From: Deuterostichococcus epilithicus
Taxonomy: Eukaryota > Chlorophyta > Trebouxiophyceae > Prasiolales > Stichococcaceae
Direction of reading: 5' to 3'
NCBI GenBank assembly: GCA_033439295.1
Contig: JAVTLE010000003.1
Location: 186,001 to 250,000, forward strand
Length of the DNA: 64,000 nt
Shown here: one piece after another, positions 1 through 64,000 of the stretch
How positions within the stretch are numbered: position 1 is the stretch's first letter
Layout of the letters: the number at the start of each line of letters is the position of its first letter
Program-made: the position numbers and the translations under genes
The notes under the pieces: model-generated
The model's input: the letters and a program-made list of their open reading frames with translations, nothing else
Databases searched by the model: none
Told to the model about the DNA's origin: nothing

Positions 1-619
1 CTGCAAGATTGCTACGGGGCAGCAGCGTGCGTTACGGACTGCTTGTGTGCAACATGTGTTCATCTGCAGAGTGCCAGCCGGCCAGGTACCAGCTGCTCGA
101 TCGTTGTCGCACCAGGTTGACGCGCAGGACTGCGCCGCGCCCCATCAGGAACTGCAGGTGCTTCGTGCCCGACGGCGACGGCGACACGATGCTGATCTCC
201 ACGCCCTCCTGCCCCACCACCTTGACGCGGCCATCGCTGGTGCCCAGCTGCAACAGGGCAGGTTGTCGGAGGTGACCAACTACAGGAGGGTCAGACTCGG
301 AAGGCACAGGAGAGCGCCGACTGGGTACTTGTGATCCTGTCCTGACTGCCTGTACGTGACATCACGGACGTGTTTTTAAGGCAAGCGCGGCTGCTTCGGT
401 TCCGACACTGCCAGCGGTCAGAGTCAGCTCGATCTGTACCGCCAGCAGGTGCTGAATTGGGTCGTAGGCGAGGCTGTCGGTCGCCTCCGGCAGTCCAGCG
501 TGCCCTGCTGCAAGGGGCTGCAGATGCTCCGCCTCCAGGCGGTCCGGCTCCTCAAGCGCGGGTGGTGTTGGAGGGCGCCCAGTGATCGCGTTTTTCTGCC
601 GTAACAGGTTGCGTATCAT
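1..619 (-). CDS. Tomosyn / Lgl-type syntaxin-binding WD40 protein, N-terminus (cut by window edge)
   Basis: This is the 5' end of a gene that runs off the left edge. Exon 1 is 619..440, with ATG at 619, and exon 2 is 247..113. The joined reading frame gives the opening of the lethal-giant-larvae/tomosyn family: a basic start (MIRNLLRQKN), then LAYDPIQHLLA joined across the intron to LGTSDGRVKV, GQEGVEI and HLQFLMGRGAVLRVN. These are the first WD40 blades of STXBP5-like proteins, which bind syntaxin-type SNAREs and restrain membrane fusion at the cytoplasmic face. Exon 1 ends in phase 0 at LLA|gtacag and exon 2 starts after ttgcag. The family is usually near 1000 residues, so only about a tenth is here. 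Inferred function: regulator of exocytosis. The family call is firm; the exact subgroup is not decided. Confidence 0.8.
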
Positions 620-1394
620 GGCGACTGCGGAAGAGCGATCAGTTATCTAGGGGCTTCCTACAGTTTGCATCAAGCACGCGCGACTACAGAAACACCCGAG
701 GAGCACCGAGAGCTTCTCCCCGAATAACCTCTGGCCAGCAGCTTGGACATAAACTGATTCTCTCGTGCTCTCGTGCTGCCTGACTTGCAGAAGGGAAGCA
801 ACTGACTGCGTAAACCAAAGAAAGAATGGATGCAGCTCCGTCTATACAAAAGGGATTCAGGCGCTCAAGGGCGAGTGAAATTTGACGAAGTTGGCAATAT
901 CCAACATTCGCCACACGGTGGCAGCCGACGCAAGAGCTCAACAGAGCTTCAAGTGCCTTCCAAAGAAACAAATTGCGCGTGGGCGAACTTGCTACGCCGG
1001 TACGCGTAGTCATAGCAATCCCAGCTGGTTGTGGGGAATGAGACTTGCAGACGAGGAAATCTGCAATTTTCGGGGCACAACTGGTGCTGTGCCATGCTGT
1101 TGTTGTTATAATAATGTCCAATCGGCGTGCTGCCCCAGCATTTCTCTACTTCCGCACATTGCTGTTTAAGCAATTTGCTGGTAGTCCAACTGAGCTGCAC
1201 CGCCTGTGGCGCCGCAGTTGTGACTGAATTTAAAAGCGTTATCCCTCGGACAAGCCAGGAGCCGCTGCGTGCCAGTGCCGTGTGCAGACGGCATCAGGCT
1301 GAGGTTGAGCATTCGAGCTTCACTCACATTTCCGCTGGACCTGCAGGCCACATAAGCTGCTGGGAGCGACAGCGTGAGAACATGCAAACTTGAG
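620..1394. other. Intergenic, head-to-head 5' region
   Basis: This stretch lies between the tomosyn-type start (- strand) and the first candidate codon of the SNF2 fragment (+ strand). Short open frames occur on both strands but show no recognisable protein family, no matching splice phases and no biased composition. I see no gene here; it presumably holds both promoters. Confidence 0.5.
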
Positions 1395-4193
1395 ATGGAA
1401 CAGGCGGACACGATGGGAGCCGTCGCGTCACAGATGCAGCCCCCGCCGGATCCGGCGCAGCTTGCAGCAGTTCTCAGCGCAGCGGCGGAAGGCCCTGTCG
1501 CACCCCCGCAAGGCAGTTAGCAACTGGCACATTGGCTCCGCAGTCGCAGCCTCAGCCGCTCCCGCAGCATGGCGCTGCCGCACCAGCGGAGGTCAAGTCG
1601 CGCGTGACGCTGGATGTCAAGCCGCGCATCAAGCCCGAGCCGAAGCAGCAATTTGAGGCCACGCCCGCAGATGGCATGCACTGGCGGCGCCAGTTGAGCT
1701 GATGGGATGTGGTGGGGTGGTCCGCGCATGCTGCCACATTCGCGAGCATCGCGGCTTGCGAGGCCACGGCTGGATTGCAACACCTGCCGGTTGATCTTAA
1801 CACCAACCGACGGCGCAGCGCGCTTCCGATCCAACATGGGATCCAGGTCACCGTCCGCCATCATGGCGCCCAGCTGACACCCTGCTTTCCGCGCTCTGCA
1901 GTGCACGGATCTCCCGTTCGACGAGTCGCCGCACGCGAGCTGCTGTGCCAACTGCCTATGCCTGGTGTGCAACGAGCCGGCACCATGCGCTAATTGGGGC
2001 ACCGGCGAGAAGGTGTGCGGCAATATTTCGAGTCTACAAGTTTTCTGGATCCCTCGAAGGCACGTTGCTGAACAAAGTGGCTTCCTCCAGAAGGGTCCGC
2101 CGCAATCCTAGGCTGATTCTCACCCAGCATGCCATCAGCGCCTGTGGAAGCCTGCAACAATCCTTTCGCGTCATCAAATGCTTCATTTGCGCACCTCGTG
2201 CTGCAGTGGCACCACCACTGCAACGCGGACGAGCGCGCGGAGCGATGGCGGCCGCAGATAGCCGCGGCGCAGCAGGCGGCCGCTGCCTCCGCGCCTGCGG
2301 GCGCCGCCGGCCGCAAGCCGGCGCCTAACGGCGCCTCGCCCGCTGCCGACGGCCAGGTGCCCTCCATCGCTCATGGAGCCATCTCTAGGGGTGTCTGTCC
2401 TGATGCTCAGGGTGTCCCTCCTGATGCCCGACAGTCTAACGAGTAGTGCCTTGCCGCAGGCTGACTGCAGCCAGCTGCGCCACATGGTCGTGTGCTCAGC
2501 TGCCTTATGCTGGGAGCCACAGGCTGGGGGAAAAGGCCTGCCGCTGGCACGGCTCCAGCAGACACTGGCAGCAGTATGGGCCACGGTGGCAGCCAGGAAC
2601 GCGCTCCGGCATCAAACGCTACTAGCCTGTAGCAAACTCTACGCAAACTCATCGCTAGGTGGGTTTGTCTCTCGTGCCGCCGCTGTTGGCCGGCGCCGTG
2701 ACTGGCGAGGGCGGCGTGGAAGGGGAAGAAGAGGAAGAAGAGGAAGACTATGACCCAACAGAGGAGGACCTCATCCATGAGACGCCTGAGGCCACTGCAG
2801 AGGACCTTGAAGGTGCGGCTATGCAAGGCCGGAACCGCGGTGACTGGTTCCAGCGCCGCACAAGGTACTGCAGCAGCGCTGTGGCGGTGCATCGTGTGCT
2901 CACGGCACCCCTTGCCCGCTTCCTGCTGGCTCCGATCGCAGATTGGCTCGTCATTCGACATGGAGACCTACTGCCCCATCTTCTTCGTCATTCACCCCTC
3001 TGATTTGTAGGCGTCCTTCACGGTCTGGAAGCGCGCGAGAAGGCAAACGCTGCTCACGTGCCGCCCAACACGCTGGCTGTCAAGCTGCACTACTTCCAGA
3101 AACGGTCGCTGGGGTGCGCTGGCCAGCCGCCTGCCTGAAACAGTCCTCATCCTGCGGCGCCTCAGCCCCCAGAAACCCTGTTCATCGCCATTTGGGTATT
3201 AATTGCACGCATCACTGCAGGTCCGAACAAAGTCTGTTCATTCTGTGTACTGGAATGCATACTGTGCAGATGGATGCTGGAGCGGGAGCGTTCGACCCGC
3301 GGCGTGTGCGGCGGCATCCTTGCAGGTGTGAGTCACCAGGTTGCATGCATGCATCGCTCAGCAATGCGAGCGCTTGCACCATCACAGATGTTGCAGATGC
3401 AAAGCCACGTATGGCAGAGCTCGTTGGCTCCAATAGCAGGCAGGTCATCACCGGTTTGCATCTGACGGTCTGGTCTCATCGTCCATGCAGATGAGCAGGG
3501 GCTCGGCAAGACAGTACAGGTGATGCTGTCCTCCGACTGCTGTGTGAATGACCTCGGGTGTCATATTGCAGGTGCCGAGTCACCTTGGGTCAAGGATTCA
3601 TGCCATCACTCTCTTTCGTATAAATCCCCTGTTGTCAGTCCGACCGCGCGGCACTGCAGTGGAGAGACGTGTGTGGCACCTGCGACCGTGGCGGGCTGCG
3701 GCGGCGACGCCGGCATTGCTCAGCGTGCTGGCTCCGTCTCTGGCCCTTGGGCCTTGGGCCGGAACGGTTTGCTTAGGCTGAGGCAAGCTTGAAAGGCTTG
3801 GAAGCTTGCCTCAGCCTCAAGGCAAACCGTTCCAGCTTTGGCCACGTGAGAGAGGGGGATGCCGCCGTGTGTGTGCAACGAGCCGCGGTGCAGCAACCTC
3901 TTCGCCTCCCGCCTCCTGCCCCACTCCGGAACAACCCGCAAGTGGCACCATCTACAACTGGCTTCACATACCAGTGCCACTTCGGGGGAGCGCCATGGCC
4001 CAGCTTTACTTCGATGCTGATCCGTGATGCTTGCTTTCCATGACAGGAGGAGAAGCGGGCCATGGCGGCGGCAGCGCTGGGGGACGGCGACGCGGGTGCT
4101 GCGCGGCAGCGGCTGTCGCTGCGCGAGCTGCGCCGCCTGTTCGGCCTCGGCGACGGCGCCGCGCAGCCGACCATCTTCGGAGACGACGCCTGA
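1395..4193 (+). pseudogene. TTF2/RAD5-like SNF2 helicase, apparently internally deleted
   Basis: Pieces of one SNF2-family gene appear in order. There is a Pro/Gln-rich N-terminus from ATG 1395, then a Cys cluster near 1900-2010 (CCANCLCLVCNEPAPC). A further Cys/His piece (HHHCNADERAERW) follows near 2210, and an acidic exon near 2660-2870. Exon 3011..3113 gives LHYFQKRSLG, joining in phase to exon 3270..3324 (WMLERE...GGILA) and exon 3491..3519 (DEQGLGKTVQ, the Walker A box). The last exon, 4047..4193, ends in KRAMAAAALGDGD and LSLRELRRLFGL, the usual C-terminus of this subfamily. Between Walker A and that C-terminus only about 530 bp remain, so the DEGH box and the whole helicase C lobe (roughly 450 residues) are missing. 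The N-terminal part also changes frame near 1500 without a credible intron. This is either a decayed gene or an assembly collapse. A working ATPase cannot be encoded as written. Confidence 0.6.
3761..3833. repeat. Near-perfect 30-bp inverted repeat (hairpin)
   Basis: Arms 3761..3790 and 3802..3833 are reverse complements apart from a two-base length difference and one mismatch region, separated by an 11-base loop. It sits exactly in the short stretch where the helicase core of the SNF2 gene should be. Confidence 0.85.
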
Positions 4194-4903
4194 TGGGAAC
4201 CTGCAAGTCTGCTCGAGCGGGCGGAAGCAGGCACGGCCTGCTGGTTCTGGTTGGACTGGGCGCGTGCGGAGGCGGCTAATGCCAGTGGCAGCAATGTCGC
4301 CTGAGCCTGGCCCTTAGAGCCGCAACGGTCTCGCCCTGTATCTTATATCGTCTGATGACAGAAAGGCACATGGCTGCGGCGTCCAGGCAGCTACTCTGGG
4401 TTATGGCCCCGAAGAGAGCAGTCGGAAACCTTCCGTCTTCAACACTGGTATCACTTAATCCTGCTAGATCAAGCATGAAGGGCTCGCGAGCCCATGCTCG
4501 TCTTTCAGGTGCAGCAGATTTGTACCACCAGGCCACCTGTGTAGGATGTGACTTACTACGTCCGCCTGAACCACCAATGCTTCTGTGCAAATGCGGCGGC
4601 GTATGACAGCTTGGCCTCACCAGCTCAAATTACTCACCCCGGTGAAGACATTGCTGCATGCTGCTTCCTTTGGTTGTGGTGCCAAGACGAGGACGTGAAA
4701 AGAGCTCCTTACTTTCTCCCCAGACTATGACCGAAATGCTCGCATCCGCACGCCATTGCTCAATTTCATCAGAAGGTAAGTCGTGTTCACAACTGTGCCA
4801 ATCGTGGCTGTCGGCCAGCATGCTGGCAGCTGATACAATCGATATCATTGCGCCTACAGATGAACCCTATCCCTACTTGCCCCATCCGCCCGCCATCGCA
4901 GTA
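4194..4903. other. Convergent intergenic region
   Basis: Lies between the 3' end of the SNF2 fragment (+) and the stop codon of the aminotransferase (-). I see no supported gene; the open frames are short and unlike any family I know. It should hold both polyadenylation regions. Confidence 0.5.
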
Positions 4904-7900
4904 TTACTGCTTCCCGAAGTACTGCTGCATCTGGTCGCATGCCTTTTCCAACTTCTCCATGGACTTGCAGAAGCAAAAGCGCACGAGGTGATGCGGCGGG
5001 TCGGGGCTGCTGTAAAAGGCGCTCACCTGCAGGTCAAGCGGCAGGGGTCAGTGCATGTCGGGAGGTCAGTGCTTCAGCCTAGCCATCTGGCTTGCCGCGT
5101 GCCGACTGCAGCACAGTAGTAGGGACCTGTGCAGCGGAGGGGCAGTGGAGCTGGTGTGCATGGGCGCACCCTGTGGAGCTTATGGCCAGCATGGTGCGGG
5201 CCTCACTCTGATCAAAAGATGCGGAGGGAGTGCATCACACACAGGAGCAGCGCCACCGCACGCCCACATTCTGGGTGCAAAAGAGCGCACCGGGATGAGC
5301 GTGACACCGGCCTCAACGGTGAGCCGCTGGCAGAACTCCACGTCCGTTTCCTGCTGGCTGCTGTCACCATTCTCCAGGCCGCCGCCGTTCTGCCGGCTGC
5401 TGCTGGAAGGATTTGCCAGCGGCCGGATGTCTGCCACCAGAAAGTAGGTGCCCTGCAGTTCAGGCGGCGAGGAAAGCAGGTAATGTCAGGCAGCGGCGCT
5501 CTACAACCCATCGAAAGTGGGCCGTCGAGAGGCTTTGGGGCCGCGGTCGCCAGCAAGCTCACGTTGCGGACGGCGCATGGGGCCGGCCGAACGTATCGTC
5601 GGACCCTCCGATGAGCCCAGTGACCTCCGATGAGCCCGGTGACCTCACGACCAAGCTTGACTCGCAATTTGTCGCAATCCGCCTGAGTTCCATGCAGCAG
5701 CGCGCAACACATGGTTCTGACTTGCTGCGCGCCACATGACCGTGCCAGATAATGACATGGCAGCCGATAGATACTCCCACCTGGCCAGCCAACACCCGGA
5801 AGCCAATCTCCTCCAGCCGCCGCTGCAAATACTCGCGGTTGCCCTGAAGCGATGCGCCCAACCCCCTGCACCGGCCACACGCCATGCTGACGCTTTGCAG
5901 TTGGCCGAGTCGAACTGGCGCCAGTCCAATAAGGCAGTCGTTCCCGTTGCAGTGCCGCATGCTGGGCGCGAATCAAACTTGCAGCCCTTCATCCAAGGAC
6001 TGCTTTTGGGCCACGCCAGTGGCGCAGCAGAGCAGTAAGGCGCTATGCAGAAATGCAGGCTGTGCTGCCTGCATAGGACCCCACTGCCATCGGTCTGTCG
6101 TCGTTCTGCGCAAGCACAGCGTGCGTACTTGTAGAAGGACTGCTCGTGTTCGAGGCCGTATGCGACCGCCCGCTGGAAGTTGGAGGGGATGCAGAAGGTG
6201 ACAAACTGGTGCGCCTTGGCTATGGCGCCGATGAGCTGCTTCGGCCCCGTCGCCCAGCCCACCTGTTACAGGTGGACAGGTTCGGCACATGGTGACGCAG
6301 CAAGCACAGGACGGCACGGCATCCATTTCTCTCGCAATTTGAAGATGCCTGGATGGAGGTTGCCGTTTCCTGAAGCACTACACGCATGCCGAAAGCGCCA
6401 GGCGCAGCTGCTGTGCCGATAACTTGCATGGAGCAGGGCTCCGAATCCACGCAGTGTTGAGGGGACCGTTTCAGTGGCTGCCGCCGACCAGCCTGCTCTC
6501 CTGCCATCAGCTGGCGTGGCCCCGGGGCGCCGCTTCCAACGCACGGCGCCACACAGATGCCAGACGACGAACATCGCGGAGGACACACAAGCACGCATGA
6601 TCCAGACACTACAACGCAAGGAATAAAGAATGGGCGGCGCGCCTTCCAGGCGGTGAGGGAGAAGGTTTTGCCGGCGGAGCCAATCCGGATGGTGCGGTCT
6701 GCCATGCCCGGCAGCGCGCGTATGCTGGTGTGCTCCTGCCCCTGGAACACCAGGTGCTCGTACACCTCGTCTGCGTAAAGGGGCAGGAAGATGGCGTTCA
6801 GAAACACGACATGACGAAACGCTCGTAGCTCGATCTCGTGTGTGGAGCAGGGAGCCACTCCTGGCGACACCAGCCTGGCAACACCAGCCTGCTCGTACAC
6901 CTCGTTCGCGGGAGAGCCGGAGGCATCCAGATACAGGGTTGGCGGGGGCCAGATGATGAGCACACACGACAGACCACATGCCCATGCTCGCAAGAGGGGC
7001 ACGTGCGACACAGGGTCAGGCATGACGGCACAATCGGTATTTCAACTCTCCTTGAGCGGGGGCCGTGCCCGGTGCAATTGCTGGCGGTGCCTGTGGGTTG
7101 TGTCATGCGGGGGAGTCGTGGCACCGCAGCATTCCTCGGCACATTGAGCTTTGTGCACACGGTGCACGACCACAGGCCGGGCAGATGATGTGCGCAAAAC
7201 GGGTCGCGGCCGGCACGAGCGTGTACCTGAGATGACATAGGTGTTGTGCTCCACGCACAGCCGTGCAATGAACTCCAGGTCATCCCTCGAGAACACCTTG
7301 CCTGCAGGCGGAAGGCGCAGCAACAGCACTGCGTCACTGCACACATGTCAAGCCCAGCGCCTTCTCGACCCCGGATCTCAACTCGTGCACGCCACAGAAC
7401 CGCCGTCGCCGGTGCGCTTTGAGTCGAGCACACCGATGCGACGGGTGCTGGCATATGCTGTGTGGGTGCATATGCGCTGCCGCAACCCGCCCGGCCTCGA
7501 CCAGAGTCAGACCTCTGACCCCGAACCCTGAACCTGTCCTCCTACCGGTTGGGTTGTGCGGGCTGTTGAGCAGCAGCAGTTTGGTAGCAGGGGAAAACGC
7601 CGCCGCCAGCGCTTCTCGCCGCACGTCCCAGGTCTCCGAGTCCAGCTGCACAATGCGCGGCACACCGCCGGCGCGGCGGCACATGGGGCCGTATGCGTCG
7701 TACATCGGATCCAGCAGCACCACCTGTTGGGTGAGTTGAGGCGACACCCTGTGAGGAAGACTCTTTCAAACAGGAAGGCCGCGAGAGCGGCCCCGCGCAG
7801 TTCAACCAAACGCCATGCATTCGCATCACAGCAACGTCACCTGTGTGGTGAAGTCCTTCCAGTCACGATCAGTGAGGGAATCTGCCAGGTTCAAACGTGA

Positions 7901-9037
7901 GGCTTGGCAGGAAGCCGCCCACCTCGTCGCCGGGGTTCAGCAGCGCCAGCATCGCGGACGATAGCGCCTCTGTGGCGCCGAGGGTGATGAGCGCGTCCGT
8001 CGCAGGATCGACACTGATGCCCGGGTGCGTCGCCTCGGCGTGCGCCGCCACCGCACGCCGCAGCTCCGGCAGCCCCGGCAGCGGCGCATACTGAGACGGC
8101 AGTGACAGCCGAACACANCAATGCCAGCCGGGTACGTGGAAAGGGGGGGGGCAGGCATTGAAGATCGCCCAGGCGTGTCGTCTCGGCATGCACTGCCGCC
8201 GCCTGCAGCAGCCCCAGAAGCGGCGCATGCTGCGACAATGGCAACACCAAATATGTCGTAGGGGCGGGCATGCGACTACGACAACATGGCGGGAGAATGC
8301 GTTAAGCTTGCGCTGGGGCTTTGCGTCGCAGGCGACTGCAACAGCTGTACGGATCAGGAGTGCGTTACAAGCTCTAAAAATGCGGCGCCTTCTCCTAACG
8401 CGTCTCCGCTCACAAGGCGATGTACGTACTGCCTTCGAAAGGCTGTGTGGTAGTTCAGCTTTGCGACGCGGCGCAAATTTCTGAGCGGCAGCACCTTGAA
8501 GACATGCTGGCTCGTCGGTTCTGCCATCACCGATGGAAACATGTTGCCTTGCTGCGCCCACTCACCTGATTGTGGTGCTCTAGCAGTGCTTCACCCGCCA
8601 CGCGCTTCATGCTGTCTGGCCCCTCCGCGTCCGGAAAGCCTGCAGACAATGACTCCAGCGGTCAAATTACGATTTGAAGTGAGCTGGACGTAGCCCACAG
8701 TATCAAAGCAGCCAACAACCATCAAGCTGAAGTGTTAAGGCCGCCCACCTTGACCGAGGTTGATGCTGTTGTGCTGCACCGACAAGTTGGTCATCACAGT
8801 GAAGATCGTGGTCGGCAAGTTGGCGAATGTTTCATTCAGAGGCTTTTGCGCCGTGACTTTGTCGACCTCATCGTTCCCAGAGCACTGCTGGGCGCTGGCG
8901 TGCGTCATTCTGGCGAACTTTGCAGTCCTGCAGATGCTTTTGGGTCCAAGACCCGAAGCGCTCTCAGGCGGTGTGAAGATGCGAAGCAGGGCTTGACCGC
9001 CAGATGGAGAGCACCGGATGATGGCGCGCGGCAACAT
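4904..9037 (-). CDS. Kynurenine / methionine-type aminotransferase (PLP fold type I)
   Basis: Ten exons (9037..8749, 8639..8566, 8090..7923, 7723..7546, 7301..7227, 6770..6643, 6262..6129, 5865..5781, 5452..5291, 5026..4904) close to 1416 nt, 471 aa plus stop. Landmarks of class I/II aminotransferases occur in order: SINLGQGFPD, NQYAPLPGLPELR, TLGATEALSSA (cofactor phosphate loop), LDPMYDAY, NSPHNPTGK, SDEVYEHL, then SAGKTFSLTAWKVGW with the Schiff-base lysine in SAGKTF. It ends LVRFCFCKSMEKLEKA. The closest families are plant and bacterial kynurenine-oxoglutarate / methionine aminotransferases, which transfer amino groups between aromatic or sulfur amino acids and 2-oxo acids. The Arg/Ser-rich first 45 residues could be an organelle-targeting peptide; translation could also begin at a later Met (MTHASAQ). 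Intron 6 has a GC donor (GAAG|gcgcgc). Two introns carry decayed copies of the next exon. Confidence 0.93.
5606..5643. repeat. 19-bp tandem repeat, two copies
   Basis: Two adjacent 19-base units (5606..5624 and 5625..5643) differ at one base. They lie inside aminotransferase intron 8. Confidence 0.85.
6870..6911 (-). repeat. Echo exon: decayed copy of the start of aminotransferase exon 6
   Basis: A 16-base identical run (6905..6890) repeats the first bases of exon 6 (6770 downwards), followed by about 14 bases of weaker similarity. Same orientation, 135 bp upstream of the real exon, inside intron 5. Confidence 0.75.
7519..7541. repeat. Telomere-like motif next to a 5' splice site
   Basis: Degenerate TTTAGGG-type units, read on the minus strand, begin within about 10 bases of the intron 4 donor of the aminotransferase. 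Confidence 0.55.
8160..8243 (-). repeat. Echo exon: decayed copy of aminotransferase exon 3
   Basis: Reading the minus strand, this stretch repeats the acceptor region and the first 80 or so bases of exon 3 (which starts at 8090). About 19 of the first 22 exon bases and about 28 of 36 bases further on match, with one 9-base deletion. Its frame is broken relative to the gene, so it is not a usable alternative exon. It lies 139 bp upstream of the real exon start. One undetermined base (8118) lies between the copies. Confidence 0.88.
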
Positions 9038-9301
9038 GTTTTGCACATATATTCTGGCACGACGTGAGGTGGACACGTGGATGACTAAACACTTGACCTG
9101 TGACGCGAAGTTGAAGTTTCAGTTTCAACTTTGAGTCGATATCTGTAGAATACGTTCAATATACAACAGTGCTCAATGCACGAGTGATGTTGACAGGCCC
9201 CTGCTCCCAGAACCAATGATGCAACATGTGTGACGCCATTTGCATGCATGCCGCGGCATTGCCTCGTTACAACCTCGCAAGTGCAAAGCGGCACGTTGGC
9301 A
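9038..9301. other. Short tandem intergenic gap
   Basis: 264 bp separate the aminotransferase start from the F-box 1 stop, both on the minus strand, so this holds the aminotransferase promoter and the F-box 3' region. A weak inverted repeat around 9108..9132 (AAGTTGAA / TTCAACTT) is the only structure I notice. Confidence 0.5.
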
Positions 9302-11481
9302 TCACCCCACGTCATCATCCGCCGCGTCCAGCAAAAAGCCGAAGTGCGTCCTCATACGCGCGGACCCGTGTGCGCTGTCGCGGTTCCACCAGTACATCTG
9401 GCGCTCGTCAGGCACGTCAAAGCTGCGCAGCACCCGCCGCAGGGCTGCCATACCAGGCTGCTGTAGCGCGGAGACCCCGCCATCCTCCAGCAACTGCTGC
9501 TTCGTTTTCTGCATCGGACTTTCCACCCCAGCACCAACTGGCAGCGCGCCTGCTCCTGGCGGCAGCGCGTCGCAGATGGCGGCCGGCCGCGCCTGCAGCA
9601 AAGCCTCTGCACTGCAGCGCTGCAGCGCCTGCCGCAGTGGGAAGGCCAGAAGCACCTGCGCAGCCGATGCAGCGGCTCCTCCACTTGCAGGACGCCTGCC
9701 TGGTGGTCATGTGGATGCAATTTGGTGGGAATCGCCATTGGGGCTGACAACTGAGACTGACGACTTGGAGACTGCACCAAGACGAAAAGGGTCATTGACT
9801 GCTCAACGCCACCTGAGACCGGAATGCCGCTGCGCCGCCATCCTGCAGGCTGAGCTCCCCTGACAAACGGCTCGCGTCCATCGAGACCGCAGAGCCGGCC
9901 ATGATACCGACCCAGTCGAGGTACGCGTGCGCCGCCTGCGCCACCAGCATCCAGACGCTACCATGCCTGCACTCACACCACACATCAGCCCTCTGCATTC
10001 TGAGTGACAGCCGCATCACACCATGATTAAGAGAATACCAGATATCAGGCAATGCGTTACGTCCATACACCGCTCAGCTGTGGCCAAAATCAGCAGATCA
10101 GCAGCATTGGATTGCTCGTGTAGGCTGGGCCAAGCCTGCATCCTTGCGCCGCACGCACCGCATGGCGGTGGGCACCAGCGCGCGCAGCTGCAGTCCGAGG
10201 CTGTCGGCAACGATGGTGCAGGTGACACGCAGCGCCTGTGGTGCACCACATCCGCTTCTCTCATTGAGCACGAACGTTCAGGCATGCAACTGGGTCCGAG
10301 ACGCCTGGCAGAGCCGAGCGGCTGCTGGCATGCGAGGAGAGCGCAGGCCCTACCTTGGCCAGGTGGCGCGGGTACCTAGCAGCGGCTGACCCGATGGAGT
10401 CGCGAAGGGCGTTTTTGGACGGGCAGAGCTTGTTCCCAATGTCCTGCACAGCACGGTGGGAAGGGCCCATGACGCACAGGTGCAGCTGCCGGGAGCTATC
10501 ATGGGACTGCACGGAACGGTCGATGGGTCCGTGGCTGCAGAACAACACGCATCTTGGCTTCCGTCGGGAACGCGTGCCGAAGCAGACGCTCCATGTGCGT
10601 CATTTATAAAATGCCTTCGCAGTTATAGACGAGCCAAGGCTGTCAGCGCAATAGCATTTCAGCTGCTGCCCAAGCCTGAACAGCACGCAATATGCAGCCT
10701 CTGCAAGGTGTCTACAGGTGGCCGCCGGGCAGGAAGCTGTGATTGAAGATGTACCTGCCACATGGACAACAGCCCCTCGCAGATGGCAAAGCACTCCTCC
10801 TGGAAGCCGACGGCTGCATGGCGCAGCTCTATCCGCAACAGCCCTGCGACGGGCAACAAGCAGCACTTTTGGCGAGATTGAGCACTGCTGCTTGAGATGC
10901 ATACAGCTCCAAGCAACGATGCAGGCGCAGGCGCAGAACGGAATCGGCAGCGGTCATCTGTACGCATAGGCCGCGTCTGGTGTCCTGCAGAACAGAGTGG
11001 AACACGGAAGCTCACGCAGGCGTTTGCCGGTGCGCGCGAGCAGCCACTCGGGCTGCACTCCTGCAGCTGTGCATACACAACCGGTGGGAGGCCCGCCAAC
11101 CTCTGATGCCGCATAGTCCATCGTCAACGGGCGCATGCCCTTTTGCAGCCACGGCAGCCGTGTCGCGGTCTCTCGCACGGCGCCGGCCAGCGCGGGCTTC
11201 CAGTTGAAGGCCCTCACGGCCGCGGCGCGCCACAGCTCGTCCGACTGCGCAACGCCGCGCAGGTGGAGGCACACGCCGGCGACCGCCGCGAGGTCCGCCG
11301 TGCTGCAGTGCCGCAGAATAGCCACCTGCATCTCCTGTGGCAGCGTGTCCAAGCTGAGACGCTCTCGGGCTTCCAGGCACTGACTCTCAACATGGCGCTG
11401 GTCTGCAGCTGCTTGGCGCGTCGCACTTGCAAGCTGTGGCACAGCGCCGTCAGGTGCCCTTATGCTTACAAATGACTGCAT
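9302..11481 (-). CDS. F-box protein with helical C-terminal region (F-box 1)
   Basis: Six exons (11481..11082, 10843..10755, 10506..10354, 10235..10159, 9966..9813, 9655..9302) close to 1227 nt, 408 aa. Residues about 39-90 form an F-box: LDTLPQEMQVAILRHC, then LAAVAGVCLHLRGVAQSDELW. F-box proteins dock on SKP1 and present substrates to SCF ubiquitin ligases. The rest lacks kelch, LRR or WD40 repeats. It is predicted mostly helical (QEECFAICEGLLSMW, VWMLVAQAAHAYLDWVG, AAAFRSQ then VLLAFPLRQALQ) and ends LRRVLRSFDVPDERQMYW. The same order of motifs occurs in the F-box gene at 57172-60461, so the two look like paralogues. A possible cullin-repeat-like fold is my inference from spacing of Trp/Phe and the FR..V...LR pattern. 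The substrate is unknown. The start at 11481 is the first in-frame ATG. Confidence 0.78.
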
Positions 11482-11830
11482 GGCGTCGCTGTGATCGGAT
11501 GCGATCAGCACATTCGCATGCAACAGGAAGTAATGAGAAAGGGTTTGAGACGCTCAAGACTTAGTGTAAGCCTGCCGCGGGCAGTTCGATGCAGGAAGAA
11601 TCCTTGAGACGGATTGGTCACAGAGTGGCGAATGTGTGCCTCGCTGCACCGCCTGCACCTTCAATGTTCATGGCACGTGACCTGTTGATCTCATACGTCA
11701 GGCTATTGGACATTGGCGGGAGAGCCGAGGGTTTCAGTGAGTCATCAGGCCCAACACGAATTTACACGCACGAGCTCACTGCGCACACAGCATGTAGGCG
11801 CGCGCTGGAGGTGTCAGCGGCCACAGCACC
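11482..11830. promoter_or_regulatory. Shared divergent promoter region, F-box 1 / AZG permease
   Basis: Only 349 bp separate two divergent start codons. No TATA box or clear motif was recognised; the promoter role is inferred from the head-to-head layout. Confidence 0.45.
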
Positions 11831-14800
11831 ATGGTGCGATGCTGCGGCTGCTGGGGCGGCTTTCGCGAATGGTGGGACGGCGCGTGTGAGCGCCTGAACG
11901 TCGCCGTGGGAGACTCACGGGTGAGTGTGCGGGCAGACCTGGGTCGTCAGATCGCTTGCTGTAGGCCAGGAGGGTGCACTGACCATACGCGACGCCGCTC
12001 GATCTTGCAGACGCGGTCGTGCAGCTGCGGTTCGGGTGCCTTAGGTTCGGTGCACGAATAGTACAAAGGCATCTGGAGCCGCCAGCGTGCTTGAAAGAGC
12101 CGCTGTACGCTGTTGCACAGCAGTTCTTAGAGCTGCATACCCCCAGGCATGGCTGCAGAGCTCTCGCGGGCCGCTGCTGATCACATCCAGTGTCGCGTAA
12201 CGTTGCTAGTGTTAGTGAAACTCAGTGCCGACGGCCGGTCTCCAGGCCGCGCTGGCGAGCAGTAGATCAGCAGTGGGTCAGCATCGCCGCGACTGTTTCA
12301 GAGGCTCTCATCATCAGCGACGGACCACCTGACTTGGGTTGGACAGTCTTGGCTTGCGGCCAGCCCCGCACCTCCGACTGCTGCAAGCTCCGCAGCCAGA
12401 GCATGAGTGCACCGCACTGGGGGGGAGGGGGGCAGCCCTGCGGCGCAGCCCCCGCCAGCCTGGTGGGAGGGTCCCGTGGCCATAGCCTCGTGCTTGCAAC
12501 GTGCGGGAGCTGGCTAAAGGCGTGTGGCTCGTGGCTCGAACGTACGAGATAATCAGCCTAGTTCGTATCGTGCCAACATCATGCGGAGGCTGTCGCTGAC
12601 TAGATGCGTGCAGCAACCGGTGCTGGCTCGAAGTTGCAGGTACACACCAGCCGGCTCGTGCCGTGACCCTGACCAGCTCAGCAGCGCGAAACAGGATCCC
12701 TGAGGTGGCAGCAGGCAGCGCTGGGGGGCAGGCGACGGGGGCGGGCGACGGCAGTGGAAAAAATGCCGCAAAGCCGGGGGCGGCACGCCTTTATTTGGGC
12801 GGCTAATGCTGTCCAACCTGATGCCTCCCGGCCTGGTGACTCACGCTGCAGCCTGGTGGCCTGCAGTTCGGGCGTTGGTTCTGCCTTGAGGAGCGCAAAT
12901 CGACGTTCACAGTGGAGCTGCGCGCCGGCACGGTGACCTTCCTGACGGTGAGCAGCCGAGGCGCAAATGCATGATTGCGGATGCCCCACAGCAGAGGCAT
13001 GCGGCTGCAATTTTGCAACATCTCGCTGCACGCCGAGCCGAAGCAAGTATCAGCGAGAAGTGCAGGACAGTGGCGTGACTGGGTCCAGTGGAACGAGTGG
13101 GACGCACCGACTGGCACCTTATGTCCGCCCATATTTGCTGGCAGATGGCGTACATCATGGCAGTCAACGCCAACATCATTGCGGATACGGGAGGCAACTG
13201 CAACTCCAGCGACTGCACGGTGAGATCTTAGGAAAGCATCCATTGACTGTCAAGATGACACATAGCCGAGGTTGCACGCCAACATACTCTTGCTGTGCTG
13301 CAGGGCCCGGACAAGAGCTTCGAGTGCCGTTTCTTCGACCCAGGCTATGCGGCCTGCGTGGTGCGCAGCCTTGCTCGTTCACTCTCTGCTGGCCTGTTTG
13401 GATGGGACGGAGGGCCCTTGATTGCAGGCTGTCGTGCTGAATCCCCCCGAATTCCGCACCAAGCACCCAGCCACTTGACGAGCCCAGGTCGCGCCATCCT
13501 GCTTGCTCAATGTGTTCATGCACGTGCAGGCTGAGGTGCGGCAGGACTTGGTGACGGCCACTGCCGCCAGCAGCATCATTGCGTGCTTCATCATGGGCGC
13601 TGGCGCCAACATGCCGCTCGCCCTCGCGCCTGGGTGAACAAACTGCCACAGACTTCATCTTGCAGTATCCAGCACCTGCTGTGAAGCGCCTCTGGCGGTT
13701 CCCCCATTCGTTGCAGACGCTGTCCTGCATGAAGTCCATGCGCGTCTTCGCAAACAGTCTCGACTCAAAACCTGTCGCAGGATGGGACTAAATGCCTACT
13801 TCGCGAGCTCCGTCGTCGGCTACTACGGCACCGGCAATGTGAGTGGCTGCGCGCCTAGCTCCTTGCTGGAAGTGTGTCGCTGCACGTGCAGCACCCTGCC
13901 AGCAGCTGCCTCCTGCCGAGCTGACTTTGGTCGACTGATTTTGGTCGAGGGGCTGGGCTGGCACAGGCCGGCATGCTTTGGAACAACTGCACCGGTACAG
14001 CAAAGTGGCGGACTCCCTGCTGGGCGCTGTGCACGAGCACCCGACGACACACTGTGCTCCTTTCCTGCGTCTTTCAACAAGGTTCCTGTGAGAAAAACTC
14101 AATCACTGTGCACCCCCTCGCACCCGCAGGTGCCGTATGAGGAGGCGCTGGCGGGCATCTTCATCGAGGGCTGGCTCTTCGTGCTGCTGGCGGTCACGGG
14201 CGTGCGCGCGGCCATCATCAAGTTGGTGCCCCGGTCCATCATGCTGGCCACCAGCAGCGGCATCGGGCTGTTCCTGGCCTTCATCGGGCTGCAGGCGCAG
14301 CAGGGCCTGGGCGTGTCCACCTACAGCGACACCACCGTGGTCACGCTGGGTGAGCTTTTGGGAATGTCTTTTAATGTCTTTTAAGGTTTCAATCGTTCAA
14401 CCAATGTCCCCAGACGCATTGTGGCTCAGAGGTTACAGGCAGCTGCTGATGCTGGTGTGTCGTCAGCCCTTGCTCTGGGATCACAGAGTCTGCTGCGAAT
14501 TCGCTGGTTGCATGTTGGCTCATGCGGCTGTACATCGTAGCAGCGGCACGCCTGGCTGAGGGGTGCAAAGTAGGCCCCAACATCCTCGCTTGGGCCAGGC
14601 TCAGGCCCAAGCCTGACAGCGCCAACAACGCCTCGCAGGCGGCTGCCCGTCCAAGTACCAGGCGCCGACGTACGTGGTGCGCAATCCGGAGAACGTGTGC
14701 ACCGTGGCCACCAACGGCACCGCAATCGCCAACTTGGGGTTCGCCGCGCCCACCTACAAGTGCCTCCACGGGCGCATGGAGTCCGCGACCATGTGGCTCG

Positions 14801-17800
14801 GCATCGCAGGCTTCTGCATCACGGCCATCATGATGCAGCGGCGCATCAAGGTGCGCAAATGAATTCACAAATAACAGACTGCCACGCCGCACTCGCGTGA
14901 TGACCGATGGTGCGTGCAGCAGGCTGCCAGCCTGGGCACTGGCGCATGCCCGGCGCAGAAGCTGCGCAGTTGTCGGAGCCCCTGGCAGGTGTGACGCCCC
15001 GCACAAGCCCACAAGCCCACTGCGCCTTCCCCGGGAACGCCCGGGCTGCGGCGCCGTGGCAGCCTCGCTCCGCTCGCGCAGCTCCTGCCTGGGTTTCAGA
15101 GCTGCCTGCTCACATGACGCCGCTGTTCGCGCCCGCAGGGCTCCATCATGATAGGCATCGTCTTCGTCACTGTCATCGCCTGGATCCCGGGGCACGCCGC
15201 CAGCTACTTTGGCGCCGGCTCCTCCATCAGGGGTGGAGAGGCACGGCTGCAGACCTTCAAGCAGATCGTGCGCGCGCCGTCAGTCGGGCGCACCGGGCTG
15301 GCTCTCGACTTCAAGGGCTTCTCCAATGGCCACGTGCGTCATTCACGAGGGCCCCTCGGCATGGGCTCCCACCCTGGAGGGTTGCGATCTTGTGTTCGGG
15401 AGACAAACGGGCAGAAGATGTCTTGACAGTAATTTGGGCGGCTGGTCAAGAGCCCGGAGATGTCATGCATGCTGCATCGTGGTGCTCCCGAGGTTGCGTG
15501 CTGGAGGCGCTGCCGTCAGGCGCAGTTCACGAGCCACCTGTCTGGCTGTAGTGCTCACATGCACACGTGCCCTCAAGGGTGTGAACTCCCGAACGTGCGC
15601 AGCTGTGGCTGGCGATGCTGACTTTCCTGTACGTGGACTTCCTGGACACGACCGGCACGCTCTTCAGCATGGCCAACTTCATGAACAACTTCATCCCAGG
15701 TGCGCAGCTCGGTTTGCACCCTGAACCCTAAATCCTCGTGTCCTTGCTCTCACTGGAAGGCGCCAGTGCGTCGCTGTGCGTGCAGCCTGATGTGTCTGAG
15801 CAACCTCGCCTGCCTGGCCTGCCAGCATGCTCAGGGCTCTGTGCGGCCTGGCCGCCGCGCCAAGCCGCGACCAAGGCAGGACACAGGCACACACCCACAA
15901 TCTCACGCCTGCAGGTTTTGTGAATGAGGCGAAGCAATTTCCCCGACAGCAGACGGCCTTCGTGGTGGACGGCCTGTCCACCGTGGCAGGCAGCCTGATG
16001 GGCACCAGCCCAATCTCCACGTACATCGAGTCTGCGGCGGGCATCCGGGAGGGCGGCCGCACCGGGCTGACGGCCCTCACCTGTGCCTTCTACTTCTTCG
16101 TCAGCCTCTTCTTCGTGCCCGTGCTGGGTGAGTCCGCCCTGCATCGCTCGACTACTCCCCCCCTGTTGCGCGACGCCGATGCATGCCCGCTGGATGCTGA
16201 CGATTCACCTGCTGCCGTGACCGGGACAGCCACTCGACCCTGAGCAGTCGCAAGAATGCCCCTGCTGTGGCACCTGCTACATGGGGCATGGCAGGGTGCT
16301 GAGTACCCACATCCTGACACGTGTTGACGGATCTGCAGCAGTGCTTGGGGACGCCACCCAAGCTGTTGATCCCTGCTGTCGTGCCCCGAAGCCTGGCGAC
16401 TCGCCTGTCTCAGCGAGCAAGCCTCATGACACTCTGTGCCCTGCCCACAGCCAACATCCCGCCCTATGCGGTGGGCGGCGCGCTGCTCATCGTCGGCGCC
16501 CTGATGGTGGCCAACGTCGCCAAAATCCCCTGGGACCGCATCGGGCAGGTGCACAAACTTCTGCTCCTGTTCAGCCGGGCCAGCCGAGCTTGCAGCTGGT
16601 TGCACGCAGTTCACTTGATCGCATGATCACTTGGTTGTACACGATCAAGCCTTTTGAAGGGTATCCTGCGTCTACAACCACCTCGGCTGCTGGGCCCCAT
16701 GCGTCATGTCAGCTGCGTGATCCGGCCCTGGCAAGACATGGCAAAGCTGGTTGGGATTGAGATCAGTGCCTCAGCAGAAAGCCCCGTAGCCCTCAACGTG
16801 GCACCCGCTCGTACGCAGGCCATCCCGGCATTCCTGACAATTGCGGTGATGCCGCTGACCTACTCCATCGCCTACGGCGTCATCGCCGGCCTGGCGGCGT
16901 ACATCATCATCAACGGCGTCAACTGGGCCCTGGACAGCGTGTACGCCGGTGTGAAAACCCTGCCGCAGTGGGCCGCGCACATGCGGGCGGTGAGGGCTCA
17001 CGCCTCTTCTCCGAACTCACGTTTGTAGTCAACAACCAGTTGTTTCCGCAGCAGACTTCTGGCAGCTGTATGGTCGCTCACGAGCCTGGACCTGCGGCAA
17101 GCTTGCCTCGTTTCCTCAGGGTACGGCAGCCCAGCACAAGGGGTCACTACTGGCGTGATCCTGGGCACTTGAGCGTGCTACAGTCACTGGCCCGCACATG
17201 AAGATCTTGTGAGGACCGCCTGCCCCTTGTTCTCCCCCTGCAGCGGGGCCACGGTGGCCACCCAGACGCTGATGGCGAGCCCGGCTCCTCGCCCAAGATG
17301 GAGTACACCTGGCGGGTGAAGAACAAGGACAGCGGCAGCAGCAGCAGCGAGCCGCCCAGCCGCAACACCAGCCTGCACAACGGCCTGGCCAGCGCCAATG
17401 TCAGCGTGCACAATGGGCGCAAACCGCCTGCCAGCTCCAATCGCGGTGCGCTGCCTGATTGCAGTGACATGTGGGTTGCGCCCTGACAGATGTTGTTCCT
17501 CTGACAAGCCGGCAATGACGCCAAGAGTACAGCAACGGTGTCTGTCCACAGAGCGGCGGCACGCCACACCCGAGTGGCCGCAGGGCAGCAGCTTTGAAGC
17601 CTGCTGCGCTTGCGCGTCCATTGCTGCTGATATCTCCAGACACGTTGCACACTTTGGTACTGATCCCCGCCGCCTGCAACTGTGCAGGCGGGCGCAGCGA
17701 CTTTGCAGACAGCTTGCGGCAGGACTCTGGGAACAGCACCCCGGTCGGCGGCCGCACGCCATCGCTACGCTCACCCAATGGCTCGCAGGTGCAGAAACCC

Positions 17801-20192
17801 TCCTCCCCCTCCCTTCTGCAACGCCCCTCCCTGAGACACCTGACCACCGCTGAGTCTCGGGGGGCATGCCGTTCTGGCGCGCTGCGCAGCATTGGCTTCA
17901 GTCCAACAGCGCATGCCACATTGCAGCGCCTGCACCCATGACCTGTCCCCAGTTTGCAGAACAACCAGCTTACTGCCCTTAGCCAGCCATCCTCAGCGCC
18001 GCGCCGTAGAGCTTCAGCCTGTGGCCATCTCAGCAGTTCTTTGCGTCACGAGGGTCTGCGAGCCAGCCCGACCCCCCTCTCAATGTGGTTGCAGCACGGC
18101 CCGGGGACCAATGGCGGCTACACGGCGCTGCAGCGGCAGGCATCGGAGCGGTCAGCGGTCACGCGGCAGGCATCGGAGCTGACGGTCAACTCGGTGGCGA
18201 GCGACGCGCCCAGCACTCCGGCCAGGCGGCGCGGCCAGACCGCAGACGCCGTGTCGGGTGCGCCTTGTGGCCTGCGGATCGGCACAATCTCGCGTCCGTG
18301 CACCACAGCTTTTATGCAGCGGGGTGCAGCCGCTGGTGCGCGGCTGGCGCATCAGGGTGGCTCCTTGGGGCTCGGCATCAGTACCACCAACAGCCTGCAC
18401 TCCAATTGGATTCGTGGAAACTTTCGCCTTGATGAGGTGCTCCAGCAGTCCCCATCACCAACTTCGAATTGTTCACACTTTCATAAAAAGGACGCCTACT
18501 CGAAACCCCCACTTGGACTCCGCATCGTCTGCAGCCGCCAGCACGCCGCGGGCGGGCGGCACGCCGCGGGGGCGCTCTCCCACCCACCCTGGAGGGACTG
18601 GCCACCACCTGCCGCTGGGGCATGACGGGCGGCCGCGGCGCGCCACGGAGTCGGCGCTGCCGCGCAAGCCGCGGCGCACGCTGCAGTCCTTTGACGACGC
18701 CTGGGGCGACGAGGAGGGCGACGGCGCAGCGGCAGGCGGCGACAGGTGGGGTTTCCGTGACCGCAGCAACCCCCTTGGGGCACAAATTTCCACCGTGCTG
18801 GTGGGCAGCACCAGCAGCCTTGCGGCTTAGACACACTCCTGCAGATCGAGCTGTTGCATTTGATCACACGGAGCTGCACCGCAGGCAGCTGGCTCCCAGA
18901 GTGCAGCTGGCACTCCTTCCCCCGAATGCCTCAGTCAAGGTCAGGCTGCGCTGCAAGCCACTTTGCAGCGCCCCCCTTCCCCCGTCCCAAACACACACGC
19001 ACGTGAGCTCATGTCATTGGTCTCGCCTGCAGCGGGGACCGGGGGCGTTCGGCATCAGATTCCCATCAATACGCGCCCAGCAGCGCCGGTGACGACTCCA
19101 TGCCGTCGATGCCGTCGACACCAAAGCTGACGCCAGCGCTGGAGGCCAGCCCCACAGACCCAGTACGCCAGACACAACCCGTTCTGAGCATGTGTGCATG
19201 CTTCAGTTGCTTTTTGGGGCTGGCGGTGTCAGGAGATACAACCTTGGGTTGTGTTCGGGTAGGGATGCTACTCGTGCTGCATCAACGGCGTGTACTAATG
19301 GTGCAGCATTGCCGTAGCCATTGCTCGCTTGTTTGCTCGCTTTGCTCGTAGCACTGAATGCGCAAGCGTTACAGCTGTTGCTCCTGGCTGCTACTCGTGA
19401 ACCAGCATCACACGGTGTGCACAGCTGCCGCGTTTTCAGGTCGCTTTTGTGGAATGCCCCATCCTGAACGGTTGCTAGCTCTGCCTGCAGGACGCTGCTG
19501 AGGCGGCCAACGAGCTGACGATGCGCAACATGGCGGGCCAGAGTGCCGCGCAGCGCACCGGCAGCTATGTGCCAGCCGTGGTGGCGCTGCCGGAGATGCA
19601 AGCCATCTTTGGCGCAGCCGGCGCCGGCCCCGGCGCCGGCGAGGAGCCGTCGTCGGCGCAGGGGGAGGCCGGCAGCCGCAGCAGCAGCCTGAACCCGGAC
19701 GAGGGTGGCGAGCGGCGGCAGCAGCGGGAGCNGCAGCANGGTAGGCAGCCNGGCGGCGGNGTCGGCGGGGCGCGCCTCGGCATCGCCGCCTCCGCTGCGG
19801 CGGCGGTGGCGGCCGTTGATGCCGCGGACCACACTTCAGCGAGGGCAGCGGGGGCAGAGTCTCCAGCGCGGGAAGACGAAATGCAGTCGGCGCAGTCCGC
19901 AGGATCTGCCAACGAGGCCGCCAACGAGCTGACGATGCGCGATCTCGGTACCCTGTCTATGTCAGCAGCGGCGGCAGCGGCAGCAGCAGGCGGCGGCGGC
20001 AGCGCCCAGCCAACGAGCGGCGATGTGGCGGGCGGCGGCCCTGAGCTGGCTGCGCTGCTGCAGCCCTCGCCGCCGGCGCTCCGACCCAAGGCGGAGGCTG
20101 CGGCGCAGGCGGCGGCGCTGCACGACCCGGACAACATGAAACGGAACAAGCTCAGGGCCACAAAGGGGGCAGAGTCTGGCCGCCTGATGTGA
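11831..20192 (+). CDS. AZG-type adenine/guanine permease with ~500-residue C-terminal tail
   Basis: Nineteen exons close exactly to 3180 nt (1059 aa), from ATG 11831 to TGA 20190..20192. Exon 1 (11831..11920) encodes [11 protein letters not shown], and exon 2 (12867..12947) continues [21 protein letters not shown] and TVTFLT. Next come [68 protein letters not shown] and [15 protein letters not shown]. These are the membrane-spanning motifs of the AzgA/AZG branch of the nucleobase-cation symporter 2 family, which import adenine, guanine and related purines across the plasma membrane. The transporter proper ends at about residue 557. The remaining 502 residues (exons 14-19) are Ser/Pro/Ala/Gly-rich, probably disordered and cytosolic, with EAANELTMR occurring twice. 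AZG proteins usually stop soon after the last helix, so the tail is exceptional. Undetermined bases occur near 19732-19760. Confidence 0.9.
15715..15736. repeat. Telomere-like motif in AZG intron 10
   Basis: CCCTGAACCCTAAA lies about 18 bases past the donor at 15700. Confidence 0.6.
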
Positions 20193-21004
20193 ATGACCGG
20201 TAATGGTCTGTTGGTTGCCGCCTGCGGCCCGGAGGCAATTGAGAAGCCGGAAGGCCGCGCCCAGAATCAACATGGCTGAGATACCGAAGTGCCAAAGCTG
20301 TGCTGTGCGTCGGATGTGCACATGCAGCCCTCTGCCTCAGGACGAAGTTGCAGTTTTGTGTGCGAGCAGCGTCGGTGGTGCAGTAATCGTTTGAATCCGC
20401 AGCCTCCCCACAGCGTTGCTGGCCACCATGGACCATGCACCTCGTTGCTGGATCTTCTGCTTCATCATGGTCACTTGTGATTTTAGCTATGATTGGAGCT
20501 CGCTGCCCGATGAGTTCCGAAACTGTAACGTCACCAGGTTTACATGAGAGCAGGAAATGTCAAGAGCTGTGTCAGCGAGCACTGCACTTCGTGCTGGCGG
20601 CCCAACAGGCAGTGCTCAATCACAACCAATTCGTCGCCACGCAGACGGTGGGAAAAACCACTAGGGACTCCGTCCTGGATCCTGTACGGTCCTACCTACT
20701 CTGTCCCAGGATAGTCACGACGCATTTGCAATCATGCGTATGCAGGGGCTCCACTCCGATGCCTGCCAGAACACTTCTTGGTCTGCATTTGCACGCAGCC
20801 AACCGAACACACAAGCAAAAGTTACCATTCGGCCATGTGCAATGGCAGCACAGTGGACTGGCTGATTTGACGTAGAGGCGGCAAAGCTGGGCAGACAGCG
20901 GCGGCGGCGTGCCGTGCCAGATCGGCGGCCGAGCGGAAAGCTCCAACCAGGACGAGAAACGCCAGCCGTCCTGCGGGGCCGTCAGGCGCACCAGTCCTTT
21001 AACC
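20193..21004. other. Convergent intergenic region
   Basis: 812 bp between the AZG and SYLF stop codons. Open frames here are short and unlike known families; I see no gene and no strong secondary structure. Confidence 0.5.
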
Positions 21005-23579
21005 CTACGCCTGGTGTGCGTGGCTGGGCCCCGACAGCAGCCCTTGCTTCTCCTCTGTGGATGCCGCCTGCCCTGCGCCATCCTTCAGCCGGCCGCCCTC
21101 CGGCTGCGGCAGCGGGTTTTCCTCCGTCCCGGGCGCCGCGGAACCCGTCGCCAGGTGCTTCTCAAACGAGTCCGCCGGACCCAGCACCTGTCGTGTCACA
21201 CCGCAGCTAGCTTGCAGATTCAGTGTTAGGAAACTTGTTTCTTGTGTTCTGGGCGCCGCGGAACCCGTCACCAGGTGCTTCTCGAGCGAGCCCGCCAGAC
21301 CCAGCACCTGTCGTGTCACACCGCAGCTAGCTGCAAGTTCCCGTGCAAGTTTTTGTGAAATCAGTTCTGATTTCTGTATCGTTCTGGGCGCCGTTGAGTG
21401 CTGCTCCAGCAAGTCCGCCGGCCCAGCCACCTGTCGCAACTTGGTTGCACTGTTGTTGACGCTGGTGAGGATGCATCTACTCGTGTACAGGCCCCCAGCT
21501 AAAGCTGGATCTCTGTCGATATTCTGCACCATGCAGCGGGTGCTCGAGCCTCGTCTCCAGGTGTACCAACACCCATACCCAAGACAGTGCAGATGAAGCG
21601 AAAAAAACCCGGCAAAACCAGGTCCGCATGCCTTCTGCGGGTTGCAATGCATGCACATGTGTTCCTTTGCTGCAGCAACGCGGCGCATCAGCAACTCCTT
21701 TCGATGTCGCACACCTTCTGTGGATGCCAGTGCTTGGCGAAGCCGCTGAACTTGCGTGGGTCCGAGTCCGCGCCTGCGATGATGCGGTTGAGCTCCCGGT
21801 AGACGCCTTTAAACCCTGCCGGCTGCTTAGCAGTCTCCGCCGTTACCAGGATCTGCGCTCCAGCAGGCAAACGAGACTCAAAACGCGTGCGCACGACTAT
21901 GGTGCAGTCCCAAAAGCGTTGTGCGCAGTAGCCACGTCCTTGAAATGCACGAGACGTATGGTTGACCTTCCAGATGCAGCTGCTTTTGCCTGCAACCGGA
22001 CACGATGCCGCTTGCACCCTGCCATGGGGCAGCGGTCATCAATGGTTGTTGAGCAGTTCCGGCGGAGTGTTGGTGGCGGGAAATGGTCGCACGCTGCAAC
22101 AGGCGCCGCTCGCGCACCGTGGTGGGTGTTGCTGTCGGGCCGTAGAGCGCGTGATTGTGCGCCGCGTCGGCAAAGATCTTGCCGCCTGCAGATGAAGCAC
22201 CGGCTGGTTTGTGGCAGTGTGTCAAGCAATTGGACGAGGAAACCGACGGACCGCCACTTGCACCGGCGCCCTGTGCTGAGAGGTCCAAGGGCTCCAAGGA
22301 CAGGCGGGGCTTGTTGGTCCAAGAAGGGGAGAAACAGCTGGCCCTCGCACAGGAGCGTCCAGAGCTCGGCTGGGTGAGGCTTCCTGCAGAAGCTCTGCAG
22401 GGATCCTCTCCGATAAACACCCGCACCCGTCAGTGAGGCGTCCATCATGAGGCCGTCCGCGATGGTCCAGGCGCAGCTCTCCTTCCAGGAGCGGTCAAAG
22501 GCGTTGGCGGAATCGGCCGTGTCGTCTTCTCCCATCAGCGTCAGGCTGAAGTCCTCGCCGAGGACGGCCTTGCCGCTGCAGAAGGCCTCCACCGCCTCGT
22601 CGGTGCCAAGGGCTATGAGCGTTGCCGACCCGCCAGCGCCTGTGGGTGACACTGTTTTTGGAGTTCTGCGTTTCATTCTGGAGGGGTTCAAGGCCCTCGG
22701 CGTGTGCTGTACTGCAGGAAGGCAGTGAGTCTGGGAGCGGGTGGCAGCACAGCAGTCAAGGGCTTGCGGCAAGCTCGGCACGGGCCAGCTACACCTGGGC
22801 TGCCTGCCTTGCATGCCACAATTTCCACACCACATCTCACATGGGCTGTGCTTGTGCCCGTGGGCTCTGCCGACAGGAGCCACGACCCACCTGCAGTGAA
22901 GCCGATGGAGCCCTCCAGGACTTTGTAGAAAACCGGCGGCGACCAGGCGGGCGGGTCCAGCCCTGTGCGCATGACCAGCCACCCTTTTCCCCACTTAACG
23001 CCCACGCCCAGGCCGACCTTCTGGGTGTGATAGAAGAAGATCCCCTGTGCGGCGCAAAATACACGCACGGGTAAGGCCGCCCGTCACTGCGCAAGCAAGC
23101 TGCAAGCGGCGGCGCCGTGACGATCTGGCACAGCCCTGTGCACAGCGAAGAGCCTGTTCCCAAGTGCAACACGAAGCCCGAATCACAGGATGAATCAGGA
23201 TGTTTTGAGAATGCGCAACTCGGTCTTGAGTGCCGGCTTCGGATCATGAGCGACATGCGGGCGCACCCGGCACGCCCTGAGCGCCTTGGCGTTGATTTGT
23301 CCGCAGGGCCAGCGCGGCGGGTCCTTCCTCGACAGGTGCTGCAGGTGGTCGATCGCTATCAAGGCTTCCTCCTGCGATGCAGGTCATTGCGATCCCTGAG
23401 ATGCATTGCCAGGCGGACACTGCCCGCTGTGGCAGTAGTTTCCCTGCGAGCATGACAGCGCCTGCCGCGGCAGTTGGGTGCGGAGGACCGTGTGAGCATA
23501 TTTGACACGCAGAGCGGTTTCGGGACAGCAGCTTTATACAGTGCCGTACCTGCACGTATGCCTCTGTGCTTTCAACCAT
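21005..23579 (-). CDS. SYLF (Ysc84-type) lipid-binding domain protein
   Basis: Exons 23579..23550, 23371..23267, 23044..22891, 22639..22427, 22185..22118, 21852..21715 and a last exon ending at 21005. The protein starts MVESTEAYVQ and then shows the SYLF fold in order: ALRACRGIFFYHTQKVGLGVGV, WLVMRTG, WSPPVFYKVLEGSIGF, ATLIALGTDEAVEAFCSGK, LGEDFSLTLMG, GLMMDASLTGGKIF. SYLF domains bind phosphoinositides; yeast Ysc84 and animal SH3YL1 link membranes to actin. After the domain comes FKGVYRELNRIIAGADSD, then a C-terminal tail built from a 40-residue repeat. Depending on which of three in-frame acceptors is used (21430, 21307 or 21187), the protein is 377, 336 or 296 aa, and all three keep frame. 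No SH3 or FYVE domain is visible. It lies head-to-head with the EXS gene. Confidence 0.85.
21068..21440 (-). repeat. 120-bp tandem repeat, three copies, spanning acceptor and last exon of SYLF gene
   Basis: Units start at acceptors 21430, 21307 and 21187, giving spacings of 123 and 120 bp. The two downstream units are nearly identical, including the cgacag acceptor. The upstream one is older and shortened. The spacing is a multiple of three and the frame is open through all copies, giving a 40-residue repeat with the core EKHL.TGSAAP. Confidence 0.9.
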
Positions 23580-24711
23580 GACTGCAGCGTATCGTGCTCC
23601 TGTCAAAGCGGCGATCTGGGGGTTGCCAACGGAAAATGAGGCCTGCGGCCGGTGCCGTCCGTCGGTGTCACTCCAGCCTAGTTCGGAAGCCTCGGCAAAT
23701 CCCCAATGGACGCCCAGGCCGGTGGCCGAAAGCAATAACTGGGCTCCTCCCACACTTCCTCAATTTGCCTTGGATGCCTCATGGGGCAAGTTCATATACC
23801 CCCGTCGAGCAACTTACACATATCGCAGACAGGCTGCCTCAGCATTAAGGAGAGACCAATTCTGTGCTCGACCGGCTCAGGCTTCAATCACGCGCAAGTG
23901 AAGTCGAGGTCCTGTCGGATCAACCCCCAGAGTGAGCACCGCAACCGGCACCGCTCCTTGGGAAGCTTATTGGACAGCCTGATCACTTTCAAAACAGCTG
24001 GTTCTACGATCCGAACTGCCTCGAGGGCTTGAACTCAGGGATGGCGGACAGCGCATGAGGCAGACCCTGCCGATCAGTACCAGGCACGCCCTGTCCCAGC
24101 AAAGCGCATCCGGGCAAAGCCTGATTTCGCAAAGAGCTACCCTCACGCCGATTCTAGGAGGGATCACGGGCCCCTGCACTCTGTCGTTGCTGAAGAGTAT
24201 CCCGCCGTCACGGCACTGCACACCGTGCTTGTACGCGCAGCGCGGCCGGCAGTGGAGATTGTCAGCACCTTGATATTGGAGATTGTCAGCACCTTGATGC
24301 ATTCATGCACGGCTGGCAGGTGGGACGCGACGCTGCAGGCAGATGCTCAGCCGCTGCCACGCTCGCCAGGGGTGCGCGCTCGGCACGGCAGCGGCAGCCT
24401 TTCCTCCTTCCAGGTTCGTAATTTGTTACTCAACTTCGCGACGGCGCCCGCCCTCAAATGATGAAGACATCCGACTGCATGCGCACCCGAGAGCTCAGAG
24501 CATGCGCTCACCGGGCAGAGGCGCCTGCGCTGCGGCGCGGCCACTGCAGCGTGGCGGCGGCGCAAGTTGGCGGCCCTCAGGCGCATCAAGGAGATGGAGG
24601 CTTCGCACGACAGGAGGCTCGAGCGCACGCTTCTTGACAACCGGTACAAGTGCCTGTCCAAGCAAACCGGATGAAAACCGCACGATTTGCGCCTACCCGC
24701 AGGCGGACGCA
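23580..24711. other. Divergent region with an orphan coding-like exon
   Basis: Lies between the SYLF and EXS start codons. A highly charged helical frame at about 24553..24674 (+), with KLAALRRIKEMEASHDRRLE and then RTLLDNRYKCLSK, follows a good ctgcag acceptor and ends in TGA. It looks like real coding sequence but is in a different frame from the EXS start. It may be the 3' exon of an unresolved small gene or an alternative 5' exon. The rest shows nothing supported. Confidence 0.35.
24253..24298. repeat. 22-bp perfect direct repeat, period 24
   Basis: Copies at 24253..24274 and 24277..24298 are identical, in the SYLF/EXS divergent region. Confidence 0.85.
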
Positions 24712-27700
24712 ATGACTGCGGCGCCAGCTGGCACCAGCGGCGCAGCGCCGGGTGCGGGGGCGCGCCACAAGCGGCTGCCTGGCAACGACAGCGACGAGGA
24801 GTCGGGCGGCGAGGGCATGCTACCAAAGGGCGGCACGGCCGGCGGCGTGCGGACCGCCGTCAGCTCGGCGCAGGCACGTGATTCTACTCAGCTCAGCTCT
24901 GAACCCTCAACTTGGAAGGTTGCTTCTCCCATGCAGCTTCCCGGCTGTGCAGAAGCCGATCTCTGGTGCAGCGCACTCGCCAAGCATGCCCGCAGGAGCC
25001 TGTTCAAGGGGCAGTGCGCCGGCACACCTGCTTGTGCGTGGTGCCGCGCCGCACCTCGGATGCACCTCTTATGTGCATGGCTGGCTCCCGGCATGTCGAA
25101 ACAACCCCTGCCGCCCCCGCAGCGGCCGCTGCTCGCGGGGTGGAGCGCCGCTGCTGGCACTGCCGCAGCGCTGCTGCTGCGCCGCCTTGACGGTGAGGCG
25201 GTCGGTCTGTTCTACCTGTACTACCAGCCGCTGGTCCCGGTGGCGGCGATGCTGTGGGCGTGGGCGGCGGCGGTGGGCCTCTTCGAAGCGCGGTCCATCA
25301 AGTACGATGTGTGCTTCTCGCCGCGCGACCAGCAGCGGCTGCTGCCGTCAGCCGCCCTGTACCATGTGAGCGCGCTGCGGAAGCGGAGCCGCTTGCTCTT
25401 GATCCCCGCCGGTCGTCGAGACCAGCTGTGCTGCATTGGGCCAGTGAGTGTGTGTGCGCTGCAATGTGACGGGGCCTTTGCGGCTCGGCAGCCGGCCTCG
25501 CAGCACCTGTCCTACTTGAGCACACTGGCTGCTTTCCGTTAGGCTCGACCGCCTAAGGGAGGCGCGAGGTGCATAGTGGGGCGTGGTTTTAGGTGGAAAC
25601 CCTAAACCCCTAAACCCGAAATCCTAAACCCTCCAAAGAGTTGCCCACGGTCAGGGCGGCCTCCTACTGGAAACCCAGCCGTGCCCCAACGCATCGTATC
25701 GTGGGGCACGAATACGCAGGCAGACACCCGGCCGCACAGTCGCGTCTTGTGCCACAGATCTCCTGCATGATGCTGGCGCTGGCCCCACTGGAGTCTGCTG
25801 TCGAGGGAGGTCACACCAAGCTCGACAGGCCTGCAAACAGAGCTGCAAACCGACCCCGACCGCTTCTCAATCTCAAGGGTATCTGCACTGGATAGTTGCA
25901 CCTGGCTGCACTGTGGAGCCCTGTCCCAATCCCCGTGCTGCGCAGGTGGCGGCCCTGGGGGAGCGTCTTGGCACTCGTGTCGCCAAGGCTGCAATGCGAT
26001 CGTCACCTGATGCGAAGTCCATTTGCTGAGTCCCCGCAGGTGGCGGCTCTGGTGAGCGCGCTTGTGGCGACGAGCGCGGCGGCCTTCGCATGGCTGTGCT
26101 GGCAGGGGTCGCACCAGGCGGCGGCCTACGCGCCGCCGGCCGTCTACGTCGCGCTGGCGGCCCTGCTGTTCCTGCCCCTGAACATCGTCCACAGGGTGCG
26201 AGGTTGAACCCTAATTATAAACCCAGTGACGAGCAGCTAGGTCCTCGCGTCCGCACAACACCGCAGCGCTACCGGCGATGGACATGTGTGTTACAGTGGG
26301 CGGCCGAGGGGTTGCGAGTCGAAAATTGCCGCAACAGCCTCTCAGAAGGAACACGCTGCGGTCCCACCGGAAAGGGCTGAGCGAAGCTCCGAAGGGGGCC
26401 GCCCACTGCCAGATCGGACCCGGCCCGCTGTGCGACTGCTCCTCTCCCCTGCGGGCGAATGTTGACTTTTGCCGAGTCCAGTCGAGCGGAGCACTGCCCT
26501 CCTGCTCGCACGCAGGACACGCGCGCATTCTTCAGCGGCACTGTCGGCCGCGTGGTCACGCCCTTCCGGGAGGTCACCTGGGCAGACTTCCTGCTGGCCG
26601 ACTTCCTGACGTCGCTCGCGAAACCCATTTCCGACTGCGAGCGTGCGCTGTGCCACATGCTGACGGGACCCATCATGGACCCCTCGCCCCGGGTGCGCCA
26701 CCGGTTGGCTTGATCCACCAGCCCAACTCTCATGGGTGACACTTGTGACCACACGTTGTCGGGACACTGGCGGCTCGGTATCAGCCCGCTGTGCTACTCT
26801 GACCATCCTGTATGGATGCACTCGACAACCCTGCTGTTCCGGTGCTGGCGAAAGCGTGACGACAGGCAGCCGCTGGCGCATGCTGCCAGGGAGACCTTTG
26901 AAGTGTGTAGCATTCACTGCAGTGTCGCACATGCAGCCCTGTGCCCATTGTGGCGACCCCAGAGCGTCATGTCTGGTGCCAGCCGCATGGGCAGTGCCAT
27001 TCCCAGCTTCTGCTGTCCCCGCTGCCGTGGCGTCCTGTGATAGAGTCCATTCTGTCCCATGGACATTGCAGGTGTGCTCTGGGGCTTCGTGGCTGGTTCC
27101 AGCGGCGTGGGCGGCGCCCTTCGTGTTCCGCTTCTGCCAGTGCATCCGCGTGTGGGCGGACACAGGGGCCACACCGCAGGTGCTTTATCGTTCCCAGCTG
27201 CATGCAAACCAATCGAAGGGACAGCCCGCGACCTTGCGAGCTTCGAATGTGAACGCCACGCCGTTCGCTTGCACCGCCTGCCTAGCTTGCGAGCTTCCCT
27301 GCACGCCGCATGCCGCTTGTGCGCATGCAAAGTTGCATACAAGTGATGCAACCTCTCGGGAGGGAAGAAGGCGGGGCAAGGCAGGGGGGAACCCTGCTCT
27401 GATCGTCTTTGCCCATGACATTGCCCATGAGTGGCACGCCAGCATTGGTTGCAGTACCCACAGGAAGTTGATAAAGCTTGGCACGCCTAAAGAACGTCTC
27501 CTGATGGCGTCCATCGCCGTGGAGCTGTATGTTGCGCTGGAAGTGTTCAAACTGTAGTCGACCCTGACGCCCGCTGCTGCCGTGCAGCTGTGGAACGCGC
27601 TGAAATACTCCACCGCGTTCCCGGTCATCGCGCTGTCTGCGGCCAAGGCGGCGGTGTCGCAGGCAGACTGGTGCGCCTTCCTCGCCTGGCTTGGACACAC

Positions 27701-29055
27701 CGGATTGCAGCGACATCGGCCAGAACTGCAGGGTGTCTGGCACCTGGAGCACGAGCAACGGCTCAGCGTGCTCAAGCACACTGGTGCACTGAGAACAGCA
27801 TGTCAGCCCCACGCCTGTGAGCGTTGCCTGCCCTGGTCATCTCGCCACCACCACCGACGAGGGGCTCAGCCAGTCTGCCAGCGACCAGCAGCCACGTGAA
27901 ACCAGAGTTTGCTGGACCGCAGGGTGGGTTTTTACAGACCGCTGTGGATAGGTGCGTGCGCGCTCAACAGCAGTTACTCCTTCTTCTGGGACGTGGAGCG
28001 CGACTGGGAGATCTGCTGGTTCACCAACACCCGCGGTGAGTGCAGCAGTCCCCCGCCTCTGTCGTTGATGTTCAAGCGAAACGGCTCATCAACACCCGTG
28101 TTGAGCGCAAGACGGCTGCCATCTTCATTTTCTGATGGCTTGATGCGAGTTGCGCTGAAGCCAGGTTGCGTGATCTGAAGTTTGAAATCATTCTCGTCAG
28201 GCCGGCCGAGGGAGGCTGCACACATCAGCACCATTGCAGCCGGGGCAGGCAGTCCACGCCTACGATGGCTTGATGACTTGTAGCAATCTTGAATAATCTC
28301 AGCACCATGCTGCTGCCTCATGCGCAGGCGAGCGGCTGTGCGGCGGCGTGCCGCGACCGATGCTCAAGGACCACCACTTTTTCGGTCACGGGGTGTACTA
28401 CTGGCTGATGGGCTCCAATGCGGCGCTGCGGCTGGCGTGGCTGCACAAGCTAGTGCCGGCGCTGCGGCGGTCGCACGGCGCCGTGCTCGGCTTCGCCCTG
28501 CTTGAGGTCTTCAGGTGGGTTTTGCCTTGGGCTGCCGGATCCGGCCCTGCCACTTTGCGACCACTTTTCGCAAGGAGGCATGGAGCTTGGCCTCGGGTAG
28601 CGACGCGCTGCCGCCAGGAGCCACGCCCTGGCTAGCCAACTAGCCCGATACGCACCGCCGCCACGCGTCGCACTGCTGCCGGGCGCTGTGCCGCCACGGC
28701 TGGCCGGTCTGACGGAGTCTATCTCTTTGCTTGAGCGGCCTGCGAGTCCGAGCCGCATTTCGTTTTCGTGCTGTGCAGGAGGGCACAGTGGGCACCAGTG
28801 CGAGTGGAGGTCGAGCTGCGCAAGCTGCAGGCGGCCAGGCCGGAGCTCGGGCGGCTGGTGCCGCTGGCCGCCGCCAGCGGCGGCGGCGGCCNCCNCAGGA
28901 GCGGCGGCGGCGGCGACGGCAGCAGCGGCAGCGGCCACAGCTACGAGCTGGTGAGCAGCGGCAGCAGCAGCAGCGGCAAGGCGCCGCTGCCGGGCCTGCG
29001 GCTGGCCGTGAATGGCGACGGCGGCAGGGAGCATGTCCGGCCGGGGAGCCCCTGA
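24712..29055 (+). CDS. EXS-domain membrane protein (ERD1/XPR1/PHO1 family, no SPX domain)
   Basis: Nine exons (24712..24873, 25123..25365, 26040..26195, 26516..26692, 27072..27179, 27588..27670, 27923..28035, 28328..28514, 28779..29055) close to 1506 nt, 501 aa. After an acidic N-terminus (NDSDEESGGEG) come LFYLYYQPLVPVAAMLWAW, then FFSGTVGRVVTPF with WADFLLADFLTSL, RFCQCIRVWADTGA, WNALKYSTAFPVIALSAAK, VGFYRPLWIG, NSSYSFFWDVERDWE, YYWLMGSNAALRLAW, FALLEVFRR and QWAPVRVEVELRKL. This is a complete EXS domain, as in plant SPX/EXS-like proteins lacking SPX, yeast Erd1 and the C-terminal half of XPR1/PHO1, which move phosphate out of the cytosol or recycle it from the Golgi. Location in Golgi or plasma membrane is inferred. 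The Gly/Ser-rich tail contains two undetermined bases near 28892-28895. Intron 1 has a GC donor (GCAG|gcacgt). Two introns carry echo exons. Confidence 0.92.
25592..25632. repeat. Telomere-like array in EXS intron 2
   Basis: About five degenerate CCCTAAA units in a row, the longest such stretch inside a gene in the window. Confidence 0.8.
25941..25985 (+). repeat. Echo exon: decayed copy of the start of EXS exon 3
   Basis: A 13-base identical run covers the acceptor and first exon bases, with weaker similarity for about 30 bases more. Same orientation, 94 bp upstream of the real exon start (26040). Confidence 0.65.
26205..26223. repeat. Telomere-like motif beside EXS intron 3 donor
   Basis: AACCCTAATTATAAACCC begins about 12 bases after the donor at 26196. 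Confidence 0.5.
26963..27032 (+). repeat. Echo exon: decayed copy of EXS exon 5
   Basis: Roughly 60 bases repeat exon 5 from its CTGGTTCCAGC segment to its GCTTCTGC segment, with scattered substitutions and a 3-base gap. The two copies are offset by 120-124 bp, and the copy contains stops in the exon frame. Confidence 0.8.
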
Positions 29056-29796
29056 TGCGGCGCCGCTCGTGATTTGCAGCAGCTCAGGCTTTGATCAGGA
29101 CATGGGCCACGAAGACCCCATCTCAAGCCCAGCAGAGGTGGCGAGACCAAGGCAAGCGCAAGCAAGGCAGGGCTCAGCATCGTCCGCCGGGCGGCACCCT
29201 GGGCCTGGCTGTCCTCGCAGTTGTTGCACAGGTCGATGACAGCGCATATCGATAAAAGCATGCCTCTGAGACGAGACTCTTTCGGTCTTTGCCGCGCCTT
29301 CAACAGATGTACAACTGTGGGCGCCCCTGCAACCGTGGTCCACCTCGGCATCTTGATGGCACCCCAGCTCGTTGGACAACACACTGGCTGGACCATGGTG
29401 TCGTCTCCGATGGATTGTTGACGTGTGGTGAGATTGCTTTGGGATTTCCTATCCATTTCAGCTTTGCTTTCGTCAATTGCTGTGATTCCATAGGCACGGT
29501 CTTTAGGGTGATCGTTGGGCCATATGCCCCAACCTCTCCCAGAGGTTGGGGCATACGTACCTAGCCCATGCTGCACAGGTTCTGCAAGCTGTGCCGAAAG
29601 TCCCCCCCCCCGGGGGCTGAGAAGCGCCATCCAAAATAAATGGCCTGTCATCAGTCCATCGAACAAATTACAAAGACACACTGGAAAGTGTCGACCTTCC
29701 CGACAGTGCTCAGAGGTCGTCTTCAGCACCAACCATCTTGGTCTGTCTGGCGTAGTCGGCCATCTGCCATGCAGTCAGAGCCTGCACGCCTCCCGG
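29056..29796. other. Convergent intergenic region
   Basis: 741 bp between the EXS and MRNIP stop codons. No gene seen. It contains the perfect hairpin at 29523..29555 and a C/G homopolymer block near 29605-29615. Confidence 0.5.
29523..29555. terminator. Perfect 15-bp hairpin between convergent genes
   Basis: Arms 29523..29537 and 29541..29555 are exact reverse complements with a 3-base CCC loop. Its place between two converging 3' ends suggests a role in RNA 3'-end formation or blocking read-through. The structure is certain, the function is inference. Confidence 0.5.
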
Positions 29797-32156
29797 TTAC
29801 AGCCCAAACACCAGCTGTGAGTCGTGCAGCTCCTGGTCTGCCCCGCCTCCAGCCGCCGCTGCCCATGCGTCGCCGCTGCTGCGCCCGTATGGTGCCGCAG
29901 CCACCTGGTCAAAATGGCCGCCGCCGCTGCCGCCGCCGCTGCCTGCTTCGGCATTCATCCAGGCTGCCCATGCACCCGCCGTTGCAGCCCCCGAAGCACC
30001 GTTCAGCTGCCTGCCAGGTGAGCCGCGCACTTGCAGAAGGGATCTGAGGCCATCTGCGCATGCGCCTTCCTGTGCAATCGGAGTGCCGTCCTGCCGCCTG
30101 CCAGTGTCAGCGCTGGCAGCCGCTGCTTCACCGCCCCGTCCGCTGCCGCAGGCCGCCGCCGAATCAGCAGCTGCGCTGCGCTCTGCAGTGCAGTGCCATG
30201 GCTGTGAGGTTGGCCTGCCGGCCAGCCAGCCATTTGGCAGGTGTTGCAGCGGGCTGCCAGGCCCGCCGCTGCCGCCGCCGCCGCTGCTGTGGTCGCTGAA
30301 AGCGCCCCACATGCTGCTGCCTCCCAAGAAGCCGCTGGCAGGCGGCATGGCGCCGGCCGCGCCCGGCTGCCCCTCTCCCGTCGATCGCCTGCCGCCAGGC
30401 GGGGCTGCAGCGTGCTGTGCTCGCGCCGGAGCGGGCTCGGAGGTCTGCCAATCACCCGGAGGCGGCGCCTGAGAACGCAAACGTGGCACCACCGGCTGCT
30501 GCTGCTGCTGCGGCGGCGGCAGCGGCGGCGGCGGCCGCACGGCCTGCCGCTCATGCTGCCTTGTGGTCTGCTGCCGCTGGGCCAGCATGCGCTGGAAGCG
30601 CTGCACCGGCCACTCCTGCGCCGACATTGCCCATCAAGGTCAGCCAAAACCGCCGCGAGGCGCCAGCTATGTTGGCAGTGAGCGACCACAAAGCGATGAC
30701 CGATTGATCGATCTTGCACAAGTCTCCCTGCTGACTGCTGCAACCTGCACACCCGGGTATCAAGCGAGCATGTCGCGAGACTTGCCCATTGCATTCCTGC
30801 CTACAAGCAGTACTGAAGCCCACCTCGCCGGCATCATCAGCAGCGGCCGGCGGCTCTGCATGTGGCCGCGGCGGATGTGCAGGCGGCTCGCTCTGGCCCA
30901 GCGTGCGTGGTGCACTGCCAAAGAGCGGCGTCGCGGCGGCAGCGGGCGTTGCCACGAAGCCCCAGCCTGCTCCATCGGGCCGCGGTGGCCGACCCGCGGC
31001 TGCATTGGGGCCCCGCCAGCTGGTGGCGTCGGCCCTACCACTGTCGCGGTCGGTGGCGCCGCCGCCTCGCCGGCCCCGAGGCCGGCCTGCAGCGGGTGCA
31101 GTCTGCAAGTCAGCTGTCAGCAGCATGCTGCTATGCTCTGAACGAAGTAATGGACGGCATGTACCCTCCTCCTGAAAGTCCGCTAGGATGAGCCCTGGGC
31201 CAGTCAATCGAGGCCTGTCGGCGTCCAAATGACACGGGAGAGGCAGCACAGGGTGTGCAAACGTGTTACGACAGCCAGTTGAGGCAGAAGCTTGACCGTA
31301 GTGTGGTCTGGCAGCTGCCGCAGCGCACCTGCAGCGTCGTCGCCATCGCCTTTGCCTGCATGGGCGGCGTCGTCTGCGGCTGCCTTCTTGCGCCGGCGCT
31401 TGGCCGGAGGCGCCTCCGGTAGCGCCGTCACGAAGGGCCCATCATCTGGCGCTTCTGTAGCGTCCAAGCTGTCCTGTGCCTCCTGCAGCGCAGCTGATGG
31501 CTGTTTGAGCATGGACAGGAGCGCTTTGCCTCAAGGGTCACTCCCCACGCTTGGGCTGCCCGGTGCAAACAGTCGCCTCACACAGCACCAAGACAACGAG
31601 GCAGCGGGTTCGACTGTCTACTCATCAGACAATGGCCGGCTACGGCCGACCTGCTCGTCGAGGAAGGTCTGCCACGGCGCCGGCTGCGGCGCCGGGGCCG
31701 CCGCCAGCGAGTCCCGTTCAGCCTCAGAAGGCAGCGCCTCGCACGCAAAACCTGCCGCCGTTGCCTCTTGGTCGCCGCGCTCCGAGTTGAGCCGCATGAC
31801 CAGGTTGCGCACGTCCTTCGCCTTGTCGCTGATGGCATACACCTGCGCTCGAGGGTGAGAGGCGGCTCCTTATCCAAATAGCCCTGCGCTGGCAGGTTTG
31901 TGCACCATGGGGCTGTTTGAAAGGGAAAAAAATCCCCAAGGAGCGGGAAGCCCCCAAATATGATTCGGAGACCAGCTCTGGAGTGTGCGACCACCAATCA
32001 CGCGCCCCGCGACGAAGCAATTGACCAGGTACTTGCCTGCCGGACTGACTGCTTCTCGCCGCACACGGCACATTTGAACTTGGCGACCTTCTTCACCTGC
32101 TGCACCTGAAATGTATTGCAGCTGCAGCACTGCACCGCGTGGAACTGCTGAGGCAT
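29797..32156 (-). CDS. MRNIP homologue (MRN complex-interacting protein)
   Basis: Five exons (32156..32037, 31842..31651, 31482..31329, 31086..30824, 30615..29797) close to 1548 nt, 515 aa. The first 75 residues match the MRNIP N-terminal domain: MPQQFHAVQCCSCNTFQVQQ, then VKKVAKFKCAVCGEKQSV with two CxxC pairs, and VYAISDKAKDVRNLVMRLN. In animals MRNIP binds the MRE11-RAD50-NBS1 complex and helps the DNA-damage response; plant homologues keep only this domain. A basic KRRRKK motif in exon 3 is a likely nuclear localisation signal. The long C-terminus is Pro/Gln/Gly/Ala-rich and probably disordered, making the protein longer than human MRNIP (about 340 aa). Intron 1 has a GC donor with otherwise perfect consensus (GCAG|gcaagt). 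Confidence 0.85.
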
Positions 32157-32651
32157 GCTGCCACACGAGCTCCTTTGATCACCGCTACGGCTCCATTCTA
32201 CACTTTCCAGAAGTCACCGTGATGTGCGTGCTGTCGCACCAATACCACTTCCGCGAGACGGCATCAGATTCTCTGACAGCGTGCAGACCTGGCCGTTGTT
32301 AAAAGTTTGCGGTGTTATCGTGCGGAAGCGAAAGCAAGCCAGGCTGATGCCAGCTGTTTGTGTCCCAAATCGAAATCACAAGAATTGCGTGTTCATCACT
32401 GAACCGGAGCGTGAGGTTCAGTTTGTGATTTCAGCAACTTATTGTTGCACACGAGTACTAGTTTGCGTGCGGATTTCCACGCTGCGCCGGGCCTCGTGCT
32501 CAAGCCAACCCTCGCCATCCCGTCGCTCGGCTGCACTTCACCTGCAGATACTATTAGTGCGAATGCAGTTGGTCTGAACAGGGTTGGCTGCTGTAAGCCA
32601 CAGGCTGAGCCGTAGACAATCACCTGCTGAAGGGTGCCTCAGCTGTCGGCC
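32157..32651. promoter_or_regulatory. Divergent promoter region, MRNIP / ATXR2
   Basis: 495 bp between two opposing ATGs, both of nuclear proteins. No specific motif recognised; the promoter role is inferred from layout. Confidence 0.45.
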
Positions 32652-35600
32652 ATGCCGCAGCCGGACTCAGAGACACAGCGTCAGATCGAGTGCCTGTTGC
32701 AGCCGCTTGACGTGGCCAGCCAGCGGGAATACTACAGAAAGGTAGGAAGGCACATCAGAGAAGCAAGAAACCAGCTGTACACTCCGCATGTTGGCATGAG
32801 GCGCCCGCACCGGGGGTGCCTGGCGACTGTGGAAGACTCCGGCAACCACTCTTGCATGCTGATGTCGGTGCAGACGCATTGTTTCGCCTCCGCAGTCCTG
32901 AGATCCTCGATGCATGCTGCTATGCAGCTGCTGCCGCCGGGTTTGGCCATTCAGTATGAGGGTGATGACGGCAGGGGGAAGCGGCTGATTGCAGACGAGG
33001 TAGGATTTTCCAATTGGCCCTACACGGCGTGGCGACTCGATCTGGTTGTTTTGCCGCCGACAATGTAGCCTGCGTGCACTGTAATTGCACTTCGGAACAT
33101 GACCCATATAGTTTCCCGCCATTTCAGGCTTCCGGTCACGCCCAGTGAGGTGAAAATGGAGTTGCAATTCGAGTGACGTCTGCAGGATTTCGTGGAGGGC
33201 GATGTCATCTTCCGGGACTCGCCGTTGGTGGCGGCGCAGCATGCCGCCAACAAGGCTGACGCCCTGGTGTGCGGCCACTGCTTCCGTTTCCTCGGCTCCA
33301 TCGATCAGCAGCTGCGGCACCGAATCCTTGGCGATGCCCTCGACGCCTCGGCAGGTGAGTGGGCCGCAGCGATTGAGGCAGCATACTGTCACTGCAGGCC
33401 AAGGGCAGCTGCTTGAAAGAGGCAAGCACTTGGCACTCGTGTGACAAAATTGTTGATTCGATTCAGAAGCACGCCTGGCTGTGCCGGCTCTGGTGCCCGC
33501 TCGTGGCAAGGTCACATTCCATCCTCTGGTGTGCACAGGTCCGCCCGCCCACGATACCGCAGGCAGCTCCTCCTCAGAAGCCGCCCCAGCAGCAGGCGGC
33601 AGCGGCAGCGGCCACCTGGCCAGCCACGTTGGGTGCGGCCATGGCAGCAGCGGTGCCGAAGGAGCGCTGGGACCGTCCTCAGGCGCTGAGAGCAGCTGCG
33701 GACACGCAGCGGATCCTGCTCCAGATCCTGCCGGAGCCGGTACCCAGGCGTCAGAGGAGGAACACAGCGAAGCGGAGGCCACGGCGGCGCTGGAGGCTTC
33801 CCTGCAGCTGCTGGTGCGAGGCATCGAGCGGCTGCCACACGCGGCCGACTTCCCGCTCCCGGCCGCCGTGCCGTGCCCGGGCGGCTGCCGCGAGGACAGC
33901 TTCTGCAGCCAGGACTGCGCGCAGGCAAGCACAAAAGAACCCAAGGGAGATTGCACACGAGCTGCCCCACTTCATCATGCATGGGTTGCCTCTGCTGTGG
34001 CTCTGGCCGCAGCTGGTGATGCGGCACCAAGGCGGCACCTGATGACAAGCGGCCGTTGCACTCGCAAATGCCATGAATCGCGAGCCTCCATGCCGAACTG
34101 GTGGAAAGCGGCTCTGTCATCCGCAGGCAGCATGGGACACACATCACAGCCTCCTGTGCCTCAGAGCGCCTGGGGGTGCAGAGACCTCCGGGTGCGTCCT
34201 TGCCTCCAAGTTTCGTTAAGAGGCAATAGAGGGGGAAACACGAAGAACAAACCACACAGCAGGTCCCAGCAGCAGGCTCCCGCCTTTGTACTACAGGATT
34301 TGCAGCCTACACACAGCCCAGCAAGCACATCGAGCCTGTTGTGGATGGAGCACGTGTCAGGGACAGGGGTCGAGCATTGGTTTACAAGAGAAACTGGTTG
34401 GCAGTCGACCATACAACGTGGTAGATCTGCGCATTAGTGCAGACCATCATCACCAGGCTCGGGGCATGGGCAGGAAGTCCCACCTGGTGAAGCCGCACAA
34501 TCGCCGCTGCAGGCCGGCAGGTGCGCTGGCGCGCTTCAAGCGGCATGCGGACGACACAAACGACATCTTTCACGTGGCGGCGCGCGCTGTGGCGGGCACC
34601 TGCCTCCGAGCGCAGCAGCTGCTGCCCGCCGGGTGCGTCTTCATCACTGTGCCCGCCTCAACACTTGACATGGGATCTGACATGGTTGTGGTGCCACTGC
34701 CTGTGTCGCTCCCAAAGGTATGCGAGGCCTTACACGTGCAACTGTGTGCCGCTGCGAGCGGCTGAGTGTGGGATAGCCGGCGGATGGGATGCCTGCCGGC
34801 GTCCCGTGCCAGAGGCTGCTTGGTGCAACTTGTCTGGGCTGTACAGCACAGCAGCGCGGCGTCTCAACGGCTGGCACGCACCCATGGTTTGCCCCCAGCT
34901 GCCTGAAGACGCAGCGTCTTTATTGGGGAGAAGCTCGCAGTCTCACATGCGACCTTTGCTGTTGCCCGCGCAGTGCTGGCGCCGGCGCCGGCGCCAGTGG
35001 CGCAGAGCGGTGGGCGGCGCTGCAGGCGGCGTGGGCGCCGCTGCAGGCGGGCTGGAAGGCGGCCTGGTGGGACGCTGTGGCATTGCCAGAGGACGTGCAT
35101 GATGGGCCGGCCTTTCGGCAAGGCGCGCACCTCCATACGGACCCAATGCAGCCGTGATTCGCAGCCTTGAACGCCGGCCCGGGTTGCCGAAGTCGGGTCA
35201 AGACTGTCACAGCACGGATGCTGACCCGCGCAACATATATCAGGCGGAGACTTTGAGTGGCGGACTATGTCACGATCTGAAGCCTGGGCTTGACGGTGGG
35301 TTTTTACGTCTGGGTTTTGCCTGAAACAGGCGCTTTTACCAGAAGGTGGGCCGGGTGCACATCATGAGTCATGATGCATTGCGATCGTCCGCACAGAGCT
35401 GAAGGATCTGGCGGGCGAGTCGCTGGCGCTGCTGGCGGCGGCGCTGCCCCGCCAGGCGGCGGCCTTCCCGGCGCTCTTCTCGCTGCGCGTGTACGGCTCG
35501 CTCGTCGGCATGTTCGAGCTCAACAATCTCGGTGCGGCATTGCAGCCAGCCGGACTCGTCCTGGTGTCGCCGCCGCATGTCTGACTTTCGGGGCAACACG

Positions 35601-36397
35601 CTCGAAGCCCTCCCTTCACATGTTGTCCCTCGCCCCTGTGGTACCATGACAAGCGTCCCGCCCTGTCAATCCTCTCCTATCCCACGCTGTCTTGTGGCTT
35701 TCACAAAGTCCTCGTTGAAGGTTCCCAACAGTCTACGCCGTGCAGGCGTGGTGGTGGCGTCGCCGGTGGAGGACTACTTCCTGCTGCTCGACGCGCTTCC
35801 AGAGCCGGCGCGGGCCGCCGCAATGCGCGTCGCACGGCCGCTGCTGAACGCGCTGGGCGAAGACTACGATGCACATGCCGATGGCAGCGGCTTTTTCGCA
35901 TTGCAGAGCTGCGCCAACCACAGCTGCGAGCCCAACGCGCACACCCTCAAGGCAAGGGTCTGGTGGACTCCACCACTGGATGTTACCGTAGGACAAAGTA
36001 AGCTGCCTTTACGCATGCCGACAGGCTTCAGAGATACACAGCAAGCTGCTGACGACAGCACGCTTTGCAAATGTTCCCTGCTTGCTGCGCAACAACCGAA
36101 CAGTTTCTGGCAGCTGAGTTTACTTCCTCACTCCGTGCAATGTTGTCTCAGGGGGAGGAGGATATTACAGGGGACGCGGTCGTCACGGCCACGGCAGCAA
36201 TTGCCGCCGGACAAGAGGTTACCATCTCCTACGTTGACACGGACCTGCCGCTCGAGGAAAGGCAGGCGGCTCTGGCAGACTACGGCTTTGCCTGTCGTTG
36301 CAGCCGTTGCCTCAGGGAAGCAGGGGACGTGGAAGTGGCGGGTGGCGGGCGAAAGCGTCGCGCAGCGAGCATCTTTGCGGATGCACGGCAGGATTGA
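32652..36397 (+). CDS. ATXR2-like SET-domain lysine methyltransferase
   Basis: Exons include 32652..32741, 32928..32999, 33186..33354, 33539..33924, one ending at 34632, 34974..35122, 35397..35531, 35746..35951 and 36152..36397. The first four and the last four close in phase; an exon between 33925 and 34512 is unresolved. The order matches plant ATXR2: DFVEGDVIFRDSPLVAAQH, ALVCGHCFRFLGSI, a zinc-binding segment CPGGC...FCSQDC, RFKRHADDTNDIFHVAA, KAAWWDAVALPEDV, LRVYGSLVGMFELNNL, VVVASPVEDYFLLLDALP, SCANHSCEPNA, GQEVTISYVDTDLP and a post-SET CRCSRC. SET enzymes methylate lysine with S-adenosylmethionine; NHSCEPNA and the Tyr in ISYVD form the active site. Arabidopsis ATXR2 acts on histone H3 Lys36. 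The insert at 33539-33800 is Ala/Ser-rich. Three introns have GC donors (33925, 35123, 35952). Confidence 0.88.
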
Positions 36398-37974
36398 CAC
36401 CTTTCACGGGGCAATGTCACCCTGAGCTGGCTTGGGTCGTCGCCAAAGTTCGGGTGCCGGCAGCTATTACGCAACTGAGCAACAGGAAGGGTGCAGTATG
36501 AGCCCACTGTGTTTGCAGCAACACCTCGATGGCGCATGTTCAGGACACGAGCAGCAGCACGGTGTGAAGCAGTGAACTGTACTTTACTTAGCCAGGTCTG
36601 AACGGCTGAGCTGGCTGTATGTTTCTGTCACACGAGCGGGGATGTGCTGATCCACCATTCCCGCCGCCACGGCTTGGTGTAATCTCTGGAAGTCCATAAT
36701 GCGCGGGTGACATGGGAGGACAGCCAGCTTGCACAACATGATTGCGCAGGCTCGAGAGCCATGCCGCTGCCGGAACTGGGGCATGCAACCGCCGTTCTGC
36801 AGAGGCATGCCGCCCTGCCCAGCCATGCTGCTACCGCCGCCTGCTACATGCGTTGCCGGCGCCTGGAACTCGCTCATGTCAAGCTGCATTCATCGCAGCA
36901 GTCTCGGGGCCTTGTCATTGGTACGATATGCCTGTGCACTGTGGGAAAGGGAACCTCAGCCACAAACGATGACATCGAGGAGCATGTCAGGGCAGGATGC
37001 AGAGCAGCATCATGGTGTCGTCTGCAGTCATTATCGGGGGGCTCGGGGACATTATTCTAACAGCTGCATGTGCAGTCCACATCCGTGCTCTTGACCCCGA
37101 GCTGCACAATTACAAGGCGAAGGTTTCCAAGCTAAGATCAAGGTTCAGCGGTGTTGAACCATTCTGCCGGTGCGTGCATTGAAACGACTCGAAGCTCGTT
37201 CCCCGCCAGAAATTCCGTCGCATGTGACCCGACACCTTGTTAAATACAAGTTGGCACACACCAGCGGCTGGGACACGGGCACTGCTACAGGCTCCCTGGA
37301 GCGACACGGCCGTGCCTAGTAGCGTCAGGCGTGCAGCGGAGGTAGGTTTCGAGGGCGTACCGCTGACCAGCGCTGTCGCTGAAAAGTTGTTCCAGTCGTG
37401 AGGCCCGCACCAGGCTCAGCCTGCTGGTTGCTGGGCTCGGCAAGCCAGGCTTCACCGGTCAGATCACAATGCTGGCAAATGCTCAACTTGCACACAAGAT
37501 GTTGGAACTCTGCACCTCCTGTAGCAGTAATTGAACCTCGTGGCAAAGCACTGCATACAGACTGACGGATTGTTCTAGCGCATGGGCTGCAGTTGGAGGT
37601 ACAGACCAGCAGCCTGAGACCACTTGCCGGCCTTGATGCTGAGGCGGCAAATCAGCAGTGCCTGCATACCATCGATGCACAGCGGAGGGAGCTCGCGCAT
37701 GGCGATAATGGCAAGCGGCTACAGCAGAAGATTATTGGCTGGGTTGCAGCACCGCCATCACGCCTTGGACTGCCGGCATGGCGCCTGCTGACCATTGCGG
37801 TTTTATGTAATCCTGCAAACGTGAGCTCTTCTGAACTGGCTTATTATCGCACTGCAAACTTTCGTTGAGCAGCAGCGCTGAGTGCGTTGCCAGAATGCAA
37901 CAAGAAGAGGGTGGGGCGCAATGTTTTGCCTCTGTTGGCGTTTGAAGCAGTGCAATGGCGCTTGTGAGCTGCAG
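36398..37974. other. Gene-poor stretch
   Basis: About 1.6 kb after the ATXR2 stop. Short frames exist on both strands but none shows family motifs, splice-phase continuity or length beyond chance. A 5' exon of the next gene may hide near 37590-37760. Confidence 0.4.
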
Positions 37975-39654
37975 GCTGCCCCCTTCAGCACAAGCCGCTG
38001 AAGCGCTGCTCACCAGGCTGGCACTGCAACAGCAGCAGTACTCAGAGGAGCGGCTGACGGCTGCCATAAGGATTGCAGCACTGCTGGACGACACAGCGAC
38101 CGGCGTGGCTGCGGCAGCGCTGGCAACATTTGCCGATTTTCTCGCCCCGCAAGTGCAGCAGATCCTGCTTCCAATGCTCGAAGCCGCGGGCGGCCACCTT
38201 CTGGGAGCCATGGCAACTTCCGGCATGCTCGACGCCGCAAAAGACGCAAATGCGGCACGTGGCCATCCTGTTTCAGGACGGTTTGCAGGGGGTCCTGCAG
38301 GCTGCCAGTCCGAGCCGAGTGTCACGAGACGACGCTGACGATGGCGAGACACATCGTGTGTTTGTGTGCCGCTGCCACGGGCTCCCGTTAAAGGGCACTC
38401 ACGTCGGCGCTGCCGAATCTGGCCTTTGCTGCGCACGTCAGCATCAACACCGGGGCCCTCGCCAAAGCGCGCGCCCCCGGGGCGCTGGTGTCCGTCTGCG
38501 GCACGCTGCTGGCGGTGCACCGGCTGTGCGACCGCTGGCTGCAGGATGCCAGCATGTCCCGCCTCATGCACGCCACCTGCCTGGCTCCAGCTCCCAAGCC
38601 GGGATGCGCGGCGGAGCCGCCGCAGTATGTGCAAGGCTACGTCCTGGCGGCCAATGCACATTCGCTGGAGGCGGTTGCCTCCATTGTGCGCCGCCTCGTG
38701 AATTGTTTGTGTGCTGGGGGCTGGGCATCGCCACGGCCGCCCCCACTGCCGCAGGGCTCAGCAGCCTGGCGGCTCTGGCGGACTCGGGCGTCCTGGCGGC
38801 GCCGGTCTCATGGCTGTAGCGGCAGATCGCCACACTCCAGGCGGCGACGCGGGCGGGTGACAACGCCGCACAGCGCGCTGCCTTTGAGAGATGCCACGTC
38901 CCTGCGCATGCGGCGTGCGGCGCGCTTGCCGCAGTGGCGCACAGCGTGTCGGCGGCCTGCAGAGACTCTCCCGCCGGAGGGCGCTGCGTCCCAGCTGCTC
39001 TGCTGGCCGCGGTCGCCGCCGGCGTGGTTGCCGACGTCGTACTGCTGGCCGCCAAGCTGGCCGCCGAGCGTCGTGCGACCGCGGCGCCGTGTGGCCGGAC
39101 CCCATGACGGGCAGCTCCCACTCGAACCTGGGCCTCAGTGCCCCGGGTGCCCTGGCGGCGGCGGCACCGCCGGACGCTGCCGGCATCATCGCAGAGCAGG
39201 GCGCAGTGGCCGCCCTGTCAGCGGAACTGTGGGCACTGCCAGCCTGCAGCTGCGCCGGCAAGACCTGCACCTGCCAGCGCGCAGGGCTGGCGGTGGGGCT
39301 GGTCCAGTGCGCCTGCGTTGCAATGGCGGCGCAGACTGCCAAGCACCACGACAGCCAGCCATGCGGCGCTGTCGGCCGGAGGCGCATGCGAGTGGGCAGC
39401 AACCAGGACTGTGGTCCTGCCAAGGCTGCACCGCACTGCCAGGGCCTTTTAGTGCTGACCTGGACAGGGTCTCGCGGGCCGTCGGGCACGCCGCAGTTGG
39501 GCGCCAGCAAGTCGGTGACAGCACCGGCTTGGGCGGCAGCGCTGCCTTGGCCGTCGCCACTGGCACAGAGACTCAGGAGAACGACTTTGCCGCCCAGCTG
39601 GCTGCCGCTGATGCGGCGATGCATGCCATGCTCAAGGCGAGCTTCCGTCGCTGA
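37975..39654 (+). CDS. Unrecognised Ala-rich helical protein (partial model)
   Basis: Coding-like segments on the plus strand: 37975 to about 38266 (SAQAAEALLTRLALQQQQYS, TATGVAAAALATFADFLAPQ); about 38401..38697 (NLAFAAHVSINTGALAK, LLAVHRLCDRWLQD, YVQGYVLAANAHSLEAVASI), ending at a gtgaat donor; and 38755 to about 39103 (LAALADSGVLAAP, then ATLQAATRAGDNAAQRAAFE). The last part ends FAAQLAAADAAMHAMLKASF at TGA 39652..39654. The segments fit an alpha-helical repeat-like protein, but I recognise no family. In the third segment a TAG at 38817..38819 interrupts the frame. The only GT...AG pair that skips it would be a 21-base intron, so a sequencing error or decay is more likely. The start is unknown; exon joins are approximate. 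Confidence 0.35.
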
Positions 39655-41028
39655 GGCACATTGTACTGGGTGCACGAACTCGAACACAGCGAGTATGACA
39701 TTACTTGGCAAAGGGCGGTACTGTGTGTCTCAGTCAAGCCTGGTCAGTCCGTCAGCCTCTCATGTTCGTGCATACTATCATGCCTGTGCTCAAGATCCCA
39801 AAAGGTTGCGCCTCTTATGCATCCTAAATGTGCATTGCAGAATTTGCACCTCGGTGCTCAGGATGAGGAGACCGCCACAGCAGTCACAGCGGCATCAAGC
39901 CAACGAAACAGCCGCAGGCAGCGCAGCAGGCCGGCAGCCGGCGCAGCGGCGCCTCACACGGTGGCAGGCTCATCACATCCAGAGGCGGCGCCCAGCAGTG
40001 GCCCAGCAGAGCGCACGGCCACGCCAGCAGCTTTGCTCCTGTGTCCAATTCCAAAGGTGACAACAAGCTGGCTTGCATAGTAGGTACGTCATGTCGGCCA
40101 CATCTGCACCATGGCATTGTAATATGCAGGACCTCAATCTGTGTCGGTGCTGCTGCCGCGCAGGAAGTCGTGCAGGTGCCCATTGGACGGGGTAAGTGCC
40201 AGCGGCCAGCAGGCTGAACTCTCGTCAACGCCGCCCGCATTTGCGTGGCGCAGGCGGCAGTCGTTTGGGGCCTGTGCACTGCGCCGCAGCGCCGTGCAGG
40301 TCAATTTTCGACCCCGGGAAGATGACATCCAGCTTATCCCAGTGTTGACACTACACGTTTGGACACCACCAGGACAGCAGCAATACCTGTTCAAACATGG
40401 GCGCTCTGTGCTCGTCCGTACATTGAGATAGTTGGCGAGGTTATACCTATGCATGTACAACAGATCGCCTACTAGCTACGACTCCATGCCAGCAAAAATA
40501 TAACGTCGCGCTAAATAACGTCGCGCCTCAGCCAGCGATTTCATAGGTGGCAACCCCTCGCAAATTCCTTTGCGTGCTGTGGAGCTCAGACCCATGTCTC
40601 AAGCTTATTTACAAACACATGGCGAGCTTCAAGAGCGGAGGCAGCATGAATTGCAGCGCTACTGGCGCTGTCCGGCCTCGACATGGAGCCCATGGCACGA
40701 CCAGGGGCATGGTCACGCATTGCCTTGCATGCGGCGCTGTCTGTTGTCAAAGCTCTTAATCAATGTACAGATGTCAGTTCGACCACCACCCTGATGGTTT
40801 TTCCTCTGTCCTCTGTGTTGAGGGCTGCACTGCCAGTCTTCTCTCTGTCGCTGGGTGCTCTACCTGGCCAGTTCTGCTCCCTCGGCTCCACCATGTGCCA
40901 GCTGGTGCGGCTCCGCCAGGCATTACCATGGCGGCGCCGCAGTCGCTGCTGGCACACGTATTGGCAAGCCTTCAACTCGGGGGCCGCACACTGCCTCAGA
41001 AGCTGGAGGCGGTCCCTTTCGTGGTGGG
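39655..41028. other. Intergenic with weak exon-like segments
   Basis: Plus-strand segments at 39838..40055, about 40165..40191 and about 40252..40299 are bounded by plausible cag and gt sites and join in phase, but the product is short and matches nothing I know. Two 11-base copies of TAACGTCGCGC lie at 40501 and 40516. Otherwise nothing supported. Confidence 0.3.
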
Positions 41029-44000
41029 TTACTCAGGCCGGCACTTCTGGATGCGCTGCACGGTGGCGGGCAGCGCGCCGACGTCGTCCATCCATGCATA
41101 GCACGCCCTGAAGAAGCCCGGCTCTTGCCCGTGGCAGCACTCGCCTACGTGGCGCATGCATGCAAAAATCAACACAGGGTCTGTACCTCACATTGCATAC
41201 TCAAACACCACCGTCCGCCAGGGAGCCGCACGCTCCCCGCAGCAGGTCCCTGCTCCTGACGCGCAGCCAGGCCCCGATCTCCACCAGGGCAGTCGCGGCT
41301 CGTTGTTTGTACATGACAGCAGCGGCGCCCGCACCCGGCGTGAGGATGACCTTCTGCTCGTCGGCGAGCTTGTGCCACAGCCTGCGCTCGCCCTCCCAGG
41401 TCGGCTCCGTGAGAAATTGCCGCAGGTCCAGCCACATCATCATGGTGCTGTCCGCCGGCACGAAGGGGATGCCCGCCTCCGTCAGCGCGCCTGCGGGTTT
41501 CAGGGTTTCAGGGTCAGGGTTTGCAGCCTTCGTCAGCGCCCCAGCGGGCACGCGCACCAGCGGATTGGGCAGCCTGCCCGGTCGGTTGCCGCCATTCATG
41601 CGTCCACGCAGGCAGAGACATGCGCGGCTTGACGGGAGGCCCGCACGAAGGCATGTAAGCGAAGGCGCTGGCCTCAGGGTGCCGGGTTGGCCAAGCTGCT
41701 GGCGCCCAGGAGTGCCGCATTACAAGCGCATTCACGACATGACGAGCGAGGTGACTCCACCTGAGATGGCCCCGTAGGCGGCGCGCAGGCGGCGCTTGTT
41801 CTCTTCGACGTACTCCGACAGCCAGTCGGTGTCCTCAAACAGCTCCGCCAGCGTGTGCTGCACGATGTTGGAGACGCCCGCGAAGTAGCCCGCCAGCGCT
41901 GCCGCCCTGCAGATGTGGTGTGTAACACAGAGTTAGGACCTGACGCAGTCAGTCGTGTGGTGCGCAGGTGTGGCAGCTCGCGGCTTGGGAGCGTGCAGTG
42001 CGGCGACACACTCTGAGAAGGACGGGCAAGCCGCCAGCGCTGCCGCACTCCGGAGTGCTTCGTGCGGTGATAAGCAGATTGCATAGCCCGGCTCCTGCAG
42101 ATGGCTGCTGGGGCAGAGGTGCACGATAGGCGACAGACAGACAGCGCGCCGGCAGCAGCGCCGCTGCTGGGGTGGCAAGATCCCGGCGTCACACGCATGC
42201 GAATGCAAACGTCAGATTGGCGGTGTGCCAAGCCTGCGAGACCAGACAGCCACTGTGCACTATGCTCCGCTCAACCCCCTCAAGCAATCGTGCAGGCGTG
42301 TTGAAATCTTTGTTCGTCATGAGTCGGCTTCCGTCCCGCCCGTTCCCGCTTCGTCTTGTCAGCTGGACCGCCGGCTTCACACAGTTGGTGCCAGGGATTT
42401 CCGTGCCATCTCAGCAAACGTGCAGGCAGTGAGTGCCAAGCGTCTTGAGAGGTCCGGCTCGTCCATTTCACGTAGCTCTGAGACCTTCGGTCAGCGAAAC
42501 GCACTCGATGAAGGCCGCGTTGCGGGTGTAGACGGCGCCCACTCGGAAGCCGGAAGCGCAAAAGTCCTTGGAGACACCAAAGATGACGTGCACGAAGGCC
42601 GCCAGCGCGGCCGCCTGTTTGGGGTGCGACTCGGCGTGCCGCTGTGCCAAAAGGGCCGCCGATGTAAACTCCGCCCCCTCCCCGAAGATGGAGTTGGCAT
42701 ACACCTGCAGGCGGAGCCCCCAACATATTTGTCCATGGCGAGCACGCCGCCAGTGCAGCACCTTGAGCTCGCACACGGACGCGGCTGCCATATTCCTCTG
42801 ATGTTTCCGGCTGCATGGTCAGCAGTGCTGCGCTTCTGCAGGCGCTGGCAATTGCTGCCAGGCCCATGAGGGGGGCTTGGATCGCAACTGATTGCGCCTG
42901 CCAGAGGCGGCCTGCTGCAGGGGCTAGCACTGTGCAAGCAGGAGCGTGTGTGCACCTCGTCGGAGATGAAGTGGATCTCACGCTCGAGGCACCACTCCAT
43001 CATCAGTTGCAGCTGCTCCGGCGAGTAGCAAGTGCCCTGCACCGCACAGCCGCGTGTGAAGCCAAGACGTCGTGGAAGGAAGACGCAATTCTTCCATCCT
43101 GACTGCAACAGTGCAGGCACAGGATTGGAAGCTGCCACCTCGGGATCCACAAGTGGCGTCAACATTCGTGAGAATCACCACCCCGGCTGCAGTGAACCAC
43201 TGCTGGCCCAGGAACAACAAGCTGTCCCTGTTCCATGCGCAGCGGGTCAGTCGCTTCACCAAGTGGCACAGCAACCAGTCCTGAGATGGGGTCCACATGT
43301 TCCTCCAGTGTCGTTCCTGCTTCCGCTGTCCAGCTGCCACACGGGGCGGTGCCTTCGCAAGCACTCCAGAAACCCGCGTGTGCGTGCTGCTCTGCAGGAG
43401 ATGCCACCCTTCAGCATATGCGAGGGAGCTCACGATGGGGTTGTTGGGGTGGCACAGCAGCAGCGCGCGCGACGGGTGGCCGTCTGCCTCCGCAGCCGCC
43501 GCCGCCGCCGCGAGCGCCGGCACGCAGTCCTCGCCGCCGGCGCCCGGCAGCGCGCAGTGCACCGGCACCGGCTTCAGCCCAGCGCTCGCCTGCGGGCCAG
43601 GGTGCAGCGACACGATAGGGACGAGAGCGTGAATGACGTTGAGCCGGAGTCGACCTTGTGGCCATGCAGCAGTGCACCGGCACCGGCTTCAGCCCGCACG
43701 CGCGTGCGGGTCAAGGGGCGGAAGAAGGACCAGATCAGCAACACAAGCAGGGCGCTGTCGATCTTGCCCCTGTGATGACTGCCACACGGGCATCGCAGGA
43801 GGCTCCATGCAGCAGGCAGCTCTGTATACCTGGTGATGTGCACATGCCTGTCGCCGGGTTGCCGTAGCGGCGGACGATCAACAGAGCCGTATACACTATC
43901 TGTGAACCAGCTTGTGCGGCTCGAGTGAGGGTGCCAGCCGCGCCTGTGTGTCAAAGTCGAAGCCAGGGTAGTAGGGCGCCGGGATCAGCACCGAGTCGCC

Positions 44001-45085
44001 GCGCTCGCCCAGCAGGTTGAACATGGTGGACAACACTGCGCCGCAGCCGGACGCCAGGAAGATATGCGCTGGGTCTACCTCCACACCCTGTTCAAGGCAT
44101 GTGGAGACGGGGGTTGGCTGAGATGCGTTGAGTTCAACTCGATTCGTACTTCTGAGGCTGCTTGCTGCAGGTTTCACTTGCTAGCAGGATGACACATCCA
44201 CCTTACTTGATTGACACATGGTGCGGAGGCTCTTGGCCAAATCTGCTGGTGGCCCAGGGGGGGCAAAGCGGACTGGAATCCGGCAGGGTGCGGCCGGGAG
44301 GGGGAGGGGTAAAGGGTGAAGGGTGTGGGCACCTTCATGAAGGTCTGCGACAGCATGCCGGCCAACGCCTTGCGAAATCGCTCGATACCCTGGAAATTGT
44401 CATAGAAGAATGCCTCCCGCGGCAGCGGCGCCGTCCGCGCCAGCCGCTCCTGCAGTGGCAGTCAGGATCCATTCCGCCAATTCGCCAGCCACAGAAGTTG
44501 CTGCCAAGTCCTGCCACACTCTGCACTCACTCGGTCTGGCGTGTGCATGCCTGGGATGGCTGCGCAGAAGGAGGCGATGCTGACTCTGTGCATCGCGCAT
44601 GCATACGGGCGCCGCTGCCAGGCCCCTGCGCAGCAAGCATGCATGCAGCACACCCATTGTCGGCAGATTCTGATTCAATCACCTGCATCAGGTCGATGGA
44701 CTGCCGGTTCTCCGCCACCGCCATCACCGTGTAGCCCTCCGGATTTTCCTTGGTCCTGCGGACAGCCCCAAGACGGAGTTTGGTCACTTTGAGGCGTGTT
44801 GAACACACAGGGCGCATTCACCGCTGGTTGTGGGCCAGCGTCTGGCATCAGTGGTGTGGCCGGTGCTTGGAGCGTCGTCAGACTGTGGGAGTTGAGCGAG
44901 GATCCCACAGGAAGGGGAGGGCCGAATCCTCACCAAAGCCCGCCCTTGACGGCGCGCCCTACACCCTCAAAATAATATGCCCCACCGAATGAGCCCAGCA
45001 GGGAGTTGGCTCGGGAGCTGACGCCGCCCAGCCGCTGCACCTGGCGGACCTCCTCTGCCGGCGCTTCCTGCCTGTGAACGGTCAT
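41029..45085 (-). CDS. ACC-synthase-like aminotransferase (PLP fold type I)
   Basis: Exons 45085..44934, 44755..44683, 44449..44333, 44087..43944, 43589..43434, 43036..42956, 42704..42505, one unresolved short exon, 41906..41761, 41490..41335 and 41144..41029. Landmarks of the ACC synthase/ACS-like group follow in order: SSRANSLLGSF, NPEGYTVMAVAENRQSIDL, DNFQGIERFRKALA, LASGCGAVLSTMFNLL, GDSVLIPAPYYPGFDFD, LLLCHPNNPI, HFISDEVYANSIFG, GVSKDFCASGFRVGAVYT (Schiff-base lysine in SKDF), FVPADSTMMMWLDLRQFL and EPGFFRACYAWMD. Plant ACC synthases make the ethylene precursor from S-adenosylmethionine; ACS10/12-type relatives and many algal members are ordinary aminotransferases, so the substrate cannot be read here. 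The intron after exon 4 has a GC donor (ACAG|gcgcgg). Three introns carry echo exons. Confidence 0.87.
41494..41525. repeat. Telomere-like array at an ACS-like intron acceptor
   Basis: On the minus strand, CCCTGACCCTGAAACCC-type units run straight into the acceptor of exon 41490..41335. Confidence 0.7.
41525..41552 (-). repeat. Echo exon: short copy of the start of ACS-like exon 41490
   Basis: About 22 of 27 bases match the acceptor and first bases of the exon, offset by 51 bp. The telomere-like array lies between the two copies. Confidence 0.6.
41992..42052 (-). repeat. Echo exon: decayed copy of ACS-like exon 41906
   Basis: A 16-base identical run (42046..42031) repeats exon bases starting at 41905, offset 141 bp, with weaker similarity after it. 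Confidence 0.65.
43665..43710 (-). repeat. Echo exon: copy of the start of ACS-like exon 43589
   Basis: A 27-base identical run at 43669..43695 repeats exon bases 43554..43580, offset exactly 115 bp and in the same orientation. Flanking bases are diverged. Confidence 0.9.
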
Positions 45086-45761
45086 AAACCATGCTCTGAT
45101 GACAACCACATCCGGCAGCGACACCTGCCGATGCAGCTTCCACGCGGCTGACCGCCACTAAGGCCAGAGAATTCAATGGCCTTTGGTACTGCTCTGCGCA
45201 TGACCAAAATGGCTGGGCAGCTTCTGGTAGGATGCTCGGCATGTAGGCCACTAAGTGACAGGCCGATCGAGCTGCACCAGTGTACAGCCCTTGTCAGATA
45301 TGGTGGAGTTGAGGAGCTCACGATGCAGCTTGCAAGGCGGTCGCAGGATCGCCGCCATCGCTGGCTTGAGCGCTCATGGCTAATGGCTGTTGTGTGAAGT
45401 CTCAGAAAGTCGCCAAAACACAGACTGCAATACTGCAAAAGATGATGAGTGCGTCACAGATGCTCCAGCACGCGCAAGGGGATATTTCGTGGATCGCCAC
45501 GAGGATGAGTCTCTTGACTCTGTAATGCATACGTGCATGCGTAATGTGAGACGGATCGGCGCCGCAGAGGAAAACATGGAATTCATTTTGTGTCGTCATC
45601 ATCACGTCACAGCACATCCCGAGAAAATGGCAAACCCTAACCACAATCTCGTATCCAGCGGCCACAGTTTCGACCTCCCTCCCCATCTGCTGGAACGTTG
45701 TTGCCTGCAACCCCCCAGAAACCCCGCAGAGCTGCGCTTGCTGCTGTCGGCAGTCGCCTTG
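45086..45761. other. Tandem intergenic gap
   Basis: 676 bp between the ACS-like start and the stop of the BRCT gene, both minus strand. A plus-strand open frame from 45390 runs across it into the BRCT exon, but it shows no family motif and I treat it as chance. No gene supported. Confidence 0.45.
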
Positions 45762-48700
45762 TCAGCATGCGAGCCGCAGTTCATACAGTGCAGAGCCACC
45801 GGCGCCAGGCCGAGACACACGCGCCAGGCCGTCAAATGCGCGCCGCGCACCGAGCAGCTCCCCAGCGGTGACAGTGTCGCCACCAACGATGGCCGCCTTC
45901 AGCCTCTCGCCCTGCTGGCCGCCCAGTGCCTGCAGATGAAGAGGTCATGGTGTGAACAGATCGACAGCTCGCGACGGCGCACTATCTTGTGGCGCGAGCT
46001 TTGGGTCACAAATTGCATCTGCCATCCAGAGACTCGGACGATCTTCAGCACGCGTGCTGCGAACCTCGAGCATGTGAAGAGTGCCGCACCTTCATCGCCA
46101 CGATGAACGCATCAGGCGACAGCTGAGCGCCATAAAACTCGGCGATGCAGCGCAGCAGCTGCGCGCGGCTGACGCCACGCCCCGGCACCGTGCTGATGGC
46201 CTTGGAGGCCAGCCCCAACTCGCCGCCGGCGCCTTGCGGCAGCAGGATGGTCAGCGAAGACGCCTGTGAGGTCACTTGAAGCATCAGATTGACTCAAGAA
46301 CTGCCACCAGGCAATGACCAGGAGGTGCCGACTGTGACTGCGCATGCAGAGCGTGAGCCTCTGGAGTGTCAAGCAGCGAGCACCACTGGAGCATCTCAGG
46401 CATTGCCGCAATTGCTGCACAGAATGTGGAACGCCCTGCAAGTCAATCAGCTGACGCCGAGGCGTCTTCGCTGTCGCTGCTGCTCGGAGCACACCAATCG
46501 AACCCTAAACCTAAACCCTAAACCCACCTGGCAGACGGCCTCGTCCCACTGCGCTGGCGTCAGCGCCCTGCCGGGCGCATCGGCGGCGGGCGGCGTCGCG
46601 CCGGGCCCCAGGATCTCGGCCGCCGCGATCTGTGTGGCGCTGAACGCCTGCTCCTCGGCTTCCATCCTGCAGATGCCCACATTTCCGCACCACAGTCAAA
46701 GCGGCACATGCACAGCCAACTTTGGCGATCATCATGGCCTCTGAATACAAGTTGTCGCGGCAAGGGATACCAGGTCTCTCCTGCGGTCAGATGTGATGGC
46801 TCTGCCTTCGGACATGCCCCCCACCTGCCGGGCGTGTGGCAGTCGATGCGGGCGTGAGCCACATCCTCGGTGACACACCACAGGATGTCTTGCAGCAGCG
46901 TGGCCGGTGGCCATGCATGCAGCTGCGAGCCTGCAGAAACAAACCACAACGTAGGCCCCAGCGGCCATTTGCATGTTTGCCCGCTGTCATGGCGGACAGA
47001 TGACTAGCGCAGCTCAAGATTGAATATGCCGAGCCGCAGCCAATGCAAGCTACCGCATCAGTCGCCGCCCCATGAGCCAGTGCACCGTTCAGAACACCAC
47101 CCGGCCGTGCATATGTCGATCGGGTAACTCAGATGGTCGGCTTCGACCCTCGCATCCGCACCCCAATGATCACACTGGTGGTTGACCTGCAGCACACCTG
47201 GCGGCCGGGTGTGGCCGGTGCGCCGATCCATGTCCTGCACCAGCCGCAGCCTGGCGGCGTGGCCGCCCGCCGTCGCTGCAAATGCCGCCAGCTGTGGGCC
47301 CTGGCCGCCCGCCTGCCGCTGCTGCGCTCGCTCAGGATGTTGCGCAGCCGCTGCGTCTGCCTCGGCAACGCCTGCTGGCTGCCGCCTCCCGGGTTCGGGA
47401 TCAGATTCAGGTTCGGATTCGGGCGCCGGCCTGTGCACTTCAGGCGTGTGGCCTGAGTCAGTCTCCGACGCCGGCGGTGCGGGCGGCGGCTTTGGGCAGG
47501 GCTGCTGGGATGTTGGGGGCCGCGCGTTGGGCGGCCCTGCCGGCGCAGACGCTGCCGTGTCGCTGGTATCTGCGTCGCTGTCGAAGCCCAGGTCCTCTGT
47601 GCAGCTGCTGGCTGCGGCCATCGGCTGCACACGGGAACAGCAGGTGGGTGAGGGTTTAGGGTTTTTTGTTTTAGTGACTGCACGATTCCAGACTGACCAT
47701 GACAACCTCGCACCGAGCAGCAAGCCTAGCTGCGGCAGTGCACGAGCGGTTGAGCGTCCACTTGCGGTCATGCATCAGGCTGCTGTCTGTGGCGGCACGC
47801 AGGGTCTACGACCCTACCCAGGGTTTCCCTCTCGTACGGCTGGCTGGATGCTGCACAAGGTATGCCGCACCTGTCTGGCGAGCCCGGCACCCGCCTTGCC
47901 GGCAGGACCAGGCGCCCGCGCCGCTGCACGCTGCCGAGCCGGTGTCGATGCTGGAGCCGCCTGCTCCCCTGGCGCGATGACTTTTCGCTGCTGTTGGGTT
48001 GCAGGCGCCGCCGCGGCTGCCGACAAGGCGGCTGAACCGTGCAAACCAGCGGCTGCTGGCGCCTCCTGCGTCTGCGTCACCGAAGCTGCAGCCGCCACGG
48101 GCGCTGCTCCTGCTGCCGTCAATGGCGCCGGGCAGCCCCTGGATGCGCCAGCAGCCGAGCTCTGGAGCCAACCAACGCTCTGCGCCGGTGTGGCCGCCAG
48201 CACTGCCGAGTCGACCACTGGCGCTGGCCGCAATGAAGGACTTTCGGCTGCAGGTGCTGCGGCAGCAGCCACTATTGTGGGCGGGCAGGCTGGCAGCGCT
48301 GCTTCCTGGGTGCTGGCTGTTGGCGTAAATGCTGCACTCGCCGATCGGCACGGCATTGCCGACTGCGGCGTTGCCGCTACCTGTGACAGCTTTGCCGTTG
48401 CAGCAGCCAAGCCAGCGGGCGCTGCCGACGGCGCCGCCGCCAGCAAGCGTGGGCTTGCAGGCTTGCCGGCCTGTGTTGCCGCGGTGCTGGGTGTGGCCCC
48501 TGTGCCGGCTGGCTGCGCTGCCACAGCCGTGCCGCCAGGCGCCGCAGCTGCACTTGCGGCCGGATGTGCCTCAAGCATAGCAGCTGCAGCCGTTTGCTTT
48601 CCGGCTGACTGTAGCGGGAGACGCGCTGGCGGACTGGCAAGGGCGGCCCGACAGGCAGAGGATGCTGGCTCCTCGCGTGGTGGCGCACCCCCAGCCATCG

Positions 48701-48879
48701 TGCTGCAGGTGGATTGGCGCCCGGCCTCAACCGGCGCAGCCACCAGGCCGGTGGCGGCCTGCCTAGCGCCTGCGGCTGGCTGTGCTGCCGCCGCCTGCTG
48801 CTCAGCTGGCAGCACCGCGAGCACTGTTGAGGTGGGCTGCTGCAGCTTGCCTCCCGCACTGTGGCATGCTGCCGTGCAG

Positions 48880-48914
<35 letters not shown>

Positions 48915-51092
48915 CAGATCTGGCGGCAAACGAGTGTCCGCCGCAGCCGCTGCGCCGCCAGCAGGGGCCGACTGCTGCTGGCGGTTGGACGGGCCGGTGC
49001 TGGGGACTACATCGTGAGCGGCTGTGGCTGCTGCAGCAGCCGGGGCGCCCGGCGGGGCGCCAAGTGCGGCAGCCGGTTCGGCTGCGGCCCGCTGCTTGTA
49101 AGCCGCCAGGCGTGCCAGAAGGTCCGCGTTTCCCACCGGAATTGCAGGCGCAGGCGGCGGCGACGGCGCAGTTGGCCGGCGGCTGGTGGCAGGCGCCGCC
49201 ATATTGTGGCACTGCTGCTGCTGCTGCTGGAGAGGCAGTGGCGGCGGCGGCCGCAGCTGCTGTGCTCTGACTTCCACTGCCGCACAGGCCAAGTTCTGGA
49301 TCGGCTGGGCTGCCGTCAGCCCGCGAAGGGCAGGCGCGCAGCGGGTTTGAGTGTGCTGCGCCGTTGCCGGGCGTTCCAGCAGGCCTGCTGCCTTAGGTTG
49401 TCGTGCCTCGGCTGGCAGGGCGGCAGCGTGAGGCGGCAGAACTGCTGCCGGCTGCTGCCCCGGCACGCTTGGCTGGTCCAGAACCTTGGGCTGCTGCTGT
49501 GGCTGTGGCTTCTGCTGCTGGGCAGATGCAGCTGACGCTGGCTGCGGCGCCGTGTCAGCTGCCGTGTGCATTGCTGGACCTGCTCGGGCGGCGGTCTCTG
49601 CCTGTGCGCCAGTGCCAGTTCGTTGGCGGCGCAGCTTGGCGGCTGCCAACGCTGCGGCCAGATCGGCGCAGGAGGCTCTGCCAGCGGTGGCTGCGGCCGC
49701 CGCGCCACCTGCGTCAGCCAGCCCGCCGGCGCCGCCGGGTGCGCAGCCGCCGGNNGGCGGCTGCGCGGAGTGCGAGCCCGAGTGTGTGGAGGGGACCGCC
49801 TCGGGACACTTTCGAGCAGGTGGCGCGGTGGTGCGGGGCTGCGCCCCGCCGCTGCTGCGCTGTGATGTGCCGCCACCGCGCTGTGCCACCGCCGCAGGCA
49901 CACCCTGGCCGCTGCAGCTGCTGCGGACAGCCAGCAGCTCGGGCCGATCGAGCGCTGCGGCCGCGAGCTGCTGCCGCCGCTGCACCCAGTCGCCACGCGG
50001 CGCTGACGTCGCTGGGCGCTGTCTGTCAGCTGCTGGGGCCGCCTGGTGGCTGCCGTGCCGCGCAGCCGCGCCGCCGCCTGGCAGCGCTTCCCCACTGCCG
50101 CGCAGCGGCCGCGCAGCGGCCGCTGGCGCCCAGCCTGCAGTCTCGCCATTTCGGGACGGGTCTGACCGAACACCTGCACCTATCTCGGGCAGCGCCAGCG
50201 CTCCGCCGCCGCCGCTGCTCCCCCTCCCACTGCAGGAAGCATGCAGCGGGTACACTCCCGCCGCCGGCCGCAGCGGCTGCAGCTGCGGCAGGTCCGGCGA
50301 GCTGCTCGGCTCTGGCGGCGGCAGGGCCGACGTGGCTTGGGGGCTGTCAACTGCACCGGACTTGCCGGCAGGTCCACCTCCTGTGTTTCCTGGCTCGGTG
50401 CGTTGCCGCTTGGCCTCCGACGCAGCGCCGGCCATGCCGTGCTGGCGTCCGCACGGTGCGTCCTGCGTCGCTTCTGGGCGCCGCTGCGGAGGCGTGAGGC
50501 ACCTCTGCTGCAGGTGTCACGGTTGGGTGTCAGGGTCCGGTGCCAGACAGTGCCATGAGGGCCTCATTCATGCAGGATTGGGCATTCGCAGGTTGCTGAA
50601 TCGGTTGGTCATGTGTGCGACGCACTGCTTGCTCGCGCGGCACCACGCACCTTGCTCGAGGGCGGCCGCGGCGACGGCGGAGGCATGCTGCGCCGCGCTG
50701 CGTTCTGGTGCATGGTGCGGAGGGCCGCCCGTGCTTCGCTGCAGCCCGCGGTGCCGCTGCTGCTTCTGGCGCCTGCACTGCTGCCGCCCGTGATCGTCTT
50801 CCCAGGTGTCTGTGGAATGCCGACAGCAGCGGCCCGCCTTGCCGCGGCCATCACGCTGGCAGTGACCTCTGCTGCCGCCGCCGGCGAGATTGCCGGCAGG
50901 GGGAACCCGGCCTCGGGCAACCGGGAGCCTGCCGCGGCGCAGGCGGCCACCCACGGCAGTGACACGATGAGCGTGCCCCACTTGGCGCTATTGTGCACCG
51001 CCAGCGCAAGCTTCGTGGACGGACGAGCTGCTGCCGCGTGCTCCGCTGTCGTGACCAGGTGCGTGCATGTGCGGCTGAGCTCCGGTGAGTAG
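45762..51092 (-). CDS. Large BRCT-domain protein with Gln/Ala/Pro-rich middle (5' end unresolved)
   Basis: Seven exons join in consistent phase: 51092..50651, 50483..47871, 47624..47198, 46930..46825, 46666..46528, 46263..46090, 45929..45762 (about 1356 residues so far). The first carries the C-terminal half of a BRCT domain: CTHLVTTAEHAAA, STKLALAVHNSAKW, LIVSLPWVAACAAAGSRLPE. The conserved Trp of SLPW is the BRCT hallmark. BRCT domains bind phosphoproteins in DNA repair and checkpoint complexes, so a nuclear role is likely. The 2.6-kb exon is low complexity with polyGln runs and a KRQR cluster. An acidic DLGFDSDADTSD stretch follows, then a conserved-looking tail (QLHAWPPATLLQDILW, LLRCIAEFYGAQLSPDAF) that I do not recognise. 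Two undetermined bases occur near 49754. The upstream exon completing BRCT lies beyond 51092 and was not found. Confidence 0.65.
46499..46527. repeat. Telomere-like array forming an intron 5' end
   Basis: On the minus strand the donor of exon 46666..46528 reads CAG|gtgggtttaggg and continues with two more TTTAGGG-like units, so the repeat abuts the splice site. Confidence 0.8.
47641..47660. repeat. Telomere-like motif near an acceptor in the BRCT gene
   Basis: CCCTAAACCCT on the minus strand lies about 20 bases upstream of the acceptor of exon 47624..47198. Confidence 0.6.
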
Positions 51093-52017
51093 CTGCGAGA
51101 TGAGGACACGGCGTTCAGCAGTCGACATTGAGAGCTGCATGCCAGGCTACAAGATGGTGCAGTCATGGTTGGGTGCAAGGCTCTGTGCCGGGCATCACCT
51201 TCCGGATGCATCAGTTACGGCCTGCTGCACTTGCAGACGCTGGTCGCGCGCCATGCCCGACACGCATACAACGAGATCAGCAGCCCAGTCTGACATGGCT
51301 GCCGGTGCTGAACGTCAGTTGTTTTCACCGACTCAAAAGTCACACTTCCGACATGAAAGACCTGCAAACAGAAAGCGCTTTGACGTGCATGCTGTTTGTG
51401 CAGACTGCCAAACGATGGTATTGCATAAATGTCTATCGGACGGTATACAATCTTCAAACGGATGCCAGCGTGCAGGAGTGCAACACTGCAAATCAACCGC
51501 CCAAACTCCTCGAACCGGTTGAAAGCCACAAACCCTGGATCGATATGTAGACGGATTGGCATCAGCGCGCATCAGCGCGTGGCCTGCAAGGCTTTCCTTA
51601 CATCAGTCAGAACAATTTCCTTATCTTTGCACGTCGTAGACATCCTTTCAGGAGTGCACAGACGCGCCGCGGCGGGCGGCAAAGACACGGCAAGACACCA
51701 TTACAAGACGGCACACGCCACAGCGACTTTTGGCTGCTTGGCAAACCAGCGGAGAAGGAGACCCATACCGCTTCGATCCTCGCGTCGAGATAATTAGCAG
51801 ATAGCATTGTAGATGTCAAGTTCCTGCACCACACCCAGATGCTCCCACCCGCCGCCCTTGCGCCAGCAGCCGCCTGCAATGCCGTGCGGCTGCAGGGCCA
51901 CAGCCCTTCTGCAATGTCGTGACGGAGGAGCCTCCACTCATGGGCTGCAGCCGTGCCAATGCATCTCTGCAGAGGTGGCGGGCTTGCGCATTGCCGGCCT
52001 TCCCAGCAAATGTGCGT
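51093..52017. other. Region upstream of the BRCT exon, unresolved
   Basis: Should contain the promoter and first exon(s) of the BRCT gene on the minus strand and the 3' region of the acyl-CoA-binding protein gene. I could not identify the missing N-terminal half of BRCT among the short frames. Nothing else is supported. Confidence 0.4.
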
Positions 52018-52867
52018 CTACTCGGTGTAGTCCTTGAACGCCTCGTGCTCCTCCCAGTTGGGATTGTCCCGCTCAATGAGTGCAATGTACTCCCGCTTCG
52101 CGTCCTCGGCACTTGTGCCCTTAACCTGTTGAGCGTTGAGGACTGCTGTGTCAATCGGGCTTGCCGAATGCTTTAGATGATCAGACGGTCATCGGGCGGA
52201 GGCGTCGGCACAGCGATTGGCATATCTGTGATATCTGTGAAAGGTTCATGCTCATGCAGGCTGATACATTGAGATATCTCGGAACCAAGCATGTATGGGC
52301 TGAAGCGGCCAATGGTCTTCATATGATGGATCCATCAGCTTCGCCATGTGCGTCAGTGAGCGCAGCCAGCCATGCCTGCCTCCGACATGGGCAGAAGGCT
52401 CAATCCAGCACTCATAGCGTTGCATGCAGGTAAGCGCCGCACCTCGTTCCAGGCGTCCCACTTGGCCCGCGCCTCCACCTTCACCGCCCAAGGCTGCGAG
52501 CCCTGCATCGTGGACGGAAAGCCCTTCAGACTTCATCCGGGCTGGCATGGCGGTTCTCCAATGCTGAAAACCTGCTGCAGATGCTGCCGCGCAGTATTGC
52601 CGGCACAATGTAAACCTGTGCCACTCCCTCCGGCACCACTCACAGATGGTGCATGCGGGCAACGTACAGTATGATCTTGGGTACAGCACGCAGTGTGGCA
52701 TCAACGATGAGGTGTGGAAGCTGCATTTGCACCTGCACATCGCCTTCTGTTGCCTGCTTGAAGTAGCTGTAGAACAGGAGCTTTGTGTCGGTGCTGCTGT
52801 TCTTCTTAGGACCATTCCTGATCAACCATACGGCCTTCTTGAAACGGCGATCCAGCTCGTCAGCCAT
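52018..52867 (-). CDS. Acyl-CoA-binding protein (ACBP)
   Basis: Three exons (52867..52733, 52502..52443, 52125..52018) close to 303 nt, 100 aa. The sequence follows the ACBP fold: ELDRRFKKAVWLIRNGPKK, STDTKLLFYSYFKQATEGD, the signature VEARAKWDAWNEVKGTS, then AKREYIALIERDNPNW. The KQAT Tyr/Lys cluster and the AKWDAWN helix bind the CoA headgroup and acyl chain. Small soluble ACBPs carry long-chain acyl-CoA esters in the cytosol and buffer lipid synthesis. Length is close to the usual 87-92 residues, with a short C-terminal extension (EEHEAFKDYTE). No targeting signal or membrane segment is seen. Confidence 0.93.
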
Positions 52868-54594
52868 GGCGGGTCTTGCTAGTTTGGTGGAGGATTGTTC
52901 CGGTGTGTGTACTGCGTACCGCTTGTTGCACTCTGCGTCTGTATTTCAAACGGATGCCCAAGTAGATCCAGATTGCACAAGCAAGACCGTCCTTAGCTCC
53001 TGACTTACCGCCGCAGACCCAAAGGTTTTGCGGAGAATTTTTGCAGCCTTATGTGATATTTAGTAAAAGTATTAAAACCCAACAGTTGCCACAGCAGCAG
53101 CTGGCAGGTTCTAGACGTGTTCGTCTTCCCATGGTGATGCTAACAGAATGAACTTAAGCAGGTAGCAATGGACGCCGTGCGTTGGCAGCCGGCGGCAGAC
53201 GAAGGCAGCGCGACGGCTGCAGCCTGAAGATGAGCTGTAGTAACCGGCGGTATAGGCTTGGTCTTTGACCTTTCGGTGCTAGAGAGTTGAGAAGTAAATA
53301 CTGCTGAGTAATTACAGACGTCAAACAGCAGGCGCCACTGCCGCATCAAACGAAATGCAGAAGAAAGCCGCCCGCGGCCCGGCGGGAAACGCGGCAGACC
53401 TTGAAGCGATGCGCGGACAGCCGCTGCATCCAGTTGGCCCGCGTTGCCCGCACAGGCACGAAACTGCCACAAAAACCACAAGCTGCAACAGCTCGACGCT
53501 GCTTGAACCAAAACCACAGTCTTTGCCGCTGACAATCGCTAGCTTAGGTGTGCCGCAAAAGAGTGGGTCTGCAGAGGCGGGCCGACATAAAATCCTAATC
53601 AGTGCTGTCTACCCAAAAGCAGGTTCTTACTTCATGTCACCACTCCCCAAACCCATCAGCATACTCGTTGATGTTGAGGGCATCATTGCGGCGCACACAA
53701 CACATCCTTTGTGTGTGGCCCGACGATCGGACGCCAGCAACGCAGGCAGTGGACAGCGGCAATGGCCTCCTGCTTGGAAACCAACCATGCCGAGCCAAAT
53801 GCGCTTTGCTGCAGCGGCTCGCTGAAATTGTGTTCTGACCCCGCGATGCTGATACGCCGCAATACATGAAAGAGGGTCAGTGCCATTGCAGCGCTACGAA
53901 GAAGATTGCAGCAGCGGTGCAATCAAATTGAATCCTGCCTGGCTGACGCATCATGCCCAGCAACCTTGCCGGCAGCGTGAGGGCGCAGGCGCTCAGAGCC
54001 GCAGCTTGCGGCCCAAGTATGTCGCCTTGGCACGTGTCGCACGCTGCAGAGGATGCGCAAAGTTCGCGTCAGCAGGATGTGATCAGTCAGCATGTCGCTT
54101 GGCTTAATTCTGGAGTTCGACAGAATAAACTGCAGCGTCACTGAGCATGGAATGCGGCACTGGGCAGGGAGTGCGGTGGCGCTTGGAAGTGGCAGCAAGG
54201 TCGGCACAGCAGCTCACCGAGTTTGCCAGCCAGCGCTTCCAGAGGAGGGCGCGGCGTGCGGCCGCTGATGCGGCTGCCCGAATCTGCTTCAACAACTGCG
54301 CTCCAGCAACAGCCCGAATCAGTACACTGAAGGACTGCCCATGCGGAGTGATATGGCATGGCGAGGCTGGCTGTGGCGCGCACATCAGGGCATGACCGAT
54401 GCACTGGGCAGACCAGCGCCATTGCCGTTCTGGACGGCGAGCTCACCTGCTGTGCATACGAGTGCTGGTAGAGGTACACACGCTTTGCAGCCAGCTGGGC
54501 GGGGGTCTTGGCTACAGCTGCAGGGCAGGAACGGATGCTTGTCATTGATCCATGACAGACACGACGCATATCCTATGCGGCATCTGATTTCAAC
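52868..54594. other. Gene-poor stretch
   Basis: 1.7 kb between the ACBP start and the expansin-like stop. Open frames at 53140..53535 (-), 53355..53825 (+) and 54104..54569 (both strands) have no recognisable motif and no matching splice partners. I see no supported gene. AT content rises locally near 53030-53070. Confidence 0.4.
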
Positions 54595-55795
54595 TCAAGC
54601 CTCTGATTCCTCGAGTACACGACTCCCCCCGGTTGCAGGCTGGTGCTGTTTTGCTTGCGTTGCAGAAACACGCAAGTGACAAGGCATGTCACCTGGCGAC
54701 TGCTTCACCACGGCGCGAGCGGCTGTCGTCGACTGCACACTGTTACCACCCGATCCGGTGTTGCCGTCATCGACCCAGTACCACTCGATGCCCCACCTGT
54801 TGGCGGAGCGATCATCAGGAGCGTCAGCCAGAGTGCTGCAATGGCGCGCTGAGCAACATCAGTGCCTCCTGCTCTTCGATGCGCTGCCGATGCAATTTCA
54901 GGTCAGTAGAGCAAAGCCATCACAAGACTGTCGCATGGTTCCGCTGCAGGCGCGCCTTCCAGGCCCACCGCTCATCAGCCATGAATGGGAAGTCACAGCG
55001 TGGTAGGCTTGGATTCAGAGCAAGTCATCAGCAACTACAAGGGGAGCTCACCGGCCATCGCCGGAAATGCCCATGTCGAGGTCGCCGTACTTGCACTCGG
55101 GGCACAGGTTGGTCACCATGCCATCCTGCCAGTTGGTAGAGATGGGGTTTGCGCCGGCGCCGCTGCCGGTGCCTCGGAACCGGAGCTTGCGGCCGCACGG
55201 ATCGATGACACCATGCGGGCCAAACTGCGGCGAGTTCAGCGCCACGCGCGTGCCAAATTGGCCTCCCGACGGCGGCCACGGCTTGCCCGCGTTCGGCACG
55301 TTGCCTGCACAAGGAGGGAGGAGCAAGGTCTGCGTCATGGATTGATTGGTCGGATGCGGCTGGCTGTAGTGCGTGGTATGCAACATCGTGCGACGTGCGA
55401 CAAACATCAGAGGGTGAAACATCTGGAGGAATGCTGCAGCAAGCATATAGGAGCGCATGTAGCAGCAGCGCAGGGCCATACGCACCCGCGCAGTAGCCTG
55501 CCCATCCGTTGTCGCCGTAGTAGGTGCCTGTGCGGTGAAAGAACGACGAGCATTATCGGTCGTTTACTTCATGGCGCTGTGGGATGGCAGACAGTAGAAA
55601 CGACATGGTGCGATGTCGGACGGGCCGCGTTCTGCACGTGCACCGCAGCCACACGCGCGGTCATCGTACGCGGCAAACAGGCCCCAGGACAGAAAGGGTG
55701 GATGAAGACTCACCGTCGCCGAAGAAATTGGCAGTCACGCTGGACACGCAGGCCAGCAGCAGCGCCGCCACAGAAGCTCGCGCGGCGAGGGCCAT
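54595..55795 (-). CDS. Secreted expansin / barwin-like (double-psi beta-barrel) protein
   Basis: Exons 55795..55714, 55527..55486, 55304..55052 and 54796 to a stop at 54595 close in phase (192 aa if exon 4 runs to that stop). It begins with a signal peptide, MALAARASVAALLLACVSSVTA. Then come GTYYGDNGWAGYCAG, FGTRVALNSPQFG, VIDPCGRKLRF, MVTNLCPECKYGDLDM and GDGRWGIEWYWVDD. These are the landmarks of the expansin/RlpA six-stranded barrel, including the GD.D-like catalytic-site region (YGDLDM) and paired Cys. There is no C-terminal expansin CBM63 domain, so it resembles short barwin/plant-natriuretic-peptide-like or bacterial RlpA-type proteins. Likely role: cell-wall loosening or remodelling outside the cell. 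The last 45 residues after NTGSGG are low-information and may instead be spliced. Confidence 0.82.
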
Positions 55796-57171
55796 GTTGG
55801 CCTGAAGGGCGGTGTGAGGAAGTGTCGAAGCACCGGTGAGAGGCCACGCTCCCGCGGGTCTTGGCGGCCGAGCGTCGGTAAAGATGAAGAGAGAGAGGCC
55901 TGCAGTCGAATGACGAGGATTAGCAAGAGGGGTCGCCAGCAAGGGGGGCATGCCGCTTGGGGGGGTTGCAAGTACTTGCCCGTGGCCCTACAACCTACTT
56001 GAGGGCTGGCGGGCACGCTGGAGTACGGGCGATCGCGAGACACACGAACAGATCGATCATGTCTCAGTGACTTGCTGCCTGCTGGCGGGCAATCGACCCG
56101 CTACTTGGGGGAAACTCGGACATCGTCGAGACATCCCTCCAGTGATTAGAGCAGCAACACTTCGCAAATCGGCCCCTTCTGGGCTGCAGGCACTGCGTGT
56201 GCTCAGAATGAACATTGCAAAGCCAACAGTAGCTAAGGTCGCCGTGATCGTGCCCAGGCGACGCGCTGCACCGTTGGACAGTTCACGTGGCGTCGTCGTC
56301 GACGCCTTGGCAGCAGAACCGCTGCAGCATTTCTTGCAGACGACAAGGACGATGCCAACGAGCCAGCGAACACGTACAGCGTTGCATTCCAAGAGGCTGG
56401 TCAGGCGCTCCGACGCTCACGATGCATCATGAAGTGGCTACCCTTTTCTACGACCGACCTCCACGAGCCGCAAGCATGGAGTGCTGACGCGGAGGTGTAA
56501 GCGCATGTCCCACACAAGCCCTGGAAATACCTTCCGAACTTGTGGACGCATGCCAACACTTGATGCTCAGCCTGCACGGTGCTCGGTCGAGGGGTCGCCA
56601 GAAGTCTGCAGCCGCTCACCTTTCAACACGCCAGCCGGACGCCGGGGCTTGTAGTCCTCAGGCAACGCGCAAATCGAGCGCTGCGGGAGGCGGCCGGCGG
56701 TCTGGGCGAGTGGAATCAACTATTTAAAAGCCAATTCATACAATGAAGTCGAGGTGCATTCTGGTCGGACAACACAGCCCAAGAGATGAGATCTTACGTC
56801 AAGGTTTTCGTGCCAGACTGACTGGGGGGCCCCTGATTCCATTGTGGCTTCCAGCGCACACCTAGATACACAGCTGTACCAACACTATCAGCTACAGGTG
56901 GCGAGGGACATGTCGTGTACGTACAATGGGCTTGTCAAAGTGAGCTCTGCCAGCGTGGTCCAGCAGACTGTCAGCATGTCGGGTCGGGTAGGGTCTTGGG
57001 GTCTGAAGTTATGCCTGCTTGGCACACAGTGCACTGTGTCTTCGATATGTGCAAGGGACAAACAACATGAAATCAGACCCACATCGCCAGCGCCGTCGCT
57101 CAGGCTAATCACGGAATCTGCAGCCGTGGGTCCCTTGAGTTCTTTGTGGCCAGCCGCAGGGCCAGACCGCG
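55796..57171. other. Intergenic, no supported gene
   Basis: 1.4 kb between the expansin-like start and the F-box 2 stop, both minus. A minus-strand frame at 56057..56392 contains two hydrophobic runs (RWLVGIVLVVC, IFILS-like segment) but has no homology I recognise and no support from splice sites. Otherwise nothing. Confidence 0.4.
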
Positions 57172-60100
57172 TCAGAGCGGCATCACGCGCAGCCGCCGAC
57201 CTGCCGTCAGTTGCGCCGCGCTGCCTTCGAGGCCAAACACCCGTCGCATCTTACTGTGCGTCTGGCCGGCTCGTGTCTGGTCATCGGCCACATCCAGCTC
57301 CCGCAGCAGCACCAGGATCTGCGGCTGGAGGTCGGCAGCCGGTGCTGCAGACTGCCCTTTTGGCTGGGGCACCGCCGCGACAGCCGCAGCCTGTGCACCA
57401 CTGCTGCCGAGGTGCACCTCAGTTGCACATGGCAGCGGTAGCAGCGCCGCCTGCAGCCGGGTGCGCAGTGGATAGCACAGCAGCACCTGCACGCATCCGG
57501 AGATGGTCAGGGTGATCAACAGTGAGTTCGAGAATAGACAGCCGAAGCGTTCCAGCCAGACAGTTGTCCCGGGTAATAGCAAGCAGCAGCCGAGACAAAA
57601 CGCCGAGCGGGGGCGCATCCTAAGCCACATGCTGCTGACCCTTGCCTCCCCTTGCTGACCATGCCCACCCATCCATGTCGTCCATGAATACTGACATGCA
57701 AGCCCACCTGCGAGCGGAAGGCAATGCGGCCCAGCTGCCCCAGGGTGGGCGTGTCCTGGCAGCCACGCTGCATGACCTCTGCAGCACGTTCCGCGCTGAC
57801 GCACTCCGCCAGCAGGCTCATCAGCGGCACTGCAGCGCCCAGCCACTGCTCGAAGCGCCGCCACGCCGCCAGCACGGCCAGCCACAGAGCCCGCCCGTCA
57901 TACCTGCCAGAGGGACGTCACATTGACCCTGCTCGTCAGAGTGTGGTGGTGCTGCTGCCCAAAAGGACATGGTGTTAGCATTGGCTGCACCTGGAAGAGG
58001 AAAACTAACAGGTCTAGGATATCACAGCGAGCTGTGTGCTGTGAAACCTCCTAATAACAGGCTTGCAGCCTGATGCTTCCACAAACCCCCACCTGCACTC
58101 CGCCAGCGTCGTGAGCTGAAAGGCCAGCACGTCGGCGGCGGCAACAAAGGCGGCAGACACCGCCTCGTAGGTGAGCGCCCAGGAGACGCGTGTCAGCTTG
58201 GTCAGCGACCGCCGCACGCTGCCGCACTCCTGGAGCTGCCCCTCCTGCCAGGAGAAGATGCACCACGACATTACAACTCCCACATGTGTGCAGGTGATGC
58301 TCCTCAGGGACGAGATCGCTGCGCTCATGGCTGATGTGCGTTGCCACATGAACCGTTCTGGCACAGGCTTGGGCCCCTGTCACGCACGCGCCAGTTCGTA
58401 TGTCCCTGCAATTTGACAATGGCATGAAGACGGGAAAATGAAAGGAGTGCTTTGCTCAGGTTTACTTTGGGAACAGTCACAACTCCCAGCGGTGGAACCG
58501 GCAATGGCGCACCGTCCACAAACTGCACAGCGCGATGCGCACATCGTCGTGGACCTGCCACATAGTCTCGAAGCGACGGCCGATCTGGCCTGCAGCCACA
58601 GCTCGTCGGTCCAACACTCAGTTGATGCCTGGATGTCGCTTTGATGAGGGCAGTGGAGATGCTCGCAAAGGTACTGCAAGAACCAACATGCAAGAGCGGG
58701 TTTTCAGGACGCATGCTGCTCCAACAGACACTTCAGATATGACCTTGCACCTGACAAGGCCTGGCTCTTTGCCAGCAGCAGCTGCAGCCCCTCGGCTGCT
58801 GCGAAGATGCCGTCCAGGCTGCCACCAGCGCCCTCTGCAGGTGCAGGCGCAAGCTTTGTCGACGACAGGAGCGTCGCCAGCTGCTGCCTGCCATGACAGC
58901 AAGTGTGCTAGCAGGGGCCGGCACGGTCTGGAGGGGGAAAGAACGGCCAGGCGCCGCACGAGGCTTGGGCTGCTTTGAACACTTGGTCGGCATATCCGAC
59001 TGCACCAACCCCATGCCACACCACTTCTACATCGATGCACGGTGAAGGCACCGCGGCCCGGATCGGGGTCACATACTCAACAGGCGCAAAGAATGTTTTG
59101 ACAACACCTCTCAAGAATGGCAAATGCTAACCGTACCTGTGTCATGGCTCACGAAGGCGGCGGCCAAGGCCGGCAGCAGCCACGGCGCAGCGGTCGCGGT
59201 CGAATGCATTGCCGCTCGCAGCGCGCGGTGTTGGCCCCGTGGCCCGGCCCTGGGGTAGTACAGCCGCGCAAAGCCGCCGTGCTGCGCCTCGCTGGTGATT
59301 CCGCTGGCAACGCCGGAGGCGGCGCCAGGGGCGGCCGCTGGCGCCGCCGCGGCTGCGGCCGGAACGCTGCCGGCAGAGCGGCCAGCGGCGGCAGCGTCGC
59401 ACAGGGACCCATAGACAGCATCGGGTGCACGACTGGTGGGACCCCCGTGCCTGTTGCCGCCGCCGGATTGCCGATCTGCGTCCCTGCGGCGCTTGTTTCC
59501 CCATGCGCCCCCACCCGCGCTGCGGTCGCCTCCCGCCTTGCCTGTGGCAGGTCCCGCCCCCGCACCCGGCAGGTCCACTACAACTGCGGCGGCAGCGGCG
59601 TGGCGCCGAGCGGACCGCAAGGCCGCAGCCTGCTGCCGTGCGGCCGCTTCCTGTTTCCGTGTGCGCCCCGGGTCGCACACCGCCCAGAGCTCGTTTGACT
59701 GGGCCACGGCACGCAACTGCCGCGATGCAGCTGCCAGCGCGCACCTGCAAGTTTTGGGCCCGTGGACGCTGAGTGTCCTCGAAGGATGCAGCTGCAGTGT
59801 GCGGCGATGATGGGAGGCTCACTGTTCGGTGGTTTTCATTGACAGTCACCTGCGACAGACCGACGTGCAGGCGCTTGCGCCGCGTATGCCTGCGGGCGGT
59901 TTGGACGGGGCAGCTCGAAGCCCCAGCAGCCGAGTGCCACAGCATGTTGCAGGCCCGGCCTAGACAGCGATGCGGATGCGCACCAGTCTCGCGGCTCCAG
60001 CTGTGTCAGCATCATCATAAGCACGTCGGCCGGCACATCCAGCAGTCCGGCGCCAAGACAGCCGCTGCCAGCGCTCGCTCGCCGCTGCAGCCGACTGCTG

Positions 60101-60461
60101 AATGGCTCCTTGCTAGCCGGGCTGCCGCCCTCCAATGCAGCATCACAGTGCTGTCCTTTGCTGCTGCGGTGCCGCTGCTGGTCGCTGAAATCGCCGGCAT
60201 TCTCGACTTCCGCAGCACCTCCTGGCGCGCAGTGAAACGATTCGTCGCCGCTGAGGCCGTCCAAGTCGGCAAGCATCGCCTGCGCCACACGACGCACAAT
60301 CTATTCGAACCTGTGGTCGCAGTGTGACACCGCGAGGGAGGTGTTAGACCAGAAAGTTTCACCTGCGATGATGCGCCGGCTGCACCAGGGTCATCGCCAG
60401 CGACATCCTGCTTCATTTCGGAGCTGATGTCCAGCCCCCAGCCAGGGAATTCGAACTGCAT
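57172..60461 (-). CDS. F-box protein with helical C-terminal region (F-box 2)
   Basis: Eight exons (60461..60363, 60300..59984, 59744..59137, 58834..58751, 58589..58513, 58244..58093, 57903..57708, 57486..57172) close to 1848 nt, 615 aa. The F-box is split by an intron: LLDVPADVLMMMLTQLEPRDW then CALAAASRQLRAVAQSNELW. An Ala/Gly-rich basic linker (NKRRRDADRQ) follows. Then a helical region: GIFAAAEGLQLLLAKS, RRFETMWQVHDDVRIALCSLW, RVSWALTYEAVSAAF, LAVLAAWRRFEQWLG, GRIAFRSQVLLCYPLRTRLQAALL. It ends with VLLRELDVADDQTRAG. F-box 1 (9302-11481) shows the same motifs in the same order (FRSQ, VLL..PLR, FDVPDE versus LDVADD), so they are paralogues. It is expected to act as an SCF substrate adaptor; the resemblance of the C-terminal part to cullin repeats is inference. 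Substrate unknown. Confidence 0.8.
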
Positions 60462-60923
60462 GCTTGTGAGCCCTCAGAAGGGTAAGAAGGCACTTGAACG
60501 CTTTCGAGAGTTCAGCATAGCCGGTGCCCGCAGCATGACAGCTGAGAAAAAGCGTTCACGAGAGTCATTTGTTTCCAAATCAAAATATGAAAGAAACGCG
60601 GAACCTTGGAGTGACTTCTGCACAGATGACTGATATGCTCACGTGTCCGCTGCGGACGCACAGCGAGGTGCAACGACAGTAAACGGCATTTTTTTGCATC
60701 AGAACCCATTTGAACATCCGCAAACTCTCCAATCTCAGTTAGACTGACCGGCAGCCAGCCCAATCCCAAATCTTGGAGTGGTCAGCCACTCAGAGTTCCA
60801 CTGGAGACACGCGTGCATGCCCTTCGGGGGCTTCATGTCCACCTGACGCCGCTCCTGAAGCCGTTCTCCAAGTGTAACACAGCTCACCCTTCCGCAGTGC
60901 GCCGCAAGGCGACATCTGCCAGC
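60462..60923. promoter_or_regulatory. Divergent promoter region, F-box 2 / thioesterase
   Basis: 462 bp between opposing ATGs. A small plus-strand frame (60427..60633) is present, but half of it lies antisense to F-box exon 1 and it has no family motif. The promoter role is inferred from layout. Confidence 0.4.
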
Positions 60924-63207
60924 ATGGCGACTCCAGCGTTTGGAAAGACCATCGTGCAGAGCGCCAGCGGGAAACACTCGGCCACGGTGTTCATCATGCA
61001 CGGCCTTGGCAGCTCCGGAGAGGGCCTGGCGCACATCGGGCCGACGCTGAACGTTCCTCACGTCAAGTTCATATGTGCGCGTTCGGGCTGCGTGCAGAGC
61101 GACACACACAGTGTTCTCTCTCCTGGACGTCTTTTCCTGCACGCAGAGTTGGCATGAAAACTGCGAAGGCAGATGCAAATGCGTGCGTCTGGGTTCCGGT
61201 AATGTTCTGACCATCGCCTGACCGCTGACTGTAGACCCGACGGCGCCTGAGCGCGAAATCACCATCAATGGCGGCGCAAAGGGCACAGGCTGGTTCGACA
61301 TCCGGCATCCAGGTGTGTGCCTGCATCAAGCATGTGAAGCCTCTGCCAATTAGGGCTATTAAAGCGCACGCACAAGGCCTGCCTGGCGCAGCAGCTCCTG
61401 CCTTGATCCCATGAGTGTCAAGTGCAGCCAGGGCGCCACACGGAGGGCAGCAAACCACCCATGCAGCTCAAGTCAAACTTCATTTACCGCAATATCTGCA
61501 GACCTGATGAACGTGCGAGATGCCCCGGCGATCGGCCAGTCGGTGGAGTATGTGAACCAGCTGGTTCGCAATGAGGTTGCCGCTGGCACCCCGGCAGACC
61601 GCATCGTCATTGGCGGCTTTTCTCAGGTTCGGACTGCACCCGCCAGCCCATCAGCTCAGCGCATGTCGGTGCATGCAAGACTCAGACCAGTCCAGTCAGC
61701 CCTTGCACGGACTTGGCGAGGCAGGGATTCCACAACACATGAGGAGTGCGGGCTGACAAGCCCTTGGTCAGATACCGGAGCCTGGCTCGCATCAGGTATT
61801 GCTCCGGTCGCTGGTGCAGCGCAAGCACGCCATTGCGCGGCGGCAAGGGCGTGAGTCTGCTGATGGTAACGGCATGGTTTCTGACGCTGTCGTTTCGCGC
61901 CCCCGCCGCAGGGTGGCCACATCGCGCTGCGCACTGCGTCTCAGCTGCGGGAGCCGCTGGCAGGCGCCATAGGGCTGTCCACCTGGTGCGAGGTGCCATT
62001 GCAGGTGCGATTGCTTCACACAATTGCTGTTCCTCCATGCTGTGCCTCTGAAACAGTCTGTCGGTCCTGCATCGTTGTCGGCCGGCGCCATCAGCTTGTC
62101 CACCTGATGCCAGGCGCTCCCACAGGTGCACATGGTTCAGCACACCCAGGATTGAACAACCTGTTGCATGTCACTGCCTCCCCCTTGCTTGGTCCCTCAA
62201 GCCAACCATTCATCTTGCAGTCCTGTTTTCAGCCTTTTGCCCCCCCCGATGCAGTTGGCATTATGTGTGGGGACTGCCGTCCCCGCCGTACCATGTTGCA
62301 GTATGTCCGTTGCTGAGTTGCCGCACTGTGTTCCTGCCGCTGCAGCCGGTGCCGACGGCTGTCCAGGCGATGTCGGTGTTCGTCGGCCACGGCGAGTCCG
62401 ACCCGCTGGTACCGGTGGCGCTGGCACGGCAGACGGCCGAGGGGCTGAAGAAGGCTGGTAAGGTCGCTTCTCTCTGACATTGCCGAGGTGTCGGTAGTCC
62501 TGAACCCCATTTCCTAGGCCTGTGCTCGGCTGACGACTCTCGCTTTCGTGCCTCCCAGTTGCATTGAGAAGCACCTGGACTCCTTCCCTGGTCTCTGCAC
62601 TTGCGAATAGTGACCAACGCCTCATAAGTACCTGGCAACAACCCGCAGCATTTGCGCGCCGTGGAGCTGCACACGTACCCCGGGTGTGGGGCCCTTCCCA
62701 CCACTATCATATATGTTGCGAATATGGCCACAAACCTCGATACGTTACCATGCAGGACTGCGCGCCACGGAGCTGCACACGTACCCTGGAGTTGGCCATT
62801 CTACCAGCCCGGGCGAGCTGCAGGACCTGCGGTCCTTCCTGCTGCGCGTGCTCCCAGAGGCACCACCCACTAGGTGCGATCGCGAGAAGGCGGCTGTGGC
62901 TGTGGAATGGCTCTGATGAACCGGGGATGCCGCGCAAGGGGCTGCCGGGGCATGCGAGACTGAGGCGTGGCTAACAGCATGATTCTCATGGCGTTGATCG
63001 TTCGTCTTCTGCTGGACGTCGTTGCTGAAAAACGCTGCACAGAGCTGCCAGGACTAAAGCTGCCTGCCCCTATGCTGCAGCGAGGACGTTGACGCAATGT
63101 CGGTGAAGGAGCTGCGCTCATTCCTGGCCGGCCGCGGCGTCTCCACGACAGGCTTCCTGGAAAAGAGCGAGTTCGTGTCTGCTGCGAAACATGCGTTGCA
63201 TCGGTGA
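60924..63207 (+). CDS. Acyl-protein thioesterase / lysophospholipase with SAP-like C-terminal motif
   Basis: Seven exons (60924..61074, 61235..61312, 61502..61626, 61912..62004, 62346..62457, 62756..62873, 63081..63207) close to 804 nt, 267 aa. The alpha/beta-hydrolase motifs of the APT1/carboxylesterase-2 family are complete: VFIMHGLGSSGEG (oxyanion region), YPTAPEREITINGG, GWFDI, RIVIGGFSQGGHIAL with the nucleophile Ser in GFSQG, GHGESDPLVP with the Asp, and YPGVGHS with the His. These enzymes remove palmitate from S-acylated proteins and cleave lysophospholipids in the cytosol. After the usual end the protein adds about 42 residues: MSVKELRSFLAGRGV then FLEKSEFVSAA, the pattern of a SAP/ARMET-C-like helix-extended-loop-helix. 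That fusion is unusual for APTs (about 230 aa). Intron 5 carries an echo exon. Confidence 0.93.
62645..62700 (+). repeat. Echo exon: decayed copy of thioesterase exon 6
   Basis: About 34 of 40 bases match the start of exon 6, including an 18-base identical run, offset 106 bp and in the same orientation. Similarity fades after about 45 bases. The copy lacks the GHS histidine codon context, so it is not a usable alternative. Confidence 0.88.
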
Positions 63208-63266
63208 CAGGGACACGGCGGGAATTGGCGGGGATCGGAAGAGCTCGGGCGCATGTAAGAACAGTG

Positions 63267-64000
63267 TCACTGCAGGGCTTTGTGCTGCGCTGACGGGATT
63301 GTGAGGGCAGTCGATATGCTGTGCCTGAACACAAGACGTTGCACTGGGACAAGGTGGATGGCATGCAGACTTAGATACTGGGTGTCAGGGTACAGGCGTT
63401 CACATTGAAATATCTGACGGCGAGGTCCAGCTTCAGAGAGCCATGCAGAAACTCGCAGAGTCGTGACCGAGTCTGCTGGTGCCTGCGCCCGCGAGCCGAT
63501 GTCCTTTGCCAGCTGTGTTGCCGCAGTAAACGCCAGTGTCGCCTGCTCTGCTGCTGCACTGGCACCGTCTCCCAGTGCCTGAGCCTCCATGACCAACCAC
63601 CGTTTGCAACCCTGAAAACAAAAGCTATTTGAATCGATTCGATTTGCCAGCGTGCGAGTTCAGTGCCGAGGTGTTAGTAGCCAGTGTCCTGCCGGCATGT
63701 GTTTTGCCACATCAACGTCCTGTGGCGCCGCTGTCGTACAGCGATTCTGCACAGACACCAATCACCACTGAGCCGCAAATGAGGACACACAACCGCCCAC
63801 CTGTCGGGCATGCCGCTTGCATACGCTGCCACCAGCGCTGCCACGATGACGGAGCACGTCATGCTGGGTCCTCCCAGCCGTGCCATCAGCCCATCAGTCG
63901 CATCCAGGGCGGGCAGTGCGGCGGCAGCCAGCTCGTTGGTGCAGCCAGCTTCGGGCTTGCCGGCCGCCAGGTTGCCGCCACCGCCAGCGGCGGCGTCAGT
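63267..64000 (-). CDS. Unrecognised gene cut by the right edge
   Basis: On the minus strand an open segment from the window end to about 63807 reads NLAAGKPEAGCTNELAAAAL, DGLMARLGGPSMTCSVIVAA and YASGMPDR, then a gtgggc donor. After an acceptor near 63612 another open segment follows (EAQALGDGASAAAEQATLAF, AATQLAKDIGSRA). Both have coding-like Ala-rich composition, but the reading frames across the putative intron are ambiguous and I recognise no family. The true end is uncertain: two of the three frames stop near 63371-63435 and one near 63267. Most of the gene lies outside the window. Confidence 0.35.

Follow-up and report, generated by a model that had tools for sequence, protein, structure and literature searches.

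Why do several introns in one stretch of a green-algal genome carry a degraded copy of the first bases of the exon that follows them? In the window analysed here, 64,000 nucleotides of a contig from Deuterostichococcus epilithicus, these copies, which we call echoes, lie about 120 bases upstream of their source exons and most probably derive from small tandem duplications across the splice site. A first-pass annotation had described echoes in at least eight introns of four genes, always on the 5′ side of the exon; the echoes are genuine, but they are fewer and less one-sided than it claimed.

Echoes were sought in a curated set of 91 introns, which a length filter of 60–900 bp left from 68 introns of gene models and 24 listed by hand for gene 8. 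The models came from a second gene-finder prediction, which replaced a discarded first one with 570 introns, and models 0, 1 and 10 were left out. Curation dropped 26 predicted exons from six of seven models (2–5, 7 and 9, with gene 6 left intact), including exon 9 of a kynurenine aminotransferase-like gene (KAT) and exon 5 of an acyl-protein thioesterase gene, both of which coincide with echoes. In the hand list, ACS-like exons 45 and 50 were omitted and the start of exon 53 was moved; these exons, too, hold echoes. The curation was partly guided by the finding, and protein relatives back the choices made for the KAT, thioesterase and ACS-like genes. Searches of the whole window for tRNAs and, at the gathering threshold, for Rfam families returned no matches.

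An echo was called secure when an intron's match to the head of its own downstream exon reached a rank p of 0.01 or less, with non-own pairings of introns and exon heads as the reference. Six of the 91 introns have such a match, with about one expected (permutation p = 0.0002). They precede KAT exons 3 and 6, EXS exon 5, the ACS-like exon at 43589, the thioesterase exon at 62756 and the last SYLF exon, the first five of which are located as follows.

6630–6770, minus strand: genuine KAT exon 6 (gene model; 3′ end uncertain, perhaps with a GC donor).
6847–6905, minus strand: echo of the head of KAT exon 6, in which the AG of the acceptor is gone; score 24.0, rank p = 0.000, offset 135.
7923–8090, minus strand: genuine KAT exon 3 (gene model and protein match).
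8166–8229, minus strand: echo of the KAT exon 3 head, inside intron 8565–8091, acceptor CGCAG kept; score 25.0, rank p = 0.000, offset 139.
26964–27002, plus strand: echo of the EXS exon 5 head, starting at exon base 13, acceptor lost; score 21.0, rank p = 0.000, offset 120.
27072–27179, plus strand: genuine EXS exon 5 (gene model).
43434–43589, minus strand: genuine ACS-like exon (gene model and protein relatives).
43669–43703, minus strand: echo of the head of ACS-like exon 43589, CAC for the real acceptor CAG; score 28.5, rank p = 0.000, offset 114.
62653–62703, plus strand: echo of the head of thioesterase exon 62756, with similar intron sequence upstream too; score 26.5, rank p = 0.000, offset 106.
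62756–62873, plus strand: genuine thioesterase exon (automatic exon 7; exon 6 once the echo-derived exon 62114–62125 is omitted).

These five had been named in the first-pass annotation. Three others that it listed, before EXS exon 3 at 26040 and the ACS-like exons at 41906 and 41490, proved weak.

25946–25970, plus strand: weak echo of the head of EXS exon 3, still with the acceptor GCGCAG; score 13.0, rank p = 0.072, offset 94.
26040–26195, plus strand: genuine EXS exon 3 (gene model).
42031–42046, minus strand: weak echo of the head of ACS-like exon 41906, 16 bp; rank p = 0.022, offset 141.
41761–41906, minus strand: genuine ACS-like exon (gene model and protein relatives).
41516–41539, minus strand: weak echo of the head of ACS-like exon 41490, CTG for the real acceptor CAG; rank p = 0.011, offset 51.

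Could such matches arise by chance in GC-rich sequence, or as an assembly artefact? Three of the nine echoes are weak, and with uncurated automatic gene models the count falls to 4 of 162 introns, at a p of only 0.033; the gene finder had absorbed the echoes of KAT exon 3 and ACS-like exon 43589 into predicted exons. Against this, the permutation result stands beside null controls: after reverse complementation of the introns, rank p ≤ 0.01 is reached in 1 of 91 for exon heads and 0 of 91 for exon tails (permutation p = 0.14–0.70), in keeping with a direct orientation of the copies. The same six emerge with head lengths of 40, 60 or 90 bases and with ungapped scoring (6–7 of 91 introns exceed the 99.5th percentile, p = 0.0003). 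Relative to non-own pairs, seven own-head scores in the curated introns lie at the 99th percentile and six at the 99.9th, and eight introns reach rank p ≤ 0.05. Further, numerous differences and small indels set five of the six strong echoes apart from their exon, unlike duplicated reads. We regard chance or artefact as highly improbable.

All six echoes are direct copies, in the same gene and near the source exon, and their introns match their own exon head better than heads belonging to other introns. Introner-like elements, for which the same sequence would be expected at many loci, were rejected on this excess of own-head over non-own matches, the comparison being one of introns with exon heads. 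The nine echoes align with 16–60 bases of the exon head, or up to 75 with longer heads, and are not complete exon copies with a donor. Tandem duplication of whole exons, including mutually exclusive exons, was rejected as well, since only head pieces are copied and nearly all indels shift the frame: with 60-base heads (six echoes) all 13 of 13 have lengths that 3 does not divide, and with 75-base heads (seven of nine echoes aligned) 15 of 17 do. A permissive banded alignment ran on into random sequence, with null scores up to 33.8, and was not used for boundaries; another alignment pass returned the trivial self match in eight of nine cases and was informative for KAT exon 3 alone.

The SYLF gene holds a further example. 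The first-pass annotation had reported the same layout there, with 120-bp spacing and still in frame, and the repeat comparison agrees and adds an older copy.

21118–21225, minus strand: SYLF copy 2, acceptor and exon head (repeat comparison).
21238–21345, minus strand: SYLF copy 1, likewise with acceptor and exon head and sharing the frame of copy 2; 85% identity over 108 bp, offset 120.
21398–21436, minus strand: older, intronic SYLF copy, acceptor and exon head; 77% identity, offset 123 to the next copy, rank p = 0.000.

The two tandem copies nearly abut, with 108 bp aligned of a 120-bp offset, whereas the intron half of the other echoes is unreadable. Judged from its sequence, SYLF is an intermediate stage: a 120-bp tandem duplication that includes the acceptor, plus an older third copy.

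We propose that the echoes are probably old tandem DNA duplications of about 105–145 bp across 3′ splice sites, the upstream copy of which decays within the intron. The duplicated unit would run from the final stretch of the intron through the acceptor into approximately the first 35–75 exon bases. Splicing would then go to the downstream acceptor, and the protein would therefore be unchanged; the upstream acceptor and exon head would become intronic and decay while selection keeps the real exon. The intron would gain about one unit in length, with no new intron made, and the duplications may be retained because splicing uses the outer site. The contiguity of the tandem duplication in every single case, the choice of acceptor in RNA and the cause of the unit size are points that we infer.

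First, the offsets are similar. Those of the six secure echoes are 106, 114, 120, 122, 135 and 139 bp (range 106–143 with KAT exon 3 at 143, a value between its diagonals at 139 and 148 that was entered in the offset and length tests), and they cluster more tightly than under uniform (range p = 4 × 10⁻⁵) or exponential (p = 0.004) placement. Counts of 10-mers made without gene models give a modest peak of 10 clusters at offsets 120–139 (baseline 3.43, s.d. 2.12, maximum 9), counted after a repeat filter had removed the 120-bp pair of SYLF and the offset-148 pair of KAT. Elevated counts occur at further short offsets, with 8 clusters each at 20–39 and 200–219; this modest rise at several offsets is a point in favour of chance.

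Second, the echoes tend to keep a worn acceptor, as had been claimed. An acceptor-like motif occurs at the expected place in the echoes as a set (Mann–Whitney p = 0.0004 for nine, 0.009 for six), the acceptor scores of the KAT exon 3 echo and the weak EXS exon 3 echo being individually high (p = 0.014 and 0.013), and the last 12 intron bases resemble the own acceptor (pooled p = 0.016, nine echoes).

Third, introns with echoes are long, at 298–475 bp compared with a median of 233 bp in the other 85 (p = 0.0002). Once the offset is subtracted they measure 192–332 bp, not significantly different from other introns (p = 0.16). It is this length comparison that supports the earlier suggestion that echoes lengthen introns.

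An unlikely alternative is that break repair pasted 25–70 bp of exon head about 100 bp upstream as a short templated insertion, leaving the intervening stretch unduplicated. Anchored extension upstream of the acceptor finds no single echo with a significant intron-side match (best p = 0.073), and the local score is significant in the thioesterase echo only (14.0 versus a null mean of 7.0). Absence of intron homology is weakly rejected in the pool (p = 0.0275), a result carried by the thioesterase echo, whose p was clipped at 0.001, and the intron-side similarity does not reject simulated tandem duplication with neutral decay (p = 0.19). The ACS-like 43589 echo has 27 of 27 identical bases, abrupt edges and little intron-side similarity, and looks more like a short copied insertion than a tandem copy. 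Against insertion stand acceptor remnants rightly placed as a set, introns longer by about one offset and the nearly full-unit tandem in SYLF.

Are the echoes instead functional, as decoy or alternative acceptors or microexons under selection? In five of nine echoes an AG sits where it is expected or one base away (one as GGAG), the gene finder turned the KAT exon 3 echo into a 36-nt in-frame exon and made a 12-nt exon out of a thioesterase tail echo, and eight of nine mismatches in the EXS exon 5 echo fall at third codon positions, unlike neutral decay. That echo alone hinted at retained coding; pooled codon counts (mismatches of 9/88, 16/91 and 21/89 at positions 1, 2 and 3 in the six echoes) and the indels did not, and the idea that echoes are still coding was rejected; taken together, the echoes decay mostly as noncoding DNA does. 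AG is lost in four of nine echoes, most indels shift the frame, and comparison with solved relatives (best hit shown) has no inserted stretch at these junctions. The KAT protein spliced without its echo is matched over residues 1–277 by its best bacterial relative, bacterial aminotransferases being among the 80 loci kept of 583 confirmed in a contig scan for relatives; scans of viral contigs returned no relatives. Selection for function is thus an improbable explanation.

Tandem duplication across junctions need not respect one side: a mirror event across a donor would leave a tail echo downstream. Thioesterase exon 4 has a clear one, contrary to the claim of strict 5′ placement, and EXS exon 9 has a weak one.

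61912–62004, plus strand: thioesterase exon 4, the tail of which is copied downstream (gene model).
62080–62139, plus strand: 3′-side echo of the thioesterase exon 4 tail and donor; 72% identity over 60 bp at offset 121, with a score of 22.0 (rank p = 0.000).
27938–28035, plus strand: EXS exon 9, the tail of which is copied downstream (gene model).
28083–28109, plus strand: weak 3′-side echo of the tail of EXS exon 9 with its donor, the GT of which is gone; 81% identity over 27 bp at offset 65 (rank p = 0.017).

The EXS case is unremarkable because 7 of 91 tails reach rank p ≤ 0.05. As a class, tail echoes are not clearly above chance in the curated introns (1 of 91 at p ≤ 0.01; permutation p = 0.08 and 0.31), and head echoes outnumber them by 6 to 1 (p = 0.125) or 9 to 2 (p = 0.065). 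Symmetric duplication predicts tail echoes, yet these are not in clear excess; in addition, two gaps in the longer alignments are multiples of 3. Setting strict sidedness apart, tandem duplication over intron–exon junctions followed by decay, as first suggested, is the best-supported reading, given the acceptor remnants, the mostly frame-shifting indels, the longer introns and SYLF.

A broader reading is possible but doubtful: this lineage may undergo recurrent tandem duplication of about 120 bp over splice junctions, the duplications being kept mostly at acceptors, such that roughly 1 in 15 introns has a readable echo and the growth and turnover of introns follow largely this route. If the excess holds genome-wide, echoes would point to a mutational source of longer introns that can be counted and roughly dated, and would allow a test of how duplications over splice sites are concealed by splicing. 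They also carry a warning about gene predictors, which may call an echo an exon, as the finder did for KAT exon 3, the thioesterase tail and two ACS-like echoes.

How do the echoes compare with known systems? Titles and the opening lines of abstracts revealed no report of recurrent exon-head echoes, and an earlier report is possible; the intron passages of the Coccomyxa and Auxenochlorella genome papers and of a review (PMC3488318) mention none. The first-pass annotation named no such description either; the layout has been published for one gene. In the potato RdRp gene, a junction-spanning tandem duplication (Ma, Lan and Niu 2016, PMC4974935) is described with a unit that joins the 3′ end portion of an intron to the 5′ portion of the exon after it, inherited splice signals and an upstream copy whose exonic piece becomes intronic. 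That is one recent case, in which a cryptic donor yields a new intron and exon sequence is added; the echoes are several old cases inside longer introns.

In the Rogers-type model of intron gain, as outlined in passages of a review (PMC3443670), a small direct tandem duplication within a gene likewise leaves one copy intronic, but exon sequence with AGGT is duplicated and the intron is the duplication, which is not so for the echoes. Direct repeats flanking an intron are the mark of that process. It is extremely improbable that the present introns were born in this way, as the model predicts an offset equal to intron length (here 106–143 against 298–475 bp) and the echoes carry acceptor remnants. 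Drosophila introns from tandem duplication (Lehmann et al. 2010, PMC2891723) also involve duplicated exon sequence with one copy intronized, within coding exons at proto-splice sites and not over existing acceptors. Fill-in by Pol alpha-primase at staggered breaks, from the sections of PMC8355091 drawn on, is also a mutational source of small tandem duplications; it concerns experimental cells with induced breaks, makes no link to splice sites or algae and serves as an analogy only. The process is already known from single cases, and what is new here is its recurrence and the similar size of the unit.

The echo pattern in the window, in which a worn direct copy of an exon's head (or tail) lies inside the neighbouring intron, is real and statistically supported, and its explanation is mostly known. 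An intron matched the head of its own downstream exon at rank p ≤ 0.01 in 6 of 91 cases, in a set of introns whose curation was partly guided by the finding (permutation p = 0.0002); other settings gave 6–7 head echoes among the 91, and uncurated gene models gave 4 in 162 introns (p = 0.033). Upstream exon tails reached the same rank in 1 of 91 introns (permutation p = 0.08 and 0.31), and reverse-complement controls stayed at chance level across the 91 curated introns. The first-pass annotation had listed a series of head echoes, of which the first six below stand and the last three are weak; it had also placed the copies always on the 5′ side, a rule broken by two tail echoes, one of them strong and the other weak.

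Kynurenine aminotransferase-like gene (KAT), before exon 3
KAT, before exon 6
EXS gene, before exon 5
ACS-like gene, before the exon at 43589
Acyl-protein thioesterase gene, before the exon at 62756
SYLF gene, before the last exon
EXS gene, before exon 3 at 26040 (weak)
ACS-like gene, before the exon at 41906 (weak)
ACS-like gene, before the exon at 41490 (weak)

A purpose-written gene finder returned models rich in introns on both strands of the window, which has a G+C content of 62%. Pfam domains were found in 7 of 10 scanned proteins (aminotransferase in two genes, permease, SYLF/Ysc84, MRNIP, ACBP and SNF2). Solved structures back the identities of the thioesterase (top match, acyl-protein thioesterase 2), the ACS-like gene (ACC synthase 7) and the EXS gene (a PHO1 homologue). 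When the KAT protein is spliced without the echoes, its residues 1–277 are matched in 828 bases by the best bacterial relative among the 80 of 583 confirmed loci listed, so in KAT the downstream copies are the real exons. The gene-model labels SET, expansin and F-box are presumptive. Two predicted minus-strand genes, at 9306–11331 and 57201–58887, look like divergent relatives of each other; the one comparison made found 42 of 167 residues identical at E = 1e-05. The points at which protein homology stops suggest that two introns, at 43943 (ACS-like) and about 6630 (KAT), may open with GC (AG|GCGCG) instead of GT.

Direct repeats were also counted without gene models, after a filter that removed the SYLF 120-bp pair and a KAT pair at offset 148, the offset being the distance between the two copies. 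Six direct repeats scoring at least 20 remained at offsets of 91–150; the window held none at 51–90, 151–200, 301–400 or 501–1200, and the others fell at 12–50 (two), 201–300 (two), 401–500 (one) and 1201–1500 (one). No inverted repeat with a score of at least 20 occurred in the window at offsets up to 400, and ten-mer counts had a modest peak at offsets of 120–139. Separately, a 27-bp direct repeat of 96% identity (19500–19526 and 19914–19940, 414 bp apart) lies in frame inside a single predicted exon of the gene model opening with the permease, encoding EAANELTMR twice, and an apparently recent, perfect 24-bp tandem duplication of 1.9 copies lies upstream of the EXS gene at 24253–24298.

The copied units are similar in size. 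The offsets of the six stronger echoes span 37 bp (p = 4e-5 against a uniform and 0.004 against an exponential distribution). Introns with an echo have lengths of 298–475 versus a median of 233 for the others; once the offset is subtracted they fall to 192–332, and the excess is no longer significant (p = 0.16). SYLF provides an intermediate stage: its copies are spaced 120 bp (85%) and 123 bp (77%) apart, a CAG resembling an acceptor precedes the exon head in every copy, and the two later copies are in frame.

The simplest account of the echoes, and probably the right one, is that a small tandem duplication spanned the 3′ splice site and went unnoticed, as splicing would go to the downstream acceptor, after which the upstream copy decayed. 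Exon-side scores of the six are 17.5–28.5. Intron-side scores from a simulation of tandem duplication with neutral decay agreed with the data (p = 0.19), because the two intron copies are both free to drift, whereas the exon is conserved. Across the echoes, codon-position mismatches and mostly frame-shifting indels fit noncoding decay, with EXS exon 5 as the exception. Confidence in this account is slightly lowered because the pooled intron-side test depends on a single locus and because two gaps in the longer echo alignments are multiples of 3. The same two points slightly raise the small probability of short templated insertions, which are possible for single cases.

The acceptor itself bears on a further alternative, that echoes are functional decoy acceptors, which is possible for single cases. 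CAG is kept at the acceptor place or at most one base from it in four of the nine echoes (KAT exon 3, EXS exon 3, thioesterase and SYLF), GGAG stands there in one, and the acceptor is gone in four. As a set, the echoes are acceptor-like relative to random intron positions (p = 0.0004 for the nine, 0.009 for the six). Similarity farther upstream of the acceptor is significant in the thioesterase only, and anchored extension in that direction was significant for no echo.

Related tandem duplications have been described before. Tandem genomic duplication of exon sequence is one listed mechanism of intron gain (PMC3443670), and exonic duplications have been described in Drosophila by Lehmann et al. 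(PMC2891723). In experimental cells, small tandem duplications arise by fill-in repair at staggered breaks (PMC8355091), which for the unit size of the echoes offers an analogy and no more. Recurrent exon-head echoes were not recognised in any earlier report within the part of the literature that was searched. A case in potato (PMC4974935) has the same junction-spanning layout as the echoes but is a single instance; as far as these searches show, what is new here is the recurrence of echoes within 64 kb and their similar unit size.
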